From Niastella koreensis GR20-10 (GTDB taxonomy: Bacteria; Bacteroidota; Bacteroidia; Chitinophagales; Chitinophagaceae), in assembly GCF_000246855.1 (NCBI RefSeq), contig NC_016609.1:3844001-3908000 (forward strand): DNA of 64,000 bases. Reading direction: 5' to 3'. Below are positions 1 to 64,000 of this stretch, in pieces. The position numbers and the translations under genes were made by a program. A model generated the notes under the pieces. That model saw only the letters and a list, made by a program, of their open reading frames with translations. It was not told the DNA's origin and did no database searches. Every line of letters begins with the position of its first letter. Position 1 is the first letter of the stretch.

Positions 1-277
1 CACCCAAAGTTAACGGCTTATATGACATCTTCTTCTTTTTAAACAATCGCATTATTGACGCAATCACAGCATCGCCTTCCGGCTCAAAATATTCCTGCAA
101 TTTGAAGTCTGAAATATCTACATTAAACTCTTTACCAAATGCAATAATAATTTCAGCCGCATCATCGCCATAAATCTTCAGGTCTTTTTGTAAAGAGGTA
201 TTTCTAGTTAGAGGAAAATCGTAATCCCATCGGTTTGCTACAACAAATTTTATTATTCGATCAAATATTTCATCCAT
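1..277 (-). CDS. DUF1493-family small acidic protein (3' end outside window), possible immunity protein
   Basis: Reading the minus strand from the ATG at 277 gives an open frame of 92 codons that runs off the left edge. The start reads MDEIFDRIIKFV, followed by NTSLQKDLKIYGDDAAE and EFNVDISDFKL. The pattern of a threonine-x-leucine stretch, a GDDA turn and a later F-x-V-D-I-S-x-F segment is typical of DUF1493, an acyl-carrier-protein-like family of unknown biochemical role. There is no signal peptide, so it should be cytoplasmic. It starts 25 bp after the stop of the Rhs-type gene at 303-3935, the position normally held by the immunity gene of a polymorphic toxin. Family assignment is from motif memory; the immunity role is inferred only from position. 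Confidence 0.6.
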   Translation of the reverse strand, partial: MDEIFDRIIKFVVANRWDYDFPLTRNTSLQKDLKIYGDDAAEIIIAFGKEFNVDISDFKLQEYFEPEGDAVIASIMRLFKKKKMSYKPLTLG

Positions 278-302
278 AATCAAAGCAATATTTTACTGAA
301 CA

Positions 303-3300
303 TCATAAACTCCCAGTTGATGAAGAACTTACTTCGTGTAAATTTGTATTAACGGGGGAATCTTTAAATTTCTCTTTGTTTCCGTCATCAATATATTCAT
401 TTAATACATTATTTACAGAAGTATCAAGATCCAATATAAAGATAGCCCACCCGATAATAGGTACCACTCTTCCGGCCGCACCTCCCAATCCCTTGGTTGC
501 CAACCTTCCTTGCACAGCACTCCCTAGTCTTTCACCCAACTTAGTACCTAATAATTTGGTAAATGTTCCTTTAATTGTATACTCTGAAGGAATAATCTCA
601 CGAAGAAGAATTGATGCAATAGAGGTTCCCCATGTGGCACCTCGCATTTGGAAACGTTTTCTTATTATAGGAGACCCCAGAGTTATTAGATCAATTGCAG
701 TTCCTTTCCTTATGTAAGAATCATAAAAATTGTCATCTAATCTCTGCGACAGCCCTATAGGCATAAAAGTTTGCCCTATATTTAATAAAGAGGACCACCC
801 ACTATGCCCTTTACTTTTTTTGACTCCTGAAATGGTTACAGCAGCTAAATTCCCCCAGCCTGGATCACTATTTGTAGAGGCCCCATCCTCATTCCACCAG
901 GTTTTATTGCCATTTACATCTGTTGTAACAATTCTTTCCCCTAAATATGTCAATCCTGGTGTAATAATATCATCTTGTTTGTGAACATTTGGATCGTATG
1001 AGATTTGCTTTTTTTGGGGGTCATATATATATCCCTGATTACCTGTATAATCCTGACTACTTAACCCTAACGGGTCATTAAATTGAATGGGGTTATTATC
1101 TGCAAAACCATAAGGAGTTATACCATCGCCCAACTCCAATAAAGGATCTATCTGATGCCATCTTCCAATTTGCGGATCAAGATTTCGGTAAATAGCATCA
1201 TATTGATTAAGTCCCAAGTCAGTAGCTTGCTCTATTCCATTATACTTATACCTGTTCTCCGGTGCAATCGTAGCCGCCTTCGTACTTATTCCCGGCATCG
1301 CCAACCCAAACGGATAATAATGCGTTTCTTCTACCAATGCACTCTTATTATGGAAAACCTGCAAATTGTCAAAATATACATCATACGCACTTTCGTTGCT
1401 ACAATATACAAAAACGTAACCATTCCTGGGAGCAACTAAATCTGATTGATTTATCAGTGTATGGTCTGTCATTCCCACAGAGGAACTTATTCGCCGGAAA
1501 CTACCTCCGGCATAATTAAATTGCTCATCAAAAAATATCCAGTTAATATAGGCCCACGGCGCATCCGCCACATCAGTACGGTTTTTAAAAATATTCAGTG
1601 CGCCGCCAAGATAGGGTGAAAGCGCGGGTGTAGTCAGCCCCTTGCCTATCATAGTCGGACTGCCCAGTAAGGCATCAATTATTCCATCCACCGGCACTGG
1701 GAACTGAACATTGTAGTTACCACCATTTTTAAACCAATAGGATTTCCCCATAATATCTATCTGGTCACCCACCATCACCTTTAACGTTATACCTAGCCCG
1801 GTTTTGTTAGTGGTTGCGTTTAATTTATATAATTTTTGACTGTTGTCATTTACCTGACTGTTGGGATTGGGATTATAAGTGCCATTATTGTTCTGATAAG
1901 TTGGCAAACCCGGAAGCGAAGTAGTGCTTATATCAACGATATAATTACCATCGATATTATAAAAATCTTTCTCCTTGTAAACGGCATCGGCGCTATTTGA
2001 CAGGTTTCCTTCCAGAGTAGCCGCAGGATATATATCCTGCTTTTGTTCTTCGGTGAGTACCATACGCACATTTCCCAGATGATCTTTTACGAAATAATCA
2101 TATTCATAACGCGGATCAGCGCCTGGTGCTGGTATTATATATCGCATCCGGCCTTCTTCATGATTTACAAACTGCAACTTATCGAAATAGTTTTCCGACG
2201 CCAGGGCTTGATTAAGATATTCCTTGCTTTCATAAACGAATCCCCCTACATAATTGGTAGTAGTCTTAACATCGGAAACAATATTGACTACTGTCACTCC
2301 TTTTTCCAGCGCTATTTTCTGCAGCTTATTGCCGGCAGCATTGTAAACATAAGTGATGGTGCCTTTATTACCATTATCTACGTTTATTAACGAAGGCAGG
2401 TTTAGGTGATTATAAACTATGGCACCGCTTGCCTGGTCAACATCTGCCACCCCATTTAACTTTTTATTTTTATCAGTTACCAGGTTGCCGTTTACATCAT
2501 AGCCATAATCGTTACTACCTGTATTATTATCCTGAAAATCGCCCAGACCGGAACTTGTTTGTACAGGCATATTATCGGTAACTGATTTTAATTTATTACC
2601 ATCCAGGTGATATTCATAATGAAGATCATCGAATACTTCACTGTTTTGCAGCTTTAATCCCATTTGCATCATAGCAAGTATGTTCCCATTCTCATCATAT
2701 GCACTATAATAGTTAATGCCATCACCCATACGCATATCAAACTTGATAGTGGGAAAATACCAGTAGGCACTGCCATTAAACTGCGAATAATTGGCGCCCA
2801 ATAATCTGTTTGCCTTATCGTACGTATAGCCATACGCCCGCCGCTCACCATTGCCTTTGCTACACCATTTAGTACCTGCAATGTTCCCGTTCAACTGGTT
2901 TATATCGAACCCTTTGTCATAATTCAATTCCATCCCAAACCAGGGAGCCTGCCTGTTTATAGCCGCTACGCCGTTGGCGTAGTCTTTATTGATCCCTGTT
3001 AACCAGCCACGGATATTATAGCTATAATCCAGGATCTCCAATGGATCATATACAGGTGTAGTATAATTATCGCTCCTGTCTTTTTTGTGTCCCAACTGTT
3101 TATGCGCCAACTGTCCGAGCTCATCATACTCATTTTTGGCAATGAGCGTCTTTTTATTGGCATCGTCATTTATTACTTTCCATACTTCTTTTACCCGACC
3201 GGCATGATCATATTCCATATTGGTTTTTACCCGAAGGCTAAATGGGGTACTGCCGGCAGAATTAGTATGATCCAGGTAATTACTTATTATTTTACCGGAA

Positions 3301-3935
3301 AAATCATACCGGCTGGTGATAACATCGGTTCCTTTTAAAGTCTCCTCATTTACCTGCAACAGCCGGTTGCGGTCATCATAAAAATTAACGGTAGCCAACC
3401 AATTACCAGCCGTCAGGTTACTGGGATCTGAAATTACCCGCACCTGGGAACCGGTAACCATTCCGGTTGTCGCTTTTTGCTCCAGGGAGGGCGGTGTTAA
3501 TGGATGTAAATTATTGCCGGCATCCAGCAGATTATTATAGGCGACGCTATAGGTTTTATTAGTCCAATCGTATTTATCGTAATAGTTTTTTGTCAACGCA
3601 GTAAAAGAAAATCCACCGGGAAGCGGACAAGCATTTATTGTCATGCCATCCACCACTGTCTGCACCCCGGAATTTGTTCCTGTTTGATTTGCTACATCCA
3701 ATTGCAATGCATCCCGGTTAGCTGTATAACCATTGATCATCCCGGTCATTACCTGTCTGTTCTGGTCATCATACAAAGTGGCCATCCATTGTCCCTTGTT
3801 GCCACTTCGCATATTTCCATCCTGGGTAAATACCAATCGATCACGTACATCATATACCAGGCACACCCAATCTGCGCCGGGTACCTTTTTTGCCATCATC
3901 CGGCCACGTTCGTCGTATTCATACCTGAAACACAA
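303..3935 (-). pseudogene. Rhs/YD-repeat core with C-terminal toxin tip, 5' truncated and out of frame with its leader
   Basis: This 1210-codon frame has many YD-type repeats (for example FRYEYDERGRM, YDVNGNLVTDKNKK), the conserved DHLGNVRMVL motif, and the end-of-core signature NNPIQFNDPLGL near residue 955. About 250 residues follow as a variable tip. The tip is glycine-rich and hydrophobic near the end (around VVPIIGWAIFILDL), which could mean a membrane-active toxin, but I do not recognise the family. The frame has no ATG at its 5' end: it opens with TAA then TTG (3935), and its first residues CFRYEYD match residues about 339 onward of the intact Rhs protein at 10010-14311. It therefore lacks the DUF6443 N-terminus and any signal peptide. 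The 3896-4834 frame supplies a leader of a different protein in another frame. I read the pair as one broken chimeric gene; expression by coupled re-initiation is possible but unproven. Confidence 0.8.
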
Positions 3936-4834
3936 TTAGTCAAATAAATATTCGTCTGGGTAGACACATAGCTGTTGTCCGGACACTCAGTTTTAAACTT
4001 GGGTCTGTTATAAGCCTTTGCATATTCCGAAGTGGTATGATAATTAAAAGGGTACTGAGTATAGCCAAAGCTAATTGTCCTATTATCGGACGTAGTGATA
4101 TAGCTTAATAAATAACTGCCGGTACCATTAAAGCTTTTGCGTGCATAAAGATCATTCTCCGGAAAAGGTGTTGATTCGGTATGTTCCGCTAAACCAAAAT
4201 AATATTTATTGCCTCTTTCGTCAACAATCGTAAAACCATCAATTTCTTTCGTTATTTTAAGATTAGATTGAGGAACACATATAATATTCTGATTAGCGTC
4301 CAGGTAAAAAGATCCTGACTGACCGAGGAAGCTATAACTATACAGATCATACTCACTATCATAATCACCTCTTATTACCCCTTCCACATAATCATACTTC
4401 TCCTGATCTGTCATCTGGTTTTGTAGATATTTTTGCAATTTTTGTTGAGATGGGATTATAGTACTAAACATCCCGTTGCCCTCGTCAGCAAAATCTCCAT
4501 TTCCCCTGGTTTGAATATTAATAACGCCAAAACTCGAGATGTCCCATCCCAGGCCTACCCAAGATGGAATTTCATTGGTTTTTAGCCCATTGTTATGATA
4601 GCTAAGAGTAACCGGTAAATCGAATGATCCTATTTTAACGTCGAAAAGCGGAATGGAAATATTGGCCATTCCATTATTTAAAGAAACCGGGATATCTCCA
4701 TACTTTCCCAAACTGGCAGCATTAGGTGAATGCGGGGTCAATTGAGGCAACGTGTAGCGATTTTGAGCATATCCATCACTGATAAAAAAATTCAACAGCA
4801 GGCAAATGAATGACGCATAAATATTTCTTGCCAT
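3896..4834 (-). pseudogene. N-terminal fragment of a YD/SpvB-like secreted protein
   Basis: The 312-codon product starts with a signal peptide (about 23 residues ending DGYAQ). It then matches the N-terminus of the 1521-aa protein at 14903-19468: both have the sequence order SLGKYGDIPVS / SLGKFGNVPVS, the SIPLFDVKIG / TIPIYEINIG segment and a VGLGW motif. The related protein continues for another 1200 residues, while this frame stops at 3896 just after reading into the Rhs core of the next gene in the wrong frame (last residues GMNTTNVAG). The two frames overlap by 40 nt. The simplest reading is a deletion that fused the start of a 1521-aa-type gene to the middle of a 1433-aa-type gene and broke the frame. 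No slippery heptamer is visible at the overlap, so programmed frameshifting is unlikely. Confidence 0.75.
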
Positions 4835-5278
4835 ATAAATTCAAAATGTATATTATATATTATAATACTCAATAGGCTATGCAGACCCCGCCTTAGATTG
4901 CAACGCAAACAGGCAGACTGAGACTACAGCCATTAACAGAGTTAATCGCAAAAAGAGGCAGAAAAATTAAATAATCATTGGGGGATTATTCTATAACATG
5001 CCCTATTGAACCAGGGTGATGGGAAAACGTGTAGAGAAGCGGGCTTGGGGTTGGGTTTGGGGTGCATTTGATCAGGTTTTGGTAAATGGAATCAAAAGGC
5101 CGCTATGCTACAAATCTTTTCCTAATGCGGCTTAATTGTAAAATGACAAATATCAAAAAACATTTTCAATTAACCAAGACTGTTTGGTATCCGTGCATTT
5201 TTGGCAACAGCTGTGTAGTTTTGGGCGATAAGTGTACGAATCATAGGAATATCTCCTACCGCAAGAATTCCACTAGCT
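4835..5278. other. 444-bp intergenic region: AT-rich leader plus direct-repeat array A
   Basis: No convincing gene. The right part (about 5160-5250) is homologous to 7743-7830 and so belongs to the duplicated outer-membrane-protein unit. It holds direct-repeat array A. The left part (4835-4880) is very AT-rich and probably carries the promoter of the gene fragment starting at 4834, though I found no clean TAnnTTTG box. A 71-codon plus-strand frame (5086-5301) has no recognisable features. Confidence 0.5.
5189..5247. repeat. Direct-repeat array A (units about 20 bp apart)
   Basis: Three imperfect units on the plus strand share a GTG/TGTG core followed by an A/T run and GG: cores at about 5193, 5213 and 5232 (CCGTGCATTTTTGG, CTGTGTAGTTTTGGG, AAGTGTACGAATCATAGG). 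Equivalent arrays occur at five other junctions of the island. Array A lies just past the stop of the 5279-6769 gene. Confidence 0.55.
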
Positions 5279-6769
5279 TTAAAACGTATACCCCACCCTG
5301 AACTTGATTGGCTGGGTGCGCGGCACCTGTTGATAGCTCAGGAAATCGAACAACAATTGCAGTTTGGTCTTTTTGAAGAATTTGCTTTTGACACTCACGA
5401 TCTTGCTAACGCCAATGAGTCCGCTCTTTGACCACGAGGAGATCTCATTCCAGTGCATGACCGTGTTGGTATTTAAACTGTCGGACGTGATGGGTTGATA
5501 ATTGTATTCCAGTCCGCCACTGAGATAAAAGCTGCCTTTCAGTTTTACGTCGATATACGACCGCAGGCCCATGCCCTGGTTGGTGATGTGGATGTGTTTG
5601 ATGTCCTGCCCCCAGCCCATTTTATAACTGGCGCCGATACCTATGGTATTTTTATCGTTGAGCTTATACCCTACCGATAAACCGAAATCGGAGGTAGTGG
5701 GAAAGAAATTATTTTTTGCCGTCTGGATGTTGGTGCCATATTCCAGCCGTTGCCAGAAAGTTTTGGTGCGCTGGTTATTGGGTTTGAAATCGGGAATGTC
5801 GGCATCGGCACTGCTGCCGCCACCGCCGCCCAGTTTGTTCAATTTGTCTTTCAGGCTGTTTAATTGTGATTGCGCCGCCTGCAGGTTTTTTTGCAGGTAT
5901 TGCTGAGCGTTCGGTCCGCCGCCTGCCAATTGGTTCTGGATCTGCTGCTGCACCATGGAACGGGTTTGCAGTCCGGCCAAACTCGCCGGTGTGCCATAAT
6001 TATCGGGTAAGCGAAACAGGCTGGCCAGTTCGCTGTTCTGTTTCATGAAACTGGTAAATGCCGGCAGTTTGTTCAGCAGCGACAGGCCCCGCTGCACCAT
6101 TTTGTCGGGATCGTTCAGCAGGTCTTTATACTCCTTCAGCTGCGCGCTGTAGTAATAAGCTTCTTTCTGAAAACCGGTAAATTCATCGGTGAGTCCTTTG
6201 GGCAGGTTGGTAAACCGGCTCAGGGACTGTTTTATCTGTTGTTTCCGTTGCTGGATAAAGGCTTTTACCTGGTCGGCGGCCTGCAGTTTGCCCTGCAACT
6301 GGTTTACCTGCGAGAGTGAACCTTTCAGTTTATCCTGCACTTCCTTTGATTGTTCCAGTAAAGGACTGTTCTGATTCAGGAAGGCCAGGCTGGTCTTCAC
6401 CGAATCTACCATGGGCATATAGGCGCCGGAACCGCGTTTTACGGGCAGACTGTCGGTATTGATCGCGGCAATCATTTTACCGTATTGCGCATCGATGTCG
6501 CCAAAGGTTTGTTCGGCTTTGGTAGAATCCACCTTAGCCAGCTTGCGCTTCATCTTCTTCTCTTTTTTGGCCAGGCGTTGGAGGTATTTGGTGGTTTGTT
6601 TGGTCATCCGGTCTTCGAGGCCGGCGTATTTGTTCTGGATCTTGCTGAAGAACGTAGTAGGAAAACTTATAATCTTATCAACCACAGGCTCTTTTTCCTG
6701 CGCGTGGGACACCTTGCCATACAACATGCTGATGCTAACCAATAAAATCAGGAGTAAATTCTTCTTCAT
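5279..6769 (-). CDS. Exported coiled-coil/beta-barrel outer-membrane protein, copy 1
   Basis: The product is 496 aa from the ATG at 6769. I chose this start because MKKNLLLILL opens a clear signal peptide cleaved after SHAQ; the longer frame to 6829 adds 20 residues without signal character. Residues about 45-340 are highly charged and helical (KKEKKMKRK, Q-rich stretches), consistent with a periplasmic coiled coil. A Gly/Ser linker (LGGGGGSS) follows. The last about 150 residues alternate in beta-barrel style and end in VGYTF, the terminal aromatic typical of outer-membrane barrels. It is about 97% identical to 7856-9346; I counted about 14 substitutions, none in the last 90 residues. I do not know a named family. 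Its repeated position inside an Rhs island suggests a role in exporting or displaying these proteins, which is inference only. Confidence 0.75.
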   Translation of the reverse strand: MKKNLLLILLVSISMLYGKVSHAQEKEPVVDKIISFPTTFFSKIQNKYAGLEDRMTKQTTKYLQRLAKKEKKMKRKLAKVDSTKAEQTFGDIDAQYGKMIAAINTDSLPVKRGSGAYMPMVDSVKTSLAFLNQNSPLLEQSKEVQDKLKGSLSQVNQLQGKLQAADQVKAFIQQRKQQIKQSLSRFTNLPKGLTDEFTGFQKEAYYYSAQLKEYKDLLNDPDKMVQRGLSLLNKLPAFTSFMKQNSELASLFRLPDNYGTPASLAGLQTRSMVQQQIQNQLAGGGPNAQQYLQKNLQAAQSQLNSLKDKLNKLGGGGGSSADADIPDFKPNNQRTKTFWQRLEYGTNIQTAKNNFFPTTSDFGLSVGYKLNDKNTIGIGASYKMGWGQDIKHIHITNQGMGLRSYIDVKLKGSFYLSGGLEYNYQPITSDSLNTNTVMHWNEISSWSKSGLIGVSKIVSVKSKFFKKTKLQLLFDFLSYQQVPRTQPIKFRVGYTF

Positions 6770-6851
6770 GCGCAAGTTTTTTTTGGTTAAACGGGTTGGG
6801 ATAATACGAATATAAGACGCCGGAAGCACCTAAAAAAGAAACGGTAGTCCC

Positions 6852-6892
6852 ATTTGATAGATGTGTCGAATTGGGCGATAGCTGTGCGGGAA
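6852..6892. repeat. Direct-repeat array C upstream of OMP copy 1
   Basis: Two units on the plus strand, GATAGATGTGTCGAATTGGG and CGATAGCTGTGCGGGA, with cores at 6863 and 6884 (21 bp apart). In the transcription direction of the 5279-6769 gene they lie about 50-80 bp upstream of a weak -7-like box (TATATTCG at 6807-6814, minus strand). That is a reasonable place for activator sites. Confidence 0.55.
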
Positions 6893-6970
6893 AATAAATA
6901 ACTGGCCGAATATCATCCAGCCAGTTACTGAAAATAAACTATTAATAAACATTACACCTGGCACATTTCT

Positions 6971-7339
6971 TTATTTACCATGAGATACTTGTAATATTTT
7001 ACAATCACTTTTTTGTATCTCAATATGCGCAACTCCACCAACTACAATAAATATAGACCTTGAATTAGGATTAGGCTTAGAATTATAAACAGAATCACCC
7101 TTCAATGTTCCCTCAACAATCCAAACTTTGTTGTTCTCCAATCTCGCTATAAAAGGTTTTTCATTGTATATCCTATTTCCATAAATAGGAAGCCATACTG
7201 CTTCTGCAACTTTAATGGCAGTCTCTGCATCAGGAACGTAGTCCCTTTTTTCGTTCTTATTTTGGATTAAATTGCTGTAAATACTTGTAGAACATACCAA
7301 TAATAAGATAAAAAAAGCCATCAAATTAAATACCTTCAT
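6971..7339 (-). CDS. YbbC/YhhH-type NTF2-fold immunity protein
   Basis: The product is 122 aa with an N-terminal hydrophobic segment (FNLMAFFILLLV) that should export or anchor it at the inner membrane, facing the periplasm. The body carries the hallmarks of the NTF2-fold immunity family that includes E. coli YbbC and YhhH: a DAETAIKVAEAVWLPIYG segment, a WIVEGTL strand, GGVAHIEI, and the terminal K-I-L-x-V-x-H-G-K. The family length is usually about 100-130 aa. Its ATG lies inside the end of the 7326-7748 toxin-tip gene (14-nt overlap), so the two are probably translationally coupled. It would neutralise the DUF4329 tip encoded immediately before it; the pairing is inferred from gene order. 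Confidence 0.8.
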   Translation of the reverse strand: MKVFNLMAFFILLLVCSTSIYSNLIQNKNEKRDYVPDAETAIKVAEAVWLPIYGNRIYNEKPFIARLENNKVWIVEGTLKGDSVYNSKPNPNSRSIFIVVGGVAHIEIQKSDCKILQVSHGK

Positions 7340-7748
7340 AATAATCTTGTTTACTTAAAATAATCTCGTTTCCTTTTCCAAGTTCCGCCAGATATTTTCC
7401 ATGCGTATGAATTATTGCTACAAATCCTGCTACATAATCGGGCAGAACGATGTTAAAGGTTGCCCCAGCCGCTTCATCTTGGGTTTGAGGTTCAAAATAT
7501 GAATAATATATCTCTTGAGTCTTGGGATCTTGTGCTATATAAATCACAGTAATTGATTCTGTTCCTGACTTAATTGAACTCCCATTGTAAGTTTGACCAA
7601 AATCTTTAGCTGCTTCCTCCACTGATTGGAAATGATCTCCAGGCCCAGCCGCCATTCCATCCGGATCTATAAATCTAATCGGATTATTTGGCCTGGGCTG
7701 TATAACGAAGTGTTTTACCAAGAAGCTCCGGTGTGTAATAAAAAACAT
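7326..7748 (-). CDS. Detached Rhs C-terminal toxin tip with DUF4329 domain
   Basis: The 140-residue frame contains the Rhs core exit motif NNPIRFIDPDGM at about residues 21-32, followed directly by a DUF4329-like domain: FQSVEEAAKDFGQTYN, then a beta region, then IHTHG and a later L-S-K-Q-D. The HTHG...S..D arrangement resembles a JAB/MPN-type metallopeptidase site, so a peptidase or deamidase activity is plausible. Residues 1-20 do not look like Rhs core, so the gene is a tip without its several-hundred-residue carrier. The annotated ATG may not be used. Such orphan tips are known reservoirs for tip replacement in Rhs loci. It overlaps its immunity gene by 14 nt. It may be non-expressed (cassette remnant) rather than a functional gene. 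Confidence 0.7.
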   Translation of the reverse strand: MFFITHRSFLVKHFVIQPRPNNPIRFIDPDGMAAGPGDHFQSVEEAAKDFGQTYNGSSIKSGTESITVIYIAQDPKTQEIYYSYFEPQTQDEAAGATFNIVLPDYVAGFVAIIHTHGKYLAELGKGNEIILSKQDYYEGI

Positions 7749-7770
7749 TTCAATTAACCAAGACTGTTTG

Positions 7771-7829
7771 GTATCCGTGCGATTTTAGCAATAGCCGCGT
7801 AGTTTTTAGTGATAAGTGTGCCAATAGGG
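7771..7829. repeat. Direct-repeat array B
   Basis: Three units on the plus strand with cores near 7777, 7797 and 7816 (CCGTGCGATTTTAG, GCCGCGTAGTTTTTA, AAGTGTGCCAATAGGG). It aligns base for base with array A and forms the end of the duplicated OMP unit. Confidence 0.5.
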
Positions 7830-7855
7830 TATCTCTAATCAGGGATTCTTTTATT

Positions 7856-9346
7856 TTAGAAAGTATACCCCACCCTGAACTTGATCGGCTGGGTCCGCGG
7901 TACCTGCTGGTAACTCAGGAAATCGAACAGCAATTGCAGTTTGGTCTTTTTGAAGAATTTGCTTTTGACACTAACGATCTTGCTAACGCCAATGAGCCCG
8001 CTTTTTGACCAGCTGGAGATCTCATTCCAGTGCATGACCGTGTTGGTATTTAAACTGTCGGACGTGATGGGTTGATAATTGTATTCCAATCCGCCGCTGA
8101 GGTAAAAACTGCCTTTCAGTTTTACGTCGATGTACGACCGCAGGCCCATGCCCTGGTTGGTGATGTGGATGTGTTTGATATCCTGTCCCCAGCCCATTTT
8201 ATAGCTGGCGCCTACGCCGATGGTGTTTTTATCGTTGAGCTTATACCCTACCGATAAACCGAAATCGGTGGTAGTAGGAAAGAAATTGTTTTTTGCCGTC
8301 TGGATGTTGGTGCCATATTCCAGCCGTTGCCAGCAAGTTTTGGTGCGCTGGTTATTGGGTTTGAAATCGGGGATGTCTGCATCGGCACTGCTGCCACCAC
8401 CGCCGCCCAGTTTGTTTAGTTTATCCTTCAGGGTATTTAACTGTGATTGCGCCGCCTGCAGGTTTTGTTGCAGGTATTGCTGGGCGTTCGGTCCGCCGCC
8501 TGCCAATTGGTTCTGGATCTGCTGCTGCACCATGGAGCGGGTTTGCAATCCGGCCAAACTCGCCGGTGTGCCGTAATTATCGGGTAAGCGAAACAGGCTG
8601 GCCAGTTCGCTGTTCTGTTTCATGAAACTGGTAAATGCCGGCAGTTTGTTCAGCAGCGACAGGCCCCGCTGCACCATTTTATCGGGATCGTTCAGCATGT
8701 CTTTATACTCCTTTAGCTGCGCGCTGTAGTAATAAGCTTCTTTCTGAAAACCGGTAAATTCATCGGTCAGTCCTTTGGGCAGGTTGGTAAAGCGGCCCAG
8801 GGACTGTTTTATCTGTTGCTTTCGTTGCAGAATAAATGCTTTTACCTGGTCGGCCTCCTGCAATTTGCCCTGCAGCTGGTTTACCTGAGAGAGTGAGCCT
8901 TTCAGTTTATCCTGCACTTCCTTTGATTGTTCCAGTAAAGGACTGTTCTGATTCAGGAAGGCCAGGCTGGTCTTAACCGAATCTACCATGGGCATATAGG
9001 CGCCGGAACCGCGTTTTACGGGCAGACTGTCGGTATTGATCGCGGCGATCATTTTACCATATTGGGCGTCGATATCGCCAAAGGTCTGTTCAGCTTTGGC
9101 CGAATCCACCTTGGCCAGTTTGCGCTTCATTTTCTTTTCCTTTTTGGCCAGGCGCTGGAGGTATTTGGTGGTTTGTTTGGTCATTCGGTCTTCGAGACCG
9201 GCATATTTGTTCTGGATCTTGCTGAAGAATGTAGAAGGAAAATTTATAATCTTATCTGCCACAGACTCTTTTTCCTGGGCGTGGGACACCTTGCCATACA
9301 ACATACTGATGCTAACCAATAAAATCAGGAGTAAATTCTTCTTCAT
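7856..9346 (-). CDS. Exported coiled-coil/beta-barrel outer-membrane protein, copy 2
   Basis: The product is 496 aa from the ATG at 9346, chosen for the same signal-peptide reason as copy 1. Domain order is the same: signal peptide, long charged helical part, LGGGGGSS linker, and C-terminal barrel ending VGYTF. Substitutions relative to copy 1 are concentrated in the first 80 residues and around residues 160-310. One replaces Phe by Cys in the RTKTCWQRLEYG segment. DNA similarity extends past both ends of the gene (about 7743-9445 against 5160-6866), so the unit was duplicated with its flanking repeats. The function is unknown. The copies bracket a toxin-tip/immunity cassette, so recombination between them could delete or swap that cassette. 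Confidence 0.75.
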   Translation of the reverse strand: MKKNLLLILLVSISMLYGKVSHAQEKESVADKIINFPSTFFSKIQNKYAGLEDRMTKQTTKYLQRLAKKEKKMKRKLAKVDSAKAEQTFGDIDAQYGKMIAAINTDSLPVKRGSGAYMPMVDSVKTSLAFLNQNSPLLEQSKEVQDKLKGSLSQVNQLQGKLQEADQVKAFILQRKQQIKQSLGRFTNLPKGLTDEFTGFQKEAYYYSAQLKEYKDMLNDPDKMVQRGLSLLNKLPAFTSFMKQNSELASLFRLPDNYGTPASLAGLQTRSMVQQQIQNQLAGGGPNAQQYLQQNLQAAQSQLNTLKDKLNKLGGGGGSSADADIPDFKPNNQRTKTCWQRLEYGTNIQTAKNNFFPTTTDFGLSVGYKLNDKNTIGVGASYKMGWGQDIKHIHITNQGMGLRSYIDVKLKGSFYLSGGLEYNYQPITSDSLNTNTVMHWNEISSWSKSGLIGVSKIVSVKSKFFKKTKLQLLFDFLSYQQVPRTQPIKFRVGYTF

Positions 9347-9429
9347 GTGCAAGGTTGTTTTGGTTAAGCGGGTTGGGATAATACGAATATAAGACACCGG
9401 AAGCACCTAAAAAAGAAACGGTAGTCCCA

Positions 9430-9488
9430 TTTGATAGATGTGTCATTGGGGCAATAAGTGTGTGGAATTGGGGAATAGGTATGCGGGA
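9430..9488. repeat. Direct-repeat array D upstream of OMP copy 2
   Basis: Three units on the plus strand: GATAGATGTGTCATTGGGG, CAATAAGTGTGTGGAATTGG and AATAGGTATGCGGGA, with cores at about 9440, 9460 and 9481. It matches array C plus an extra central unit that also occurs in array E. A weak -7-like TATATTCG box lies downstream at 9384-9391 (minus strand). A 63-codon frame spanning 9364-9555 is a by-product of these repeats. Confidence 0.6.
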
Positions 9489-9551
9489 CGATACAGGTCA
9501 AAAATAAAAACCGGCTGGTAGAAAAACCAGCCAGTAATTGAAAAAATTCTG

Positions 9552-10013
9552 TCAATAGTCATCATATCTTTGATACCTGTACTCGCCATATTCTATAATA
9601 TGGGCTAATTCAGATACCCCATGTTTCGGGGTTACCAAATTATACATGTTTACAACCTGCTTACCATTGGTTCTGAAAATAATTGCATGGCAATGATATG
9701 CATATCCACCATGTTCGTACCCCACCACATAAACACCCTTAGACCCTGCCGCATACATATATTTTCTGGAATGTCGCATAGATCCTATATCTGAAGCATT
9801 GAATTTGTGCTTTGACAACCTGAACGTTCCTTCAAATCGCTGGTTCATATAGCTCCTTACATACTTAGGAAGGTTATTATAACTCCTGAACGAGGTACTG
9901 TCTTTATAAAGATCTTTTAGGGTTTCCTGTATTTCACTTCGGTAAAGCGTATCCTGACAATAACACTTATTGCAAACAATTAATGATATACAAATGATAA
10001 TAATTAACCTCAT
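9552..10013 (-). CDS. Exported putative immunity protein for the M91-like Rhs toxin
   Basis: The product is 153 aa with a signal peptide ([13 protein letters not shown], cleavage near CYCQ), so it should be periplasmic. The mature part has [20 protein letters not shown], a [12 protein letters not shown] motif and NMYNLV. It is a clear homologue of the protein at 20989-21456, which shares LPKYIRNYLDQKAGRKFRL, GYEHGG and HVYNLF. I do not recognise a named family. Its ATG overlaps the stop of the Rhs gene by 4 nt (ATGA), indicating translational coupling, the usual arrangement of an effector with its immunity gene. Alternative: a processing or chaperone factor for the Rhs protein. Confidence 0.7.
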
Positions 10014-13000
10014 GGTTTTACTTCTTTTATATCTGTCGGACCAGTTGTTTTGTAAATGTATCCCGTATGGTTATTCCGAACTCCTTCACCAAGCTTTTGA
10101 GCTGCTGGTGTTTCAAATTTTAGGATAACACGACGCTCCTCCGCATTATCATAAACTTGGTCTTTTGTGAATGTCCCATCCATATAATCAGCATGACTTA
10201 CAAAATCACCATAGACATGATTCATTTCATGAAAAAGTCCAATAGCAGGTGATTGAAAGGATTGCAGGAATTTCATTTGATAATTTTTTGTATCTACTAA
10301 CTGAGTAGCAGCGACTGGATTCCATTTTATAACCCGACCCATACCCAGAAATCCAGAACTATAATGATTCGGCTCATTAAAACCAAAAGCCTGCTTTATG
10401 GTAACAGTTCTTTTATCATTTGCTACAGTTTTGATAATACCATTCTCATCAGCCTTTTGGGCATATTTCAATCCTGCCACTACATTATCTACAAATTTTC
10501 CATGCACCTCATTGCCCTTCTTATCAACTGCAGTTCCATGTTCTTCATTAAAAAAAGCCTTTTGTTTATGTCCTTCGTCATCTCTGTATTTTATTTTTAT
10601 TCTTTTTCCGTCTGGATCATGAAACAAGAGTGGATTATTGGCCACATAAACATACGATGATAAACTAGTGTATTTCTCAGCCAAAGGGTCTATTGCCGAC
10701 CATCTGCCCAGTTGTGCATCATATTCCCTCGCCCCATAGTCATACCATTCCAACCCACTACCATCACTAAATTCCTTCTCCTGCTTTTCCTTGCCATTAT
10801 ATCCATACTTATTATCAAGGCGCCCGATAGCTTTCGAGCTTATCCCCGCCATTGTTAACCCAAATGGATAATAGTGCGTTTCTTCCAGCAATGCCCCCCG
10901 GATATGTTCAACTCTTATATCATCAAAATACACATCTCCCTTGCTTTCATTACTTACAAACACATAAAGATATCCATTTTGCGACATTTCTATTTCATTG
11001 CCGCCATCGGCTTGTAACAAATGCTTTTGCTCACCCGGGTGAATTTCAGGCACCGGTGTGGCGCCATACTTTACTGCCTTGAATTGCTCTTCGTCCAATA
11101 ACACATAGTTCAAAAATGCTTTGGGGGCGCCCACTACCGGGGTTTGGCTCCCCAACAGGTTTTGCATGCCTGGCTGCAACATGTTATCGGTTACCTGCGA
11201 GGCTGCGCCGCCTTTGGCCAATCCGGAGATACCGGGGGTTAACTGTCCCAGCATGTTGAAAATAACCGGGCCCAAGTTCTGATCAATACTATTATCTGTA
11301 GCAGCGGGCTTATACCAGGCAAAGGTGCTAGCTTTTATTTTATCGCCAGCCATTACCTTCAAAATAACGCCAGGCCCTACCCTGCTTTCTGCAGTACCAC
11401 CATTTACTTTGCTTACTTTCTTATTATTTATATTATCATTATCAAAAATCTCAATTTCATTATTCATGCCCGGTTTATCAGCTTCTGTAGCATTGATCTT
11501 GTCGCCAAACAATGCCACTTCAAAACTCCGGTTGGCCACCTCCATGCCTGCCTGGTAAATATCAGGCGCCTTCTGCTCATCGGTCAAAACCATTCTGATG
11601 TTGCCCAGGTGGTCTTTTAAATAATAATCATAGGCAAATGAAGTAATTGCACCATTATTATCACGCACCGGCCGGATCCTTCCTTCTTCCTGCGGCAAAA
11701 ATTGCAGTACATCATCTTCATAAGTCCCAAAAAGATATAAGGTGGTTTTGTCGGCCTTGCCAGTTTCGTGCACCACTTTTTTTAGCTTATTACCTGTAGC
11801 GTCATATGTATAAACGATGCTTCCTTTGCCGGTAACAGAAATAACTTCAGGAAGGTTTAGATGATTATAAGAAATGGAACTGACATCCTTATTATAGTCG
11901 ACATTCAAATTTCCATTTTCATCATAGTTGTAATCCGTTACTGTTGCCGGATTAATTGATGAAGGGTTTTGGCCATATGAATCTTTGGCAGCCTTCTGCG
12001 GATGCGAAACTGAATACCTGAAATCTCCCAGTTTAGTAAGTGGATCATTGCTAAGATCCATAACATTCTTCAATTTATTCGAGTAATCCTGATATGTATA
12101 CCGTAATTTATCAATTTCAGAACTCGTGCCTACTTTAAGGCCTTTCTGGTCCATACTTAAAATATTCCCATTGGCATCATAAGTAAGATTGGATACAGTA
12201 AAATCAACACCGGCGGTGGTATTAAAACCTCCATCGTATTGAGTAAAAGCAGCACCCGTAAGGCGGTTTACTGCATCATAAGAATAATCATATTTTCTGA
12301 TCTGTTGATCTCCTTTACTTTTCCAAACCGTTCCGGTGATATTTCCATTAAATTGTACTGATCCATAACTTCCAAGAGAAGGAATGCCTGATTTATCATA
12401 TGCAAGATCAAAACCAAAAGAATGATCATTGGTGGAAGTGCTTTTTGCATATTCCCGGTTAGCACCCAGCATCCACCCCCTGATGTTATAGTCATAGTTC
12501 ATTGTCTCCAGACCGGTACTATTAAATCCAGGCGCCAGTATTTTTGTTTTTAATTGACCCAACGCATCGTAAGCAAGGGAGGCCAGGGTCTTCCATCCAT
12601 TTCCATTCAGGTTCTTTTCTACGGTTATCAACCGGCCCAGATCATCATATGTACTTTTTGTAGCTATTTCAAAAGACTGAGTACTGACTCCTCCTTTACG
12701 ATGATTTAAATGGGATACCAGTAATTGACCGGAAAAGCTATACAAATTTGTTACTACATCCATCTCTCCGGTGTAATTAAGGGTTTGCACCTGTATAACC
12801 CTCCCTTTATCATCATACAGATTGCATGAAGTAATATACTTATCTTCCCCCAACACTTTTACTTTTGTCCATGTAACCAGTCCGCTGGCATTAGTGGTTA
12901 TCGACAATGGTTCCGGATAATTATTAGCCGCAGCGGTTAAATAAGCAGTATATCCACTTGATTTCAATGTAGTATACTCAAAGGCATTTGAAATGCCATC

Positions 13001-14311
13001 ATAATTATCATAATGGGTTTCAGTGAGCAGTTCATTTGAATACAACGATACATCAGGATATGATATGCTTACACCAACAGTTGTTCGATGGTAAGCTGCA
13101 TTATCAAAATAAACAGGGTCAACGATCTTAACAACAGCAACAGGCCTGTTCTGCTCATCATACCTGGTCACCAGCCATTCTTTGTTTAAACGCATGTTGG
13201 CATCCTGGCTCATCACCAGCCTGTCGCGTCCATCATATACCATCTGCACGATACCTGCACCTGGCACTTTTTTCATGATCATCCTTTTGCGAACATCATA
13301 TTCATAACGAAAGCATTGTTCATTCAGGATCGATCCACCAAGGGCGTTCGGGTCCCAGCTGTTCCCGGCCAGTAATTCAACTCCTTTCGGCTGCACTACA
13401 GCTCGTAACTGTTTGAGGTCATCATAAATAAAATAAGAGCATAACCAACCTGAATGATCCCTGCCCGAACCATCATCAGCCGATGCGGTATTCTGCACTT
13501 TCTTCAGGATCAGTTGTCCTTCTTTGTCTTTGAATTCAATCACCTGCTTACCTTTTTCATCAACCGTCACGTGTTTAAACAATACACCAGCGGCATAAAC
13601 GCCATTGCTACCCGCCACAGTATTGTAACTGCCAAAATCGTTTTGATTATCGTTTACGGTCCAGATCCGCACTTCGTCAGTCAGGGTATTCGTCCAATAC
13701 TTTATTTTCATTCCGTTTCCCTGGTTTACCCAGCTGTTACCAGGTGCATAGGTTCTTTCTGTCCTGCTTAAAGGTGAAGGCTCAAACTCTGTTTTACCAT
13801 AATAGAAAGTTTCCCCCTGACCTTTAATGGGACTGCTCACATTATTATCGCTGTAAAAATATTGCTGTTGCTCGAATGGGTTTAACTTAACCTGCCCGTC
13901 ACTCACAGAAGAATTCCCTCCCTGGGTGTTAGCAGCAAAAGACAGGTATTGTCTGGATACTCTGCCGAACTCATCGTATACAGTTGGTGTAACAAGGTCT
14001 GCAGGAAGACCGCTGGTTGGCAGAGATCCCTGCCGTACCACAGTTTCCAATGGCCGCCCCAACCCATCGAGATATTGGGTGGCCAGTTTTACTTCCTTTA
14101 AAGGACGGCTCATCAGCACATCAGGATCGGTGATGGGCGCCTGCGCTTCCCACGTCCTGACATAATTTACCGGACCTGTATAATTGGGGGGCGTTACAGG
14201 TGTAGCATCCTGTGCATGCACCTGTGAAACCAGCAATACACAAAAAGGTGCTATTAATTTTATAATAGATGTATATCGATACATGGGATTCGATTTATTT
14301 GTTGATTGCAT
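10010..14311 (-). CDS. DUF6443/Rhs-repeat secreted protein with HExxH (M91-like) metalloprotease tip
   Basis: The product is 1433 aa. A signal peptide is best read from the internal Met at 14284 ([10 protein letters not shown], cleavage after VHAQ); the ATG at 14311 has a purine-rich AAAGGAAA upstream and is equally possible. Residues about 45-200 match DUF6443 ([36 protein letters not shown]). YD repeats then fill the middle, with [10 protein letters not shown] near the end of the core. The exit motif [12 protein letters not shown] (about 10608-10645) is followed by a tip of about 198 residues. The tip has VIKWNP, then [11 protein letters not shown], then an NAEERRV segment. This is the order seen in M91/NleD-type zinc peptidases, with His-Glu-x-x-His as zinc site (10213-10236). 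The gene lies 17 bp after the GPx-like gene and overlaps its immunity candidate. It should be exported by Sec and cut proteins in a neighbour cell, which is inference. Confidence 0.85.
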
Positions 14312-14330
14312 GCATTTACTTTATTTCCTT

Positions 14331-14882
14331 TTAAGGATTCTTTCGCTGTGGTTTGGTCAGGATCTTTTCCACTACAGGATTGGCAAGGGAAAAATCGGGT
14401 CCCATTACCGCATACAAATCTCCGCCTTCATCTACAAAGAACTTGCTTCCAACTCCCTGCACATCCAGATCAAAATGATGGTTCTGGTCCTTACTGGTGA
14501 GCCATTGAAAAAGCACGGCCTGCTGTCCGCCTTTTTTTACGTTCATTCCTTCAGTCAATAAGATATGGGCATCCTTATATAAGGTACTCAGCGTATCTGC
14601 ATCCGGAGTTTTAAACCCGGCTTCTATGGAAGGAACACCTACTACCACAAGTGAGCCCTGGTATTTATACTGTAATTGAGCAAGCTGGCTTACGGTGATC
14701 GTAGTATCCTCAGCGGAAAGCGGAAGCACTACAAAAAGCATCTTTTTTCCTTTATACTGATTCAAGTCAAAATTGTTTCCATCCAGGTTTTTGACAGCGA
14801 TACTGTAAATATCACCTGTAGGGCGAAATGAAAAAAGCAAAGTCGATGCAATCAAACTATATAAGTATTTCATACAATTCAT
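14331..14882 (-). CDS. Glutathione-peroxidase-like thioredoxin-fold protein lacking the catalytic cysteine
   Basis: The product is 183 aa, probably starting at either Met1 or Met4 (MKYLYSLIAS). A hydrophobic N-terminus suggests export. The body follows the glutathione-peroxidase layout: YSIAVKNLDGNNFDLNQYKGK, a LFVVLPLS strand, LAQLQYKYQ, and VVVGVPSIEAGF. In active enzymes a cysteine or selenocysteine sits just after the first core strand; here that segment reads LPLSAEDTTI. The only cysteine is residue 3, in the signal region, so no peroxidatic cysteine remains and redox chemistry is unlikely. It lies between two giant YD-type genes (20 bp after one, 17 bp before the other) in the same operon. 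A structural, chaperone or accessory role is an inference. Confidence 0.6.
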   Translation of the reverse strand: MNCMKYLYSLIASTLLFSFRPTGDIYSIAVKNLDGNNFDLNQYKGKKMLFVVLPLSAEDTTITVSQLAQLQYKYQGSLVVVGVPSIEAGFKTPDADTLSTLYKDAHILLTEGMNVKKGGQQAVLFQWLTSKDQNHHFDLDVQGVGSKFFVDEGGDLYAVMGPDFSLANPVVEKILTKPQRKNP

Positions 14883-14902
14883 TTATTATTTTTTGCGGTT
14901 CA

Positions 14903-17900
14903 CTAATCCGAATAAACGGTGTTACAGGACCCGTATTGATCTGCCGTAAAGGGAACTCCATAAATCGTAATGACATTATAACCATTGGCCCAATAATTAC
15001 ATCCCGCAGAGAAAGAATGGGAATTGCGGCCTGAGTCATCAGGCCAAAAAATGATATCATACGTCCCCGGGGTTATGGCAAGCGGAACATCACTTGCATA
15101 CGGTCGAATGTTAAAATAAAAACCTTCATCGGTGGTGTTATTGTAAAACCATACGTCAACATCCCGTTCGCCGGAATTGGTATACAGAACGTTTATGGTA
15201 TTTAACTCACAGGAACCGTTTTCATTAGCATATTCCTGTCCGTTGTCATAGAGATCTTCTTCGGCCTGCGCATCGGCATCTTCCTGACTTATGGTTGAAC
15301 TGTACCTGTTTGCCGGAACAACATAAGTGACCTGGGTACCGGAGCTGCCGCTCCCGCAATCGTTTTTCTGGAAATTAATGGACATTTCTCCACTATTCCA
15401 GAAGCACACACCATTTGCATTGGCATAGTTCTGGCCGTTTGCATTCGCATCGTTTGTTGCTTTATTGTTTGCATCGGAAGCACTGATGGTTGAAGAATAG
15501 GCACCCTGAGGAACAATGTAGTTTACAACACTGCCACTGCCACCGGGGGTACAGTTCTTTTGATACGAAGTAACCAACCGGTCGTTGTACCAGGTACAAT
15601 AACCAATGCTATCGGCATAGGCCTGCCCTTTGGCATCAAGATCGTTTTGGGCTAACTGATCTGCGGCTTGCTGGCTGGATGCAGCATACATGCCGGCAGG
15701 AACTGTATAAGTAACAGAAGAAGGTGCGCCATTCAAGGTGCAATTATCTTTTGTAAACGTCCTGCTCTTTACTACGTTATGGTAAACAACCACACACGAC
15801 CCGTTTTTATCTGCATTGGCCTGCCCGTTTGCATCAAGATCATTTTGAGCCAGTACATCGGCATTAGGACCAAAATAAGTGTTGGCAGGAACTGTATAAG
15901 TAACAGAGGTCCCGATTAATCCTGCGGTACCATCACAACCACTTTTTGTAAATATTTTGGTTTTTGCTGCGTTACCGGCAAGATCACAACTACTTTGCTG
16001 ACCAACATAACTATAGCAGAACTTTCTCAGAATATTCGCGTTCTCATCTCTTATTAAACTTACCCTGCCAAAACCATCATATTCAAAGTAGGTAATATAC
16101 CCCCGCTCATCGCATTTGCTGGTCATGCCTGTTAACGGTTCATAGGTAAAGGTTGACATTTTAGCTTCTTTAGGATGGAGGCGCAGTTCGTCTATACCTC
16201 CATTGCCTGTAATAGTTACAGTGGCCTGCCCTGTAACCTGGTGCTGATAATAAGTCCACCTAACACCATTAACCGTAATAGTTCTACCCTGTACAATACT
16301 CCCTGTATTACCGGTTACTGAGTAAGAGCCGCCATTGCTCCAATAGGAAACAAGATATACCGCCGCGGTATTTAATCCGGATTTTTGGATAGCCCCATTT
16401 AACAGGGAATAACTTTTGCCCCCCGTTACTCCATTGGTTGCACGGGTAACACTGCCAATATCCCAGTTCCCCGTTCCATCGGCCTCAAACGAGGTATATG
16501 CTATTGAGTTATAATCGGCATTACTGCATTGGGCAACCGGGTAAACAGACTGGTAATCCCAAATAAAAGTTTGAAAAATATCATTTTCCTTTTGTTGCTG
16601 CAGAATATTACCATACTCATCAAACCTGTTGAACCGGACTTTTGTTTCAACAGGACTGCTTTTGACCTGCACATCTACATTTTGAGGTTGCAGCAATTTT
16701 GTATTTCCAAACCAATCAGTATAATGTATGGTAGTAAGGGATTGTTGAACCCCGCTCAATAATTTCTGTTCCGAAACAACCGGAGAAACAATATTCCGGT
16801 CAATCATTCCCTGGTAAACATTACCGGAAGAAGAAAAATCGTAGGGATATTGAAAATTATCTGTAAGAATCTCACCCTTGCTATTATATTCCTGTGAACT
16901 GGTAACGAACGTGTGCCTATCATCATTATAATAATAATTCTTCCCTGTCACCAGTTGATTATTATTATCATCCCAGGTGGTATCTGATGTGGATTGCAAC
17001 AGCATAGCGCCGGAATAAACAGGAAGGCGAATGAGGGTAAAACCATTTTTCGCCCAGGGAATATCAGAGGAAGTATAACATCCTCCTGTAAAAAGTATTC
17101 TGGTAGTTACTTTAAGCCCCATCATTGTATCAGCCCGCTGAACCTGGTATATATTTCGTTTTGAATGAATCAGGTCATAACCATTAGTAACGCTGTTGTA
17201 TTTATAATCATGCTGCCAGCCAGGAAACCCATTTTTCCATTCATTCTGAATAAGCAGAACACCTACTCTCCCATAATCGCTCGATGCATAACCGGGCCCG
17301 TCTTCAAAAATTTCATATCCAAAATCACTTTTACCATTTATTGCGTTTCCCGATGCGTTAACCTGGTATTTGGTTACACTGCTGTAAAGTACCGGGCTGC
17401 CACCAAACTGGCTGGCCGGATAAACACTATTGGCATGATAGATAGTACCATCTGCACCATACGAATCAACATAATAACAGGAACTGGAATTATAATTGTT
17501 CCCACATCTCCAGCGTACATTTTCATAATTAACCAGTAAATAATTCGCTTCTGTAAGCAATTTCCCGATTCCATCTTCACCTACTCCATACTTGTATATA
17601 TCCTTATTGACAAACTCCCCATTGATATCATAATTGGTCACAGTTTTCACCCTCAATCCTCCACCAATGGGCTGAACAGGAACATTCGTATAAGTTTGCA
17701 CCCATGAAACTGTTGCCGTGGCAATAACATTTGAGTTGGTGGTATAAATATCGGTTACAATAGAATAGGTATGCCCTGTTATTACATTAAGAACCAACGT
17801 ACCGGAACTGTAACTATGGTAAGCATCCGAATTGGATGCAAATAAAATTTGCTGACTGGTGGTCAAATCAGTGATCCTTACTCTTGGCCGGTCTGTTACG

Positions 17901-19468
17901 TTGGGGTAATTATAACTGCTGATGTATATATTAAAGCTATACCCTGTTGTATTTTCAGCTGCCGTAAAAGTTGCTGTATTGGTTTGCTGCACCCCGCCAT
18001 ATGCATCGCAATGCACTGCTTTGTTCTCCGTGTAATCAATGTGAGAATTATATTGATGGGGTTCAAATTCAAATACGGTCTTTCCCCTGGTAGGATATTC
18101 AATTGAATTGATATTACAAGCCTGCATAGCCGCTGCGTCAGGCTCCCGGTTCGCCGCCCCTATAGTGTAATACGCTCCATTATACAAAACGGTTTGGGTA
18201 GGCATCAGGGAAGAATTGCCAACCTGGCCGTTATTAAAACCCCATTTATCCTGTGCATAAGATTCCCGGGGGGCCATCGGCTGACTGGAATTATAGGTCA
18301 TTCTATAACAATACTTCTGTGCATCCAGGGTAGACATAAAGCCAACCGAATCTAGTCTTAAGCGGTAATTTTTTTCATCAACCGTGCCATAAGGAATTGG
18401 ATCACTGAAAAAATAGGACTGATAAAGCTTTATTTTTTTTACCAGTTTCAGCTGGTCATTTTGATTGGAATAAACACTTACTTCATCAAGCCTTTTTTCA
18501 GACGCCTTATCCTGTCTGCCACATGTATAACTCAAAGTTATTTTACCACCCCGCCAGCTTATCTCATTTGGATATAATTGATCGTTGTGGTAAACTGTAC
18601 TCCTTGAATAGGTTGGCCCAAAATAAGAAACAGCATCACTACCTTCACAATTTGCCCCATATCCCAGCGTGTACCCAAAATTTTCATAATGGCTTACATT
18701 CACATCACAGGCAGTTTCATACTTAAAACTAATTGTATCGGTGCCATTTTGATCTATTATCATTGACAATCGCCAGGTACTGAAATAATCAGGTGAAGCA
18801 GAGGCGCCTACATAACTTGTACGCTCCTTTTTATCGAAGATATATTGCACTCCATTTTCATCAATAATCGTAAAATCATTCCCATTTTTGATTATCCGGT
18901 TATTGGTTCTTGGAATCTGCATAATAGAGCCATCCTTTTTGAAAATGAATTTTCCACTTTGTCCATTTAATGAATAGGAAAAAACATCGGGCTCTGTTTC
19001 ATTTTCATGATACATCGACAGATATATCAGATATTGGGAATATTTATTTGCAATGCCAGTGCCATAATCTGCACCTGTTTGCCAGTTGTAAAGGGAATCG
19101 AAATCCGGAGAATTCAAATATCCGGCGGGGCTTTCATCCGGCTGCCCTACCATGTTCCTGGAAATGGCGCCAACGCCATTTAAAGCCCAACCCAGTCCAA
19201 CACTCGACGATATTTCGTCTACACGAATACCGCCGGCATGGTAATCAAATGAAACAGGTAATTTGATCTTTCCAATGTTAATTTCATAAATGGGAATCGT
19301 AATCGCCGGAACGCCGGTTGAATAACTTACCGGCACATTTCCAAACTTGCCCAAACTGGCAACATCCGGAGACACCGTACTTACGTTAACCAGGTTTTGA
19401 AAGGAATTTTGCGCACTAACAACATGTGACAATAAGGCAAATGTCAATATAGCAATGACAATTTTCAT
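14903..19468 (-). CDS. Giant secreted YD-repeat/SpvB-like protein with four C-terminal DUF5977 repeats
   Basis: The product is 1521 aa with a signal peptide (MKIVIAILTFALLSHVVSAQ). The N-terminal 250 residues have the SLGKFGNVPVSY, TIPIYEINIG and SSSVGLGWAL pattern found in large Bacteroidota YD proteins. A long beta-rich middle follows, then a short YD stretch (YITYFEYDGFGRVSLI). The C-terminus holds four copies of a DUF5977-type repeat of about 55 residues (roughly 15210-15965). Each has F-T/Q-K..C at the start, a Y-x-VPA segment, and ends A-N/D-x-x-G-x-C. A final beta domain of about 100 residues closes the protein. There is no Rhs exit motif and no recognisable toxin. It heads an operon with the GPx-like gene and the Rhs toxin gene. 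A partner for display, adhesion or binding is more likely than a toxin, but this is inferred. Confidence 0.8.
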   Translation of the reverse strand: MKIVIAILTFALLSHVVSAQNSFQNLVNVSTVSPDVASLGKFGNVPVSYSTGVPAITIPIYEINIGKIKLPVSFDYHAGGIRVDEISSSVGLGWALNGVGAISRNMVGQPDESPAGYLNSPDFDSLYNWQTGADYGTGIANKYSQYLIYLSMYHENETEPDVFSYSLNGQSGKFIFKKDGSIMQIPRTNNRIIKNGNDFTIIDENGVQYIFDKKERTSYVGASASPDYFSTWRLSMIIDQNGTDTISFKYETACDVNVSHYENFGYTLGYGANCEGSDAVSYFGPTYSRSTVYHNDQLYPNEISWRGGKITLSYTCGRQDKASEKRLDEVSVYSNQNDQLKLVKKIKLYQSYFFSDPIPYGTVDEKNYRLRLDSVGFMSTLDAQKYCYRMTYNSSQPMAPRESYAQDKWGFNNGQVGNSSLMPTQTVLYNGAYYTIGAANREPDAAAMQACNINSIEYPTRGKTVFEFEPHQYNSHIDYTENKAVHCDAYGGVQQTNTATFTAAENTTGYSFNIYISSYNYPNVTDRPRVRITDLTTSQQILFASNSDAYHSYSSGTLVLNVITGHTYSIVTDIYTTNSNVIATATVSWVQTYTNVPVQPIGGGLRVKTVTNYDINGEFVNKDIYKYGVGEDGIGKLLTEANYLLVNYENVRWRCGNNYNSSSCYYVDSYGADGTIYHANSVYPASQFGGSPVLYSSVTKYQVNASGNAINGKSDFGYEIFEDGPGYASSDYGRVGVLLIQNEWKNGFPGWQHDYKYNSVTNGYDLIHSKRNIYQVQRADTMMGLKVTTRILFTGGCYTSSDIPWAKNGFTLIRLPVYSGAMLLQSTSDTTWDDNNNQLVTGKNYYYNDDRHTFVTSSQEYNSKGEILTDNFQYPYDFSSSGNVYQGMIDRNIVSPVVSEQKLLSGVQQSLTTIHYTDWFGNTKLLQPQNVDVQVKSSPVETKVRFNRFDEYGNILQQQKENDIFQTFIWDYQSVYPVAQCSNADYNSIAYTSFEADGTGNWDIGSVTRATNGVTGGKSYSLLNGAIQKSGLNTAAVYLVSYWSNGGSYSVTGNTGSIVQGRTITVNGVRWTYYQHQVTGQATVTITGNGGIDELRLHPKEAKMSTFTYEPLTGMTSKCDERGYITYFEYDGFGRVSLIRDENANILRKFCYSYVGQQSSCDLAGNAAKTKIFTKSGCDGTAGLIGTSVTYTVPANTYFGPNADVLAQNDLDANGQANADKNGSCVVVYHNVVKSRTFTKDNCTLNGAPSSVTYTVPAGMYAASSQQAADQLAQNDLDAKGQAYADSIGYCTWYNDRLVTSYQKNCTPGGSGSVVNYIVPQGAYSSTISASDANNKATNDANANGQNYANANGVCFWNSGEMSINFQKNDCGSGSSGTQVTYVVPANRYSSTISQEDADAQAEEDLYDNGQEYANENGSCELNTINVLYTNSGERDVDVWFYNNTTDEGFYFNIRPYASDVPLAITPGTYDIIFWPDDSGRNSHSFSAGCNYWANGYNVITIYGVPFTADQYGSCNTVYSD
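15210..15965 (-). repeat. Four tandem DUF5977-type coding repeats
   Basis: The encoded segments begin KIFTKSGC, SRTFTKDNC, TSYQKNC and INFQKNDC and end ANADKNGSC, AYADSIGYC, NYANANGVC and EYANENGSC. Each is about 55 residues and has a paired cysteine at either end, which suggests one disulfide per repeat. Copies differ at most positions, so this is an old internal duplication rather than an unstable DNA repeat. Confidence 0.75.
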
Positions 19469-19629
19469 AGCGTAACTATCTATTATTGAAAAAAGAAAAA
19501 GAGAATTGGGAAATCAGCGCCTGTGGTACCTTGAGAGAGTACCTTGTTTAAATGGCGGAATGAATTGAAATACAGCAAGTACGTTTAAATATACTTTTCT
19601 CATGTGGTCGGGTTCTTTAAGGGTTCGGA

Positions 19630-19637
19630 CAAAGATA
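19630..19637 (-). promoter_or_regulatory. -7 box of the giant YD operon (TATCTTTG)
   Basis: The minus strand reads TATCTTTG, an exact match to the Bacteroidota -7 consensus TAnnTTTG, about 160 bp upstream of the ATG at 19468. The upstream sequence is AT-rich with no exact TTTG at the expected -33 spacing, so it may need an activator. Confidence 0.4.
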
Positions 19638-19747
19638 ATATTATCCTGATAAAATATATTTATTTTATTACATAAATCAGAAAGATTTAGTCACGAAGTG
19701 GTAAAAACGATACACCAATTATCAAAAAAGATATGCTAGGTGACGTT

Positions 19748-19787
19748 TAGCAATAAGTGTGTGGAATTGGGGGACAGGTGTGTTGGG
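19748..19787. repeat. Direct-repeat array E
   Basis: Two plus-strand units, CAATAAGTGTGTGGAATTGG and ACAGGTGTGTTGGGA, with cores at about 19759 and 19780 (21 bp apart). The first unit is identical over 20 bases to the central unit of array D, which is 10 kb away. Confidence 0.55.
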
Positions 19788-19923
19788 AGAAAAAGAAAGG
19801 CTGCCCCAAAATGGAACGGGTCGTCAATTCGCTTTCCATTGGAATTCAGCGGAAGTCCCCCGATGTGTTTTGCAATATTAAATATAGCTGTTTCAGCAGC
19901 AATAATGCTTTGAAGTGGAGAAA

Positions 19924-20418
19924 TTACTCTCTTCCAATCTCTTTCTCCTCTTGCAACTCAGCGTATCGCAGCCAGAATAATTCATAAAATGATTTGTCGC
20001 CATCAGGCACTTCAATCTCACCTTCTGCATCACATACTTTATGCAATAAAGGATTATCATCCTGTAAGATCCTTTGAATAGCTAACCTATTGGTAACCTT
20101 ATTTACGACCATTTGTCGCAAAGAAATAGCATGATGCATATCAGGCCACAACATTGGCTTATAATCAAAACATTCATCAAATATAAAAGAGGGTAAAGCC
20201 GCTTCATTAGTTAAATTATTCAATGAATCTGAATACACTTTCATATGTCTTTCTGCGTTAAAATCCAGATAAAGCGCAACAGGTTTAACCCATTTACGTG
20301 GGTCCATCTCCTTTTTCGCTATTCTCATGAGACGCTTTTGGTTATTACAGAAGGATAGGGCTAACCCTGCAGTCAGGCAAAAAACAATTGTTTTTATCTT
20401 CAAAGGTAAACGAGGCAC
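19924..20418 (-). CDS. Exported protein of unknown function
   Basis: The product is 164 aa and starts with GTG at 20418, sharing its first G with the upstream TAG stop (TAGTG), so it is translated by coupling. The N-terminus KIKTIVFCLTAGLALSFC is a signal or lipoprotein-like segment, although Phe before Cys is a poor lipobox. The mature part has the sequence KWVKPVALYLDF and a C-terminal FYELFWLRYAELQEEKE helix. I do not recognise a family. Its place in an Rhs island next to an orphan immunity gene makes an immunity or effector-associated role possible. Confidence 0.5.
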   Translation of the reverse strand: MPRLPLKIKTIVFCLTAGLALSFCNNQKRLMRIAKKEMDPRKWVKPVALYLDFNAERHMKVYSDSLNNLTNEAALPSFIFDECFDYKPMLWPDMHHAISLRQMVVNKVTNRLAIQRILQDDNPLLHKVCDAEGEIEVPDGDKSFYELFWLRYAELQEEKEIGRE

Positions 20419-20834
20419 TATTTGATCGTTATTTTGGAACCGTTATTTAAAATATCATCATAGGAATACACCAACCTTCTCAGATAAAGATTATTGGAAT
20501 TAATAGAACTCCAGCTTGAATCCCTCATTGTCTTTTCTGCAATAACAAAAACCAGCAAAGTATCTTTTGCCATACATTGTCTCCACGCGGATTTAACACA
20601 AAGATATTCATAGAATAATCTTTGTTTTTGTGCTGATTTAACAAAGAAAACAGCATCGTTTGCCAGAATATCATGTCTATCAAATTGAACAAGTGAGGTA
20701 TCAGGGTAGTTAAATCCGGGTAAACAAAATACATTCTGATTGAGCTGATTTTCAACTTCAATATAATTCTTCACCCTATGACATTTAAATGCCAAAAGAG
20801 GCAATAACAACAGAAATACTAATATTTTTTTCAT
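20418..20834 (-). CDS. Putative lipoprotein or exported protein of unknown function
   Basis: The product is 138 aa with a strong signal peptide (MKKILVFLLLLPLLAFKC); the Cys at 18 could be a lipidation site, but the lipobox is poor. The mature protein carries an ENQLNQNVFCLPGF segment, F-F-V-K-S and a SNNLYLRRLVYSYDDIL terminus, suggesting a small beta-rich domain. No known family is recognised. It is coupled to the next gene through the shared TAGTG. The pair sits between arrays E and F together with an immunity paralogue. Confidence 0.5.
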   Translation of the reverse strand: MKKILVFLLLLPLLAFKCHRVKNYIEVENQLNQNVFCLPGFNYPDTSLVQFDRHDILANDAVFFVKSAQKQRLFYEYLCVKSAWRQCMAKDTLLVFVIAEKTMRDSSWSSINSNNLYLRRLVYSYDDILNNGSKITIK

Positions 20835-20988
20835 TCTTATAATTTTCTGGCAGGCAGCACTCTAATACTTCAAAGTAACCTTTCTTGAAAATATGTAGTT
20901 AATTCCAAAAAAAGTTCGGCATTTGACTGATCGATCATCTGATAGTTTTTAGGGTCTTAATAAATTCAGATTTAGCATCGTTTTCGCC

Positions 20989-21456
20989 TCAAAAATGAAC
21001 GTTCTCCTCAAAATAATAATAATTCTCCTCAACATTTCTCTTAATATCATTTAGCCCAAGCATTTTTGCACCAAATAAATTGTAGACATGCTGCACTTTT
21101 CCTGCAGCTGTTTTAAAGAGCAAAACATGAATATGATGTCCAGCTCCCCCATGCTCATAACCCAGCATGTATATACTGGAGGAGCCACCAATAAACAGTA
21201 ATTTCCTATTTAATAAAAAGGGCGACAGGTTATCTGTGGCATTATATTTCTTCGTCGCCAGCCTGAACTTTCTCCCAGCCTTCTGGTCTAAATAATTTCG
21301 GATATACTTTGGTAACTGTCTATAATGCTCAACTGAAAAACTGTCCTTATTATACAACTCTATCTCAGAAAAAACTTCCTTTTTCCAAAGACTGTCCTGG
21401 GTAAAACCATTATAACCTGCAATCAGAAAAATACAATTTATGATAAATGTTTTCAT
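20989..21456 (-). CDS. Orphan exported immunity-family protein (paralogue of 9552-10013)
   Basis: The product is 155 aa with a signal peptide (MKTFIINCIFLIAG, cleavage near GFTQ). It aligns along its full length with the 9552-10013 product: LYNKDSFSVEHYRQLPKYIR matches [19 protein letters not shown], and GYEHGGAGHHIH matches [12 protein letters not shown]. No toxin gene precedes it here; the upstream 300 bp hold only a coding remnant. Orphan immunity genes that protect against relatives' toxins are common beside Rhs loci, and that is the likely role by analogy. Confidence 0.65.
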   Translation of the reverse strand: MKTFIINCIFLIAGYNGFTQDSLWKKEVFSEIELYNKDSFSVEHYRQLPKYIRNYLDQKAGRKFRLATKKYNATDNLSPFLLNRKLLFIGGSSSIYMLGYEHGGAGHHIHVLLFKTAAGKVQHVYNLFGAKMLGLNDIKRNVEENYYYFEENVHF

Positions 21457-21486
21457 AGTTATCGAAAGACTATATAGGATTGTTAT

Positions 21487-21630
21487 TTACCGAAGCCGCT
21501 TCAGGAATTTTATCTGATCATCCCAAAACAAAATCTTTCTATCCTTAATAAGCGAAAAAAGAAGTTCATACCTGTCAACAGCCGGTTCTTTTTCTATGAC
21601 CCCAATCAGATCACCCTTAAAAGCAACTTT
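21487..21630 (-). pseudogene. Short 3' remnant of an unknown gene
   Basis: The minus strand between in-frame stops at 21631-21633 and 21487-21489 encodes 47 residues with good coding character (GDLIGVIEKEPAVDRY, LFSLIKDRKILFWDDQIKF). It has no start codon. Upstream of the in-frame stop the same frame continues with a membrane-like stretch (AGLVIIGVIRSF), suggesting a decayed small exported protein such as another immunity gene. No family is identified. Confidence 0.35.
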
Positions 21631-21710
21631 TTATTCATCAAAACTTCTTATAACCCCGATGATAACCAATCCCGCGCATAAATAAAAGCTTTATCAATTC
21701 TTTTTCACAA

Positions 21711-21757
21711 CCGTGCTGTTTTGGGTTATAAGTGTGTGAATTTGGCGGATAACTGCG
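21711..21757. repeat. Direct-repeat array F
   Basis: Three plus-strand units (CCGTGCTGTTTTGGG, AAGTGTGTGAATTTGGCG, ACTGCGTTACTC) with cores at about 21713, 21734 and 21755, exactly 21 bp apart. It abuts the stop codon of the 21758-22156 gene and marks the right border of the Rhs island. Confidence 0.55.
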
Positions 21758-22156
21758 TTACTCCGCATTGATCTTCACCTGGTACAACAGGTTACCTATA
21801 TTGTTACTGATATCTTCCAGCAACAAAACCTGTTGGTACCGGCTCAGCGAATTGGAGCTGCCAAACATTTTTGACAACAGCGTTTTAAAGGAGGTGTGAT
21901 CTGCCGTGGGGCGGGTATTATCGAGTGAAGTAAGATGCTGCTGGTATTTTGCCACCAGCGCATTGATGTGCTCATTGTTTTGCTGCGCTGCAAAATCAAT
22001 CAGCTGCGGAGTGAGTTCCCGGTAAAACTTCCACCAGCTGTCAAATTCGCCATCATGGGTGCTCAGGTTGCGGTTCCGGCTCCGCACTTCTGTTAACATA
22101 TTCCTGCCTGCATCTTCCAGGTACTGTAACGACCTGATGAGGTTATTTTCCTGCAT
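21758..22156 (-). CDS. Small helical protein of unknown function beside a two-component system
   Basis: The product is 132 aa, predicted mostly alpha-helical and without a signal peptide. Recognisable pieces are SLQYLEDAGRNML, FDSWWKFYREL and LLEDISNNIGNLLYQVK. I recognise no family. It begins 63 bp after the response-regulator gene in the same direction, so it may be co-transcribed and could act in the same pathway. Confidence 0.5.
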   Translation of the reverse strand: MQENNLIRSLQYLEDAGRNMLTEVRSRNRNLSTHDGEFDSWWKFYRELTPQLIDFAAQQNNEHINALVAKYQQHLTSLDNTRPTADHTSFKTLLSKMFGSSNSLSRYQQVLLLEDISNNIGNLLYQVKINAE

Positions 22157-22219
22157 AAAAAAGGCTTTAGGGAAGGCTCCTGCGAATTTACCATTCCTTT
22201 GCCCGCTTTCCTTGCTTTT

Positions 22220-22879
22220 TTAGCCCAATAATCCCATTTCCATGGCCTGTTTAACTGCTGCCGCCATACTTTTAACATTGAATTTCTGCATCAGGTTGCG
22301 GCGATGGGTCTCAACCGTAAGCGGACTTACATGCAGCTGTCCCGCAATGGCTGCACTGGTTTGTCCGTCGGCTACCAGCTTCAACACTTCCTTTTCGCGT
22401 TTGGTGAGCGCGGGCAATACCTGCCAGTCGCGGGCCGAGGGCCGGGCCATGATCTCTTTGGCTTCGCGGCTTAACGCCACCTGTCCGGCCAGCGCTTCAT
22501 TGATGCAGCTCACCACTTCATCGGCTGAACAGTTTTTAAGCAGGTACCCGCTGGCCCCATTCTGCAACATGCGCATAATGGTGCTGCGTTCGTTGTGGTT
22601 GCTGAAGGCCAGCACGCAGGTACCGGCCGACAATATTTTTACTTCGCGGCACAGATCGATGCCGTTGATATCGGGCAGGGTGATGTCTATCAATACAATG
22701 TCGGTACCCGTGCCGGCTTTCTTTATAAAGTTCAGGAACTCGCCGCCGGTACTAAAGCAAATGGTGCTTACATAATCGTACGCCTGCATCAATACTTTTT
22801 GCAGGCCCTCCAGCACAATCGGGTGATCATCTACTATAGCAATGGTTATCTTTTTCTTATCAGCCAACATGGAATTCAA
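22220..22879 (-). CDS. NarL/LuxR-family response regulator
   Basis: The product is 219 aa (Met1 at 22879 or Met4 at 22870). The N-terminal receiver domain has the acidic pair in IVDDHP (Asp17/18), the phosphoacceptor Asp65 in LIDITLPD, and the later LKNCSADEV lysine. The C-terminal LuxR-type helix-turn-helix runs from LTKREKEVLKLVADG to VSPLTVETHRRNL. Length and layout are standard for NarL-type transcription factors. Its first 20 nt overlap the end of the kinase gene 22860-24875, so the two form a coupled two-component system. Target genes cannot be told from the sequence. Confidence 0.92.
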   Translation of the reverse strand: MNSMLADKKKITIAIVDDHPIVLEGLQKVLMQAYDYVSTICFSTGGEFLNFIKKAGTGTDIVLIDITLPDINGIDLCREVKILSAGTCVLAFSNHNERSTIMRMLQNGASGYLLKNCSADEVVSCINEALAGQVALSREAKEIMARPSARDWQVLPALTKREKEVLKLVADGQTSAAIAGQLHVSPLTVETHRRNLMQKFNVKSMAAAVKQAMEMGLLG

Positions 22880-24875
22880 TATTTATAGTGGTGCCTGCAC
22901 CGGGCGATGATTCTATTTCGAGGTTGCCCTTCAGGTAACCGACCCGGTTCTTTACATTGGTTAACCCTATGCCCTTGGCCACATCTATCTGACCGGTTTT
23001 AAAGCCTTTGCCATTGTCTTCAATGGTAATGTAAAACGTATTTTCATTCTGACTGCATTGCACCAGGATGGCCGTAGCGCCGGCATGCCGCACCGCATTG
23101 GTGAGCAATTCCTGCACAATCCGAAAAATGGTCACCTGCATGTCCTGTGCTATATTCTTTTCAACATTGTACGCCTGAAAATCTACCTGCAGGTTGGGCG
23201 CCGTAAAGCTCTCGCAAATTTCTTTCAGGGCTATTTCCAATCCTGAGCTTACCAACGACTCGGGCATCATATTCCGCGCAATCCGGCGTAATTCATTTAC
23301 CGATCTGTCGAGCTGGTTAATGATCACCGGCAGGTCTTTGGCGATCGCGTCTTCAGTGGTGGTGGGTGATAACCTCGACAGGTTGATCTTAACACCCGCC
23401 AGCATGCCCCCCAATCCATCGTGCAGATCGCCGGCCAGCCGTTTGCGTTCGCGCTCTTCGCCCTGTAACAACGCTGCAGCCAGCTTTAACTGTTGCTGCT
23501 GACTGACAGCTGCCAACTCCTGCTGATGACTCAGTTCTTTTTGCGCAACGAGTTTACGGCTATTGCGGTAATACAACCAGCCCAGTACGGCCAGGGCCAG
23601 CAGGAAAATACTAAAGCCTGCAAATAAAAAGGCCAGCAACTGGTTGTTGCGTCCTTTCAGATCGGCTTTTTCTTTGGCCGCCTGCAACAGCATGATCTTT
23701 TTCTGGTTCTCGGCGTTGTTGTATTTCTTCTCCAGTTCAATAATATCATTCTGGAATTTGGCGTCGTATAAACTATCGCTGAGTGCAATGTATTTAGACG
23801 CCCAGTCATATGCGGCTGATTTATTGCCTGTAATGGCATAAGTTTCGGCAAGGTCTTTATAATAGATGCGTTTATCGGTAACTATTACCAGCGGATTGTT
23901 TACCACCTCCTGCATTACGACCAGTGCGGCCTTATAGTCCTTATTGCTGAGCAGGGCTTTGTATTTGGCGATCATTAAGCGTTTAATGGCATACGCAGCA
24001 CGGGGTTCGTTTTTTCCCAGGGCAATCCCTTTATCGAAACTGGCAACGGCCGCACCGTATTGTTTGCGGCGGTCGAAATAGGCGCCTTCGGCATAATAGT
24101 AAGTCAGGTACAGGTTGGAGTTGGGTTTAGGCGCTAGGATGCGGGCGGCTTTGTCGAGATAGATCTTTGCAGAATCGAGTTTATGCCCATACACATAGTT
24201 CTCGGCAGCATATACATTCACTTCCACCACCGTTTCAATGCGGATGGCATTGTCTATAGTGGACCGTTCGATGTGATCGATAGCGCGCATCAGGTACTGC
24301 GCTGCATCCTCGCGCCGGTCGGCATTCATAAACACGGTGGCAATGGCTTTCTCTACATTACCTATCAGGAAATCATCTTCCGATTGTTTGGCTACGGGCA
24401 GGGCTTTGTTTACAAAAACATCCATGGCGGCTTTTTCATCGCCCTTCATTTGTTGCAGTGTGCCATAGGCATGCAGCCCATAGCCGCGCACTTTGTATGC
24501 CTCCTTGCCGGTAAAAGCCTGCAGGGCGGTATCGCCTTTCAGCAGCGTAGCTTCAATGGCGGCAATATTTCCACTGGCATACAGGGTTTGGGCTTTATAA
24601 AACCAGGAGGCCGCTTCTGCAAAAGAATGTGGTTTGCTTAAGGCAATTCCGCGGTTGAGGTAATCCCTGATTTTTGCCGTATCGCCAATGAGCCGGCAAA
24701 CAGATGATAGTTTAAGGTAGGCAAAGGCTTTGGCGCTGTCTACCGTAAGCGCCGCCGCTTCTTTTTCCTTCTTCGCCACATAGGCGGCATCATCATCCAA
24801 CGTATAAACAAGCTGTGCGCTGCAAATGGGCACTATAAAAAAGAGTAACAGAAGCGAGTATAGGGTCTTTCTCAT
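22860..24875 (-). CDS. TPR-containing sensor histidine kinase (HisKA_3 / NarL-partner type)
   Basis: The product is 671 aa. A signal peptide (ending CSAQ) places the sensory part in the periplasm. Residues about 40-390 form TPR-like helical repeats (AYLKLSSVCRLIGDT, RAYAIKRLM regions), a common sensor in Bacteroidota. One transmembrane helix follows (about 412-434), then a coiled coil. The HisKA_3 motif RKRLAGDLHDGLGGM carries phospho-acceptor His485. The HATPase domain has LTNAVRHA, EDNGKGF and GIGLTNVKNR. It phosphorylates the regulator at 22220-22879 with which it overlaps. The signal sensed is unknown. Confidence 0.92.
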   Translation of the reverse strand: MRKTLYSLLLLFFIVPICSAQLVYTLDDDAAYVAKKEKEAAALTVDSAKAFAYLKLSSVCRLIGDTAKIRDYLNRGIALSKPHSFAEAASWFYKAQTLYASGNIAAIEATLLKGDTALQAFTGKEAYKVRGYGLHAYGTLQQMKGDEKAAMDVFVNKALPVAKQSEDDFLIGNVEKAIATVFMNADRREDAAQYLMRAIDHIERSTIDNAIRIETVVEVNVYAAENYVYGHKLDSAKIYLDKAARILAPKPNSNLYLTYYYAEGAYFDRRKQYGAAVASFDKGIALGKNEPRAAYAIKRLMIAKYKALLSNKDYKAALVVMQEVVNNPLVIVTDKRIYYKDLAETYAITGNKSAAYDWASKYIALSDSLYDAKFQNDIIELEKKYNNAENQKKIMLLQAAKEKADLKGRNNQLLAFLFAGFSIFLLALAVLGWLYYRNSRKLVAQKELSHQQELAAVSQQQQLKLAAALLQGEERERKRLAGDLHDGLGGMLAGVKINLSRLSPTTTEDAIAKDLPVIINQLDRSVNELRRIARNMMPESLVSSGLEIALKEICESFTAPNLQVDFQAYNVEKNIAQDMQVTIFRIVQELLTNAVRHAGATAILVQCSQNENTFYITIEDNGKGFKTGQIDVAKGIGLTNVKNRVGYLKGNLEIESSPGAGTTINIEFHVG

Positions 24876-24907
24876 TGCTGGTGTTCGTTTGCCGTTCGAT
24901 TAAACTT

Positions 24908-24939
24908 CAAAAATAACAGAATACACAGGTGCGCTCAAG
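24908..24939 (-). promoter_or_regulatory. Candidate promoter of the two-component operon
   Basis: The minus strand has TATTTTTG (24908-24915), an exact TAnnTTTG match. Twenty bases further upstream is CTTG (24936-24939), one mismatch from TTTG. The -7 box is 33 bp before the ATG at 24875. Confidence 0.4.
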
Positions 24940-25016
24940 TATCTGGGTAAAAATACCGGAAAACCAGTAGACAGAATTACTCAACCACCGGTATATGCGG
25001 CACTTTAATGCGTTTA

Positions 25017-25024
25017 TAATTTTG
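25017..25024 (+). promoter_or_regulatory. -7 box of the outer-membrane barrel gene (TAATTTTG)
   Basis: An exact TAnnTTTG match 26 bp before the ATG at 25051, giving a leader of only about 20 nt. No clear -33 TTTG is seen. Confidence 0.35.
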
Positions 25025-25050
25025 CCCATATTTTTAAATCAATAACGGTC

Positions 25051-25620
25051 ATGAAAAAAATAGCTTTAGTGCTGTTTATTGCAACAATCTCCGCAACAAC
25101 TACACACGCACAGTTCTTTGAAAAAGGTACAAACGTTGTCAGCGCCGGCGTAGGCCTGGGCGGTCACTTCGGCAGCTACACCTATGGTTCCCAAACACCC
25201 GGCCTCAGTGTTCAGTATGAAAGAGGTATTTGGGAAGTGGGCGGTCCCGGCGTAATAAGCCTGGGCGGTTATGCGGGTATCAAGAGTTACAAATATTCCG
25301 GCAGTTCCGGCGCTTACCACTTCGATGAAAAATGGAACTACACCGTAATTGGGGTGCGCAGCGCCTACCATTACAATGCCCTCAACAACGAAAAGTTTGA
25401 TGTATACGGCGGCCTGATGTTATCCTACAACATCCTTAGTTATAAATACAGCGATAACAGCGGCACGTCTACTTTCAAGGGAAGCGGCAGTTATGGCAGC
25501 AACCTGGGGCTCTCCGCTTTTGTTGGTGGCCGCTATTTGTTCACAGACAATATTGGCGCTTTTGCCGAACTGGGTTATGGGGTGTCTTATTTGACTTTGG
25601 GTGTGGCTTTTAAGTTCTAA
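25051..25620 (+). CDS. Small outer-membrane beta-barrel protein
   Basis: The product is 189 aa. The signal peptide MKKIALVLFIATISATTTHAQ is followed by alternating aromatic/glycine strands (VVSAGVGLGGHFGSY, GLSAFVGGRYLF) and a terminal VAFKF, the C-terminal Phe used by the BAM machinery. Length fits an eight-stranded OmpX/OmpW-like barrel. Function is unknown. It is a single gene, transcribed away from the two-component operon. Confidence 0.8.
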   Translation: MKKIALVLFIATISATTTHAQFFEKGTNVVSAGVGLGGHFGSYTYGSQTPGLSVQYERGIWEVGGPGVISLGGYAGIKSYKYSGSSGAYHFDEKWNYTVIGVRSAYHYNALNNEKFDVYGGLMLSYNILSYKYSDNSGTSTFKGSGSYGSNLGLSAFVGGRYLFTDNIGAFAELGYGVSYLTLGVAFKF

Positions 25621-25631
25621 ACTTAATAGTC

Positions 25632-25711
25632 AGTAGTGAGTGGTGAGTGAGCTCGCGATTATTTAAACGTCCGAACATTCGGAGGCCCACTCACCATTCA
25701 CCGCTCACCTT
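25632..25711. repeat. Imperfect inverted repeat downstream of the barrel gene
   Basis: The left arm AGTGAGTGGTGAGTGAGC pairs imperfectly with the right arm CCACTCACCATTCACCGCTC about 40 bp later. It could act as a weak terminator. A related CCATTCACCACTCACC stretch occurs at 39003-39018, so the arm is a recurring element. Confidence 0.35.
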
Positions 25712-25906
25712 AACAATAATCCGGATCAATTTAATAATAAACCCGCCTTTCGTACAATAAAACGCTTCGCTACCCACTCGCCTTTAGCTATATTGCAGCT
25801 TGTTGCAGTTTTTTCGCAAAACGGATAATAAATTCAAAAAAACTGCATTTATAATAAGGCGCCATTCCTGCTGCACCGGGGAATGGTTTAAACCCGTTGG
25901 TTAATT

Positions 25907-27565
25907 TTGAAGCGTAGCATTGTTATACATAGAAAGATAACGTGGTTAATTCTATTTTCGGTTGTTTCACTTGGCATAGCAAGCGGTTTTATCTATTCCG
26001 GTAAAAAGAATATCGAAAAAAGCAATTCCGTCATCAATCAGACTTATGAGACCATTGAAGTGCTTCAAATGGCTATTACCGCCATATTTGAAACGGGAAC
26101 TGTGCCTGATAACCTGCTCGATTCGCTGGAAAAAGTGACCCGGGAAAACAAGGACCTCCAGCCCGCCCTGCCCACCCTGCGGGAATACATTGCCGCCAAA
26201 AGACCCGCCGGTGAGATCAGGCAATTATTGCATTACATGCTCGACGAGGAAAAGCAATTACTCACTGCCAGAAAGGATGCCAATGTGCTGGTAAATCAGC
26301 ATGTGGCCATTGTGCTGATCCTGGGCCGCGTGGGCGCGTTTCTTTTTGTGGTGATCATCCTGCTAATGGTAAACAAAGACATCACCCAGCATAAAACCAC
26401 CCAGAAAAAGCTGATTGCAGCCATTGCAGAAGCGCAACAGGCCCGCAAAATGCAGGAACAATTCCTGGCCAATATGAGCCATGAAATAAGAACGCCCATG
26501 AACGGCATCAAGGGTATGACCGATCTGTTGCTGGAAACCCCGCTGTCAGACAAACAGCTTGACATGGCCGGCATGATAAAACGCTCCATCAATACACTGC
26601 TGGTGGTGATCAACGACATCCTCGATTTCTCAAAAATAAAAGCCGGCAAATTACATATTGAAAAGATCGACTTCAGCATTCGCGAGGTATTGAACAGTAC
26701 GCAGTCGCTTTTTGCGCATTCGTTGCGCTCAAAAGGACTGCAATTGCAAATTGCCATCGACCCAACTATTCCGGATTGTGTTATTGGCGATCCGCACCGG
26801 TTGAACCAGGTATTGAACAACCTGCTGAGCAATGCCATCAAGTTCACCAATAAGGGTATTATAAAGATCGGGGTGCAGGTACAGGAACAAACCGCCGACA
26901 CCACAGTCGTTCGCTTCAACGTAACAGATACCGGCGTAGGCATTCCCGAAGAAAGCATCGGTTATATTTTCGACAGCTTTTCACAGGCCGGCCTGGATAC
27001 CACCAGGCGTTTTGGCGGAACCGGTCTGGGCCTTACCATTTGCAAACAATTGCTGCAATTACAGGGCGGCGATATTTCAGTAACCAGCACCGTGGGCAAG
27101 GGTTCTGCTTTTGAATTCTATCTGCCCTACGGGTTAACCAACAAACAGGCGCCCGATGCACCGGCCACCACCAGCACGCAGGAATACAACAACCTGTTGA
27201 CCGGTAAAAATGTACTGGTAGCGGAGGACAATGAAATAAATCAAAAGCTGATTGAATTTGTGCTGCGCAAGGCAGGCGGCGCTGTAACCATTGCCAGTAA
27301 CGGCGAGGAAGCCGTGCAGCACTTACTGGAAAACAAGACCTACGACCTGATCATCATGGACCTGCAGATGCCCAAAATGGATGGCTATGCCACTACCTAC
27401 TATATCCGCCATCAACTGCGGTTAACCACGCCCATCATTGCCATGACGGCTACAGCCATGAAAGATGAACAATGGCAATGCTTACACGCAGGCATGAACG
27501 AATACATGACGAAACCGTTTGAGTTTGCGGAGCTGTATAAGCGGATTATTCAATTAGTTGATTGA
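25907..27565 (+). CDS. Hybrid sensor histidine kinase with C-terminal receiver
   Basis: The product is 552 aa starting at TTG 25907; an in-frame TAA lies 18 bp upstream and the next Met is residue 55, so TTG is the only start that keeps the first membrane helix. Two transmembrane helices (about 11-30 and 133-154) flank a periplasmic helical sensor of CHASE3-like size. HisKA follows with NMSHEIRTPMNG (His192). The HATPase has NNLLSNAIKF, VTDTGVGIP and GGTGLGLTI. The receiver has AEDNEIN and Asp485 in IIMDLQMPKMDG. No Hpt domain is present, so phosphate may pass to a separate protein. The gene is not in an operon with a regulator. Confidence 0.88.
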   Translation: MKRSIVIHRKITWLILFSVVSLGIASGFIYSGKKNIEKSNSVINQTYETIEVLQMAITAIFETGTVPDNLLDSLEKVTRENKDLQPALPTLREYIAAKRPAGEIRQLLHYMLDEEKQLLTARKDANVLVNQHVAIVLILGRVGAFLFVVIILLMVNKDITQHKTTQKKLIAAIAEAQQARKMQEQFLANMSHEIRTPMNGIKGMTDLLLETPLSDKQLDMAGMIKRSINTLLVVINDILDFSKIKAGKLHIEKIDFSIREVLNSTQSLFAHSLRSKGLQLQIAIDPTIPDCVIGDPHRLNQVLNNLLSNAIKFTNKGIIKIGVQVQEQTADTTVVRFNVTDTGVGIPEESIGYIFDSFSQAGLDTTRRFGGTGLGLTICKQLLQLQGGDISVTSTVGKGSAFEFYLPYGLTNKQAPDAPATTSTQEYNNLLTGKNVLVAEDNEINQKLIEFVLRKAGGAVTIASNGEEAVQHLLENKTYDLIIMDLQMPKMDGYATTYYIRHQLRLTTPIIAMTATAMKDEQWQCLHAGMNEYMTKPFEFAELYKRIIQLVD

Positions 27566-27575
27566 AGAAGGCAGC

Positions 27576-27657
27576 TTAAAGCCTAAAGGTAAAAGGCTAA
27601 AGCCCAAAGCAAGACTGCTGTATTTGCTTTCAGCTTTAGGCTTTCTGCTTTAACCTT
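27576..27657. terminator. Long imperfect hairpin after the hybrid kinase gene
   Basis: The left arm (AAAGCCTAAAGGTAAAAGGC...) pairs imperfectly with the right arm (TGCTTTCAGCTTTAGGC...) over about 34 positions around a short loop. It ends in CCTTTTG, not a clean T tract, so termination is likely but not certain. Confidence 0.4.
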
Positions 27658-27747
27658 TTGTTTGATATATACAAGTGATTGTTTGAATAGCACAATCGCC
27701 GGTCCATGCAACCTGCCTAATTTAGTATTGCTTAATAACAATGCTAT

Positions 27748-28218
27748 ATGATCACTCTAACTGTGAACAATCAATCTTATAAGGTTGATGTAGAACCTGC
27801 CATGCCATTGCTTTGGGTGTTGCGCGATGTGTTGCATTTAACGGGCACCAAGTATGGTTGTGGTATGGCGCAATGCGGCGCCTGCACCGTGCATTTGAAT
27901 GGTGAAGCGGTTCGCTCCTGTGTAACGCCCGTTTCGCGGGCGGTAAATCAAAAAGTAATTACTATCGAAGGACTATCCGCCAATAGCAGCCATCCTTTAC
28001 AAAAGGCCTGGGCCGAAGAAGATGTGCCGCAATGTGGTTATTGCCAAAGCGGGCAGATTATGGCCGCTGCGGTATTGTTGCGCGAAAACCCCAACCCCAC
28101 CGACCAGGACATCGACAATGCCATGAGTGGGAATATCTGCCGCTGCGGTACTTACCAACGTATTCGCAAAGCCATTCACCGCGCAGCCAGTCTGCAAAAA
28201 GAAGGAGGTGTACAATGA
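27748..28218 (+). CDS. 2Fe-2S subunit of a molybdenum hydroxylase (isoquinoline 1-oxidoreductase alpha type)
   Basis: The product is 156 aa. The N-terminal plant-ferredoxin-type cluster has Cys38, Cys43, Cys46 and Cys58 ([15 protein letters not shown]...SC). The second, helical cluster has Cys96, Cys99, Cys131 and Cys133 ([10 protein letters not shown] and ICRCGTY). This spacing is diagnostic of the xanthine-oxidase family small subunit. It passes electrons from the molybdopterin subunit to an acceptor. It has no signal peptide; it is presumably exported folded with the Tat-signal-bearing partner. Its stop overlaps the next start (ATGA), and a strong GGAGGTG ribosome-binding site precedes that start. 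Confidence 0.93.
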
Positions 28219-30377
28219 GCACTCATACTTTCAGCCGCCGCCGTTTTTTACAAACCAGTGGCACGCTTACGGGCGGTTTGCTGGTGTTGTTCTTTATTCC
28301 GGCCAGCGCCAAACGGCTGGGCGAAAAAATGGCTGGTACAGAAGATGTACTGTTTGCACCCAACGCCTATTTGAGTATTACGCCGGATAACAACATCAGA
28401 ATAATGCTGGCGCATGTGGAAATGGGTCAGGGCGTATGGACCACCTTGCCCATGCTGATGGCTGAGGAACTGGATTGTGACTGGAATAAAATAATTGTAG
28501 AACACGCCCCACCGGGTCAGCCGTTTGTACACACGGCTTATGGCATTCAGATAACAGGCGGCTCCAGCTCTACCTGGTCGGAGTTTGACCGGTACCGCAA
28601 CGCCGGTGCAACGGCAAGAGCCTTGTTGTTAACAGCAGCCGCCAATAAATTCAATGTGCCCGTTACCTCCCTGCGCACCGAAAAAGGATATGTAATCGCA
28701 GGCGACAAACGCGTCCCTTACGGCGAACTGGCTGAAGCTGCCAGCAAACTGCCGCCACCGGCAAGCGTTCAGTTAAAAGATAAAAAAGACTGGCAATACC
28801 TGGGCAAACCCATGCGGCGCCTCGATGCAAAAGCCAAAGCCAATGGGGAAGCCAAATTCGGGCTGGATGTAATCTTCCCGGATATGCTGGTAGCTGTAGT
28901 AGCGCATTCCCCGGTTTTTGGCGGAACCGTAAAAACCTTCGACGCCACCGCAGCCAAAGCGATCAAAGGCGTACGGGATGTAGTGAAAGTGCCTACCGGT
29001 GTGGCTGTGATAGCCGATCATTTCTGGGCGGCTAAAAAAGGAAGGGATGTGTTGAAAATTGACTGGGACCCGGGCGCCGGCAATAGCTTCGGCACAACCA
29101 CACAATTTGAGGAATACCGGAAACTGGCTGCCACCAAAGGCATTCCTGCCGGTAAAGCCGGAAGGGTTGATGAAGCGATGGGCAAAGCAACTAAAAAGAT
29201 CACGGCAGAATATGTGTTCCCTTACCTGGCGCATGCGCCCATGGAACCCCTGAACTGCACGGTTAAAATAACCGGTAATAGCGCCGAGATCTGGACCGGC
29301 ACCCAAATGCCGGGGCTCGATCAAATGGCGGCGGCAAAAATCCTGGGCTTTGAACCCAGCCAGGTAACCCTGCATGTACAGTTCCTGGGCGGGGGTTTTG
29401 GCAGAAGGGCCACGCCTACTGCCGATTTTGTAAGTGAAGCGGTACAGGTAGCTAAGGCAAGCGGAAAATTCATAAAGCTGGTGTGGTCGCGGGAAGATGA
29501 TATTCGCGGCGGGTATTACCGGCCGGCGTTTTTGCACCAGGTAAATATAGGAGTGGGCAACGATGGTATGCCCGCCGCGTGGCAGCATTCGATCGTTGGT
29601 CAGTCGATAGTGGCCGGTACGCCTTTTCAGGGCATGATAAAGGATGGCATAGATGCCACTTCGGTAGAAGGCGTAAACGATTCGCCCTACCTGGAATCAA
29701 TTCCCAATTATGCTTTTGAACTGCATTCGCCCAAAACCCCGGTCACTGTTTTGTGGTGGCGCTCTGTTGGGCATACCCACACTGCGTTTGTAATGGAAAC
29801 GCTGATAGATGAACTGGCTGCGGCCGCCGGCAAAGACCCGGTGGTGTATCGCCGCAGTCTGCTGAAAAGCAAACGGCACCTCGGCGTGCTGGAACTGGCT
29901 GCAGAGAAAGCGGGCTGGAACAATCCTTTACCCGCAGGTCAATTCCGGGGCATAGCCGTGCATGAATCGTTTGGCAGTTTTGTGGCGCAGGTGGCCGAGA
30001 TCTCCATTGACCAGGGTCAGTTGAAAGTACACCGCGTGGTTTGTGCGGTTGATTGCGGCACCGCCATCAACCCCGACGGCGTGCGGGCGCAAATGGAAAG
30101 TGGGATCATTTTCGGATTAACGGCGGTGTTGTATGGCGAGATCACGCTGGAAAACGGGAAAGTGCAGCAACGGAATTTTCATGATTATAAAATGCTGCGC
30201 ATGAACGAAGCGCCGCTGATGGAAGTGCACATCCTGGAAAGTGGCGAGAAAATGGGTGGCGCCGGTGAACCGGGCACTCCGCCTATAGCGCCTGCTGTTG
30301 CCAACGCCATATTTGCAGCTACCGGAAAGCGCGTGCGTCAATTACCATTAAAACCTTCTGATCTGAAAACAATGTGA
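28215..30377 (+). CDS. Molybdopterin-binding large subunit (isoquinoline 1-oxidoreductase beta type), Tat-exported
   Basis: The product is 720 aa. I chose ATG 28215 because it overlaps the previous stop, follows GGAGGTG, and gives a twin-arginine signal ([10 protein letters not shown] plus a hydrophobic stretch). The longer upstream frame is a shadow of the small subunit. Motifs include [21 protein letters not shown] and the C-terminal [18 protein letters not shown], which contains the catalytic glutamate of the xanthine-oxidase family. No FAD subunit gene is present, so electrons probably go to the diheme cytochrome encoded next. The substrate (an N-heterocycle or aldehyde) cannot be told from sequence. 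Confidence 0.92.
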
Positions 30378-30394
30378 TAATCAGCAAATTCGAT

Positions 30395-30410
30395 AATCCC
30401 GATAAATCGG
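30395..30410. repeat. 16-bp palindrome between hydroxylase and cytochrome genes
   Basis: TCCCGATAAATCGGGA forms a 7-bp stem with a 2-nt centre, in the 47-bp gap before the cytochrome ATG at 30425. It may tune expression between the two genes or be a common extragenic element. Confidence 0.4.
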
Positions 30411-30424
30411 GACAAGTTATGATA

Positions 30425-31000
30425 ATGAAAACTACCATCGGCATCCTATGTATGTTCTTTGCTTTGGCAGTAGCGTCTCTGTCATTTACAGGCAAAAACA
30501 ACAAAGCCAGCAATGACCGCATTGCTTCGCAGCATGCTTTTTTACAGGTATACAAGGTGTTTATGTCGCCCCGCTGTATGAACTGCCATCCGGCAGGCGA
30601 TGTGCCCCTGAATGGGAACGACAATCATTTGCACCCACAGGGCGTAAAACGCGGCGTAGATGGCAAGGGGCTGTATGCCCTGAAATGCGCCAACTGTCAC
30701 CAGTCGAAAAACACCCCGGGGCTGAATATGCCGCCCGGTGTACCCGATTGGCATTTGCCACCTGCTGAGATGAAGATGGTGTTCCAGGGTAAAACAGCCC
30801 ATGAGCTGGCCTTACAAATAAAAGACCCAAAACAAAATGGCGGCAAATCGCTGCAGGCCCTGATAGCGCATATGAAAACCGACCTGGTTTTGTGGGCCTG
30901 GAACCCGGGTGAAGGCAGAACCACGCCGCCGCTCTCTTATAACGAGTTTTATAATCAGTTTAAGCTGTGGATTGACAAAGGGGCTGTTGTACCTGAATAA
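30425..31000 (+). CDS. Diheme cytochrome c, electron acceptor of the molybdenum hydroxylase
   Basis: The product is 191 aa from ATG 30425 (MKTTIGILCMFFALAVASLS signal peptide); a longer GTG-initiated frame overlaps the previous gene and the palindrome and is less likely. Two c-type heme sites are present: CMNCH at 51-55 and CANCH at 88-92. Both lie in the first half; candidate axial Met residues include those in LNMPPG and PPAEMKM. It is periplasmic. Its position directly after the two hydroxylase subunits is usual in Bacteroidota, where this protein replaces the flavin subunit as electron outlet. Confidence 0.88.
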   Translation: MKTTIGILCMFFALAVASLSFTGKNNKASNDRIASQHAFLQVYKVFMSPRCMNCHPAGDVPLNGNDNHLHPQGVKRGVDGKGLYALKCANCHQSKNTPGLNMPPGVPDWHLPPAEMKMVFQGKTAHELALQIKDPKQNGGKSLQALIAHMKTDLVLWAWNPGEGRTTPPLSYNEFYNQFKLWIDKGAVVPE

Positions 31001-31065
31001 CCAATAGACAATGGACAATCGGCAAGCGTTCATGTATTTATTGGCTCTTGTCTATTGCCTATTGG
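31001..31065. terminator. Imperfect hairpin after the cytochrome gene
   Basis: CCAATAGACAATGGACAATC pairs imperfectly with TCTTGTCTATTGCCTATTGG across about 20 bp of loop. It lies immediately after the stop codon and probably ends the hydroxylase operon. The rest of the gap up to 31388 (about 320 bp, AT-rich) shows no supported feature. Confidence 0.4.
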
Positions 31066-31388
31066 CATTTGCTGTTTAATCAGGTAAATTACCATTGTAC
31101 TTATCAAGCAACTCAATACTTATTTGCCACTTTATATAAAATTTAATATACAGGAATAAAGCCATTTTGCTATTCCCGTGTTACTCCATTGCCATAATCA
31201 GGTCAAATGTTATTATTACAACAATAATTGCCATTGCCTTTTGTCAAATTGTGACATACTGTTGTTTGTAACTATATAAGGCATGCTTTACGATAAACTT
31301 ATCTGGTCCCCACTTGCTACTCTATGACATAGATTCCAATGTCTTTATTTCTTTAAAAATCTTTCTATGATATTTTAAATTTTAAAGC

Positions 31389-31667
31389 ATGAAAAAATGG
31401 AAAGTAATTTTCATATCCATTGCAATTGTAGTGGGTATCGGGGGCGCTTATGCTTCTTATAAACAGGATGGCATTTGTTCGTTCTATATCCAGTACCGGT
31501 ATACTGGAGGCACCTATGTACCTGCGGGCGAAGAAGGTATAGATTATGCCTGTGTTGGCGGCATAGGCATCTGTACGTACTACCAGCCAAGCCCGTCGAG
31601 CGGCTATCTCCCCTGTCACTTCGGCTTTTATACTCCATTAGGTGATGAATTAAAAGCTAAAAAATAA
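31389..31667 (+). CDS. Small exported cysteine-containing protein (DUF6520-like)
   Basis: The product is 92 aa with a signal peptide (MKKWKVIFISIAIVVGIGGAYA). The mature 70 residues have four Cys (DGICSFY, YACVGG, GICTYY, LPCHFG), probably two disulfides, and many Gly/Tyr. Size and layout resemble the DUF6520 group of short Bacteroidota exported proteins. Function is unknown. The stop is only 2 bp from the convergent SusD stop at 31670. Confidence 0.55.
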   Translation: MKKWKVIFISIAIVVGIGGAYASYKQDGICSFYIQYRYTGGTYVPAGEEGIDYACVGGIGICTYYQPSPSSGYLPCHFGFYTPLGDELKAKK

Positions 31668-31669
31668 AG

Positions 31670-33043
31670 TCAATATTCGTTTTGTTTTATCTGACTGTTT
31701 TTACTTAACCGGAGTACCTGCTCCGGTATCGGTAATGCAAATTTCAAGTCGTTGGGCGGCAGCTCATAGGTATTTCCCTGCACTGTGCGTAACAGTGAAT
31801 GCGATTGCGGTGTTTGGTTTAACCGCCGCACATCAGTATACCTGAGTCCGCGAAAGACTAGCTCCTTTCTTCGCTCCTGGAGTATTACATTCAGCGCATC
31901 TTCGGGTGACGCTGCCGTGTAGGAAATATATTGTCCTGCCTTCCAACGGCTTTTTAATAATTTATTTAAATAGTACATCGCGTTATTTACATCACCCTGA
32001 CGAGCCAGACATTCCGCCATAATAAGATACAATTCAGCTACACCCAATCCGGTAAATGGTTCTATTTTTCCATAATAACCAGGTTTAAACCCGGCGGTCG
32101 AGGATCTTGTAAAAAACACGGTACGCCGCAAATCCCCCGTCTTGTATAAAGCCAACAAAGTTGGCTCAACCAATGCCTGCCTATTGACGATAGCATCATA
32201 TAACACATCATCATCGCTTGGCATCTTGCTTTGATAAAGCGTTTCTGCATTGGTAGCGCTCACAAGTAAAGTTGCATTCGCAATGACTGCATTAAAATCG
32301 ATCAATGAGTCATATCCAGCCAATGAATTTTTCGCTGCACTTAATGCCTGGCCCCAGGCGCCCATACTTAAATAAACCCGGGCCAGTAAAGCATAAGCTG
32401 CAGGCTTACAGCTTCGATTGCGATGCAGCTGGTCGATAGCGGGGGGCAGCAGATCAACAGCCTTCAACAAATCATTTATGATTGTGTCATAAGTAACCTC
32501 TATAGTCCTTCGTTTCAACCCTTCATCCGGATCAATAGTGAGCCGGAGGGGAATACCAGTCGCCTCTGCAGCAGTTGCCGCATTGTAAGGCAGCGCGAAT
32601 ACCTGGGCTACATTAAAAAACGCAAAGCTGCGTTTAAAATAAGCATCTCCTTCCAGGGGATTTAAGATCTTATCATCAATGCTACCCCGTAACTTTTTTA
32701 TTCCCGCCAGCACATTGTTGGTATAGTAAGCCTGGGTGTAGGCATTGTTCCAGTCGGGCACTACCTCATCGTCCTCAAAATTAAAGCGCTGATACCGGTA
32801 GGCGTTCGCAATGCTTTGTTTCATACCCGTTAAAGCAGCATCTGTAAAATAAAATTCATCGGCACAGATAAAATTTAAAGAAGTAGTAGGTCCAAATACA
32901 TCTTCATTATCCAGCAGGCCCTGCATATCACCAGGCGTGGTAGGTACAATAAGTGCAGTCCCCTGCTTTTCTGTTAATAAGTCCTTTTTTTGACAGGCGG
33001 TTATTTGTAAAACGATTAATATAATTGCGACTGTATATTTCAT
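31670..33043 (-). CDS. SusD/RagB-family outer-membrane lipoprotein (sigma-regulated pair)
   Basis: The product is 457 aa from ATG 33043; the signal sequence MKYTVAIILIVLQITACQKK has a good lipobox (ITAC), while the longer frame adds 11 residues and overlaps the SusC gene. It is a helical TPR-type SusD fold with DNEDVFGPTTS, YYTNNVLAGIKKL, ALLARVYLSMGAWGQAL and the terminal RRKELVFRGLRYTDVRRL motif. It binds nutrient at the cell surface as lid of the SusC channel encoded just upstream (20 bp). Substrate unknown. Confidence 0.88.
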   Translation of the reverse strand: MKYTVAIILIVLQITACQKKDLLTEKQGTALIVPTTPGDMQGLLDNEDVFGPTTSLNFICADEFYFTDAALTGMKQSIANAYRYQRFNFEDDEVVPDWNNAYTQAYYTNNVLAGIKKLRGSIDDKILNPLEGDAYFKRSFAFFNVAQVFALPYNAATAAEATGIPLRLTIDPDEGLKRRTIEVTYDTIINDLLKAVDLLPPAIDQLHRNRSCKPAAYALLARVYLSMGAWGQALSAAKNSLAGYDSLIDFNAVIANATLLVSATNAETLYQSKMPSDDDVLYDAIVNRQALVEPTLLALYKTGDLRRTVFFTRSSTAGFKPGYYGKIEPFTGLGVAELYLIMAECLARQGDVNNAMYYLNKLLKSRWKAGQYISYTAASPEDALNVILQERRKELVFRGLRYTDVRRLNQTPQSHSLLRTVQGNTYELPPNDLKFALPIPEQVLRLSKNSQIKQNEY

Positions 33044-33063
33044 ACTATAATTACACTTTAAAG

Positions 33064-36000
33064 TTAGAAAACGCATTTCATCCCTACTGTAACGCTCCTG
33101 GGCTCAGGACTGCCCGTGAGATAATCCGGATCTATCTTTCCTGGTGCTGCCTTCCAGATAAAGCCCAGGTTATTGCCGATCAAATAAAAACTCATCGCCT
33201 GCAGCCTGCATTTCTTCAGCATGGTTGCAGGAATACTATAGCTCAACGACACATCGTGCAACCGCAGCTGATCTCCTTTTTCTACCAGCACCTGGGTGTT
33301 GCTGTAAAACAAATTCCTGGCAGGATCAGTATTCAGCGAGGGCACATAGGTGTTGGTTTCATCTCCCGGGTGCTGCCAACGCATGGAATAATCATCCAGG
33401 CCTGCCGCAGACGCATTTAATGGCTCGTTGTAGTTGACCGAGCTTCGCCTGAAATAATATTTTGCTTTAAAGATCAGTGTAGCCCCGAAGGTAAACCGGC
33501 CATACCCAAGGGATGTATATAAACTGCCAAAATAAACAGGCACCGACGAACCGGCACGCAAAAGACTATTAGGAGAAGAAGACTGAATGGAATCGTAGTT
33601 CTTGCTCAACTGCCCATTCAGATACCCCCGGGGATCACCGGCAGTATCCAACCCACCCCACTTATAAGCGTACAGGGAGTAAACTGATGCGCCAGTATTC
33701 GGGCTTAAAAAGCCAGCATCTGTATAATACCAGGCTTCTTTAAAAGGGTTATCATAACGGGTAACCTTATTGGTGGTTTTACTGATCAGCAACAAATTAT
33801 TCAGCCGCCATTTACGGCCAAAGGCATGATTGGTTGCCAAACTGAAATCGAACCCGTTGCCTACCATAGCGGCATTGTTACCCCAGAAAAAGCTACTGCC
33901 CAGGGTCGGGTCCTGGGCGCCCGGCGCCAATAATAAGGTTGACTTCCGTTGATAGTATTCAAAACTTAACTCCCATTGCCGCCTCCGGTCTGCCAGTTCT
34001 ATGCAGGCATTAAATAAACCGCTTCTTTCCCAACGGAGATAAGGATTATCGGGATTGATAATTTCCATGGGAATGGCATTATACCGGTTGGCTGGCCCCG
34101 CTACAGCAGTAGTATACGCCGTGGTCCGTTTGTCTACATTACCACTATAGCCAAACGAGGCCCGGATAGTGCAGTAAGGCAAAAATGAAAAAGGATAAAA
34201 CGATTCATCCCCTGCATTCCATTTCCCCCCTATAGAACAAAGCGGAATAGTCTGATTATTTGTTTTCACCCCAAACAAATTGGATTGATCCATGCGCCCG
34301 CTGACCGTTACCATATACCGGCGCCACACGGTAATTGCGGCATTCAAAAACACAGAAGGATAAAAATCAAAACCGGAACCGGCATGATTGTAATTAGGGA
34401 CCAGGTCAGTGGAACTATTATCGTAGAACAAGGGATAACGCGCATCGAATTTTGTCCCCGGAGTAGCCCTGTTGAGATCGCCAAAATACCCGAAATACCG
34501 CATCACGGAGCTGTCGGTTTTAAACTTTGCATACTCCACTCCACCTAATGCCGAGATGCGAAAATTCCGGTGTTTATTCCATTCATAATTGATCTGTAAA
34601 CGCGCTTTATTGGCGGTGTATTCATTGGTTTCCAGGTCCAACACGCCGCCCAACGGAACAAGATATTGCGCCACCCCGCCGTTATTCACAGCAAACCTGT
34701 TTTGTAAATTGCGCGCATAATAGGAAGCCGCTCCCTTGAGCGTATTTATTTCATCTGAACCCTCCTGGCGTTCATAGATCAGCAGCACATTTAAATTACG
34801 GGAAATATTTAATTTACCTGTAAAGGTCAACCGCGTATGCCGCCCTTTTTTAAAAACTGCATTCGCCCGGTATTCCTGCCAGGGACGGTAAGCCCAATCC
34901 TGTAACACGTTCTCCACACTGGCCTTATAGGAGTCTTTCAGATCACGCGGAACTTCTCCGGGACCACCATTTGCATTCTCCAATTCAGAATAGGGATACA
35001 AGCCGTCGGGCATGGGATGTACCCTGGACCGGTTGTCGGTAAAGAAACCCTGAATGCCGAACTCGTAGCGACGCTTACTGTAGGTGAGATTACCGGTTAC
35101 CGTGGTTCGCTGGCGGTAGGAATTTACCTGGGTCATCTTTTCATTTTCAAAACCACCGCCTACATAGTATTTCAGGTTTTCAGAGCCACCGGTAAGGCTC
35201 AGCGTATGCCGGTTGATTAATCCTGGCTGATACAACAACCGGTTCAGTTCATTGCGTACATCCTTTGCACCCAATTGTTCCAGTTGTGCATTCTTTTCCT
35301 TTTCGGTAATAAGCCCCATTTTTGCCTGTTGCAGTATGTCCACGTCCGGTGGCACCAACAAATAGCTGGAGTTCAGCATGTCGTCATAAAAACCATGCAC
35401 AAAAAGATTACTGTTGAGGTCAAGATATTCTTTTGAGCTAAGCGCCGGCAGGTACCAAAGGTCGGGCTTTGCCGTTACGGTAAGCGAACTGCCCAGTTCA
35501 AGGATGGGTTTCTGCACGTCACTTCCCTTTTTGGTGGTCAGCACCACTACCCCATTACCGGCACGAGCCCCCCATATCGAGGTGGCTGCCGCATCCTTCA
35601 ACACGGTAATGTTTTCGATGTCGTTGGGATTGATATTCGCGATATCGCCATAGTAAGGCAGGTTATCCAGCACATACAAGGGCTCCGTATTGGCCGAGAT
35701 AGTGCTTTGCCCGCGGATAGAGATAAACGGAAGGTTGGTGCCCGGCATGCGGTTCTTGTTCAGCAGGAGGCCCGGCGCCCGGCCTTCCATTTTGGTGAGG
35801 ATGGATGTAGCAACCTGCCGTTCCAGTGTTTTTTTTGAAATGGTGGCGTAAGAGCCGGTGGCGCGTTCTTTGGGGAGCATCTGGTAACCCGTGTTGATCC
35901 TGATGACAGTATCCTGTGTAACGGGATTGATCTTTAATTTAAATGTATCCTTCGTATTACCATACTGATAATGGGTCTCAGACTCATACCCTATACAACT

Positions 36001-36453
36001 ACAAATGATAAAAGGATTACAGGTGCCTTCCTTCAGGATAAACTCCCCGTTCTTATTTGTTTTACCAAAACGATTGGCGCTTGTTACCGTCACTCCTTCC
36101 AGGGGTATACCTTCCCAATTGGTTACCTGCACCGTTACGTCACGTGGAACCACCATAATAGTGCGCGGTGACAGGTTATATGTTACAGGCTGATTTTTGA
36201 AGATGGAGTCAAGTACCTCTACGAGCGTAGCATTGTCTATATTGATATTGACAGGAACCGTGTAATTCTTACATTCGGCATCCATTATATACCCCAGTCC
36301 GTTACTATTAGCCAGATCCCGGATCACAACAGAAAGGGATTTGTTGCTATAGCGAACGGAGATGTAATGCGGTGAAACGCGCTGTTGGCTTTGGCTATAC
36401 CCTGCCGTTTCTGCAAATAAGCAAAACACGGCAGCAATCAAATATGTTTTCAT
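33064..36453 (-). CDS. SusC/RagA TonB-dependent receptor with STN signalling domain
   Basis: The product is 1129 aa from ATG 36453, chosen for its signal peptide (MKTYLIAAVFCLFAETAGYSQ). An STN domain follows (ISVRYSNKSLSVVIRDLA to RTIMVVPRDV), then a carboxypeptidase-like domain, the plug (SIRGQSTISANTEPLYVLDN, NITVLKDAAATSIWGARAGNGV), and a 22-strand-type barrel ending GMKCVF. The STN domain is the part that passes the substrate-bound signal to a FecR anti-sigma factor; FecR and ECF sigma genes lie just upstream in the same orientation. It is therefore a transducing receptor that likely controls its own operon. Confidence 0.92.
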   Translation of the reverse strand: MKTYLIAAVFCLFAETAGYSQSQQRVSPHYISVRYSNKSLSVVIRDLANSNGLGYIMDAECKNYTVPVNINIDNATLVEVLDSIFKNQPVTYNLSPRTIMVVPRDVTVQVTNWEGIPLEGVTVTSANRFGKTNKNGEFILKEGTCNPFIICSCIGYESETHYQYGNTKDTFKLKINPVTQDTVIRINTGYQMLPKERATGSYATISKKTLERQVATSILTKMEGRAPGLLLNKNRMPGTNLPFISIRGQSTISANTEPLYVLDNLPYYGDIANINPNDIENITVLKDAAATSIWGARAGNGVVVLTTKKGSDVQKPILELGSSLTVTAKPDLWYLPALSSKEYLDLNSNLFVHGFYDDMLNSSYLLVPPDVDILQQAKMGLITEKEKNAQLEQLGAKDVRNELNRLLYQPGLINRHTLSLTGGSENLKYYVGGGFENEKMTQVNSYRQRTTVTGNLTYSKRRYEFGIQGFFTDNRSRVHPMPDGLYPYSELENANGGPGEVPRDLKDSYKASVENVLQDWAYRPWQEYRANAVFKKGRHTRLTFTGKLNISRNLNVLLIYERQEGSDEINTLKGAASYYARNLQNRFAVNNGGVAQYLVPLGGVLDLETNEYTANKARLQINYEWNKHRNFRISALGGVEYAKFKTDSSVMRYFGYFGDLNRATPGTKFDARYPLFYDNSSTDLVPNYNHAGSGFDFYPSVFLNAAITVWRRYMVTVSGRMDQSNLFGVKTNNQTIPLCSIGGKWNAGDESFYPFSFLPYCTIRASFGYSGNVDKRTTAYTTAVAGPANRYNAIPMEIINPDNPYLRWERSGLFNACIELADRRRQWELSFEYYQRKSTLLLAPGAQDPTLGSSFFWGNNAAMVGNGFDFSLATNHAFGRKWRLNNLLLISKTTNKVTRYDNPFKEAWYYTDAGFLSPNTGASVYSLYAYKWGGLDTAGDPRGYLNGQLSKNYDSIQSSSPNSLLRAGSSVPVYFGSLYTSLGYGRFTFGATLIFKAKYYFRRSSVNYNEPLNASAAGLDDYSMRWQHPGDETNTYVPSLNTDPARNLFYSNTQVLVEKGDQLRLHDVSLSYSIPATMLKKCRLQAMSFYLIGNNLGFIWKAAPGKIDPDYLTGSPEPRSVTVGMKCVF

Positions 36454-36804
36454 TGGCCCTAACCTTAACCGACTGGCCGAACAGCAAATTACATTGTGAT
36501 GTGAGATCGCAAATAAATCTGCCCCCGACAAGCAGGTTATTTTAGTAAATAAAGAATGTTTAAAAAATTATCAACCACCTCAGATCGCTCTTGCCACCTC
36601 CTGCGAACCTTTGCAGGCCCGCAGGGATGTGAGAGCTGTCATTACTACCAATTGAAACAAATGACAGGAAGGATAAGGGTCACTGTCGGAAAAGGTTAAA
36701 GCTTAATAGGATTGGCGTAAGCCCAAAGTTTAAATGGCTAAGGATTTGATGGAAGACTCATTAGATGCAGCATTGCTCCGGAGTTAAGGTTGTTATGGTA
36801 ATGG
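36454..36804. other. 351-bp gap between FecR and SusC genes
   Basis: No gene. It should contain the ECF-sigma-dependent promoter of the SusC/SusD pair, but I cannot assign its boxes. A stretch at about 36695-36750 (AAAGCTTAATAGG, AAGCCCAAAGTTTAAATGG) looks like half of the hairpin element seen at 27576-27657. Confidence 0.4.
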
Positions 36805-37980
36805 TTAAGGTTTTATAATTATTTTATTGCCTTCTTTGATAAATCTTATACCGGTGCGTTCCTGTAAAACCCCCAGAATATATTCTACAGGATCCTTGCG
36901 GTAAAAGGTGCCGTCAAAGGTTTTATTTGGCAAATCTCCTTTGTATTCCACATCGAGGTTATACCTGCGTCCCAACTGATCGAGGATGGTTCTAAGATCA
37001 TCATTCTCGAACAGAAAGGCGCCATTCTTCCAGGCTATGGCCTTTTTTATCGCTGATGAATCTGTAACCTTCTCCAGTTTCTTCTTTCTGGTAAGCACCG
37101 CCTGTTCGCCCGGTTTCAGGGACAGGTTCTGTTTACCTGCCGTCACTTTCACACTTCCTTCCAATAAGGAGGTTTTTACATCTTCATCCGGATAGGCCTG
37201 TACATTGAACCTGGTGCCATAGACCTGTATTTTCATACCCGATGCATGTACATAAAATGGGCGGGCGTCTTTTGCCACTTCAAACCAGGCTTCGCCATTT
37301 ATCGATACCTGGCGGTCGTTACCACCAAATGCCGCGGCAAAGAAAACTGTAGAGGCGCTGTTCAACACTACTTTACTGCCATCGGGCAACCGCAACCGGT
37401 AATACCCGCCCCTCAGCGTTTGCACGGTATCAGGTAGTGGGATGTCGCTACGCCGGGCAGACGAGTATACCAGTTCACTGTCGTTCTTGGTTACGGGCAC
37501 ACCACTTGAGTACGCCACGCCATTCTTTAAATCGTCGAGAGATACCGCCAGGCCGGCAGCCCGCTTCCAAACTGCTTTTTCAGATTTAGGTTCATTACTG
37601 GCATATTGTGTTTTGGCCGGGGCAGGCGTAACCGTTGCAGTGGTTTGGGCCGCCGGTTTAATAAAGAAATACCAGGCCGCAATACCAGCAAGTGGCAGCA
37701 CCACTGCAGCAACCCTGGCATATCTTTTCCAGCCAATACTTTTATTGTTGAAGTGGTAAGCCGCTTTTATTTGCTGCCAGGAGGCAGGCATATGCCTGTC
37801 AGCTTCCTCCAGCTTTTTTACTTCCGCCTCCATTCGCGGAGGATCCATCATTTCCTCAAAGAGCTTTTGTTTGCCCGGCTCCTGAAGAATCCGGTTTAGT
37901 TCAAAACTTTCTGTTTCGGAAAGGTCATGTGTCAGGCGCTTGAATGCTAATTCAGCTAACCTGTTGTTCGTAGTAGCCAT
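36805..37980 (-). CDS. FecR-family anti-sigma factor
   Basis: The product is 391 aa. A cytoplasmic N-terminal part of about 85 residues binds the sigma factor, one transmembrane helix follows (88-107), and a periplasmic FecR domain contains LRLPDGSKVVLNSAS, VSINGEAWFEVAKD and GTRFNVQAYPDE. The end has the DUF4974-type module (FENDDLRTILDQLGRRYNL to KIIIKP), which contacts the STN domain of the receptor. It lies between the sigma gene and the STN-SusC gene, the standard order. Confidence 0.93.
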   Translation of the reverse strand: MATTNNRLAELAFKRLTHDLSETESFELNRILQEPGKQKLFEEMMDPPRMEAEVKKLEEADRHMPASWQQIKAAYHFNNKSIGWKRYARVAAVVLPLAGIAAWYFFIKPAAQTTATVTPAPAKTQYASNEPKSEKAVWKRAAGLAVSLDDLKNGVAYSSGVPVTKNDSELVYSSARRSDIPLPDTVQTLRGGYYRLRLPDGSKVVLNSASTVFFAAAFGGNDRQVSINGEAWFEVAKDARPFYVHASGMKIQVYGTRFNVQAYPDEDVKTSLLEGSVKVTAGKQNLSLKPGEQAVLTRKKKLEKVTDSSAIKKAIAWKNGAFLFENDDLRTILDQLGRRYNLDVEYKGDLPNKTFDGTFYRKDPVEYILGVLQERTGIRFIKEGNKIIIKP

Positions 37981-38068
37981 AATGGTGATATTACCTGTTA
38001 CCTATAAAAGAAAAAAAATCAGCTGCTACTTCTCATTTTCCTGTAACTTTTTTTTAAAAAAGATGGGA

Positions 38069-38659
38069 TTACTTAGGCGGGTGAAACAGAAACAATATGA
38101 TTATCATATTCTTACCTACAAATATGGCTTGTAGTTTTTTAATAGCCCGGTCCTTCCGGTTATATACCAGGCTGTCCTTTACTTCTAAAATGCGGGCTAT
38201 TTCAGGGCATTGCTTTCCTTCAAAAAAGTATTCTTTTAAGATCAATTGGTCCGCAGCTGGCAGGGTTTCCAGTTTTTCTTTAACCAGGCTGTAAAATTCA
38301 GCCTGGACCATAGCTTCTTCAACAGGCGCTTCCGTGTCCGACACTTCAGACAAATCGGTTATGGCCCGGCGCCTGTTATCGCTTTTAATAAAGTTCATTT
38401 TGTTCTTACCCGCCCAATACACTCTCAGAAACAGGACTTTTACAATATGGCCAAAGTCTTCATACGCCTCCTCTTTTTCCAGAAACTTCAAAAAGACATC
38501 CGTGACTGCATCATTGGCATCATGCTCATCATCCAGGTACTTTCTGGCTACCAGGTATAATTTGGGGTACATCCATTCAAAAAACTTATTAACGATAAAC
38601 TCATTCCGGTTAATGATCCCACGGAACATGGCTTCTTCATCATTCAGAAAATCCTTCAT
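38069..38659 (-). CDS. ECF RNA polymerase sigma factor
   Basis: The product is 196 aa. The sigma-70 region 2 core lies around YLVARKYLDDEHDANDAVTDVF, and region 4 around LETLPAADQLILKEYFFEGKQCPEIARIL followed by VKDSLVYNRKDRAIKKL. It is a typical Bacteroidota ECF sigma factor, activated when the STN receptor relieves FecR inhibition. It is co-oriented with FecR (88 bp gap). The likely target is the 31670-36453 SusC/SusD pair. Confidence 0.93.
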   Translation of the reverse strand: MKDFLNDEEAMFRGIINRNEFIVNKFFEWMYPKLYLVARKYLDDEHDANDAVTDVFLKFLEKEEAYEDFGHIVKVLFLRVYWAGKNKMNFIKSDNRRRAITDLSEVSDTEAPVEEAMVQAEFYSLVKEKLETLPAADQLILKEYFFEGKQCPEIARILEVKDSLVYNRKDRAIKKLQAIFVGKNMIIILFLFHPPK

Positions 38660-39013
38660 AGCGACTGCTAATTTGATGTTGCATAAAACATTCCTCCGGC
38701 CTGTTAAAAGCCATAGGAAATAATAGTTGGAACGTACAGGTCCAAATACACCATCACGTTAAATTGGTTGGAATCGAAAGCGGGAATCTATGTAGCTATT
38801 ACATGAACAACAGGTTGACCTAAGTCCGAACGGACGCAAAGCTAATAAAAACCAGTATAAAGTGTGTACGATTTTTATGAACAGGATTGCCAACCAGATA
38901 CGACCCATTGATTAACAACGGATACAGCCTTCGCGCAAACGCAAAAAACGTCAGAAACTGACATAAGTACACTAAGTATGTGCACCGTGTTTACACCTTT
39001 GACCATTCACCAC
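38660..39013. other. 354-bp gap upstream of the sigma gene
   Basis: No gene. It holds the candidate sigma-gene promoter and palindrome at 38824-38844 and, at its right end, a CCATTCACCACTCACC stretch next to the stop of the TlpA gene at 39014. Confidence 0.45.
38824..38844 (-). promoter_or_regulatory. Candidate sigma-gene promoter with overlapping palindrome
   Basis: The minus strand reads TAGCTTTG (38837-38844, exact TAnnTTTG), followed one base later by the perfect palindrome GTCCGTTCGGAC (38824-38835). The expected transcription start falls inside the palindrome, as for a repressor operator. The ATG is about 165 bp downstream. No -33 TTTG was seen. Confidence 0.35.
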
Positions 39014-40270
39014 TCACCCTTCTTTTAAGAGCGCAGTGATGGTCTCCTCAAACTCCTGTTTGAAGGCTTCATAATATTTTCCGGTTGCCGGTCCGTCAAG
39101 GCCGGTATGGATCTTTCTGACATTTCCTTTTTTATCGATGAAAATGGTAGTGGGAAATGCTTTAATGGTTTCCAACTGAGGTAAGGTTTTCTGTGTTCGC
39201 AAACTGTCATTCACGGCCACACCGGTTACCAGGAATGGATATTGTACACCAAATCTCTTTTGAAACGGCTCCAGTGCTTTTTTCGATTCGGTAAAATCTG
39301 TAGTGCGTTCATAGGCCAGTCCGATGATCTCCAGACCATCTTTCCGATGCTGTTTATAATAGGCGCTTAAGAAAACAGTTTCATCCATACAGTTGGGGCA
39401 CCAGGAGCCCAGGATCTGTACCACCACTACCTTATTCTTATACAGCGCATCCTGAATGGAAACCGTATCGCCATTGGTGGAGAGAAAACGGAAACTGAGT
39501 CGATTTTCGCCCGGCTTTAATTTTGTTTGCTCATAACCATCCGGTAATTGTACGCGGGCATTCCTGCGGGCCGTCCAGGTTTCATGACCGGCCAATCCCG
39601 AATAATAATCAGCCCGGGTTATGGTGCTGTCATTATCCAGTTTGGCAGTAAATAAAATGGCATGGCCGCCATCAAAACCTGATAGCTGTAAACTATCACC
39701 GCCAATGATCCCTTCCAGGTACCGGTAATCGCCAGTGGGTGTTCTGAAGGTGCCAGTTACTTTACCAGTACCCGTCTGTTCAAATACACCAATAACATTT
39801 TCCGTCCTTCTCCCCTTTCCAAAAACGGCTTCCCAATTACCGGCGATGTTGTAAGCGGGTTTGGCCGGCGCAGTGTAGCGTTCACTGTTTCCATACACCG
39901 CAAAAAACGGGATCTCCTGTTTTTTATCGCCGTAACTCTTAGTGTATACTCCTTCCAGGTTGCCATCGGGCAATACCCTGGCGGCGAAACGCGCCGCAAA
40001 GAAGGGCATAACAATCCAAATGCTATCTCCTTCCCTATTTACACTATCAACCAGCAGGCGTTCGCTGCCATTGATTACATACAGCAGTTGTTTATTCTTT
40101 TCCACTGCCGTGGTAAAATTGAAAACGATCTGCTGTCCATCGGGCCGTTGCAATACCGCCCGCCAGGTACCTGTTTTCAGAAAAGGCTTTTTATCACCGG
40201 CAGTAAAGGCCGTTAACAGAATAGCCATGAGCAGCATTACGGTGAGTAAGGTGGTTATGTATTTTATCAT
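39014..40270 (-). CDS. TlpA-family thioredoxin-like protein with N-terminal beta domain
   Basis: The product is 418 aa with a signal peptide (ending near LLTAFTAG). Residues about 30-260 are a beta-rich domain of unknown role. The C-terminal TlpA-type thioredoxin fold has the redox pair Cys291/Cys294 in GSWCPNCMDE and the cis-Pro segment KAFPTTIF. It acts in the periplasm as a disulfide reductase. It follows the SusD gene by 10 bp in the same operon as SusC/SusD (40281-44910), suggesting a role in handling a disulfide- or thiol-containing cargo or in receptor assembly. Confidence 0.88.
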   Translation of the reverse strand: MIKYITTLLTVMLLMAILLTAFTAGDKKPFLKTGTWRAVLQRPDGQQIVFNFTTAVEKNKQLLYVINGSERLLVDSVNREGDSIWIVMPFFAARFAARVLPDGNLEGVYTKSYGDKKQEIPFFAVYGNSERYTAPAKPAYNIAGNWEAVFGKGRRTENVIGVFEQTGTGKVTGTFRTPTGDYRYLEGIIGGDSLQLSGFDGGHAILFTAKLDNDSTITRADYYSGLAGHETWTARRNARVQLPDGYEQTKLKPGENRLSFRFLSTNGDTVSIQDALYKNKVVVVQILGSWCPNCMDETVFLSAYYKQHRKDGLEIIGLAYERTTDFTESKKALEPFQKRFGVQYPFLVTGVAVNDSLRTQKTLPQLETIKAFPTTIFIDKKGNVRKIHTGLDGPATGKYYEAFKQEFEETITALLKEG

Positions 40271-40280
40271 AACTGGTAGT

Positions 40281-41720
40281 TTAATACTTATCGAACCATA
40301 ATTTCGTCAGCAAATTATCTGTACCCTGGTTGGTTACCGCTGCTTTATAATTATCGGCATTCAGCGTTTGTTCTGAACCGGGATAGATCAACCGTACCGG
40401 GATCTTTTTATCGAGCACACCGGCTACAGCAGGAGTCAGTTGCGGATAATCGAGGCGGCGCCATTCGGCAAATGCTTCCAGTCCCTCGCCATATAAAGCG
40501 ATCCATTTCTGTTCACCGATCGACTTTTTATAATTCGTTGCGTCATATTGTACAGCAGTCTGGCCTAAGTAATTACTAATGGCAGTTGCATCGGTAATGC
40601 CATATTGATTGAGCGAAGCGGTAATGGCTGCTTTATACAAAGCGCTGGCATCTTCAGTGGTGAAGCCCCTGGCGGCAGCTTCTGCCCGGGCAAACAACAC
40701 TTCTGAATAGCTCATGATCACGGCCGGGCTTAACGGCGCAAAGAAGTAAGAACCAGGCCGGGAAGTTTTGGCCAGTCCCAGGTTATTGGCATCGCTGGTG
40801 GTTAACCCGCTTGGCACCCCTACATAGGTAGTAACAGTTGCATCGGTGGGTTTATTGGCAAATACGGGGATGCGGGGATCGTTCAACGCAGTTAATTTAT
40901 CCAGCATGGTTTTGGCAATGCGGAACTCATCCCTGGTATCGAACCAGGCGCTGATGGGGTTCTGCTGGGGCGAGGTGCTGTAAACAAATTGCGCAGTTTC
41001 TGTATTGCTGCCGATAAGGCCGCCTGCATCGCTCAGCACTTCTGCAATGGTTTGTTTTGCTTTTTCCGGCTCCTGGTCAGCAATCCGTAATGCGATGCGT
41101 AACCGCAAGGCATTGGCAAACTTTTTCCAGCGATCGGTCTTTCCGCCATAGATCACATCGCCGGTAATGGTGTTACCCGTTGTGGTCAACGCGGCAGATG
41201 CGCTTTTCAGTTCATCCAGCAATCCAAGATACACGTCCTTCTGGGTGTCATAAGCCGGTGTAAGGCTGTTTTTAATATCACCTGCCTGTTTATAGGGAAT
41301 GTTGCCGTAGGCATCGGTGAGCAAACTGAACACCCACGACCGCAGGATTATAGCCACGCTTTTATAATTCACATTTGCCTTTTCATCGGGCAGTTTAATA
41401 ATGGTATTGAGGTTGGTAATACTTTGCGCGTAAGCAGTATTCCAAAGCGAGGTAAAACTGCTGTTGGAAAAGATATACCGGTCGGGTTCGGTGTATTGAA
41501 TTTTCGCCCAGTGCTGAATGATCAACAGGGAGGAATTGAAATTATTATCTGCACCCCAATACAGATCGGCAGTGATCTTCTGCGCGGCAGTAAGCAGGTA
41601 ATCGGGTTGCGGGTTTTCGGCAGCATTGGGATTTTTGTTTATCTCAGCCAGGTCTTTTTTACAGGATGCGGTAACTATCATCAATCCGCCAATAACTATC
41701 CAATGTATGTTTCTGATCAT
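40281..41720 (-). CDS. SusD/RagB-type lipoprotein (SusD-like_2 group)
   Basis: The product is 479 aa. The lipobox is TASC in the first 20 residues. KDLAEINKNPNAAENPQPDYLLTA and LLIIQHWAKIQYTEPDRY are typical of the SusD-like_2 group, as is the conserved SWVFSLLTDAYGNIPY segment. It pairs with the SusC encoded 10 bp upstream. The best-known members of this group accompany non-polysaccharide transporters, so the cargo may be peptide-like; this is not provable here. Confidence 0.9.
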   Translation of the reverse strand: MIRNIHWIVIGGLMIVTASCKKDLAEINKNPNAAENPQPDYLLTAAQKITADLYWGADNNFNSSLLIIQHWAKIQYTEPDRYIFSNSSFTSLWNTAYAQSITNLNTIIKLPDEKANVNYKSVAIILRSWVFSLLTDAYGNIPYKQAGDIKNSLTPAYDTQKDVYLGLLDELKSASAALTTTGNTITGDVIYGGKTDRWKKFANALRLRIALRIADQEPEKAKQTIAEVLSDAGGLIGSNTETAQFVYSTSPQQNPISAWFDTRDEFRIAKTMLDKLTALNDPRIPVFANKPTDATVTTYVGVPSGLTTSDANNLGLAKTSRPGSYFFAPLSPAVIMSYSEVLFARAEAAARGFTTEDASALYKAAITASLNQYGITDATAISNYLGQTAVQYDATNYKKSIGEQKWIALYGEGLEAFAEWRRLDYPQLTPAVAGVLDKKIPVRLIYPGSEQTLNADNYKAAVTNQGTDNLLTKLWFDKY

Positions 41721-41730
41721 GTTGCTGTAG

Positions 41731-44700
41731 TTAAAATTTGAAGTTGATGTTCAGGCCATAGCTTCTTACCGTGGGGTTGCCCAGGTCTTCCAGCCCTTGT
41801 GCATTGCTATTGGTAAATGCTGTTTCGGGATCAATATTGGGCACGTTCTTGTGAATGATCCAAAGGTTGCGGCCAACCAGCGAAACGGTAGCGCTTACAA
41901 ATTTTATCTTCCTCACCAATCTGGCGGGGATGGTATAGCCCAGTTTTACTTCGCGCAGTTTTACATAATTAGCGCTGTAAATAAATTGCTCCTCGATACT
42001 CCTTGGCGCTTTATAATACTGCGAGGCGGGAATAATGGTTGTATTGGCGCTACCGGTACTGGTCACCCCTTTCCAGATCATTCCATCATCATACACGGTT
42101 TCGCCTCCAGGTGCATTACCGCCTTTGGGCAGCGCCACGGTACCATTGGCTTTATTGTTATTGGGATAATAATAATTCAACCCACCATGTTCGGCGTCGC
42201 GGCCGGGCAGCGTCATGGCCAGTACACCGGTATAACTGCCGGTTGAATTGGAGCCGGCAAAAAGCGATCCGCCAATGCTGGCATCCACCAGGAAGGATAA
42301 GTGAAAATTGTTGTAAGAAAAACTATTGGTGATGCCGCCGATCCAGTCGGGCGTGAATTTGCCCAGGGCTTTTTTATTGGGATCGGCCTGCGGAATGCCG
42401 CTGTTGTTCACCACGATATTGCCTGCCGCATCGCGCAAATACGCATTCGCAAACAGGGTACCATAAGCTTTGTCAACCGCAGCCACCACCTGTACGCTCC
42501 GGTACGAACCCAATACATAGTTCTTCAAAAGGCCTTCATTGTCCAGCTTTACCACCCTGCTTTTATTAGCGGCATAGTTCACATCAATATCCCACTGGAA
42601 CGTTCTTTTTTTAACCGGCGTAACGCCCAACTGTACCTCAATGCCTTTGTTATTGATCTTGCCGGCATTCAACAGCTTTTGGGTATACCCGGTAGTAGCA
42701 CTTACATCCATTTTCAGGATCTGGTCTATGCTGTTGGTATTGTATAAACTTACATCCAACCTTACGCGGTTGTTCCAAAGACCAGCTTCAAAACCCAACT
42801 CGGTAGAGTTGGTGCTTTCCGATCTCAGGTTGGCATTCTGATCGGTGCCGGTGGTAGTTAATTGTGGGTTGCCATTGAATGGCGCATTAAAATTGTAGGT
42901 ATTTATCAACTGGTAAGGATCGGCATCGGCGCCCACCTTCGACCAGCCGCCCCGGATGCGGGCATAATTCAACACCGGGCTTTTAAGTTTAAATGCTTCC
43001 GTGAGTACAAAGCTGGCGTTTACGCTGGGATAATAATACGACATGTTTTGTACCGGCAGCGTGGAGGAACGGTCGTTACGTGCTGTAAGATTCACGAACG
43101 CGTAATTCCTGAACCCTACCTGCGCCGATGCAAATGCACTGATCGTTTTTAAGCGGGTATACACGTTCGAGGAAACCAACGGGTCTCTTGAATTGGCGAG
43201 CGTATATATTTTCGCTACGGCCAGCCGGGGCGCCACCTGGTCGTTCTCTTCAAAATACTTCGACCGGATATTTCCACCGGCCAGCACATCGAGGCTAAAA
43301 TCAGCATTGATGTTCCTGTTATAGCGCAGGGTGGCTTCTGTATTGTTCTCATTCACAGTAAACGCATCTTCTTCATAGGAGCCATAGGGTGTACCATTGG
43401 TGCCATAGGCAATCCTGAGCTTGCGGCGGTCGTTGTAATAATCACTGCCCGTTCTGAAACTGAAGTTCAGTCCGTCAAGGATGGCATAGTCGAGTTTTAC
43501 CGCCCCAATAAGCCGGTTGCGCCGCTGGCTTACGGTATTGTTATAAGCTACCCAAAACGGGTTGCTGTAATAACTGTTGTTCCAGTTATAGGTTCCGTTG
43601 TTGGCATCTTTATTGGTACGCAGGTCATTAACATCTACCTGGCGGCCAAACCAGGTGAACTGCAACATGGTGCTGGTGGCTCTTTTGCCCGACACCCCGG
43701 GTAAATTAGGCGCATTGTCCAGGATGTAATTGGCGTTCACGCCAATCTTTATTTTGGAGGTAACATTGAACTGGGCATTGAAGCTTACATTGTTTTTGCG
43801 GGCCTCACTGTTGGGCTCAATCCCGGTTTGTTTTTCATTACCAAAGCCAACGCGATAATTATAATTTTCGCCGGCCCCTTCCAGGGCAATGCTGTTATTT
43901 AACAACACACCTGTATTGAAAAAGTCCCGTACATTATTGGGATGCGGCACAAAGGGCGCCGGCACGCCATTGGAAAAATACTGCGAGATCAGCTGTCCAT
44001 CCATTTTGGGGCCCCAGCTTTCATCCACGTAATCATTCACGCCTTTGCTTCCGTCTACCCAACTGAATTTCCCTTCTGCGCCCTGGCCAAATACATTCTG
44101 GTATTCAGGCAGGATCAGCAGGCTCGATAAGGTGGTGTTGGAATTGACGGTAACCCCTACCCCCTGTTTCTTTTTACCGGTTTTTGTTTTTATCAGGATC
44201 ACCCCATGCGCTGCTCTCGAACCGTACAGGGCCGCCGCATTGGGACCTTTCAAAACACTGATGCTCTCGATGTCTTCCGCATTGATATCGGCTATCGCAT
44301 TGCGATAATCCCTGGAGCCGCCGGCGCCGAGTTGGGAGTTGTCTACCGGAATATCATCCACTATAAATAAAGGCTGGTTATTGCCATTGATAGAAGTTTC
44401 GCCGCGGATAATAATGCGGGAAGAACCCATATCGCCCTGGGTATTGGTAACCCGTACGCCGGCCACCTTCCCGGCAAAAGCATTTACCAGGTTCGATTCT
44501 TTGGCGTCGGAGATATCGGCTGTTTTTAATTCCTGGGTAGCATAGCCCAATGATTTTCGCTGGCGCGACACACCCAGCGCCGTTACCACTATAGCGTCCA
44601 GTGATTTATTGGAAGGGATCAATTCGATCACCAACTGGTCGGTGGCTGAATCAATATTAATTTGTTGGGTTTCATACCCCACGTAAGAAATGGTAATCAG

Positions 44701-44910
44701 TGAATTTCCTTTAACGGCAATGGAAAAGTTGCCATTGGCGTCTGTTACGCTGTAAATATTTACTGTGGCGCCCAACACGGTAACGCCGGCCAATGGGGCC
44801 CCGGTTGTTTTTGACTTAATAACGCCGTGCAGGGTTTTGGTTTGTGCAGCTACAAACAGAGGCACTACTCCCAACAGGACAAATGCAATGCATGTGACGA
44901 TCCTTATCAT
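41731..44910 (-). CDS. SusC/RagA TonB-dependent receptor
   Basis: The product is 1059 aa with a signal peptide (ending VAAQ). A carboxypeptidase-D-like domain follows (LHGVIKSKTTGAPLAGVTV, SYVGYETQ), then the plug with VVTALGVSRQRKSLGYA, IIIRGETSINGNNQPLFIVD and SISVLKGPNAAALYGSRAAHGVI, and a barrel ending INFKF. There is no STN domain, so it is not a sigma-signalling receptor. It is the first gene of a SusC-SusD-TlpA operon and has its own promoter (45052-45081). Confidence 0.93.
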   Translation of the reverse strand: MIRIVTCIAFVLLGVVPLFVAAQTKTLHGVIKSKTTGAPLAGVTVLGATVNIYSVTDANGNFSIAVKGNSLITISYVGYETQQINIDSATDQLVIELIPSNKSLDAIVVTALGVSRQRKSLGYATQELKTADISDAKESNLVNAFAGKVAGVRVTNTQGDMGSSRIIIRGETSINGNNQPLFIVDDIPVDNSQLGAGGSRDYRNAIADINAEDIESISVLKGPNAAALYGSRAAHGVILIKTKTGKKKQGVGVTVNSNTTLSSLLILPEYQNVFGQGAEGKFSWVDGSKGVNDYVDESWGPKMDGQLISQYFSNGVPAPFVPHPNNVRDFFNTGVLLNNSIALEGAGENYNYRVGFGNEKQTGIEPNSEARKNNVSFNAQFNVTSKIKIGVNANYILDNAPNLPGVSGKRATSTMLQFTWFGRQVDVNDLRTNKDANNGTYNWNNSYYSNPFWVAYNNTVSQRRNRLIGAVKLDYAILDGLNFSFRTGSDYYNDRRKLRIAYGTNGTPYGSYEEDAFTVNENNTEATLRYNRNINADFSLDVLAGGNIRSKYFEENDQVAPRLAVAKIYTLANSRDPLVSSNVYTRLKTISAFASAQVGFRNYAFVNLTARNDRSSTLPVQNMSYYYPSVNASFVLTEAFKLKSPVLNYARIRGGWSKVGADADPYQLINTYNFNAPFNGNPQLTTTGTDQNANLRSESTNSTELGFEAGLWNNRVRLDVSLYNTNSIDQILKMDVSATTGYTQKLLNAGKINNKGIEVQLGVTPVKKRTFQWDIDVNYAANKSRVVKLDNEGLLKNYVLGSYRSVQVVAAVDKAYGTLFANAYLRDAAGNIVVNNSGIPQADPNKKALGKFTPDWIGGITNSFSYNNFHLSFLVDASIGGSLFAGSNSTGSYTGVLAMTLPGRDAEHGGLNYYYPNNNKANGTVALPKGGNAPGGETVYDDGMIWKGVTSTGSANTTIIPASQYYKAPRSIEEQFIYSANYVKLREVKLGYTIPARLVRKIKFVSATVSLVGRNLWIIHKNVPNIDPETAFTNSNAQGLEDLGNPTVRSYGLNINFKF

Positions 44911-45012
44911 TATATATAATTATAGGTTAGCAGTCATATTACCTGGCAGGCAATACAAAATGGCGCTTCCATTCAGGAAGTTCTTTCAACATGCATTCAT
45001 TCAAGGGAAATA

Positions 45013-45032
45013 AACCGGGAATACCCGGTTTT
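45013..45032 (-). promoter_or_regulatory. 5'-leader hairpin of the SusC operon
   Basis: AAACCGGG-AATA-CCCGGTTT: an 8-bp perfect stem with a 4-nt loop. Given the -7 box at 45052-45059, transcription should start near 45045, so this hairpin sits about 12 nt into the mRNA. It may stabilise the 5' end. Confidence 0.45.
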
Positions 45033-45051
45033 GATGTGAGGAAGACAGCAC

Positions 45052-45081
45052 AAAGATATACTTTGTAAAAGTATTGTCAAA
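45052..45081 (-). promoter_or_regulatory. Bacteroidota-type promoter of the SusC-SusD-TlpA operon
   Basis: On the minus strand TTTG (45078-45081), 18 nt, then TATCTTTG (45052-45059): both boxes match the -33/-7 consensus exactly at standard spacing. The leader to ATG 44910 would be about 135 nt. Confidence 0.65.
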
Positions 45082-45120
45082 ATTATTCTACCTTTATAGT
45101 AGACTAAACTAACGGCAATA

Positions 45121-45150
45121 AATTAAAAAGCCACCTGATGTGCAGGTGGC
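45121..45150 (-). terminator. Rho-independent terminator of the protease/TlpA operon
   Basis: In the minus direction, GCCACCTG-CACAT-CAGGTGGC (45130-45150) forms a perfect 8-bp stem and is followed by TTTTTAATT. It lies 30 bp after the stop of the 45180-46964 gene. Confidence 0.8.
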
Positions 45151-45179
45151 CGATATAAAGGACAAGCAAGCAATCGATC

Positions 45180-46964
45180 TCAACTGGCTTTTGCCGCCAG
45201 GGCTTCATCCAGGTATTTTTTAAGGTTGTTCTTATCACTTGGACGTGGAAGGCTAATCTCTTCCCAGCGGCCCTGTTTATCAATCAGCATAAAGCGGGGG
45301 ATGCTGTTAATGCCGTACTTGCGGGCAAAGCCCTTTCCGAAATCGTCCAGCAATTGCACCCCGCCGAGTTTTTCCTTTTGAACAAGACCTAACCAGGCAT
45401 CTCTTTTTTCCAGCTTGTCGGTTGAGATCCCTACAAAGACCATATTCTCATTGTTCTTATATTCTTCTTCCACTTCCCGTAGAAAGGGGAATTCCGCCTT
45501 ACAGGGACCGCACCAGGTGGCCCACACATCGATCAACACTACTTTACCTTTGAAGTCCTTCATGGAAACCAATTTACCCGCTGTGTCTGGCAAAGAAAAA
45601 TTCCAGGCCGATTTACCAAGGTAGGCCGTATCGCCCAGGAAGTTTCCATACGCTTCTTTGTATCTTTTCTTTGCTTCCGGCGTGGTGGCATATTTTTCCA
45701 ATGGACCAAACGTAGCTTTAAACTCCCGCAGGTTATTTATCTCGGTGCTTTTTAACTGATCGTTCAGGAAAATGGCGCGGAGGGTGTCGTTGGGTATGGC
45801 TTTTATCATTACCTGTAAGCGCTCTGCGATGGTCAGCTGATCTTTTTTGCTGTCCTCTATAGTGACCAGACTAAATTTCGTGAGCAGGTCGAGATAGTCC
45901 CTGCCCTCGCCTACCTGCATGATCCTGGAAGAGGTAACTGCATTGCGCAATAAAGCATCTTTAAAATAAACAGGTACATCTCGAAACTCTTTAGGCATTC
46001 CAACATATCCTTTTGCACCTTTCACGGATGCATAAAAGAACAGTTTCATGGCGGCGAACTGGTTGTCTACCGCCATAACTGTTTTCAATAAACGGTTGAA
46101 GGTTGCATTCGGTCCAGATACCAACGACATAAAGTTTTTGATGGCCGGTTGTAATTGTTTGTAGTTTGCCGTAAATGCATCAGGATCCAGTTTACTGGCA
46201 TTCACGATTGTTCGCTCATAACCCCAGTTGGTAATAGGTTCTATCAACCCATGCCACTGTGCCAGCAGGTCGTTTTCTTTATTGGTTTTCTCCCATTGCA
46301 ATTCGTGGCTATCACCTTCAATGAACAGGCTTAAAGAATCGCCCGGTTTGGCATAGATCCGTTTGTGCCAACCCAGGTTGCCAATATAGTAAAACCCTTC
46401 TTCAGTGATGGGGATATGAAAATAGAAAGCTGGTCGCCTGGCATCGATGTTCAATGTTTGCACAGGCTGTAACTGTCCGTTCACTACTTTGCTCAATGTT
46501 AACTGACCTGCAGTCAGGCTATGTTTGAGTTCACCAGTAAGATTAAAGGAAGAAAACGGCTTCAACGTTTTTACCACTGTAACCCCGGTCATGGCCGTCT
46601 GATCGAGAACAGATGGTTTTATGGAATAGGCCTCCACGCCGCCGGCCTTAGGTTTTATCGGGTACGACATCACATTCTCCAGTTCCATTCTGCGGGTACC
46701 CTGTTTATATAATAACACCTTCATCAGGTACTCACTATCCTCTACCACCGGGAAACGCACCGTGAAACAATCCTGTGACTGGTCTTTAAATGATTGCACC
46801 ACTGCAATCGATCTGTTCGTGCTTTTCTCTACAATGGTGATCTCCGCTGTTGCCTTTTCGGTAAAAACTCCATTAATGGTAGCGTAATCACTTTGCGCAG
46901 AGAGAGATTGCAGGCCGCCAAAAAAAAGTATGAAACCGGTAATGATTGTATAAATACGTTGCAT
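45180..46964 (-). CDS. TlpA-family thioredoxin-like protein, long form
   Basis: The product is 594 aa with a signal peptide (ending SLSAQ). A beta-rich N-terminal region of about 220 residues precedes a helical middle, and the TlpA domain begins at about 450 (WNFSLPDTAGKLVSMKDFKGKVV is its entry). The redox pair is Cys485/Cys488 in WATWCGPCKAEFP; the cis-Pro loop is NSIPRFMLID. It is a periplasmic disulfide reductase. It lies 5 bp after the paralogous TlpA gene and is the last gene of the metalloprotease operon. Confidence 0.9.
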   Translation of the reverse strand: MQRIYTIITGFILFFGGLQSLSAQSDYATINGVFTEKATAEITIVEKSTNRSIAVVQSFKDQSQDCFTVRFPVVEDSEYLMKVLLYKQGTRRMELENVMSYPIKPKAGGVEAYSIKPSVLDQTAMTGVTVVKTLKPFSSFNLTGELKHSLTAGQLTLSKVVNGQLQPVQTLNIDARRPAFYFHIPITEEGFYYIGNLGWHKRIYAKPGDSLSLFIEGDSHELQWEKTNKENDLLAQWHGLIEPITNWGYERTIVNASKLDPDAFTANYKQLQPAIKNFMSLVSGPNATFNRLLKTVMAVDNQFAAMKLFFYASVKGAKGYVGMPKEFRDVPVYFKDALLRNAVTSSRIMQVGEGRDYLDLLTKFSLVTIEDSKKDQLTIAERLQVMIKAIPNDTLRAIFLNDQLKSTEINNLREFKATFGPLEKYATTPEAKKRYKEAYGNFLGDTAYLGKSAWNFSLPDTAGKLVSMKDFKGKVVLIDVWATWCGPCKAEFPFLREVEEEYKNNENMVFVGISTDKLEKRDAWLGLVQKEKLGGVQLLDDFGKGFARKYGINSIPRFMLIDKQGRWEEISLPRPSDKNNLKKYLDEALAAKAS

Positions 46965-46968
46965 GCTG

Positions 46969-48384
46969 TTAATTAGCTGTATTGGAAAGGGTTTGATCGA
47001 TCAATTTCTTTAAGCCGGGGGTTGACGGTCTTGGCGCATCTACCGTAATAACTGTTCCTTCTTTATCGAACACCAGGTAGCGGGGAATACCGCCAATTTT
47101 ATAATAGCTCATCAGGTCGCCTGTAGGTTCCGATAACAATTCCATGGTCTTATACCCTTTGTGGGCAACAAAAACTTTCCAGGGTTCTTTTTTAGCAGCA
47201 CCATCAACAGATACACCCAGGAATACGATGTCCTTCCTGTCCTTGTATTCTTCCGCTAATTTTTCATAAAAAGGTTTTTCCTCCAAACAGGAAGCGCACC
47301 ACATGGCCCACATGTCAATTACCACCATCTTACCTCTGAGGCCAGCCAGTGTAACCGCTTTGTTGCGGGTATCGGGCAGGGAGAAATTGTAGCCTGCGGC
47401 GCCTTTTGCAAAAACCGTCAGCTCATCCTCCTTTATTTCATAAACCTCATCGTAACCGGTTTTGGTGAGCAGCTCTTTGTATGGTTCTATATCAGTTTTG
47501 AACTTTTCATAGCTTGTTACCGTCTTCAGATAACTGGCGGCATAAGCGCCTTTGATCTTCTCGCTACCGATCTGGTTCATTTTCTGCGCAAATGGCACAG
47601 CCCACCATTGAAGGGTACCTGTTGATTGCGCTGATTGCCGGTAACCTAAGATATAGTTCACGATCTGCAACCCATGTTCGGAAGCCAGTAAACCCGCATC
47701 GTTTAACTTCTCGGTTAACAATGAGCTATAAAACAACTGGTGCTTTGCATCGGTATCACGGTCGCCATTCATGCGTTCAGTAAAGAAAAAGAAAGCGCCT
47801 GCTTTCACAAATTGTATATCGGCATCGATCTTTGCCGTGAACAGGCGATTAAAATAAGCATCTGCGCCGGCACTGGCTTTTTTCAGCGCTTCACCCTTAC
47901 GTACAAATGCTTCATACGCAGGAAAGAAATCTTCCCTTTTAGTCCGGGCAGAGCCCAGTTTGCAAATATTATTGAGCAGGCTTGTCCATTCCTGCAGGTA
48001 GCCCGTTTCTTTTTTGGGGTTCACTATCTGACAACTGTCAAAGTCAATACTTTTATCAGTAACGTATACCTGAACAGATTTATCATCACCTGGCTTCAGA
48101 TACATACAGTAATTAAAAAAAGAAGAATGAGCGCCTGCTTTACGCAGGTAATAAATCCCCTCCTTTTCCGCTTCAAACGAAAACGTGCAGCTATTTTTAT
48201 CATCCAGCCATTTAAAACCAAGGCTTTGTGCTTCGCCGTTTGCCACCCGGTAAAGGAACACGGCACTGCCGATCTTTTTATTCAAATGGCAGGTAACTGT
48301 AGTTTGCGAACCGGCTCTTGTGTAAACAGCCGTCAACAAACAGATCAGCAACATGGTAAATCGTTGTGAGAATATTTGACTCAT
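46969..48384 (-). CDS. TlpA-family thioredoxin-like protein
   Basis: The product is 471 aa with a signal-type N-terminus (FTMLLICLLTAVYTRAG). The layout matches the following gene: a beta domain (LNKKIGSAVFLYRV), a helical middle, and TlpA with Cys363/Cys366 in WAMWCASCLEEKPF and cis-Pro in GGIPRYLVFD. It lies 6 bp after the active metalloprotease gene. The linked genes suggest that extracytoplasmic disulfide reduction accompanies proteolysis, opening the substrate for cutting. Confidence 0.9.
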   Translation of the reverse strand: MSQIFSQRFTMLLICLLTAVYTRAGSQTTVTCHLNKKIGSAVFLYRVANGEAQSLGFKWLDDKNSCTFSFEAEKEGIYYLRKAGAHSSFFNYCMYLKPGDDKSVQVYVTDKSIDFDSCQIVNPKKETGYLQEWTSLLNNICKLGSARTKREDFFPAYEAFVRKGEALKKASAGADAYFNRLFTAKIDADIQFVKAGAFFFFTERMNGDRDTDAKHQLFYSSLLTEKLNDAGLLASEHGLQIVNYILGYRQSAQSTGTLQWWAVPFAQKMNQIGSEKIKGAYAASYLKTVTSYEKFKTDIEPYKELLTKTGYDEVYEIKEDELTVFAKGAAGYNFSLPDTRNKAVTLAGLRGKMVVIDMWAMWCASCLEEKPFYEKLAEEYKDRKDIVFLGVSVDGAAKKEPWKVFVAHKGYKTMELLSEPTGDLMSYYKIGGIPRYLVFDKEGTVITVDAPRPSTPGLKKLIDQTLSNTAN

Positions 48385-48390
48385 ACCAAT

Positions 48391-50925
48391 TTATTTAAAT
48401 CGTTTATTCAAACCGGTTTCTATTCGTTCTAAAATATAACGCAAGTGGTTCTGAGAATCTTTATCTTTTATCATCGGGAGCGCTGTTTTGATCTCCCCTT
48501 TTAATTTTTCCAGGTGCAGGGCCAGATAAGAACCTACATCGGAACCGGTAGTTACCGGCAATTCTTCTTCCATTTTGGGACCGCCCATGAGCAGGTAAAA
48601 CAAGTGTGAACCTTCTTCGGCCTCCTTTATATTTTCAAACAAGCTGTTTACATAATTCTTCTGCAGGTTGCGGCGGTAGATACTGATGGGCTGTTGCTTC
48701 TTTAATTCGCTCCATATCCCATTCTTCACATCATCGAGCAACTCGATCATTGTATATACGTTCTTTTTACCAAAGCGTTGTTCCGTTCTCAGTAAAGAAC
48801 TAAACACCCGGTCGGAAAATATTACATCCAGCACCCTTCCCTGAACCGTACCTACACTCCCCATCCTGGTTGGACTGCCTATTTTATTAAGAATGCTGTT
48901 GTTCAGCAGCCACTCCGGGGTGGTAAATACCTCCCGGTTTAAAAAGGCAATGGCTTCTTTTTGTTTTTCTTTCGGGAACGGCGTGTACACATCGCCAATT
49001 TGTTCGTAGGTTTTCCAGGTTTCATAAACCCCGGCTACGTTATTGGCCACATGTAAAGCATATCTTAAGTATTGACCGGCTACAGCGCGGTAGAGATCGA
49101 GCTGGTTGTTGTACAGGTCATTGTCTTCTTTTGTCCACTCTGCCAAATGGTTCATCACATACTTCAGGTTGCGGATGCCGTAGGTATTCGCCTTCATATT
49201 ATCATCGCCCACATCTTCCGTTTGGCAGCGGGAGTCGTGGTTGAACCCTTCCCCGCCAAACCATAAACGGGGGTTGGCATTCAGGCTGTCCACAATCCAT
49301 TTTGTATTGATCTTGCGGTCTTCTTCGTCGTTTTCGGCCCCGATATAGGTATACCCCCATTTAATGGCCCACTTGTCATAGTCGTTGATGCGGGGCATTA
49401 AACCGGCTTCGCCAATACTGTCTTCAGGCTGCGCCACATAGTTAAAGCGGGCATAATCCATGATGGAATTGGTATGGCCATGTACTTCCACCCATTTTTT
49501 ATCGCGCAGTTTTTCAACCGATGTAAGGCTGCTGCTGCCCATGTTATGGCGCAGCCCAAGCGTATGCCCTACTTCGTGACTCGAAACAAATCGAATGAGT
49601 GTTCCCATGAGGGAATCGCTGAATTTCATTTTGCGGGCGCGTGGATCGTTGGGACCAGCCTGGATCATGTACCAGTCGTGCAACAACTTCATTACATTGT
49701 GGTACCAGCCTACATAGCTTTGCAACACTTCGCCGCTGCGTGGGTCGCTAATGTGAGGCCCATACGCATTGGCCACTTCCGACGGGAAATACCGGATCAC
49801 TTTATAGCGGGCATCTTCCAGGCTCATGGTGGTGTCGTTCTCGGGCCATTCTTTTCCAATGATCGCATTTTTAAAACCGGCTGCTTTGAATGCTTCGTTC
49901 CAGTCATTGATACCCGCAATAATATACGGCCGCCATTGTTTGGGCGTGGCGGGGTCTACATAATAAACGATGGGTGCTGCAGGCTCAACCAATTCACCGC
50001 GTTTGTACCGCTCCAGGTCTTCGGGTTTAGGTTCCAGGCGGTAGCGAACGATACAAATTTTAGTGTTCACTTTTTGTTGTGCATCGCTGTAATCGTTGTA
50101 ATACGCATCTGCAAAATAACCTACCCGCGCATCGAAGCGGCGGGGTTGCATGGGCTTTGAGGGCATGAGCAAAATAGAAGTACTCATTTCGAGTGTTACA
50201 GCGCCGCCAATTCTGGCCGCCTCCAACGGGGCAGCTGCCGGCCGTCCTGACGCGGCTTTCGGAGCAGCCCCCGAGGCGGAATAGGTGCGGGTCATCTTAA
50301 TTTCCAGGTTAATGGGATAGGCAGCCACGCTTTTCACAAAACTTCGGTCGGTTGCCATTGCACCTAATGACAGATTTCGCTTTACTTCTTCAGATGGTAT
50401 AGTAAAAGAGTTTTCTTTTTGCAACAGATCGGTCACCTCTATCACCGAGGAATGCCCGTTCATGCCCCTGGCTTTTACATCAAAGAGCACAGCTATGGGA
50501 TCTACATTCGCATTCCTGATGGCGGTAGAAATAGTATTCACCGAATCGCATTGATTAACGGTTGCCACCACTTTCAACGCGATCTTGTTATTGTGACCTT
50601 TGTCAAAAGAGATCGTTCTGGTGTTCATCACCTCCCCGCCAAATTTGGGGCTGCCGCCGGGCACTTTTACCAGCCAGGTGGTCAGCAATAATTCACGGCC
50701 CAGGAGGGAATCAGGTATCTCGAAATAATATTTATCGTCGTTCTTATGAATATAGAACAATCCTTTTTTAGTAGTTGTCTTTGCCGTTACGATCGCCTTG
50801 TAGGGATCAACAATCGCTTTAACCACCGTATCTGCCGCGGGAGCAGACGCAGCCTTTTTAATTTGCTGCGCCATAACACCGTTGGCAATCAAAACAACCA
50901 TTACTATGATGAAAAATCGCGCCAT
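48391..50925 (-). CDS. Zinc metalloprotease of the DUF5117/DUF4953 type (intact active site)
   Basis: The product is 844 aa from ATG 50925 (MARFFIIVMVVLIANGVMAQ signal peptide); a longer frame to 50973 is less likely. The N-terminal DUF5117-like part has KGLFYIHKNDDKYYFEIPDSLL and TTWLVKVPGG. The catalytic part has VVYYVDPATPKQWRPYI-like sequence and the zinc site HEVGHTLGLRH with His450, Glu451, His454 and His460; the downstream SIMDYARF gives the Met-turn, as in metzincins. It is exported and cuts proteins or peptides outside the inner membrane. It sits in an operon with an inactive paralogue and two TlpA genes. Confidence 0.92.
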   Translation of the reverse strand: MARFFIIVMVVLIANGVMAQQIKKAASAPAADTVVKAIVDPYKAIVTAKTTTKKGLFYIHKNDDKYYFEIPDSLLGRELLLTTWLVKVPGGSPKFGGEVMNTRTISFDKGHNNKIALKVVATVNQCDSVNTISTAIRNANVDPIAVLFDVKARGMNGHSSVIEVTDLLQKENSFTIPSEEVKRNLSLGAMATDRSFVKSVAAYPINLEIKMTRTYSASGAAPKAASGRPAAAPLEAARIGGAVTLEMSTSILLMPSKPMQPRRFDARVGYFADAYYNDYSDAQQKVNTKICIVRYRLEPKPEDLERYKRGELVEPAAPIVYYVDPATPKQWRPYIIAGINDWNEAFKAAGFKNAIIGKEWPENDTTMSLEDARYKVIRYFPSEVANAYGPHISDPRSGEVLQSYVGWYHNVMKLLHDWYMIQAGPNDPRARKMKFSDSLMGTLIRFVSSHEVGHTLGLRHNMGSSSLTSVEKLRDKKWVEVHGHTNSIMDYARFNYVAQPEDSIGEAGLMPRINDYDKWAIKWGYTYIGAENDEEDRKINTKWIVDSLNANPRLWFGGEGFNHDSRCQTEDVGDDNMKANTYGIRNLKYVMNHLAEWTKEDNDLYNNQLDLYRAVAGQYLRYALHVANNVAGVYETWKTYEQIGDVYTPFPKEKQKEAIAFLNREVFTTPEWLLNNSILNKIGSPTRMGSVGTVQGRVLDVIFSDRVFSSLLRTEQRFGKKNVYTMIELLDDVKNGIWSELKKQQPISIYRRNLQKNYVNSLFENIKEAEEGSHLFYLLMGGPKMEEELPVTTGSDVGSYLALHLEKLKGEIKTALPMIKDKDSQNHLRYILERIETGLNKRFK

Positions 50926-50994
50926 TTGTTGTCTGTTTGTAAATGCTAAAAAAGTAAACAGGGTACGGGTCAATTTATATAGTTCTGCGACTGA

Positions 50995-53505
50995 TTAATT
51001 TTTAGGATGCAGCGCACGACTGATCTTTTCTGAAATGTATTTCAGGTGTGCCAGCGTCATCGCATCTGTACAAAATGGGATGGCCGCTTTACATTGTTGT
51101 GCTATTTTATCGAGATGCAGACGCACTACAGCCGGGATATCGGTGTTGGTGAGATCCGGCGAAGTGGAATTTGGCTCGGGCGCTTTGGCGGCCGCCTGCA
51201 ACACCTGAAACAGGTTATCGACCAACGCTTTTTGCAAAGCCCGGCGATTGAAGCCTATTTCCACTGGTTTCGTACGCAGTTCGCTCCACAACCCGGTATT
51301 CAGGTCGGTGAGCATTTCATCTACGGTATAGGTTTTTTCTTTTCCAAACCGCATGGTTTCCATCGTCATCCGGTACAGGTGACCGCTGCTAACACAGTAG
51401 TAAAGGGCATTCTCCTGCAATCGCTGGATCATTTCCTTTCTTACCGGCCGGCGGAACTTATTCAATACATTTGGCTCAAATAACCACGTTGGGGTTTGAA
51501 ACACTTCTTTTTGTAAAAAATCGATGGCCTGCTTTTGTGCCGGTTTAGGGATCAGGGTATATACATCACCGGGCTGCTCAACCGATCTCAGGTTTTCACT
51601 TACTCCACCCAATTGTGAATATACATGGCGGGTAAGCATGCCATACCAGTCGCAGATATTTTCATACGCGGCGGCGGCATTGTCGTACATGTCCATGTCT
51701 TCTTTTGTCCAGGTTAACAGGTTAGCCATAACCATCTTCAGGTTCTTCAGTCCGTACTCACTGGCTTTTACCGGATCATTGCCCAGGTCTTCGGTTTGTG
51801 CCCGGGGGTCTGACGGATCATTGGGAAGAAGACTTGTTTCTGCACTGAATTGCAGGTTATTCCCGTTGCTTTTTGCATTCAGCAACCATTGCTGCACCTG
51901 CTTTTTTTCTGCTTCAAAATCATTTATCCCGGTGTAGGAATATCCATATTTGATGGCCCATTTATCGTATTCACCAATTTGGGGAACAAGTCCTTTGGGT
52001 GAAATATGGTCGCCTGGCTGGGCTACATAATTGTAATGGATAAAGTCCATAATGGAAGCGGAGAACCCGTTTGCTTCCACCCATTTGTTATCGCGGAGTT
52101 TTTCAACTGGCATGGCATTGCTGCCTGCCAGGTTTGCCCTAAGTCCTAATGAAGCACCTACCTGGCGGCTAATTTCAGCACGCACCAGGGAACCCATCAA
52201 TTCATCGCTGAATTTTACACTACGGGCACGGGGGTCGGTAGCTGCTGCCTGTACAAAATACCAGTCGTGCAGGCTTTGTAATTTATTGTGCGACCAGCCA
52301 ATATAACTTTGTACTATTTCGCCGCTGCGGGGGTCATATACCCGGGGCGCATAGGCGAAAGGTTGTTCGGAAGGAAAATAACGGATCACTTTATACCGGG
52401 CATCTTCCAGGCTCATGGTACTGTCTTTACCCGGCCATTCTTTAGCCATGATAGCGTTTTTGAAACCGGCCGCTTTAAACGCTTCATTCCAGTCATTCAC
52501 ACCGGCAATAATATAAGGCACCCATTGTTTGGGCGTTGCGGGGTCAACGTAATACACAATTGGGGTAGCGGGTTCAACCAGCTCGCCCCTTTTGTATCTA
52601 TCCAGGTCAGCAGGTTTTGGTTCCAGGCGTTGCCGAACGATGAAATTCCGTTCTTCCACTTTTTGCTGGCCATCAGAAAATACCCGGTAGTTTTCTGTAT
52701 AATAACCCACCCGCGGGTCGGCATAACGGGCAGCCATGGGTGTTTCGGGCAGCAGCATCATAGCCGTGCTTAATTCAAACGTAAGCCCAACGCTGGCCGA
52801 CACTACACCTGGTCCGTCTGACCTGGTTTCGCCATCGGCGCCGCCGGCCATCATACCGCCGCCTGAGCTGAATGTTTTTACTGTTCTTATTTCTATGTTC
52901 TGCTGGCAGGGATTTACCGAAACAATAAAGGAGCGGTCGGCAGCAGACCCGCCACCCAGGAACATGCCCTTTTTAGCCTCGTTGCTGAAGCCGGTTATGT
53001 TATTGTCTTTTAAAATAAAATCGGTCACCTCTATCAGCGAGCTTTTATTGTCCTTACCACGGGCCTTTACGTCCATCACCATTATGATGGGGTTTACCGA
53101 AGCATTGTGCACTGCTTTGGCAATGGCGTCGCTGGAGTCGGCCACAGCTACCATGGTGGGCACCCGCATATACAATTTATTGTCGGCAGCTTTTTCAAAG
53201 GAAACAATGATGCTGTTCACCAGTTCACCACCGAAACGGGGACTTCCCGTTGGCACTTTTACCAGGCGGGTAGTGAAAAGAATTTCCCGGTTCAGTAAAG
53301 AGTCGGGGATCTCAAAGAAGTATTTATCCTCCTGCCGGTGCACGGTGAACATGCCCTGCCTGCTGATCGTTTTGGCATTGATGATCTCGGCGTATGTTTT
53401 TACTTTAGCTGGTTCCGCTTTCTTTACTGCAGCGCTATCCTGTGCAAGAACCGGCGATAAACCTGTTGCAAGCAATACAGAACCGAGCAATTTGTTTAAC
53501 CTCAT
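50995..53505 (-). CDS. Catalytically dead paralogue of the DUF5117/DUF4953 metalloprotease
   Basis: The product is 836 aa with a signal peptide (MRLNKLLGSVLLATGLSPVLAQ). It aligns along its length with the next gene (both have YFEIPDSLL, VYYVDPATPKQW, DARYKVIRYFPSE, SIMDF/Y). At the zinc site it reads ISRQVGASLGLRAN where the active protein reads SSHEVGHTLGLRHN. The three His and the catalytic Glu are replaced by Arg447, Ala451, Ala457 and Gln448. The fold is otherwise kept and the frame is intact, so it is probably a pseudoenzyme (regulator, binding partner or scaffold) rather than a decaying gene. It starts the four-gene operon, 21 bp before the active copy. Confidence 0.9.
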   Translation of the reverse strand: MRLNKLLGSVLLATGLSPVLAQDSAAVKKAEPAKVKTYAEIINAKTISRQGMFTVHRQEDKYFFEIPDSLLNREILFTTRLVKVPTGSPRFGGELVNSIIVSFEKAADNKLYMRVPTMVAVADSSDAIAKAVHNASVNPIIMVMDVKARGKDNKSSLIEVTDFILKDNNITGFSNEAKKGMFLGGGSAADRSFIVSVNPCQQNIEIRTVKTFSSGGGMMAGGADGETRSDGPGVVSASVGLTFELSTAMMLLPETPMAARYADPRVGYYTENYRVFSDGQQKVEERNFIVRQRLEPKPADLDRYKRGELVEPATPIVYYVDPATPKQWVPYIIAGVNDWNEAFKAAGFKNAIMAKEWPGKDSTMSLEDARYKVIRYFPSEQPFAYAPRVYDPRSGEIVQSYIGWSHNKLQSLHDWYFVQAAATDPRARSVKFSDELMGSLVRAEISRQVGASLGLRANLAGSNAMPVEKLRDNKWVEANGFSASIMDFIHYNYVAQPGDHISPKGLVPQIGEYDKWAIKYGYSYTGINDFEAEKKQVQQWLLNAKSNGNNLQFSAETSLLPNDPSDPRAQTEDLGNDPVKASEYGLKNLKMVMANLLTWTKEDMDMYDNAAAAYENICDWYGMLTRHVYSQLGGVSENLRSVEQPGDVYTLIPKPAQKQAIDFLQKEVFQTPTWLFEPNVLNKFRRPVRKEMIQRLQENALYYCVSSGHLYRMTMETMRFGKEKTYTVDEMLTDLNTGLWSELRTKPVEIGFNRRALQKALVDNLFQVLQAAAKAPEPNSTSPDLTNTDIPAVVRLHLDKIAQQCKAAIPFCTDAMTLAHLKYISEKISRALHPKN
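52135..52167 (-). other. Degenerate zinc-binding site of the metalloprotease paralogue
   Basis: The codons at 52165-52167, 52162-52164, 52153-52155 and 52135-52137 encode Arg, Gln, Ala and Ala at the positions of the first His, Glu, second His and third His of HExxHxxGxxH. The surrounding Val-Gly and Leu-Gly-Leu-Arg are conserved. Confidence 0.88.
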
Positions 53506-53655
53506 GGTCGCTTATTGAAAAATGAAATAAATGTTATTAGTAATGTGGCCTTTAAATTTACGTTACTACAGAGGTGCCTGGGGGCCGAAAGGGACCAACC
53601 AAAATAATTAATTGACGAAAAACAGCGCCACACTGACCAAGTAGCAGGCAGCTGT

Positions 53656-53691
53656 GAAAAAACAAATACCCCAACACTACGGTCGGGGCAT
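53656..53691 (-). terminator. Rho-independent terminator of the six-gene SusC/D operon
   Basis: In the minus direction ATGCCCC (53685-53691) pairs with GGGGTAT (53666-53672, one G-T pair) around a 12-nt loop, followed by TTGTTTTTTC. It lies about 30 bp after the stop of the PKD-like gene at 53723. Confidence 0.65.
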
Positions 53692-53722
53692 TGCCTCTCA
53701 TAAGAAACTGGGAAAACTCAAA

Positions 53723-55390
53723 TCACTGACCTAAACCTTTTTTAAACGTAATGTCAACAATTTTATCAAACCCGGTATATACCTGGACGGGTGTGGGGTT
53801 TAATACACCGTTTATATCGATGCTGAAAAAATATACCTTGTTACCGCCGCCACTGGCTGTTTCATCGGTTGTTACAACCAGCACTTTACTTTCCGTTGCC
53901 GGAGCTGACAGGTATTCTGACTTAAACACTTTCATGACACCGATCTTTGTGCCTGCCGGAAAATTAATACCGGCCGCAGCTGACGTGGAGGCTGCGCCTG
54001 TTTGCACAGTACAGGTATAGACAACATCATTCGTTACATAATAAAATTTGTCTTTGGTCACTACATGGGTAGGCACCGCAAACTTTTGAGCAGTATTGAT
54101 CCCTGTTACGTTGGAAGGGTTCAGGTAAAAGCGGCCGCTCGTATTGTTGTTCAGGTACCCTGTTGGAAGCGTGGGCACCTGGTACAACCAGGTTGAATCG
54201 TGGCCATCATTTCTGAAAAAGCAATCATATAAACAGCCGTTTGAGGCAGGTAATGGCAACACGTTCTCGGCATATTCCAGGTTACGGCCGATATTGTTCA
54301 TATCGAACCCGGAGGCCGCCGGCAGCAGATCGGAAGCCTGCCCGGCAAAAGCCGCCAGGTGCTTATTAGGCACATCCGCTATATTGGGTAACAGGGTATT
54401 GGCGTTTGCGCTGTACAGCAGGAAGCATTTATTGGTTTGATCGTACAGCGTGTAGGCATAACCCGCGGTACTGTTGGCAAGCATTACATAGGGCGACAGC
54501 GTCCAGCTGCCGAGATAAGGCGCACCGAATAATACCGGCGGGTTCTTAATGGTAACGCTGGAAATAACACGATTATATAACTGGTTGTTGTTGATCAGGT
54601 ATTCATAATTACCGCCACTCACCACGCCATTCACCTGGAAGTTGGGTGCGGAGTTAACCACAAACCAATTGTCGTTGGTGCTGGAATCGGAAAAATCGTA
54701 TGACCGCACCTGCAATCCGCCGCCGGGATAAAAGAAAGAGACCTTCTGTGACCCTACCGACGAATTATAACTGAGCACGTTCACTTTATTGGTACCAAAA
54801 GGTAATTTGTGCCCATTGGCCAGGAAATACACGTTGTTGTAAATGGAGCCTCTTGTTGCCCCATCCCGGGTGGTGATCACAGAAAGATCGCTGCCATTGG
54901 CCTGCTGCTGCAACACGAGCCATCCTTCATTCCCCCAGGGAGAGGTGGATACATTCAAAGAAAATATTTTATAGTACGACACCCCCGTTGTATTATCGGT
55001 GGCCTTCACCACCAGGTTGTACAACCCCGGCAACAGCAGCACCCGGGCTGTCAATTGCCTGGTATTGCCAATAACATACAGGCCTGGATTTCCATTGCTG
55101 CTGTTTTTTTGTGTTACCAACCAGGAAAAGGAAAGATCGCCTGATTCCTTTGTTTGCGACAACAGCACATTCACTTTCAGGGTATCGCCCTGTTTTACTA
55201 CCAGGGAATCGTTATTAATGACCATCAACCGGTCGGCATTGACCGTGTCGGTTGTAATAGTAATGGCATTCACGGCCGAATAATTATAATTTCCCAGGTC
55301 TCTTTTGCAGGCTGCCAGCGTTGCCATCAGGGCGCCGCACACCCCAATCAGTTGTAAAAGCCTTTTTATAAAGATCGTTTTATAGCTCAT
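53723..55390 (-). CDS. PKD-like family lipoprotein
   Basis: The product is 555 aa. The signal sequence with lipobox ATLAAC precedes KRDLGNYNY, the start signature of the PKD-like family of SusC/D operons. Immunoglobulin-like strands follow (residues about 35-150), then a long beta-rich part with WLVLQQQANGSDLSVI. It is surface-exposed and probably a cargo-binding SusE/F-like accessory. It is the last gene of the operon, 18 bp after the DUF4843 gene, and is followed by a terminator. Confidence 0.85.
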   Translation of the reverse strand: MSYKTIFIKRLLQLIGVCGALMATLAACKRDLGNYNYSAVNAITITTDTVNADRLMVINNDSLVVKQGDTLKVNVLLSQTKESGDLSFSWLVTQKNSSNGNPGLYVIGNTRQLTARVLLLPGLYNLVVKATDNTTGVSYYKIFSLNVSTSPWGNEGWLVLQQQANGSDLSVITTRDGATRGSIYNNVYFLANGHKLPFGTNKVNVLSYNSSVGSQKVSFFYPGGGLQVRSYDFSDSSTNDNWFVVNSAPNFQVNGVVSGGNYEYLINNNQLYNRVISSVTIKNPPVLFGAPYLGSWTLSPYVMLANSTAGYAYTLYDQTNKCFLLYSANANTLLPNIADVPNKHLAAFAGQASDLLPAASGFDMNNIGRNLEYAENVLPLPASNGCLYDCFFRNDGHDSTWLYQVPTLPTGYLNNNTSGRFYLNPSNVTGINTAQKFAVPTHVVTKDKFYYVTNDVVYTCTVQTGAASTSAAAGINFPAGTKIGVMKVFKSEYLSAPATESKVLVVTTDETASGGGNKVYFFSIDINGVLNPTPVQVYTGFDKIVDITFKKGLGQ

Positions 55391-55408
55391 CGCATACTCA
55401 ATTAAAGT

Positions 55409-56206
55409 TTAATAATTGGAAGGTCCTACCTGGATCACCGGGTTGGTGCCGTCGGACAGTTTAACATCCGGATCACGCAGTGTTGCGCCAACGCCCAGCG
55501 TGGGGGTTGAAAAGTTACCCGGGTAATTTATCCTGATATAATTTCTTACGATCTGCAAGTATAAGGTGGCAGTGGGTGGAAACCCGGTGCGCTGGTAAGG
55601 AAATTCGGTCACTGTAGTATCATTTACGGGATCGTACAGGGCATCGAGAATGAGCTTGTATTTGGTGCGGGTCCAGGTACCAAAATTGGTAGTATAGCCA
55701 GCCCAGTCGCTTCCGCCTACCGTACCCCAGTTGGCAGGTTTTTGCAAATAACTCAGTTTAACCAGGTAAGCTGATTTTGTAACCATATGTGTTTCAAAAT
55801 CTGCACTGGCCTGCAGCTGCAGCTTAAAGGGAAATACCGTGGTATCCATATCTGGCGTACGGTAAATAACAACAGGAACCACTGCAGCCACCCGGCCGGC
55901 AGGTATAGTGTAAGGATTCAGTAATTTAAAGTGAACGCCTTCTTTGGCCGTGAGGCCGGCATCTGTTGCTGTTTCAATGTTGAATGTTTTGTCGGTTGAG
56001 GGCGGATCGCCCAATACTTTTACCGGGATCCGTAAGGTATCTACCGTTCGTTTTGGGTATTTGGCAAAAGAGTAGGTCAGCGAATCGGAAGCAGTCCCGA
56101 AATAAATGCCATTCTTCTGTTCAAAAAGCGCCGGTTTTTTGGGCGAACAGGCGGTGTACAACCAGCTACCCGCCAACGCCGTTATTACAATAATTAGCTT
56201 TGTCAT
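55409..56206 (-). CDS. DUF4843 lipoprotein
   Basis: The product is 265 aa with lipobox YTAC near residue 20. The IYFGTASDSLTYSFA opening and the VKVLGDPPSTDKTFNIE strand are typical of DUF4843, a family found almost only next to SusC/SusD pairs. A calcium-binding- or adhesin-like beta domain is expected. Surface binding of the operon's substrate is the inferred role. It lies 18 bp after SusD. Confidence 0.85.
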   Translation of the reverse strand: MTKLIIVITALAGSWLYTACSPKKPALFEQKNGIYFGTASDSLTYSFAKYPKRTVDTLRIPVKVLGDPPSTDKTFNIETATDAGLTAKEGVHFKLLNPYTIPAGRVAAVVPVVIYRTPDMDTTVFPFKLQLQASADFETHMVTKSAYLVKLSYLQKPANWGTVGGSDWAGYTTNFGTWTRTKYKLILDALYDPVNDTTVTEFPYQRTGFPPTATLYLQIVRNYIRINYPGNFSTPTLGVGATLRDPDVKLSDGTNPVIQVGPSNY

Positions 56207-56224
56207 GTTGTAATGATTTAACGA

Positions 56225-57712
56225 TTACGGATTGTTGTATTCCTTTTCTTTATCAGGAACCGGTAATACATAAGCGCCGGTAACATCCGGGGCGGTTGTA
56301 CCGGTGGCCTGCCTCAGGTCCTTGTTCAACCGTTTATAGTAATAAAAGGTCTGTCCTTCCTGGATGAACTCTTTCTGGTATTCCCGCATGATCTCGTTCG
56401 ATACGCTGTCGGCAGTATTGATACCGCTTGCATTCAGGGCATTCAGGCCCCTTGCCTGCCGTACCTGGTTCAGGTACACCACACTGGTTGTTAAGTCGTT
56501 CTTTCTATTTGCGCATTCTGCCGCGATGTAATACATTTCAGAAACCCTTATTAATGGCATGATGTTCTGTAAGAGATACGGCAGGTTGGCGTCCTGGAAA
56601 AATTTTGATGGCACCAGCAAACCAGCCAGGCTATTATCGAACCAGGAAGTATAACGGTAGTCAGCAGCGCTGCCGCTGCCTGCTACGTAAATGGTATTTC
56701 TTCGGGTGGTTAACTGAAGCGGCGTACCCGCGCCACTCGACAGGTTAAACAGGTTCAGGTTGTAAGATTTTATGTTACCTGAATACAGGGCGAACAGCAA
56801 TTCCTGCGAAAAGGTGCGGTCCCTTACAACATTACCCGCTGCCGCAACATTGGAAGTGATGAGGGGGAATTTATTAGCGCCTATTACTGAGCGCGCATAT
56901 TTTTCTGCATTGTCCAGGTCGCCTTTATATAAATACACCCTTGCCAGCAATGCCTGCACCGCCCAATAGTTCAGGTGATTCTGCGTATAGGAGGTAAACG
57001 GGTCTTCCGTTGCTTTCAACACGGCTGAGGTATCCGTTTGCGCCAGCAGGTCTTTGGCGGTGTTCAAATCGTTTATACAGCCCCCGAGCGCCTCCTGCAG
57101 CGTGGCAAATTGTGTTGGGTTAACTTTGTATTGTGTAATATAAGGGATGGCCTTTTCATTCATGCCGGTAACAGGCGGCTGGCCAAATAACCGGGCCAGG
57201 TCGAAATGGAACAGGGCCCGCAATGCTATGGCTTCCCCTTTTACCCGGTTGTAACTATCACCGGTAAAGATGTCTTTTTTCTCCTCTATTTGCGACAGCA
57301 AATTATTCAGGTTGGCGATGTTGTTATACAAACCACCCCAAATGGCAGCTATTTCAGTATTTACCCTGGTTTGTGTATAATAGTAATAAACGGCATTACT
57401 AAACAGGCTTTCCCCTAATATACCGGTATTATTGGCATTGTCGTACTCAAAGCCCAGGGTAGACACCATTCCCATGGTAAGGTCATTGGTATACAAACCG
57501 TTCCCAAGGCCATTGGTAGAATTTTTGTCCATTGTAAGGTATACCCCGGTGAGGGCGTCTTTAAAGCCCTGCTCCGTGCTTAACAAGGTTGTTTGGGATA
57601 CTTTGTCCTTCGGCGGAACATCGAGGAATTTTTTACAGCCACTCAACCATCCCATCATTACCAGCGCTGCCGGAACGATCAGTGGTTTAAAATATTTATT
57701 ATTGATAGCCAT
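56225..57712 (-). CDS. SusD/RagB-family lipoprotein
   Basis: The product is 495 aa with lipobox LSGC followed by KKFLDVPPKDKVS, the classic SusD opening. Helical repeats include GEAIALRALFHFDLARLFGQPP, ALLARVYLYKGDLDNAE and MREYQKEFIQEGQTFYYYKRL. It pairs with the SusC 11 bp upstream and closely resembles the SusD at 60967-62376, so the two SusC/D pairs arose by duplication. Confidence 0.92.
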   Translation of the reverse strand: MAINNKYFKPLIVPAALVMMGWLSGCKKFLDVPPKDKVSQTTLLSTEQGFKDALTGVYLTMDKNSTNGLGNGLYTNDLTMGMVSTLGFEYDNANNTGILGESLFSNAVYYYYTQTRVNTEIAAIWGGLYNNIANLNNLLSQIEEKKDIFTGDSYNRVKGEAIALRALFHFDLARLFGQPPVTGMNEKAIPYITQYKVNPTQFATLQEALGGCINDLNTAKDLLAQTDTSAVLKATEDPFTSYTQNHLNYWAVQALLARVYLYKGDLDNAEKYARSVIGANKFPLITSNVAAAGNVVRDRTFSQELLFALYSGNIKSYNLNLFNLSSGAGTPLQLTTRRNTIYVAGSGSAADYRYTSWFDNSLAGLLVPSKFFQDANLPYLLQNIMPLIRVSEMYYIAAECANRKNDLTTSVVYLNQVRQARGLNALNASGINTADSVSNEIMREYQKEFIQEGQTFYYYKRLNKDLRQATGTTAPDVTGAYVLPVPDKEKEYNNP

Positions 57713-57723
57713 ATTAATAATTG

Positions 57724-60700
57724 TTAAAACGAGGTTGATAATCCAAAACTGTAACTGCGGGCAAAGGGATAGCTGGTGCCCCGTTCATTTTTAATAGTAG
57801 CCAAACGGAAGGCATCGTTCTGGGTAATGGCCAGCCTGGGGGTTGACAGGTGCATTTTTTTCACCCACAACAGGTTACCGGGGAACGTATAACCGACACT
57901 GACACTGCTTGCAGCCAGGTAGTTATCGTCCTGTACAAATCGTGAAGTGGATTTGGTAATTAGTAAAGAACTATTAGCGCCATTCGCTACCAGGCTTTTG
58001 AAGGAAGCCCGGTCGCCCGGTTTTTTCCATCGCTCGGTAAGTACCCGTTCATCGGCGTTGGCACTGACAAGATTTACATTCTCCACTTTGTCAACCAGGG
58101 TTTGATTATATGACTGGCCGCCATACTGGAAAGTGCAATTGAGGTTAATGAAAATGCCTTTGTAAATGAAATTGGTGCCGACCATTCCCTTGATCGTCGG
58201 AGCAGATTCGCCGACAGGTCTTTTATCGTTAGGGTCCCAGATAAATGTCTGGCTGCCGTCGAGCTTTTCATACACTTCTTTACCCGTGGCAGGATCTATA
58301 CCCAGTGACCTCACGGCCCAGATGCGGCTCATCGACTGGCCCACCTCGTAGCGGGGCAAGGGGGTAACCTGGTCGGTAAGGTTCTTATCGGTATTATTAA
58401 CTTTATTCAACACGTCGATGGCGGGCGACAACCGGGTGATCACGGTTCTGGCGCTTCCTGCATTCCCGAACACCGACCAGTAGATATTCTGTTGTTTATT
58501 ACGGATGATGGGTGCGTTTACACTAAGTTCGTACCCGGTGCTTTTTGTTGAACCCAGGTTGTTCTGGTAGTTGGGAAAACCGGTAGACGGCGCTACATCG
58601 AGCGGCAAAATGAGGTTATTCGTTCTTTCTTCATACAGTTCAGCCGCCACATTTAACCGGCCGTTAAAGAGGCTCGCCGTAACTCCCAGGTTGTTCTTGA
58701 GGGTTTGTTGCCATTTCAGGTCGGGATTGGCATAGGCAATTAAATTGGCGCCAGTTTGCAGGCGGTAATTGTTTTGAAAATTGTATTGATATTGGGATTG
58801 CCCAAGACTGGCAGGAAAGTTCTGGCTGCCCGTGATACCGGTGGTGGCCCTTACCTTCAATTGCTGGATGATGGGGTTTTGCGGGAAAAAGGGTTCCCGG
58901 TCTACCGCCCAGGAGGCCCCGAAGGCCCAGAAAGGCGCCAGGCGGTTATCGGCCCCGAATTGCGACGACCCGCTTATGGCGCCCGTGGCTTCAAGGGTAT
59001 ACCGGCTCAGGTAATTATAACTTACGCTTGCATAAGATGAAAGGGTGCGGGTAATACTTTTAGTACTACCGGGTACTGTATTTTGTCCATACCCATTGGC
59101 AAAACCCAGTGCGGCCATATTATCGTAAGGAATGCCGGTTACTGCTATCTGGGTGGTATTGCTTGTGGTTGATTGCAGGGTACTACCAACAGAGGCCAAA
59201 AAGCTGTGATCGCCCAGTTTCTTGTTATAATCCAGTCCCCAGCGGGTATCAATCACATTGTTACGGCCACGGGTTTGAGCATATGAACCCAGGTCGGTGA
59301 AGGTGGTGCCGGAAACCGCTTTTGCAAAACTGGTATGGTCTGGCGGAAAAAACTGTTCAGCACCCGGCAGATTCAGCGTTATGTTTACAGAGGTATTCAT
59401 CCGCAGGCCATTCATGATGGACCATTCAAAACCTGCTTTGTTAGTGAGGGTGTAATAATAGCTATAGTCTATTACCCTCAGGTGGGAATTGTAAGCAGCA
59501 TTGGTATAAGGGGCGCCCGGTGCAGCAACTCCAATACCTAATTGAATATTTGACGGTTCCAGGATCTTTAATACGTTACCTGCAGAATCGGTTGGTTTGA
59601 AGAAAGGGAGCTGGTTGGCATAGTCGCTAAAAACGCCCCAGGGTGAATTGTTGCCTTTACCATAAGTGACCCCGGTACTGTTTGAAAAGCGGATCTTGTC
59701 TTTTGAATACGTTATCTGGTTATTCAAACCAAACACGTTGCGCTCAGAGCCCTTCATTACCCCCACAGTATTATTATAGTTCATGGTTAACGTGTACCGG
59801 GTAAATTTACTGCCCCCGCTTATGGTTAAACTATGATTGGTGCCAATGCCTGTACGCACGGGTTTGTTCAACCAGTAGGTATTTACCCCGCTGCGAACCT
59901 GTTGCAGGCGGTAATCGTACCATTGTTGCAGGGCCACGTCGCGGTATTGATTGGCCGGATCGGCATATACCCCCGCCAGCCGCTGTGCTTCCAGCAGGCC
60001 TTCGGCATCGAGCAGGTGATAGGATGTAAGATCGGGTACCTGTACATTAAAATTCACGGCGTACGATACCTGGGTTTTGCCCTGGATGGGCTGTTTGGTT
60101 TCCACTACTATTACCCCGTTGGCTGCTTTTGATCCATAGGCCGTAGTGGCCGCCGCGTCTTTTAAAATAGTAATGCTGGCAATGCGGTTGATGTCCATAT
60201 CACTCAGTGCCTGCAAGGTGGTTTGAAATCCGTCGAGAATGATCAGGGGCTGATTAGGGTTTTGCAGGTAACCCGACATAATATCGCCATTGGTCACAGC
60301 CGTACTTGAAAAAGTGGTTTTAGTACTGCCCGCGTTCTGCAGGTCGGCAGGTAAATTATTCTGTCCCCTGATCTGGATCTTCGCCAGGTTGTTAGGGTCG
60401 CTGCCCATCGCATTATTGTCTGTAATGCGCACCGAAGGGTCAAGGGCGGCCAGCGCTTTTAGCACGCTGGTAGGGTTAACGGTTTTCAGCTCATCACCGC
60501 TGATGGTTTTGGCGGCGCCGGTAAAATTTCCCTGCGGTCTTTTATACAAACCCACATTCACCGTTACCTGGTCCATCAGGTAATTGGGCACCCGCATAGA
60601 AATATTGATGACCGTTTGCCCGGGTTTCAATTTTTCCTCATGTTTATCATAACCCACGAACGACACCTCAATGGTGGCGCCCACCGGAACATTGTGCAGC

Positions 60701-60903
60701 TCAAAGCTTCCGTCTCTTTTTGTATTGGCAGAAATATGGGCTTTCTGAACAGTCACCGAGGCGCCTGACATAATTTCCCCATTCTCGTTTTTCACTACTC
60801 CTCTTACCACATCGATGGTACTTTGTGCAAAAGCGCCGCCCGTTATCAGTAAAACCAGCCAGAACAGCCCTGTTTTTATCAGGTTAGCAGTTATTGGTCG
60901 CAT
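57724..60903 (-). CDS. SusC/RagA TonB-dependent receptor (second pair of operon)
   Basis: The product is 1059 aa from ATG 60903 (MRPITANLIKTGLFWLVLLI signal, cleavage after AFAQ); an alternative start at 60948 adds 15 residues. It has the carboxypeptidase-like domain (VVRGVVKNENGEIMSGASV), plug motifs (IQIRGQNNLPADL, PLIILDGFQTTLQALSDMD, SITILKDAAATTAYGSKAANGV) and a barrel ending FGLSTSF. There is no STN domain. The carrier channel partners SusD at 56225-57712. Confidence 0.92.
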   Translation of the reverse strand: MRPITANLIKTGLFWLVLLITGGAFAQSTIDVVRGVVKNENGEIMSGASVTVQKAHISANTKRDGSFELHNVPVGATIEVSFVGYDKHEEKLKPGQTVINISMRVPNYLMDQVTVNVGLYKRPQGNFTGAAKTISGDELKTVNPTSVLKALAALDPSVRITDNNAMGSDPNNLAKIQIRGQNNLPADLQNAGSTKTTFSSTAVTNGDIMSGYLQNPNQPLIILDGFQTTLQALSDMDINRIASITILKDAAATTAYGSKAANGVIVVETKQPIQGKTQVSYAVNFNVQVPDLTSYHLLDAEGLLEAQRLAGVYADPANQYRDVALQQWYDYRLQQVRSGVNTYWLNKPVRTGIGTNHSLTISGGSKFTRYTLTMNYNNTVGVMKGSERNVFGLNNQITYSKDKIRFSNSTGVTYGKGNNSPWGVFSDYANQLPFFKPTDSAGNVLKILEPSNIQLGIGVAAPGAPYTNAAYNSHLRVIDYSYYYTLTNKAGFEWSIMNGLRMNTSVNITLNLPGAEQFFPPDHTSFAKAVSGTTFTDLGSYAQTRGRNNVIDTRWGLDYNKKLGDHSFLASVGSTLQSTTSNTTQIAVTGIPYDNMAALGFANGYGQNTVPGSTKSITRTLSSYASVSYNYLSRYTLEATGAISGSSQFGADNRLAPFWAFGASWAVDREPFFPQNPIIQQLKVRATTGITGSQNFPASLGQSQYQYNFQNNYRLQTGANLIAYANPDLKWQQTLKNNLGVTASLFNGRLNVAAELYEERTNNLILPLDVAPSTGFPNYQNNLGSTKSTGYELSVNAPIIRNKQQNIYWSVFGNAGSARTVITRLSPAIDVLNKVNNTDKNLTDQVTPLPRYEVGQSMSRIWAVRSLGIDPATGKEVYEKLDGSQTFIWDPNDKRPVGESAPTIKGMVGTNFIYKGIFINLNCTFQYGGQSYNQTLVDKVENVNLVSANADERVLTERWKKPGDRASFKSLVANGANSSLLITKSTSRFVQDDNYLAASSVSVGYTFPGNLLWVKKMHLSTPRLAITQNDAFRLATIKNERGTSYPFARSYSFGLSTSF

Positions 60904-60966
60904 ACCAGTTATTTTATTTTTACAGTCATTCATGTTGGGATCGATCATTTTCGTGTAGCCATCAGG

Positions 60967-62376
60967 TTATTCCGGCTTTATAAATACGTAGGAGGCGCCG
61001 GCCACCGTGGGCACTCTTGTAAATGGAAGGGTACTGAAAGGCAGGTTCTTTCTTTTATAGTAATAAAACACCTGGCCTTCGCCCAAAAACTCCTTCTGGT
61101 ATTCCCGGGCAATCTCTTTGGTAAGGCTGTCGGTTCTCAGCTTTGTGCCCGTTCCGGGGTTTGTTGTGTTTACATATCCATAATTCTGCAATCCACGTCT
61201 GGTACGTACCGAATCCAGTAAATTGGTGGCCGCCAGGGAATCTTTGAAAGCAGTGGCGCATTCCGCCGCGATATAATACATTTCTGTGATCCTGATCATA
61301 GGCAGCACATTAAAACCTGTATAACCGCCGATGCTTGTAGAAAATTTCCTGGGTGTAATAACCGTTCCTGTTGTAGCACCCGTTGCGGGATCAGCAAATG
61401 TTTTACGCCAGTCATTGGCCAGGGCACCGGCTCCGGTCACAAACAGCGCCGTTTGGCTTTGCGGCGCCAGGCCAAGCGCCGGCACCGCGGTCAAAATATA
61501 TTTGGTATAACTAAACATAAGCCCCTGGTTGGCGTATAAAGAGAACAAATGCTCCTTCTGGAACATATAATCATTGGCCGTGGTAGTGCCGGGGTTAGCC
61601 GTATACAGGGGGAATTGTTTGCTGTTGATGAGCCCCAGGGCATAGCTCTGGGCGTTCAGCAGATCGCCTTTGTACAGGTACAGGCGGGCCAGTAAGGCTT
61701 TAACTGATGCGCCGGTGATATGCGATACGTTTGCATCCGTGGCAGGCAGCAGCGATTGCGCCGTAACCAGATCTGCTATACACGAGTCGATCACGGCGCT
61801 TGTTGGCATTGCAACTGAGCCATATGGGCTCAGTTGGGTAATATAGGGTACGGATGCTCCATCCGGGTCTACAGCGGGCGCCGGCGCAAACAAACGCACC
61901 AGGTCGCTGTATAAAAAGGCCCGTAACCCCAGGGCTTCCCCCTTAATGGCGCTATAACTATTCCCCAAAAGGGTTTGATGTGTTTCTATATTCGTGAGTA
62001 AATAATTCAGGTTGGCGATGCACTGATACATGCCAGACCACATGCCCGCCATTACGGCCCTTACATCGTTATCCTGAAAATTATACTGAACACCCTGGTA
62101 ATAGATATTCCTGATTGCCGGGGAGATGGTGGTATCATAACTTCTGCCCAATACCGATAACAAGCCATAGGTTAATTCGCGGCCATACAGCGTGGAGTCT
62201 CCCATTTTCAGGTACACCCCGTTCAATATATCACGGAAACCCTGTTCACTGGCAAAAACAGTTTTTTCATTCACCTGTAACGGAGCATCCACATTCACCC
62301 ATTTCTTACACGCCGCCACCCCGCCGGTCACAAGAATTAAGAACAGAATGATCATGCTATTTTTCCTTTTATACAT
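60967..62376 (-). CDS. SusD/RagB-family lipoprotein (first pair of operon)
   Basis: The product is 469 aa with lipobox GVAAC followed by KKWVNVDAPLQVNEKTVFASEQGFRD. It has SusD helical repeats and the terminal AREYQKEFLGEGQVFYYYKRK. It is the partner of the truncated SusC at the right edge, 18 bp upstream. It shares many segments with 56225-57712 (for example GEALGLRAFLYSDLVRLF and ALLARLYLYKGDLLNAQ). Confidence 0.92.
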   Translation of the reverse strand: MYKRKNSMIILFLILVTGGVAACKKWVNVDAPLQVNEKTVFASEQGFRDILNGVYLKMGDSTLYGRELTYGLLSVLGRSYDTTISPAIRNIYYQGVQYNFQDNDVRAVMAGMWSGMYQCIANLNYLLTNIETHQTLLGNSYSAIKGEALGLRAFLYSDLVRLFAPAPAVDPDGASVPYITQLSPYGSVAMPTSAVIDSCIADLVTAQSLLPATDANVSHITGASVKALLARLYLYKGDLLNAQSYALGLINSKQFPLYTANPGTTTANDYMFQKEHLFSLYANQGLMFSYTKYILTAVPALGLAPQSQTALFVTGAGALANDWRKTFADPATGATTGTVITPRKFSTSIGGYTGFNVLPMIRITEMYYIAAECATAFKDSLAATNLLDSVRTRRGLQNYGYVNTTNPGTGTKLRTDSLTKEIAREYQKEFLGEGQVFYYYKRKNLPFSTLPFTRVPTVAGASYVFIKPE

Positions 62377-62394
62377 ATCAATTCGTTTATGCGG

Positions 62395-64000
62395 TTAGAA
62401 AGCGGTTGTCAGTGAAAAAGTATAGGTGCGGTTGAAAGGATAATAAATACCTCTTTCGGCATTCATGCCGCCCGAACGGAACAGGTTGGTGGCGGTAAGC
62501 CCTACCCTGGTATAATTTGACTTTATCCTGGCAAGAACAGATTTAGGCAGGCTGTAGCGCAAGGAAGCCACCGCATTGCTGATGTAATTGTTCTTTTCAA
62601 CAAAACGCGTGGTGGCGTACGTTGGATCTGTTTTTAACCCATTTACCGAAACGGCTTTATACAACGCATTATCGCCCGGCTGGCTCCAGCGGTTATTCAA
62701 CGCCCTGCTGTCTACGTTATACATCAGGTTGGCATTTTCCACTTTGTTGGCCAGGGTTTGGTTGTATGCTGAAGCGCCGTACTGGTAAAAACAATAGAAG
62801 TCTGCGCTCCAGTTTTTTACCGTTACAGAGGTGCCGAAAGAACCCTGCCATTTTGGGTCATAATCACCGGCCGGTATCTTATCGGCGGCATCCCAGGTAA
62901 ACGTTTCGGTGCCATCGGCCTTTACAAATTTTTCCTGGCCGGTTGCAGCGTCAATGCCTAACGACTTAACCGCCCAGATGCCGGTCAACGATTCCCCTTT
63001 TACATACCGGGGTTGAGGCCTGGTTTGGTCGGTAGTGGCTGCATCATTGAGCGTGTTCAGCGTTTGCAGGTAATCGGTAACTGCAGTGATGCGGTTTTCG
63101 TTATGGATCCCGTTTACCCGCACACTCCAGAATAGCTTCTTTTTTGTATCCCTGATAAGCTGGGCATTCAGATCAAACTCGAGGCCTTTATTTTCTATGT
63201 CCGCGCCATTATCGTAATAACTGAAGTTCTGGAAACCGGTATACACCGGTGAAGTAACCGGCAACACCAGGTTGGTGGTTGTATTTCGGTAGGCATTCAC
63301 TGTTAGTGAGATCCTGTTCCGGAACAGGCTTACATCCATACCCACGTTCTGTTGCTGTGTTTCAGGCGCCTGCAGGTTTTCGTTGCCAAAACCGGTTAAA
63401 TAAGCGCCGATCCCAACATCGCGGGTCCCCAATCCTGTTGAACCGGTAGATACATATTGCCTGCTTGTGATATAATTAAAACTGGTTTTTCCCAGGTAAC
63501 TCTGGTAAAACAGGTTGCCTGTTGTACCTACGCTGCCATATAAACGTAAAGTGGAAAGAATGTTATTTGGCTGGAAAAAATGTTCCTGGTGCAGGCTCCA
63601 GCTGGCCCCGGCGGACCAATGGATTGTAGCTGGGTGATTTTTACTGTATTGAGACGACTCATCGGCATTGACAGTGCCTTCCAGCTGATACCGGTTATCG
63701 TAACTATAACCAAGGTTACCATAACCTGAAATAAGCCGGGTGGTTATTTTACCCGCATCGGGCCTGGTATTGAGATAGGCATTGCCCAAAGCCAGGTCAG
63801 CGAATTTATCGCTGGTAAAACCAGCCAATGTAATACCAGCCGACTGGCTGTTGGTTTGCTGGGCAATTACACCCGTGGAAACATACAGCTGGTGCCGGTC
63901 GATCTTTTTAGTATAATCCAGGTTCAGATTACCATCAATACTCAGGAAATCATTTGCAATCTGCGTATAGGTACCTCTTTTAAAAAAACTATCGGGCGGA
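62395..64000 (-). CDS. SusC/RagA TonB-dependent receptor, C-terminal half (5' end outside window)
   Basis: The frame is open to the right edge (first visible residues PDSFFKRGTYTQ), giving 534 residues of barrel ending YTFSLTTAF. The ATG/TTG-like position at 63828 is internal, not a start. Barrel strands strongly resemble the SusC at 57724-60903 (for example the TDQTRPQPRYVKGESLTGIWAVKSLGID region). It is the first visible gene of the six-gene operon. Confidence 0.9.
   Translation of the reverse strand, partial: PPDSFFKRGTYTQIANDFLSIDGNLNLDYTKKIDRHQLYVSTGVIAQQTNSQSAGITLAGFTSDKFADLALGNAYLNTRPDAGKITTRLISGYGNLGYSYDNRYQLEGTVNADESSQYSKNHPATIHWSAGASWSLHQEHFFQPNNILSTLRLYGSVGTTGNLFYQSYLGKTSFNYITSRQYVSTGSTGLGTRDVGIGAYLTGFGNENLQAPETQQQNVGMDVSLFRNRISLTVNAYRNTTTNLVLPVTSPVYTGFQNFSYYDNGADIENKGLEFDLNAQLIRDTKKKLFWSVRVNGIHNENRITAVTDYLQTLNTLNDAATTDQTRPQPRYVKGESLTGIWAVKSLGIDAATGQEKFVKADGTETFTWDAADKIPAGDYDPKWQGSFGTSVTVKNWSADFYCFYQYGASAYNQTLANKVENANLMYNVDSRALNNRWSQPGDNALYKAVSVNGLKTDPTYATTRFVEKNNYISNAVASLRYSLPKSVLARIKSNYTRVGLTATNLFRSGGMNAERGIYYPFNRTYTFSLTTAF

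Follow-up and report, generated by a model that had tools for sequence, protein, structure and literature searches.

We propose that the short direct-repeat arrays of Niastella koreensis are operators through which a LytTR-type response regulator would activate about 35 promoters, a reading to which we give a probability of roughly 0.7. Each array would be a promoter operator just upstream of the -33 element, with direct-repeat sites that usually number three and follow one another at two helical turns. Histidine kinases of the Reg_prop/Y_Y_Y type would signal to the regulator, which would then activate transcription of the genes for Rhs/DUF5977-type giant proteins, for members of an OMP family and for cargo of type IX secretion, as well as that of a candidate RNA gene beside an RNase E/G-family gene. 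Sequence, conservation, orientation, -7-box distance and LytTR linkage in relatives are observed directly; protein binding, activation, the signal and transcription of the RNA are inferred.

The first-pass annotation of the window, i.e. the whole stretch of 64,000 nucleotides that was analysed, had described six arrays of direct repeats spaced by about 21 bp, and all six were found at the places given (Table 1). Its count of two to three units per array holds, with the refinement that a full array has three cores and that those starting at 6857 and 19746 have degenerated. The cores, of about 10 nt, normally lie at 20/21 + 21 bp; the unit is A/G-ATAA-G/C-C/T-GTG-T/C followed by a AGTTTTGGC-like linker, and the Niastella core read toward the gene is RCACRSTTATY. 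With a fit that permitted 20-22 bp only, cores 1 and 2 are 20-21 bp apart in 29 of 30 own-genome arrays, and cores 2 and 3 are 21 bp apart in 28 of 30. With a unit matrix trained partly on the window arrays, the window yields five unit pairs (score >=8) at 20-22 bp, belonging to four of its six arrays, and 30 first-order Markov resamplings of it yield none. Since single high-scoring units also occur by chance (on average 3.7 above score 12 per resampling), it is the spacing that constitutes the array signal.

A profile search (R2) of the 9.03-Mb genome gives 36 arrays at E<0.005, 25 of which are the training set of the profile. Seven lie in the Rhs island, namely the six of the window and one just beyond its edge (genome 3843109-3843151), and 29 elsewhere. 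Describing them as arrays of the island was thus too narrow, although seven within 23 kb is far above the 0.09 expected under an even spread, one tandem duplication contributing. The profile finds no array in the remainder of the window. Copies have their cores and linkers in common, and mostly not their flanks.

The placement of the arrays relative to genes and promoters was considered for 77 Niastella arrays and for 22 arrays of other genera. The 77 are what remained of 79 profile matches once the repeat occurrence of window array 1 in L001 and a fragment in L138 scoring 14.6 bits had been set aside. Transcription of the gene on one fixed side leads away from the array in 68/77 and 20/22 cases (binomial 1e-12 and 6e-5, with orthologous arrays counted separately and hence not independent). 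The nine Niastella exceptions comprise six convergent cases, four of them the RNA locus, and three same-strand ones. No array lies wholly inside a called gene, either in Niastella (0/77) or, by the printed gene lists, in the other genera (0/22). A Bacteroidota -7 box is present 25-33 nt beyond the array in 48/77 Niastella arrays versus 12/77 on the control side, and a -7-like box in 9/22 versus 1/22 in the other genera. In Niastella the distance between array and -7 box clusters at two values, 28 and 38 nt, which differ by one turn. The motif TTTG occurs within the first ~13 nt in 14/77 versus 2/77 and in 9/22 versus 1/22 arrays, respectively. Judged by this placement, the arrays are promoter-proximal operators to which a protein would bind, and probably activator sites.

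Within the window, the arrays do fall at the borders of gene blocks, because they stand at the 5' ends of minus-strand transcription units; the blocks would be co-directional units of one regulon, whose borders the arrays mark. That seven arrays are found in 23 kb is explained by the island consisting of co-directional regulon members, arisen in part by tandem duplication. One segment of array plus OMP gene is duplicated in tandem (2.58 kb), with arrays 1 and 3 at the ends of the duplication as parts of an 86-nt repeat (5156-5241 and 7740-7825, 84%). The flank of array 3 diverges from that of array 1 ahead of the -7 box, and no such box is in register; this promoter has likely been severed. 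Array 6 has no good -7 box in register either, and only three of the six window arrays have one near either register. For OMP copy 1, ATG at 6769 is a likelier start than GTG at 6829, a codon situated upstream of the -7 box. The 155-aa ORF following array 6 is a candidate orphan-immunity gene by its position, and it has no Pfam match.

Table 1. Arrays of the window with their -7-like boxes and the genes behind them (window positions).
Feature	Position	Strand	Description
Array 1	5183..5239	+	three units; R2 50.3 bits, in R2 training set
Array 1 promoter, -7-like GATATTTG	5154-5147	-	28 nt after array
First called gene after array 1	3896..4834	-	312 aa; groups by blastp with giant DUF5977/YD-like family 14
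Array 2	6857..6887	+	two clear units, scores 22.0/10.4; R2 20.9 bits, outside R2 training set
Array 2 promoter, -7 TATATTCG	6814-6807		
OMP gene behind array 2 (copy 1)	5279..6769	-	homologues with arrays
Array 3	7767..7824	+	three units; copy of array 1
ORF after array 3	7326..7748	-	DUF4329-like, below Pfam cut-off
Imm-NTF2-2 immunity gene	6971-7339		comes after ORF 7326..7748
Array 4	9429..9480	+	R2 30.3 bits, outside R2 training set
Array 4 promoter, -7 TATATTCG	9391-9384		37 nt
OMP gene behind array 4 (copy 2)	7856..9346	-	
Array 5	19746..19784	+	two clear units, third degenerate; R2 21.1 bits, outside R2 training set
Nearest strong -7-like box to array 5, TATCTTTG	19637-19630		108 nt off, out of register
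Gene for giant DUF5977 protein, behind array 5	14903..19468	-	
Rhs gene	10010-14311	-	downstream of giant DUF5977 gene, same strand
Array 6	21703..21760	+	three units; R2 48.9 bits, in R2 training set
ORF after array 6	20989..21456	-	155 aa

The arrays are conserved in relatives. All nine genus mates, whose genomes are outside the training set, carry 12-41 of them (Niastella/Longitalea by named contigs), none was found in 14 family mates searched alongside, and the array place at the rng locus is kept in three genera. The matches also track the OMP genes, as the first-pass annotation had proposed to check. The genus yielded 22 OMP homologues. An array stands on the 5' side of 15 of the 17 full-length ones at >=54% identity (12/14 minus the three own copies), of none of the three at 39-42% identity, and of one of two partial ones.

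We now turn to the regulator. The best candidate is a LytTR response regulator with Reg_prop/Y_Y_Y kinases, and the likeliest protein is predicted to be the one encoded at C1:3795834-3796580 (-), which combines a receiver and a LytTR domain (Pfam PF00072+PF04397), or a close paralogue; one paralogue is encoded at C1:8146762-8147499. The search for a LytTR regulator elsewhere in the genome, suggested earlier, gave 39 LytTR matches, because of which the own-genome regulator is not pinned; the array nearest to the candidate is ~9 kb away, and the linkage of regulator and site is seen in relatives. There, an array stands 6-99 bp behind the response-regulator match, reading onward, at 7/15 loci at E<0.01; with one more of E 0.039 the count rises to 8/15 at E<0.05. 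Control LytTR loci give 0/15 and 1/15 (G016, E 0.013), respectively. The other seven loci lack an adjacent array. In G149 an array lies 282 bp before a sensor+LytTR operon, and in G174 one near a partial LytTR response regulator, itself nearest another group, reads toward that gene. Five of 13 checked array stretches are without a LytTR response regulator of the candidate kind. A general tendency of LytTR or GerE genes to lie near the own-genome arrays was considered and rejected: within 3 kb of any of the 36 arrays there are two LytTR matches and 3/47 GerE matches, with ~1 expected for each.

The core of the LytTR family consensus contains GTT. Niastella cores fit it in part only, varying at the letter G, and the regulator-linked cores in relatives, several reading CACAGTTAT, fit it more closely. 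Comparison of LytTR-domain residues between the response-regulator groups gave no clear result. Among 60 of the 144 PDB matches, the majority extend over the receiver domain and a single one, 3d6w, over the C-terminal part, so that they gave no mapping onto AgrA.

Among 195 family genomes, 23 have the response regulator at E<=1e-75, and arrays at E<=1e-4 are found in 10 of these 23 versus two of the other 172. Of the 13 close-regulator genomes without a genome-wide array match, six have regulators that are 56-61% identical. Weak arrays beside the regulator account for G182, G195, G123, G106, G164 and G082, but not for G051, G072 and G124. A strict rule, by which presence of response-regulator group (ii) means many arrays, seemed perfect in the first trees and broke across the 195 genomes; some of the exceptions are accounted for by the locus-level search. 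Within g3, a group (ii) regulator is present in G197 (10 arrays), while G011 (0 arrays) and G125 (1 weak) have none among the matches placed in the tree (3/7 and 2/4). A wider tree blurs the edge of the group.

The array geometry matches published LytTR sites, triple repeats included (PMC6193735, PMC11347149). As there, we find direct repeats with 10-13 bp spacers (~21 bp apart) just upstream of the -35/-33 element and, in relatives, a receiver+LytTR protein linked to the site. According to PMC11347149, RcoM/CoxC operators consist of three direct repeats with 12-13 bp spacers or 18-21 bp intervals, and CoxC senses CO and represses at cox promoters with the repeat TTCNNGCA. The arrays resemble these in having three direct repeats two turns apart by a promoter, with a LytTR DNA-binding domain implicated; they differ in serving ~35 promoters, in the response-regulator type of protein and in the core RCACRSTTATY. 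The streptococcal HdrR/BrsR LytTR Regulatory Systems (PMC6193735), with direct repeats mostly 12 bp apart, and AgrA (PMC4227749) have two repeats shortly upstream of -35. Direct repeats near the promoter and regulator genes linked to their own sites are common to them and the arrays, whereas here the repeats are usually three and the promoters are of the Bacteroidota TAnnTTTG type. The earlier suggestion of a factor, for example of LytTR type, that would bind direct repeats two turns apart is well supported by the place before the -7 box and by the LytTR linkage in relatives.

It is unlikely that the operators belong to another regulator family, with the LytTR linkage coincidental. Direct half-sites spaced by 21 bp occur with AraC-type regulators. 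A NarL-type response regulator (22220-22879) and its 132-aa partner gene adjoin array 6 in the window, and the pair also borders an array in G009 (L103), whereas in G004 (L117) it is a relative of the 132-aa gene alone that does so; the slight excess of GerE genes near arrays points the same way. Same-strand linkage within <100 bp to one LytTR group in eight genomes, with a single weak case among the control loci, argues against it. A LytTR protein acting on the same operator mainly by repression is improbable as well. The LytTR protein CoxC does repress, from three repeats that overlap -35 (PMC11347149). The arrays, however, typically end ~28 nt short of the -7 box, hence level with the -33 element or above it, and show a second peak one turn away, an arrangement as for activating LytTR sites.

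The idea, also raised in the first-pass annotation, that the arrays are recombination borders that move cassettes is highly improbable. Arrays 1 and 3 at the ends of the duplication and the crowding in 23 kb would suit it, but ordinary homologous recombination explains the duplication. Attachment sites would mark unit ends independently of promoters, whereas the arrays stand at promoters genome-wide, at a preferred -7-box distance and mostly in one gene orientation, and keep their place at rng in other species. Least credible of all is a selfish repeat with no regulatory role: the arrays are dispersed, intergenic, multi-copy and abundant in one genus, but copies share cores and linkers rather than flanks, lie before the -7 box and hold their position in orthologous loci.

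Going beyond the LytTR-operator reading itself, we consider it somewhat better than an even bet that in Niastella, and in no fewer than two further lineages, a local LytTR system has expanded into a genome-wide triple-repeat regulon. Its members would be cassettes of Rhs toxin and immunity genes, giant proteins of the surface, cargo of type IX secretion and, next to an RNase E/G gene, a conserved ~75-nt RNA that would be new. In many Chitinophagaceae, a LytTR two-component system seems to control only the adjacent gene. The literature search found no described regulon of such kind in this group of soil bacteria, no paper on a Chitinophaga direct-repeat regulon or on LytTR in Niastella or Chitinophaga, and none joining Bacteroidetes, LytTR, regulon and small RNA. 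The arrays would let the operators of a large regulon in these bacteria be read from sequence, name a testable regulator, tie contact-toxin cassettes to one switch and give an example of a two-component system that seems to have grown from local to global.

The ~75-nt RNA at the rng locus is a candidate member of the regulon that may be transcribed. CiaR is a response regulator whose direct repeats drive small RNAs (csRNAs) and protein genes; the combination of small RNA and protein genes under one regulator is alike, but CiaR is OmpR-type, and its repeats and RNAs are unrelated. Rfam gave no match up to E 0.5 in L119, L123, L099 and L097 (24 kb). In ten Niastella/Longitalea loci 41 nt are identical, 25 of which are fixed by how nine of the ten were found. 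A small protein was considered instead and rejected: there is no ATG there in both Longitalea sequences and the loop length changes by 2 nt, both of which argue for an RNA. A second conserved leader was observed at L099/L111/L123/L094.

The first-pass annotation had placed six direct-repeat arrays at 5189, 6852, 7771, 9430, 19748 and 21711 of the window, and we found all six there, every one on the + strand. Iterated unit matrices give the consensus A/G-ATAA-S-Y-GTG-Y, followed by the linker AGTTTTGGC(C), with normally three cores per array. Chance alone yields single units in Markov resamplings of the window; unit pairs at 20-22 bp number five in the window versus none in 30 resamplings. The whole genome (G000), a single contig (C1) of 9,033,684 bases in which the window spans 3844001-3908000, was searched with two profiles, each scoring 150 first-look candidates: out of 1204 for R1, built from nine arrays, and out of 2754 for R2, built from 25. 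R1 finds at least 32 places at E<0.03 and R2 at least 36 at E<0.005, among them its own 25 training arrays. Seven arrays, six of them inside the window, lie at 3843109-3865761, where an even spread would give 0.09; three of the seven belonged to the R2 training set.

The position of the arrays relative to genes was examined in a Niastella sample picked from the best-scoring matches: the window plus 24 stretches of the same genome, and 20, 12 and 8 stretches of G003, G009 and G004. R2 gave 79 matches, of which 77 were used after one duplicate and one 14.6-bit fragment were dropped, and genes were called with a simple codon-score caller. No array of the 77 lies wholly within a called gene. For 68 of them the neighbouring gene on the 5' side is directed away (44 co-directional and 24 divergent cases), the exceptions being 6 convergent and 3 same-strand cases. 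By a hand-set score table, a TAnnTTTG-like box (the -7 box) stands 25-33 nt past the array toward the gene in 48/77, versus 12/77 on the opposite side. The distances peak at 28 and 38 nt; taken alone, the 34-42 nt range holds a box in 17 cases versus 10 opposite (P 0.2). Among 22 arrays of other genera, 18 are co-directional, 2 divergent and 2 convergent, with a box at 25-33 nt in 9 versus 1 and at 34-42 nt in 8 versus 1. All these box and orientation counts include orthologous arrays, that is, non-independent cases.

At E<=0.01, R2 matches number 12-41 per genome in all nine genus mates, none in 14 family mates; one of 15 order mates has a weak match. Across 195 family genomes (E<=1e-4, stricter filters), matches occur in 12 genomes and 8 of 101 genera.

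Array matches and the candidate RNA, by genome
Feature	Genome or position	Value	Remark
R2 matches, E<=1e-4, 195 family genomes	own genus, 3 genomes	21-27 each	
R2 matches, E<=1e-4, other genera	G184; G197; G108; G149	12; 10; 8; 4	
R2 matches, E<=1e-4	G059, G068, G125, G174, G176	one each	
RR-linked arrays	G176, G182, G059, G195, G164, G082, G123	E 2e-11 to 9e-4	
RR-linked array	G106	E 0.039	weak
Candidate small RNA	G000:C1 about 7217650-7217830; L119 2700-3060; L149 1463-1536 (-)	~75 nt	array-preceded

We now turn to the candidate regulator. G149 has an array 282 bp ahead of an operon of a sensor (Reg_prop, Y_Y_Y, His_kinase) and a LytTR-type response regulator (RR), which has two close relatives in the N. 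koreensis genome, (i) at C1:8146762 and (ii) at C1:3795834. In seven of nine Niastella stretches, a group (ii) RR, with one to three sensors, lies 9-15 kb from an array (the stretches fetched from G009 and G006 contain none); the distance in G108, G197 and G184 is 3-12 kb. This proximity is largely one inherited arrangement, and the cases are not independent. A close RR (E<=1e-75) is present in 23 of the 195 family genomes, and an array (E<=1e-4) in 10 of these 23 versus 2 of the 172 others. An unfiltered search of 15 RR loci finds an array 6-99 bp behind the RR, reading onward, in eight, and none behind it in G197, G108, G184, G072, G051, G124 and G149. Fifteen control LytTR loci gave no array match below E 0.01; the best (G016, E 0.013) occupies the corresponding position behind its RR, which belongs to the wider group. 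In G174, a partial LytTR RR has an array about 170 bp behind it, oriented toward the RR.

From these sequence comparisons, the arrays are predicted, with a probability of about 0.7, to be operators of a LytTR-type RR, presumably an activator. We lean slightly toward the bolder reading, in which a local LytTR two-component system would have grown, in Niastella and at least two other lineages, into a genome-wide regulon of triple-repeat promoters including Rhs cassettes and the candidate RNA. What keeps both ratings from being higher is that some genomes have a close RR but lack arrays, together with the orientation in G174. The architecture is known in kind: published LytTR sites consist of direct repeats separated in most cases by 12 bp, with a bias, in the LRS study, to 10 bp above -35 (PMC6193735), and triple repeats are described for RcoM and CoxC (PMC11347149). 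The Bacteroidota version, the spread over ~35 promoters, the link to Rhs cassettes and the candidate RNA are new as far as literature searches show.

The genes behind the 77 arrays group into recurrent families: giant DUF5977/YD-like proteins, with 8 of the 77 rows (the one for window array 6 is an artefact, a gene having been missed by the caller), the outer-membrane-protein (OMP) family (5 rows), an unknown family of 5 members, and the BACON-containing family 70 (5 rows, 4 genes). A Pfam scan of 28 array-borne genes shows, among others, PKD/CBM96, CHU_C, Por_Secre_tail (type IX), alginate-lyase-like, GH88, NHL-repeat, LamG, MacB and glycosyltransferase proteins; roughly one gene in three lacks a match. 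OMP homologues occupy 22 loci within the genus; a 5'-side array accompanies 15 of the 17 full-length ones at >=54% identity (not L265 and L266; weak in L258, 21.8 bits), none of three at 39-42%, and one of two partial ones. Beside an OMP homologue in G006 stretch L261, arrays at 3055-3111 (+) and 3145-3202 (-), opposite in orientation and 33 bp apart, would form a divergent pair of switches.

In the window, arrays 2 and 4 stand before the two OMP copies, each with a TATATTCG box, and array 1 has a GATATTTG box at 28 nt; no good box in register was found at arrays 3, 5 and 6. An 86-nt repeat (84% identity) is common to arrays 1 and 3, at a distance of 2,584 bp, and the OMP regions recur at 2,577 bp: 5156-9430 is a 2.58-kb tandem duplication of array and OMP gene, and the two proteins are 96% identical. 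Since its flank parts from that of array 1 ahead of the -7 box, array 3 seems to be a severed copy. The outer array of the second duplicate copy is fused to a DUF4329-like ORF. The ORF-finder GTG starts (ORFs 5279-6829 and 7856-9406) lie upstream of the -7 box, and translation more likely begins at the ATG at 6769 / 9346. Window 21758-24875 holds a NarL-type RR, a TPR histidine kinase and a 132-aa gene, whose relatives adjoin arrays in G004 and G009 too.

Between a convergent RNase E/G-family gene (rng) and a zinc-peptidase gene, an array with a TAATTTTG-type box is followed by a candidate small RNA, with a TCTGATTCAC...TATATT stretch and a terminator-like hairpin. In the stretch, 41 nt are invariant in ten Niastella/Longitalea loci, nine of which were retrieved by exact match to 25 of the 41, where identity is by selection; the nine contigs matched by the exact scan belong to Niastella (seven) and Longitalea (two). 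One stem pair of the hairpin is altered on both sides, and the folding z-score is -5.3 for the N. koreensis sequence and -2.2 and -1.7 for the relatives in G108 and G197, where an array and the diverged RNA adjoin the same rng gene (protein 92-94% identical). An array is present at 12/12 RNA loci scanned (two equal in sequence to others in the printed stretch). With up to 3 mismatches, the core occurs in 3/195 family genomes, all of the own genus, and Rfam gives no match. Stretches L099, L111, L123 and L094 (alignment A7) carry, after an array, another conserved element, a non-coding leader or RNA with an AT-rich start and a hairpin-like end ahead of a T run.
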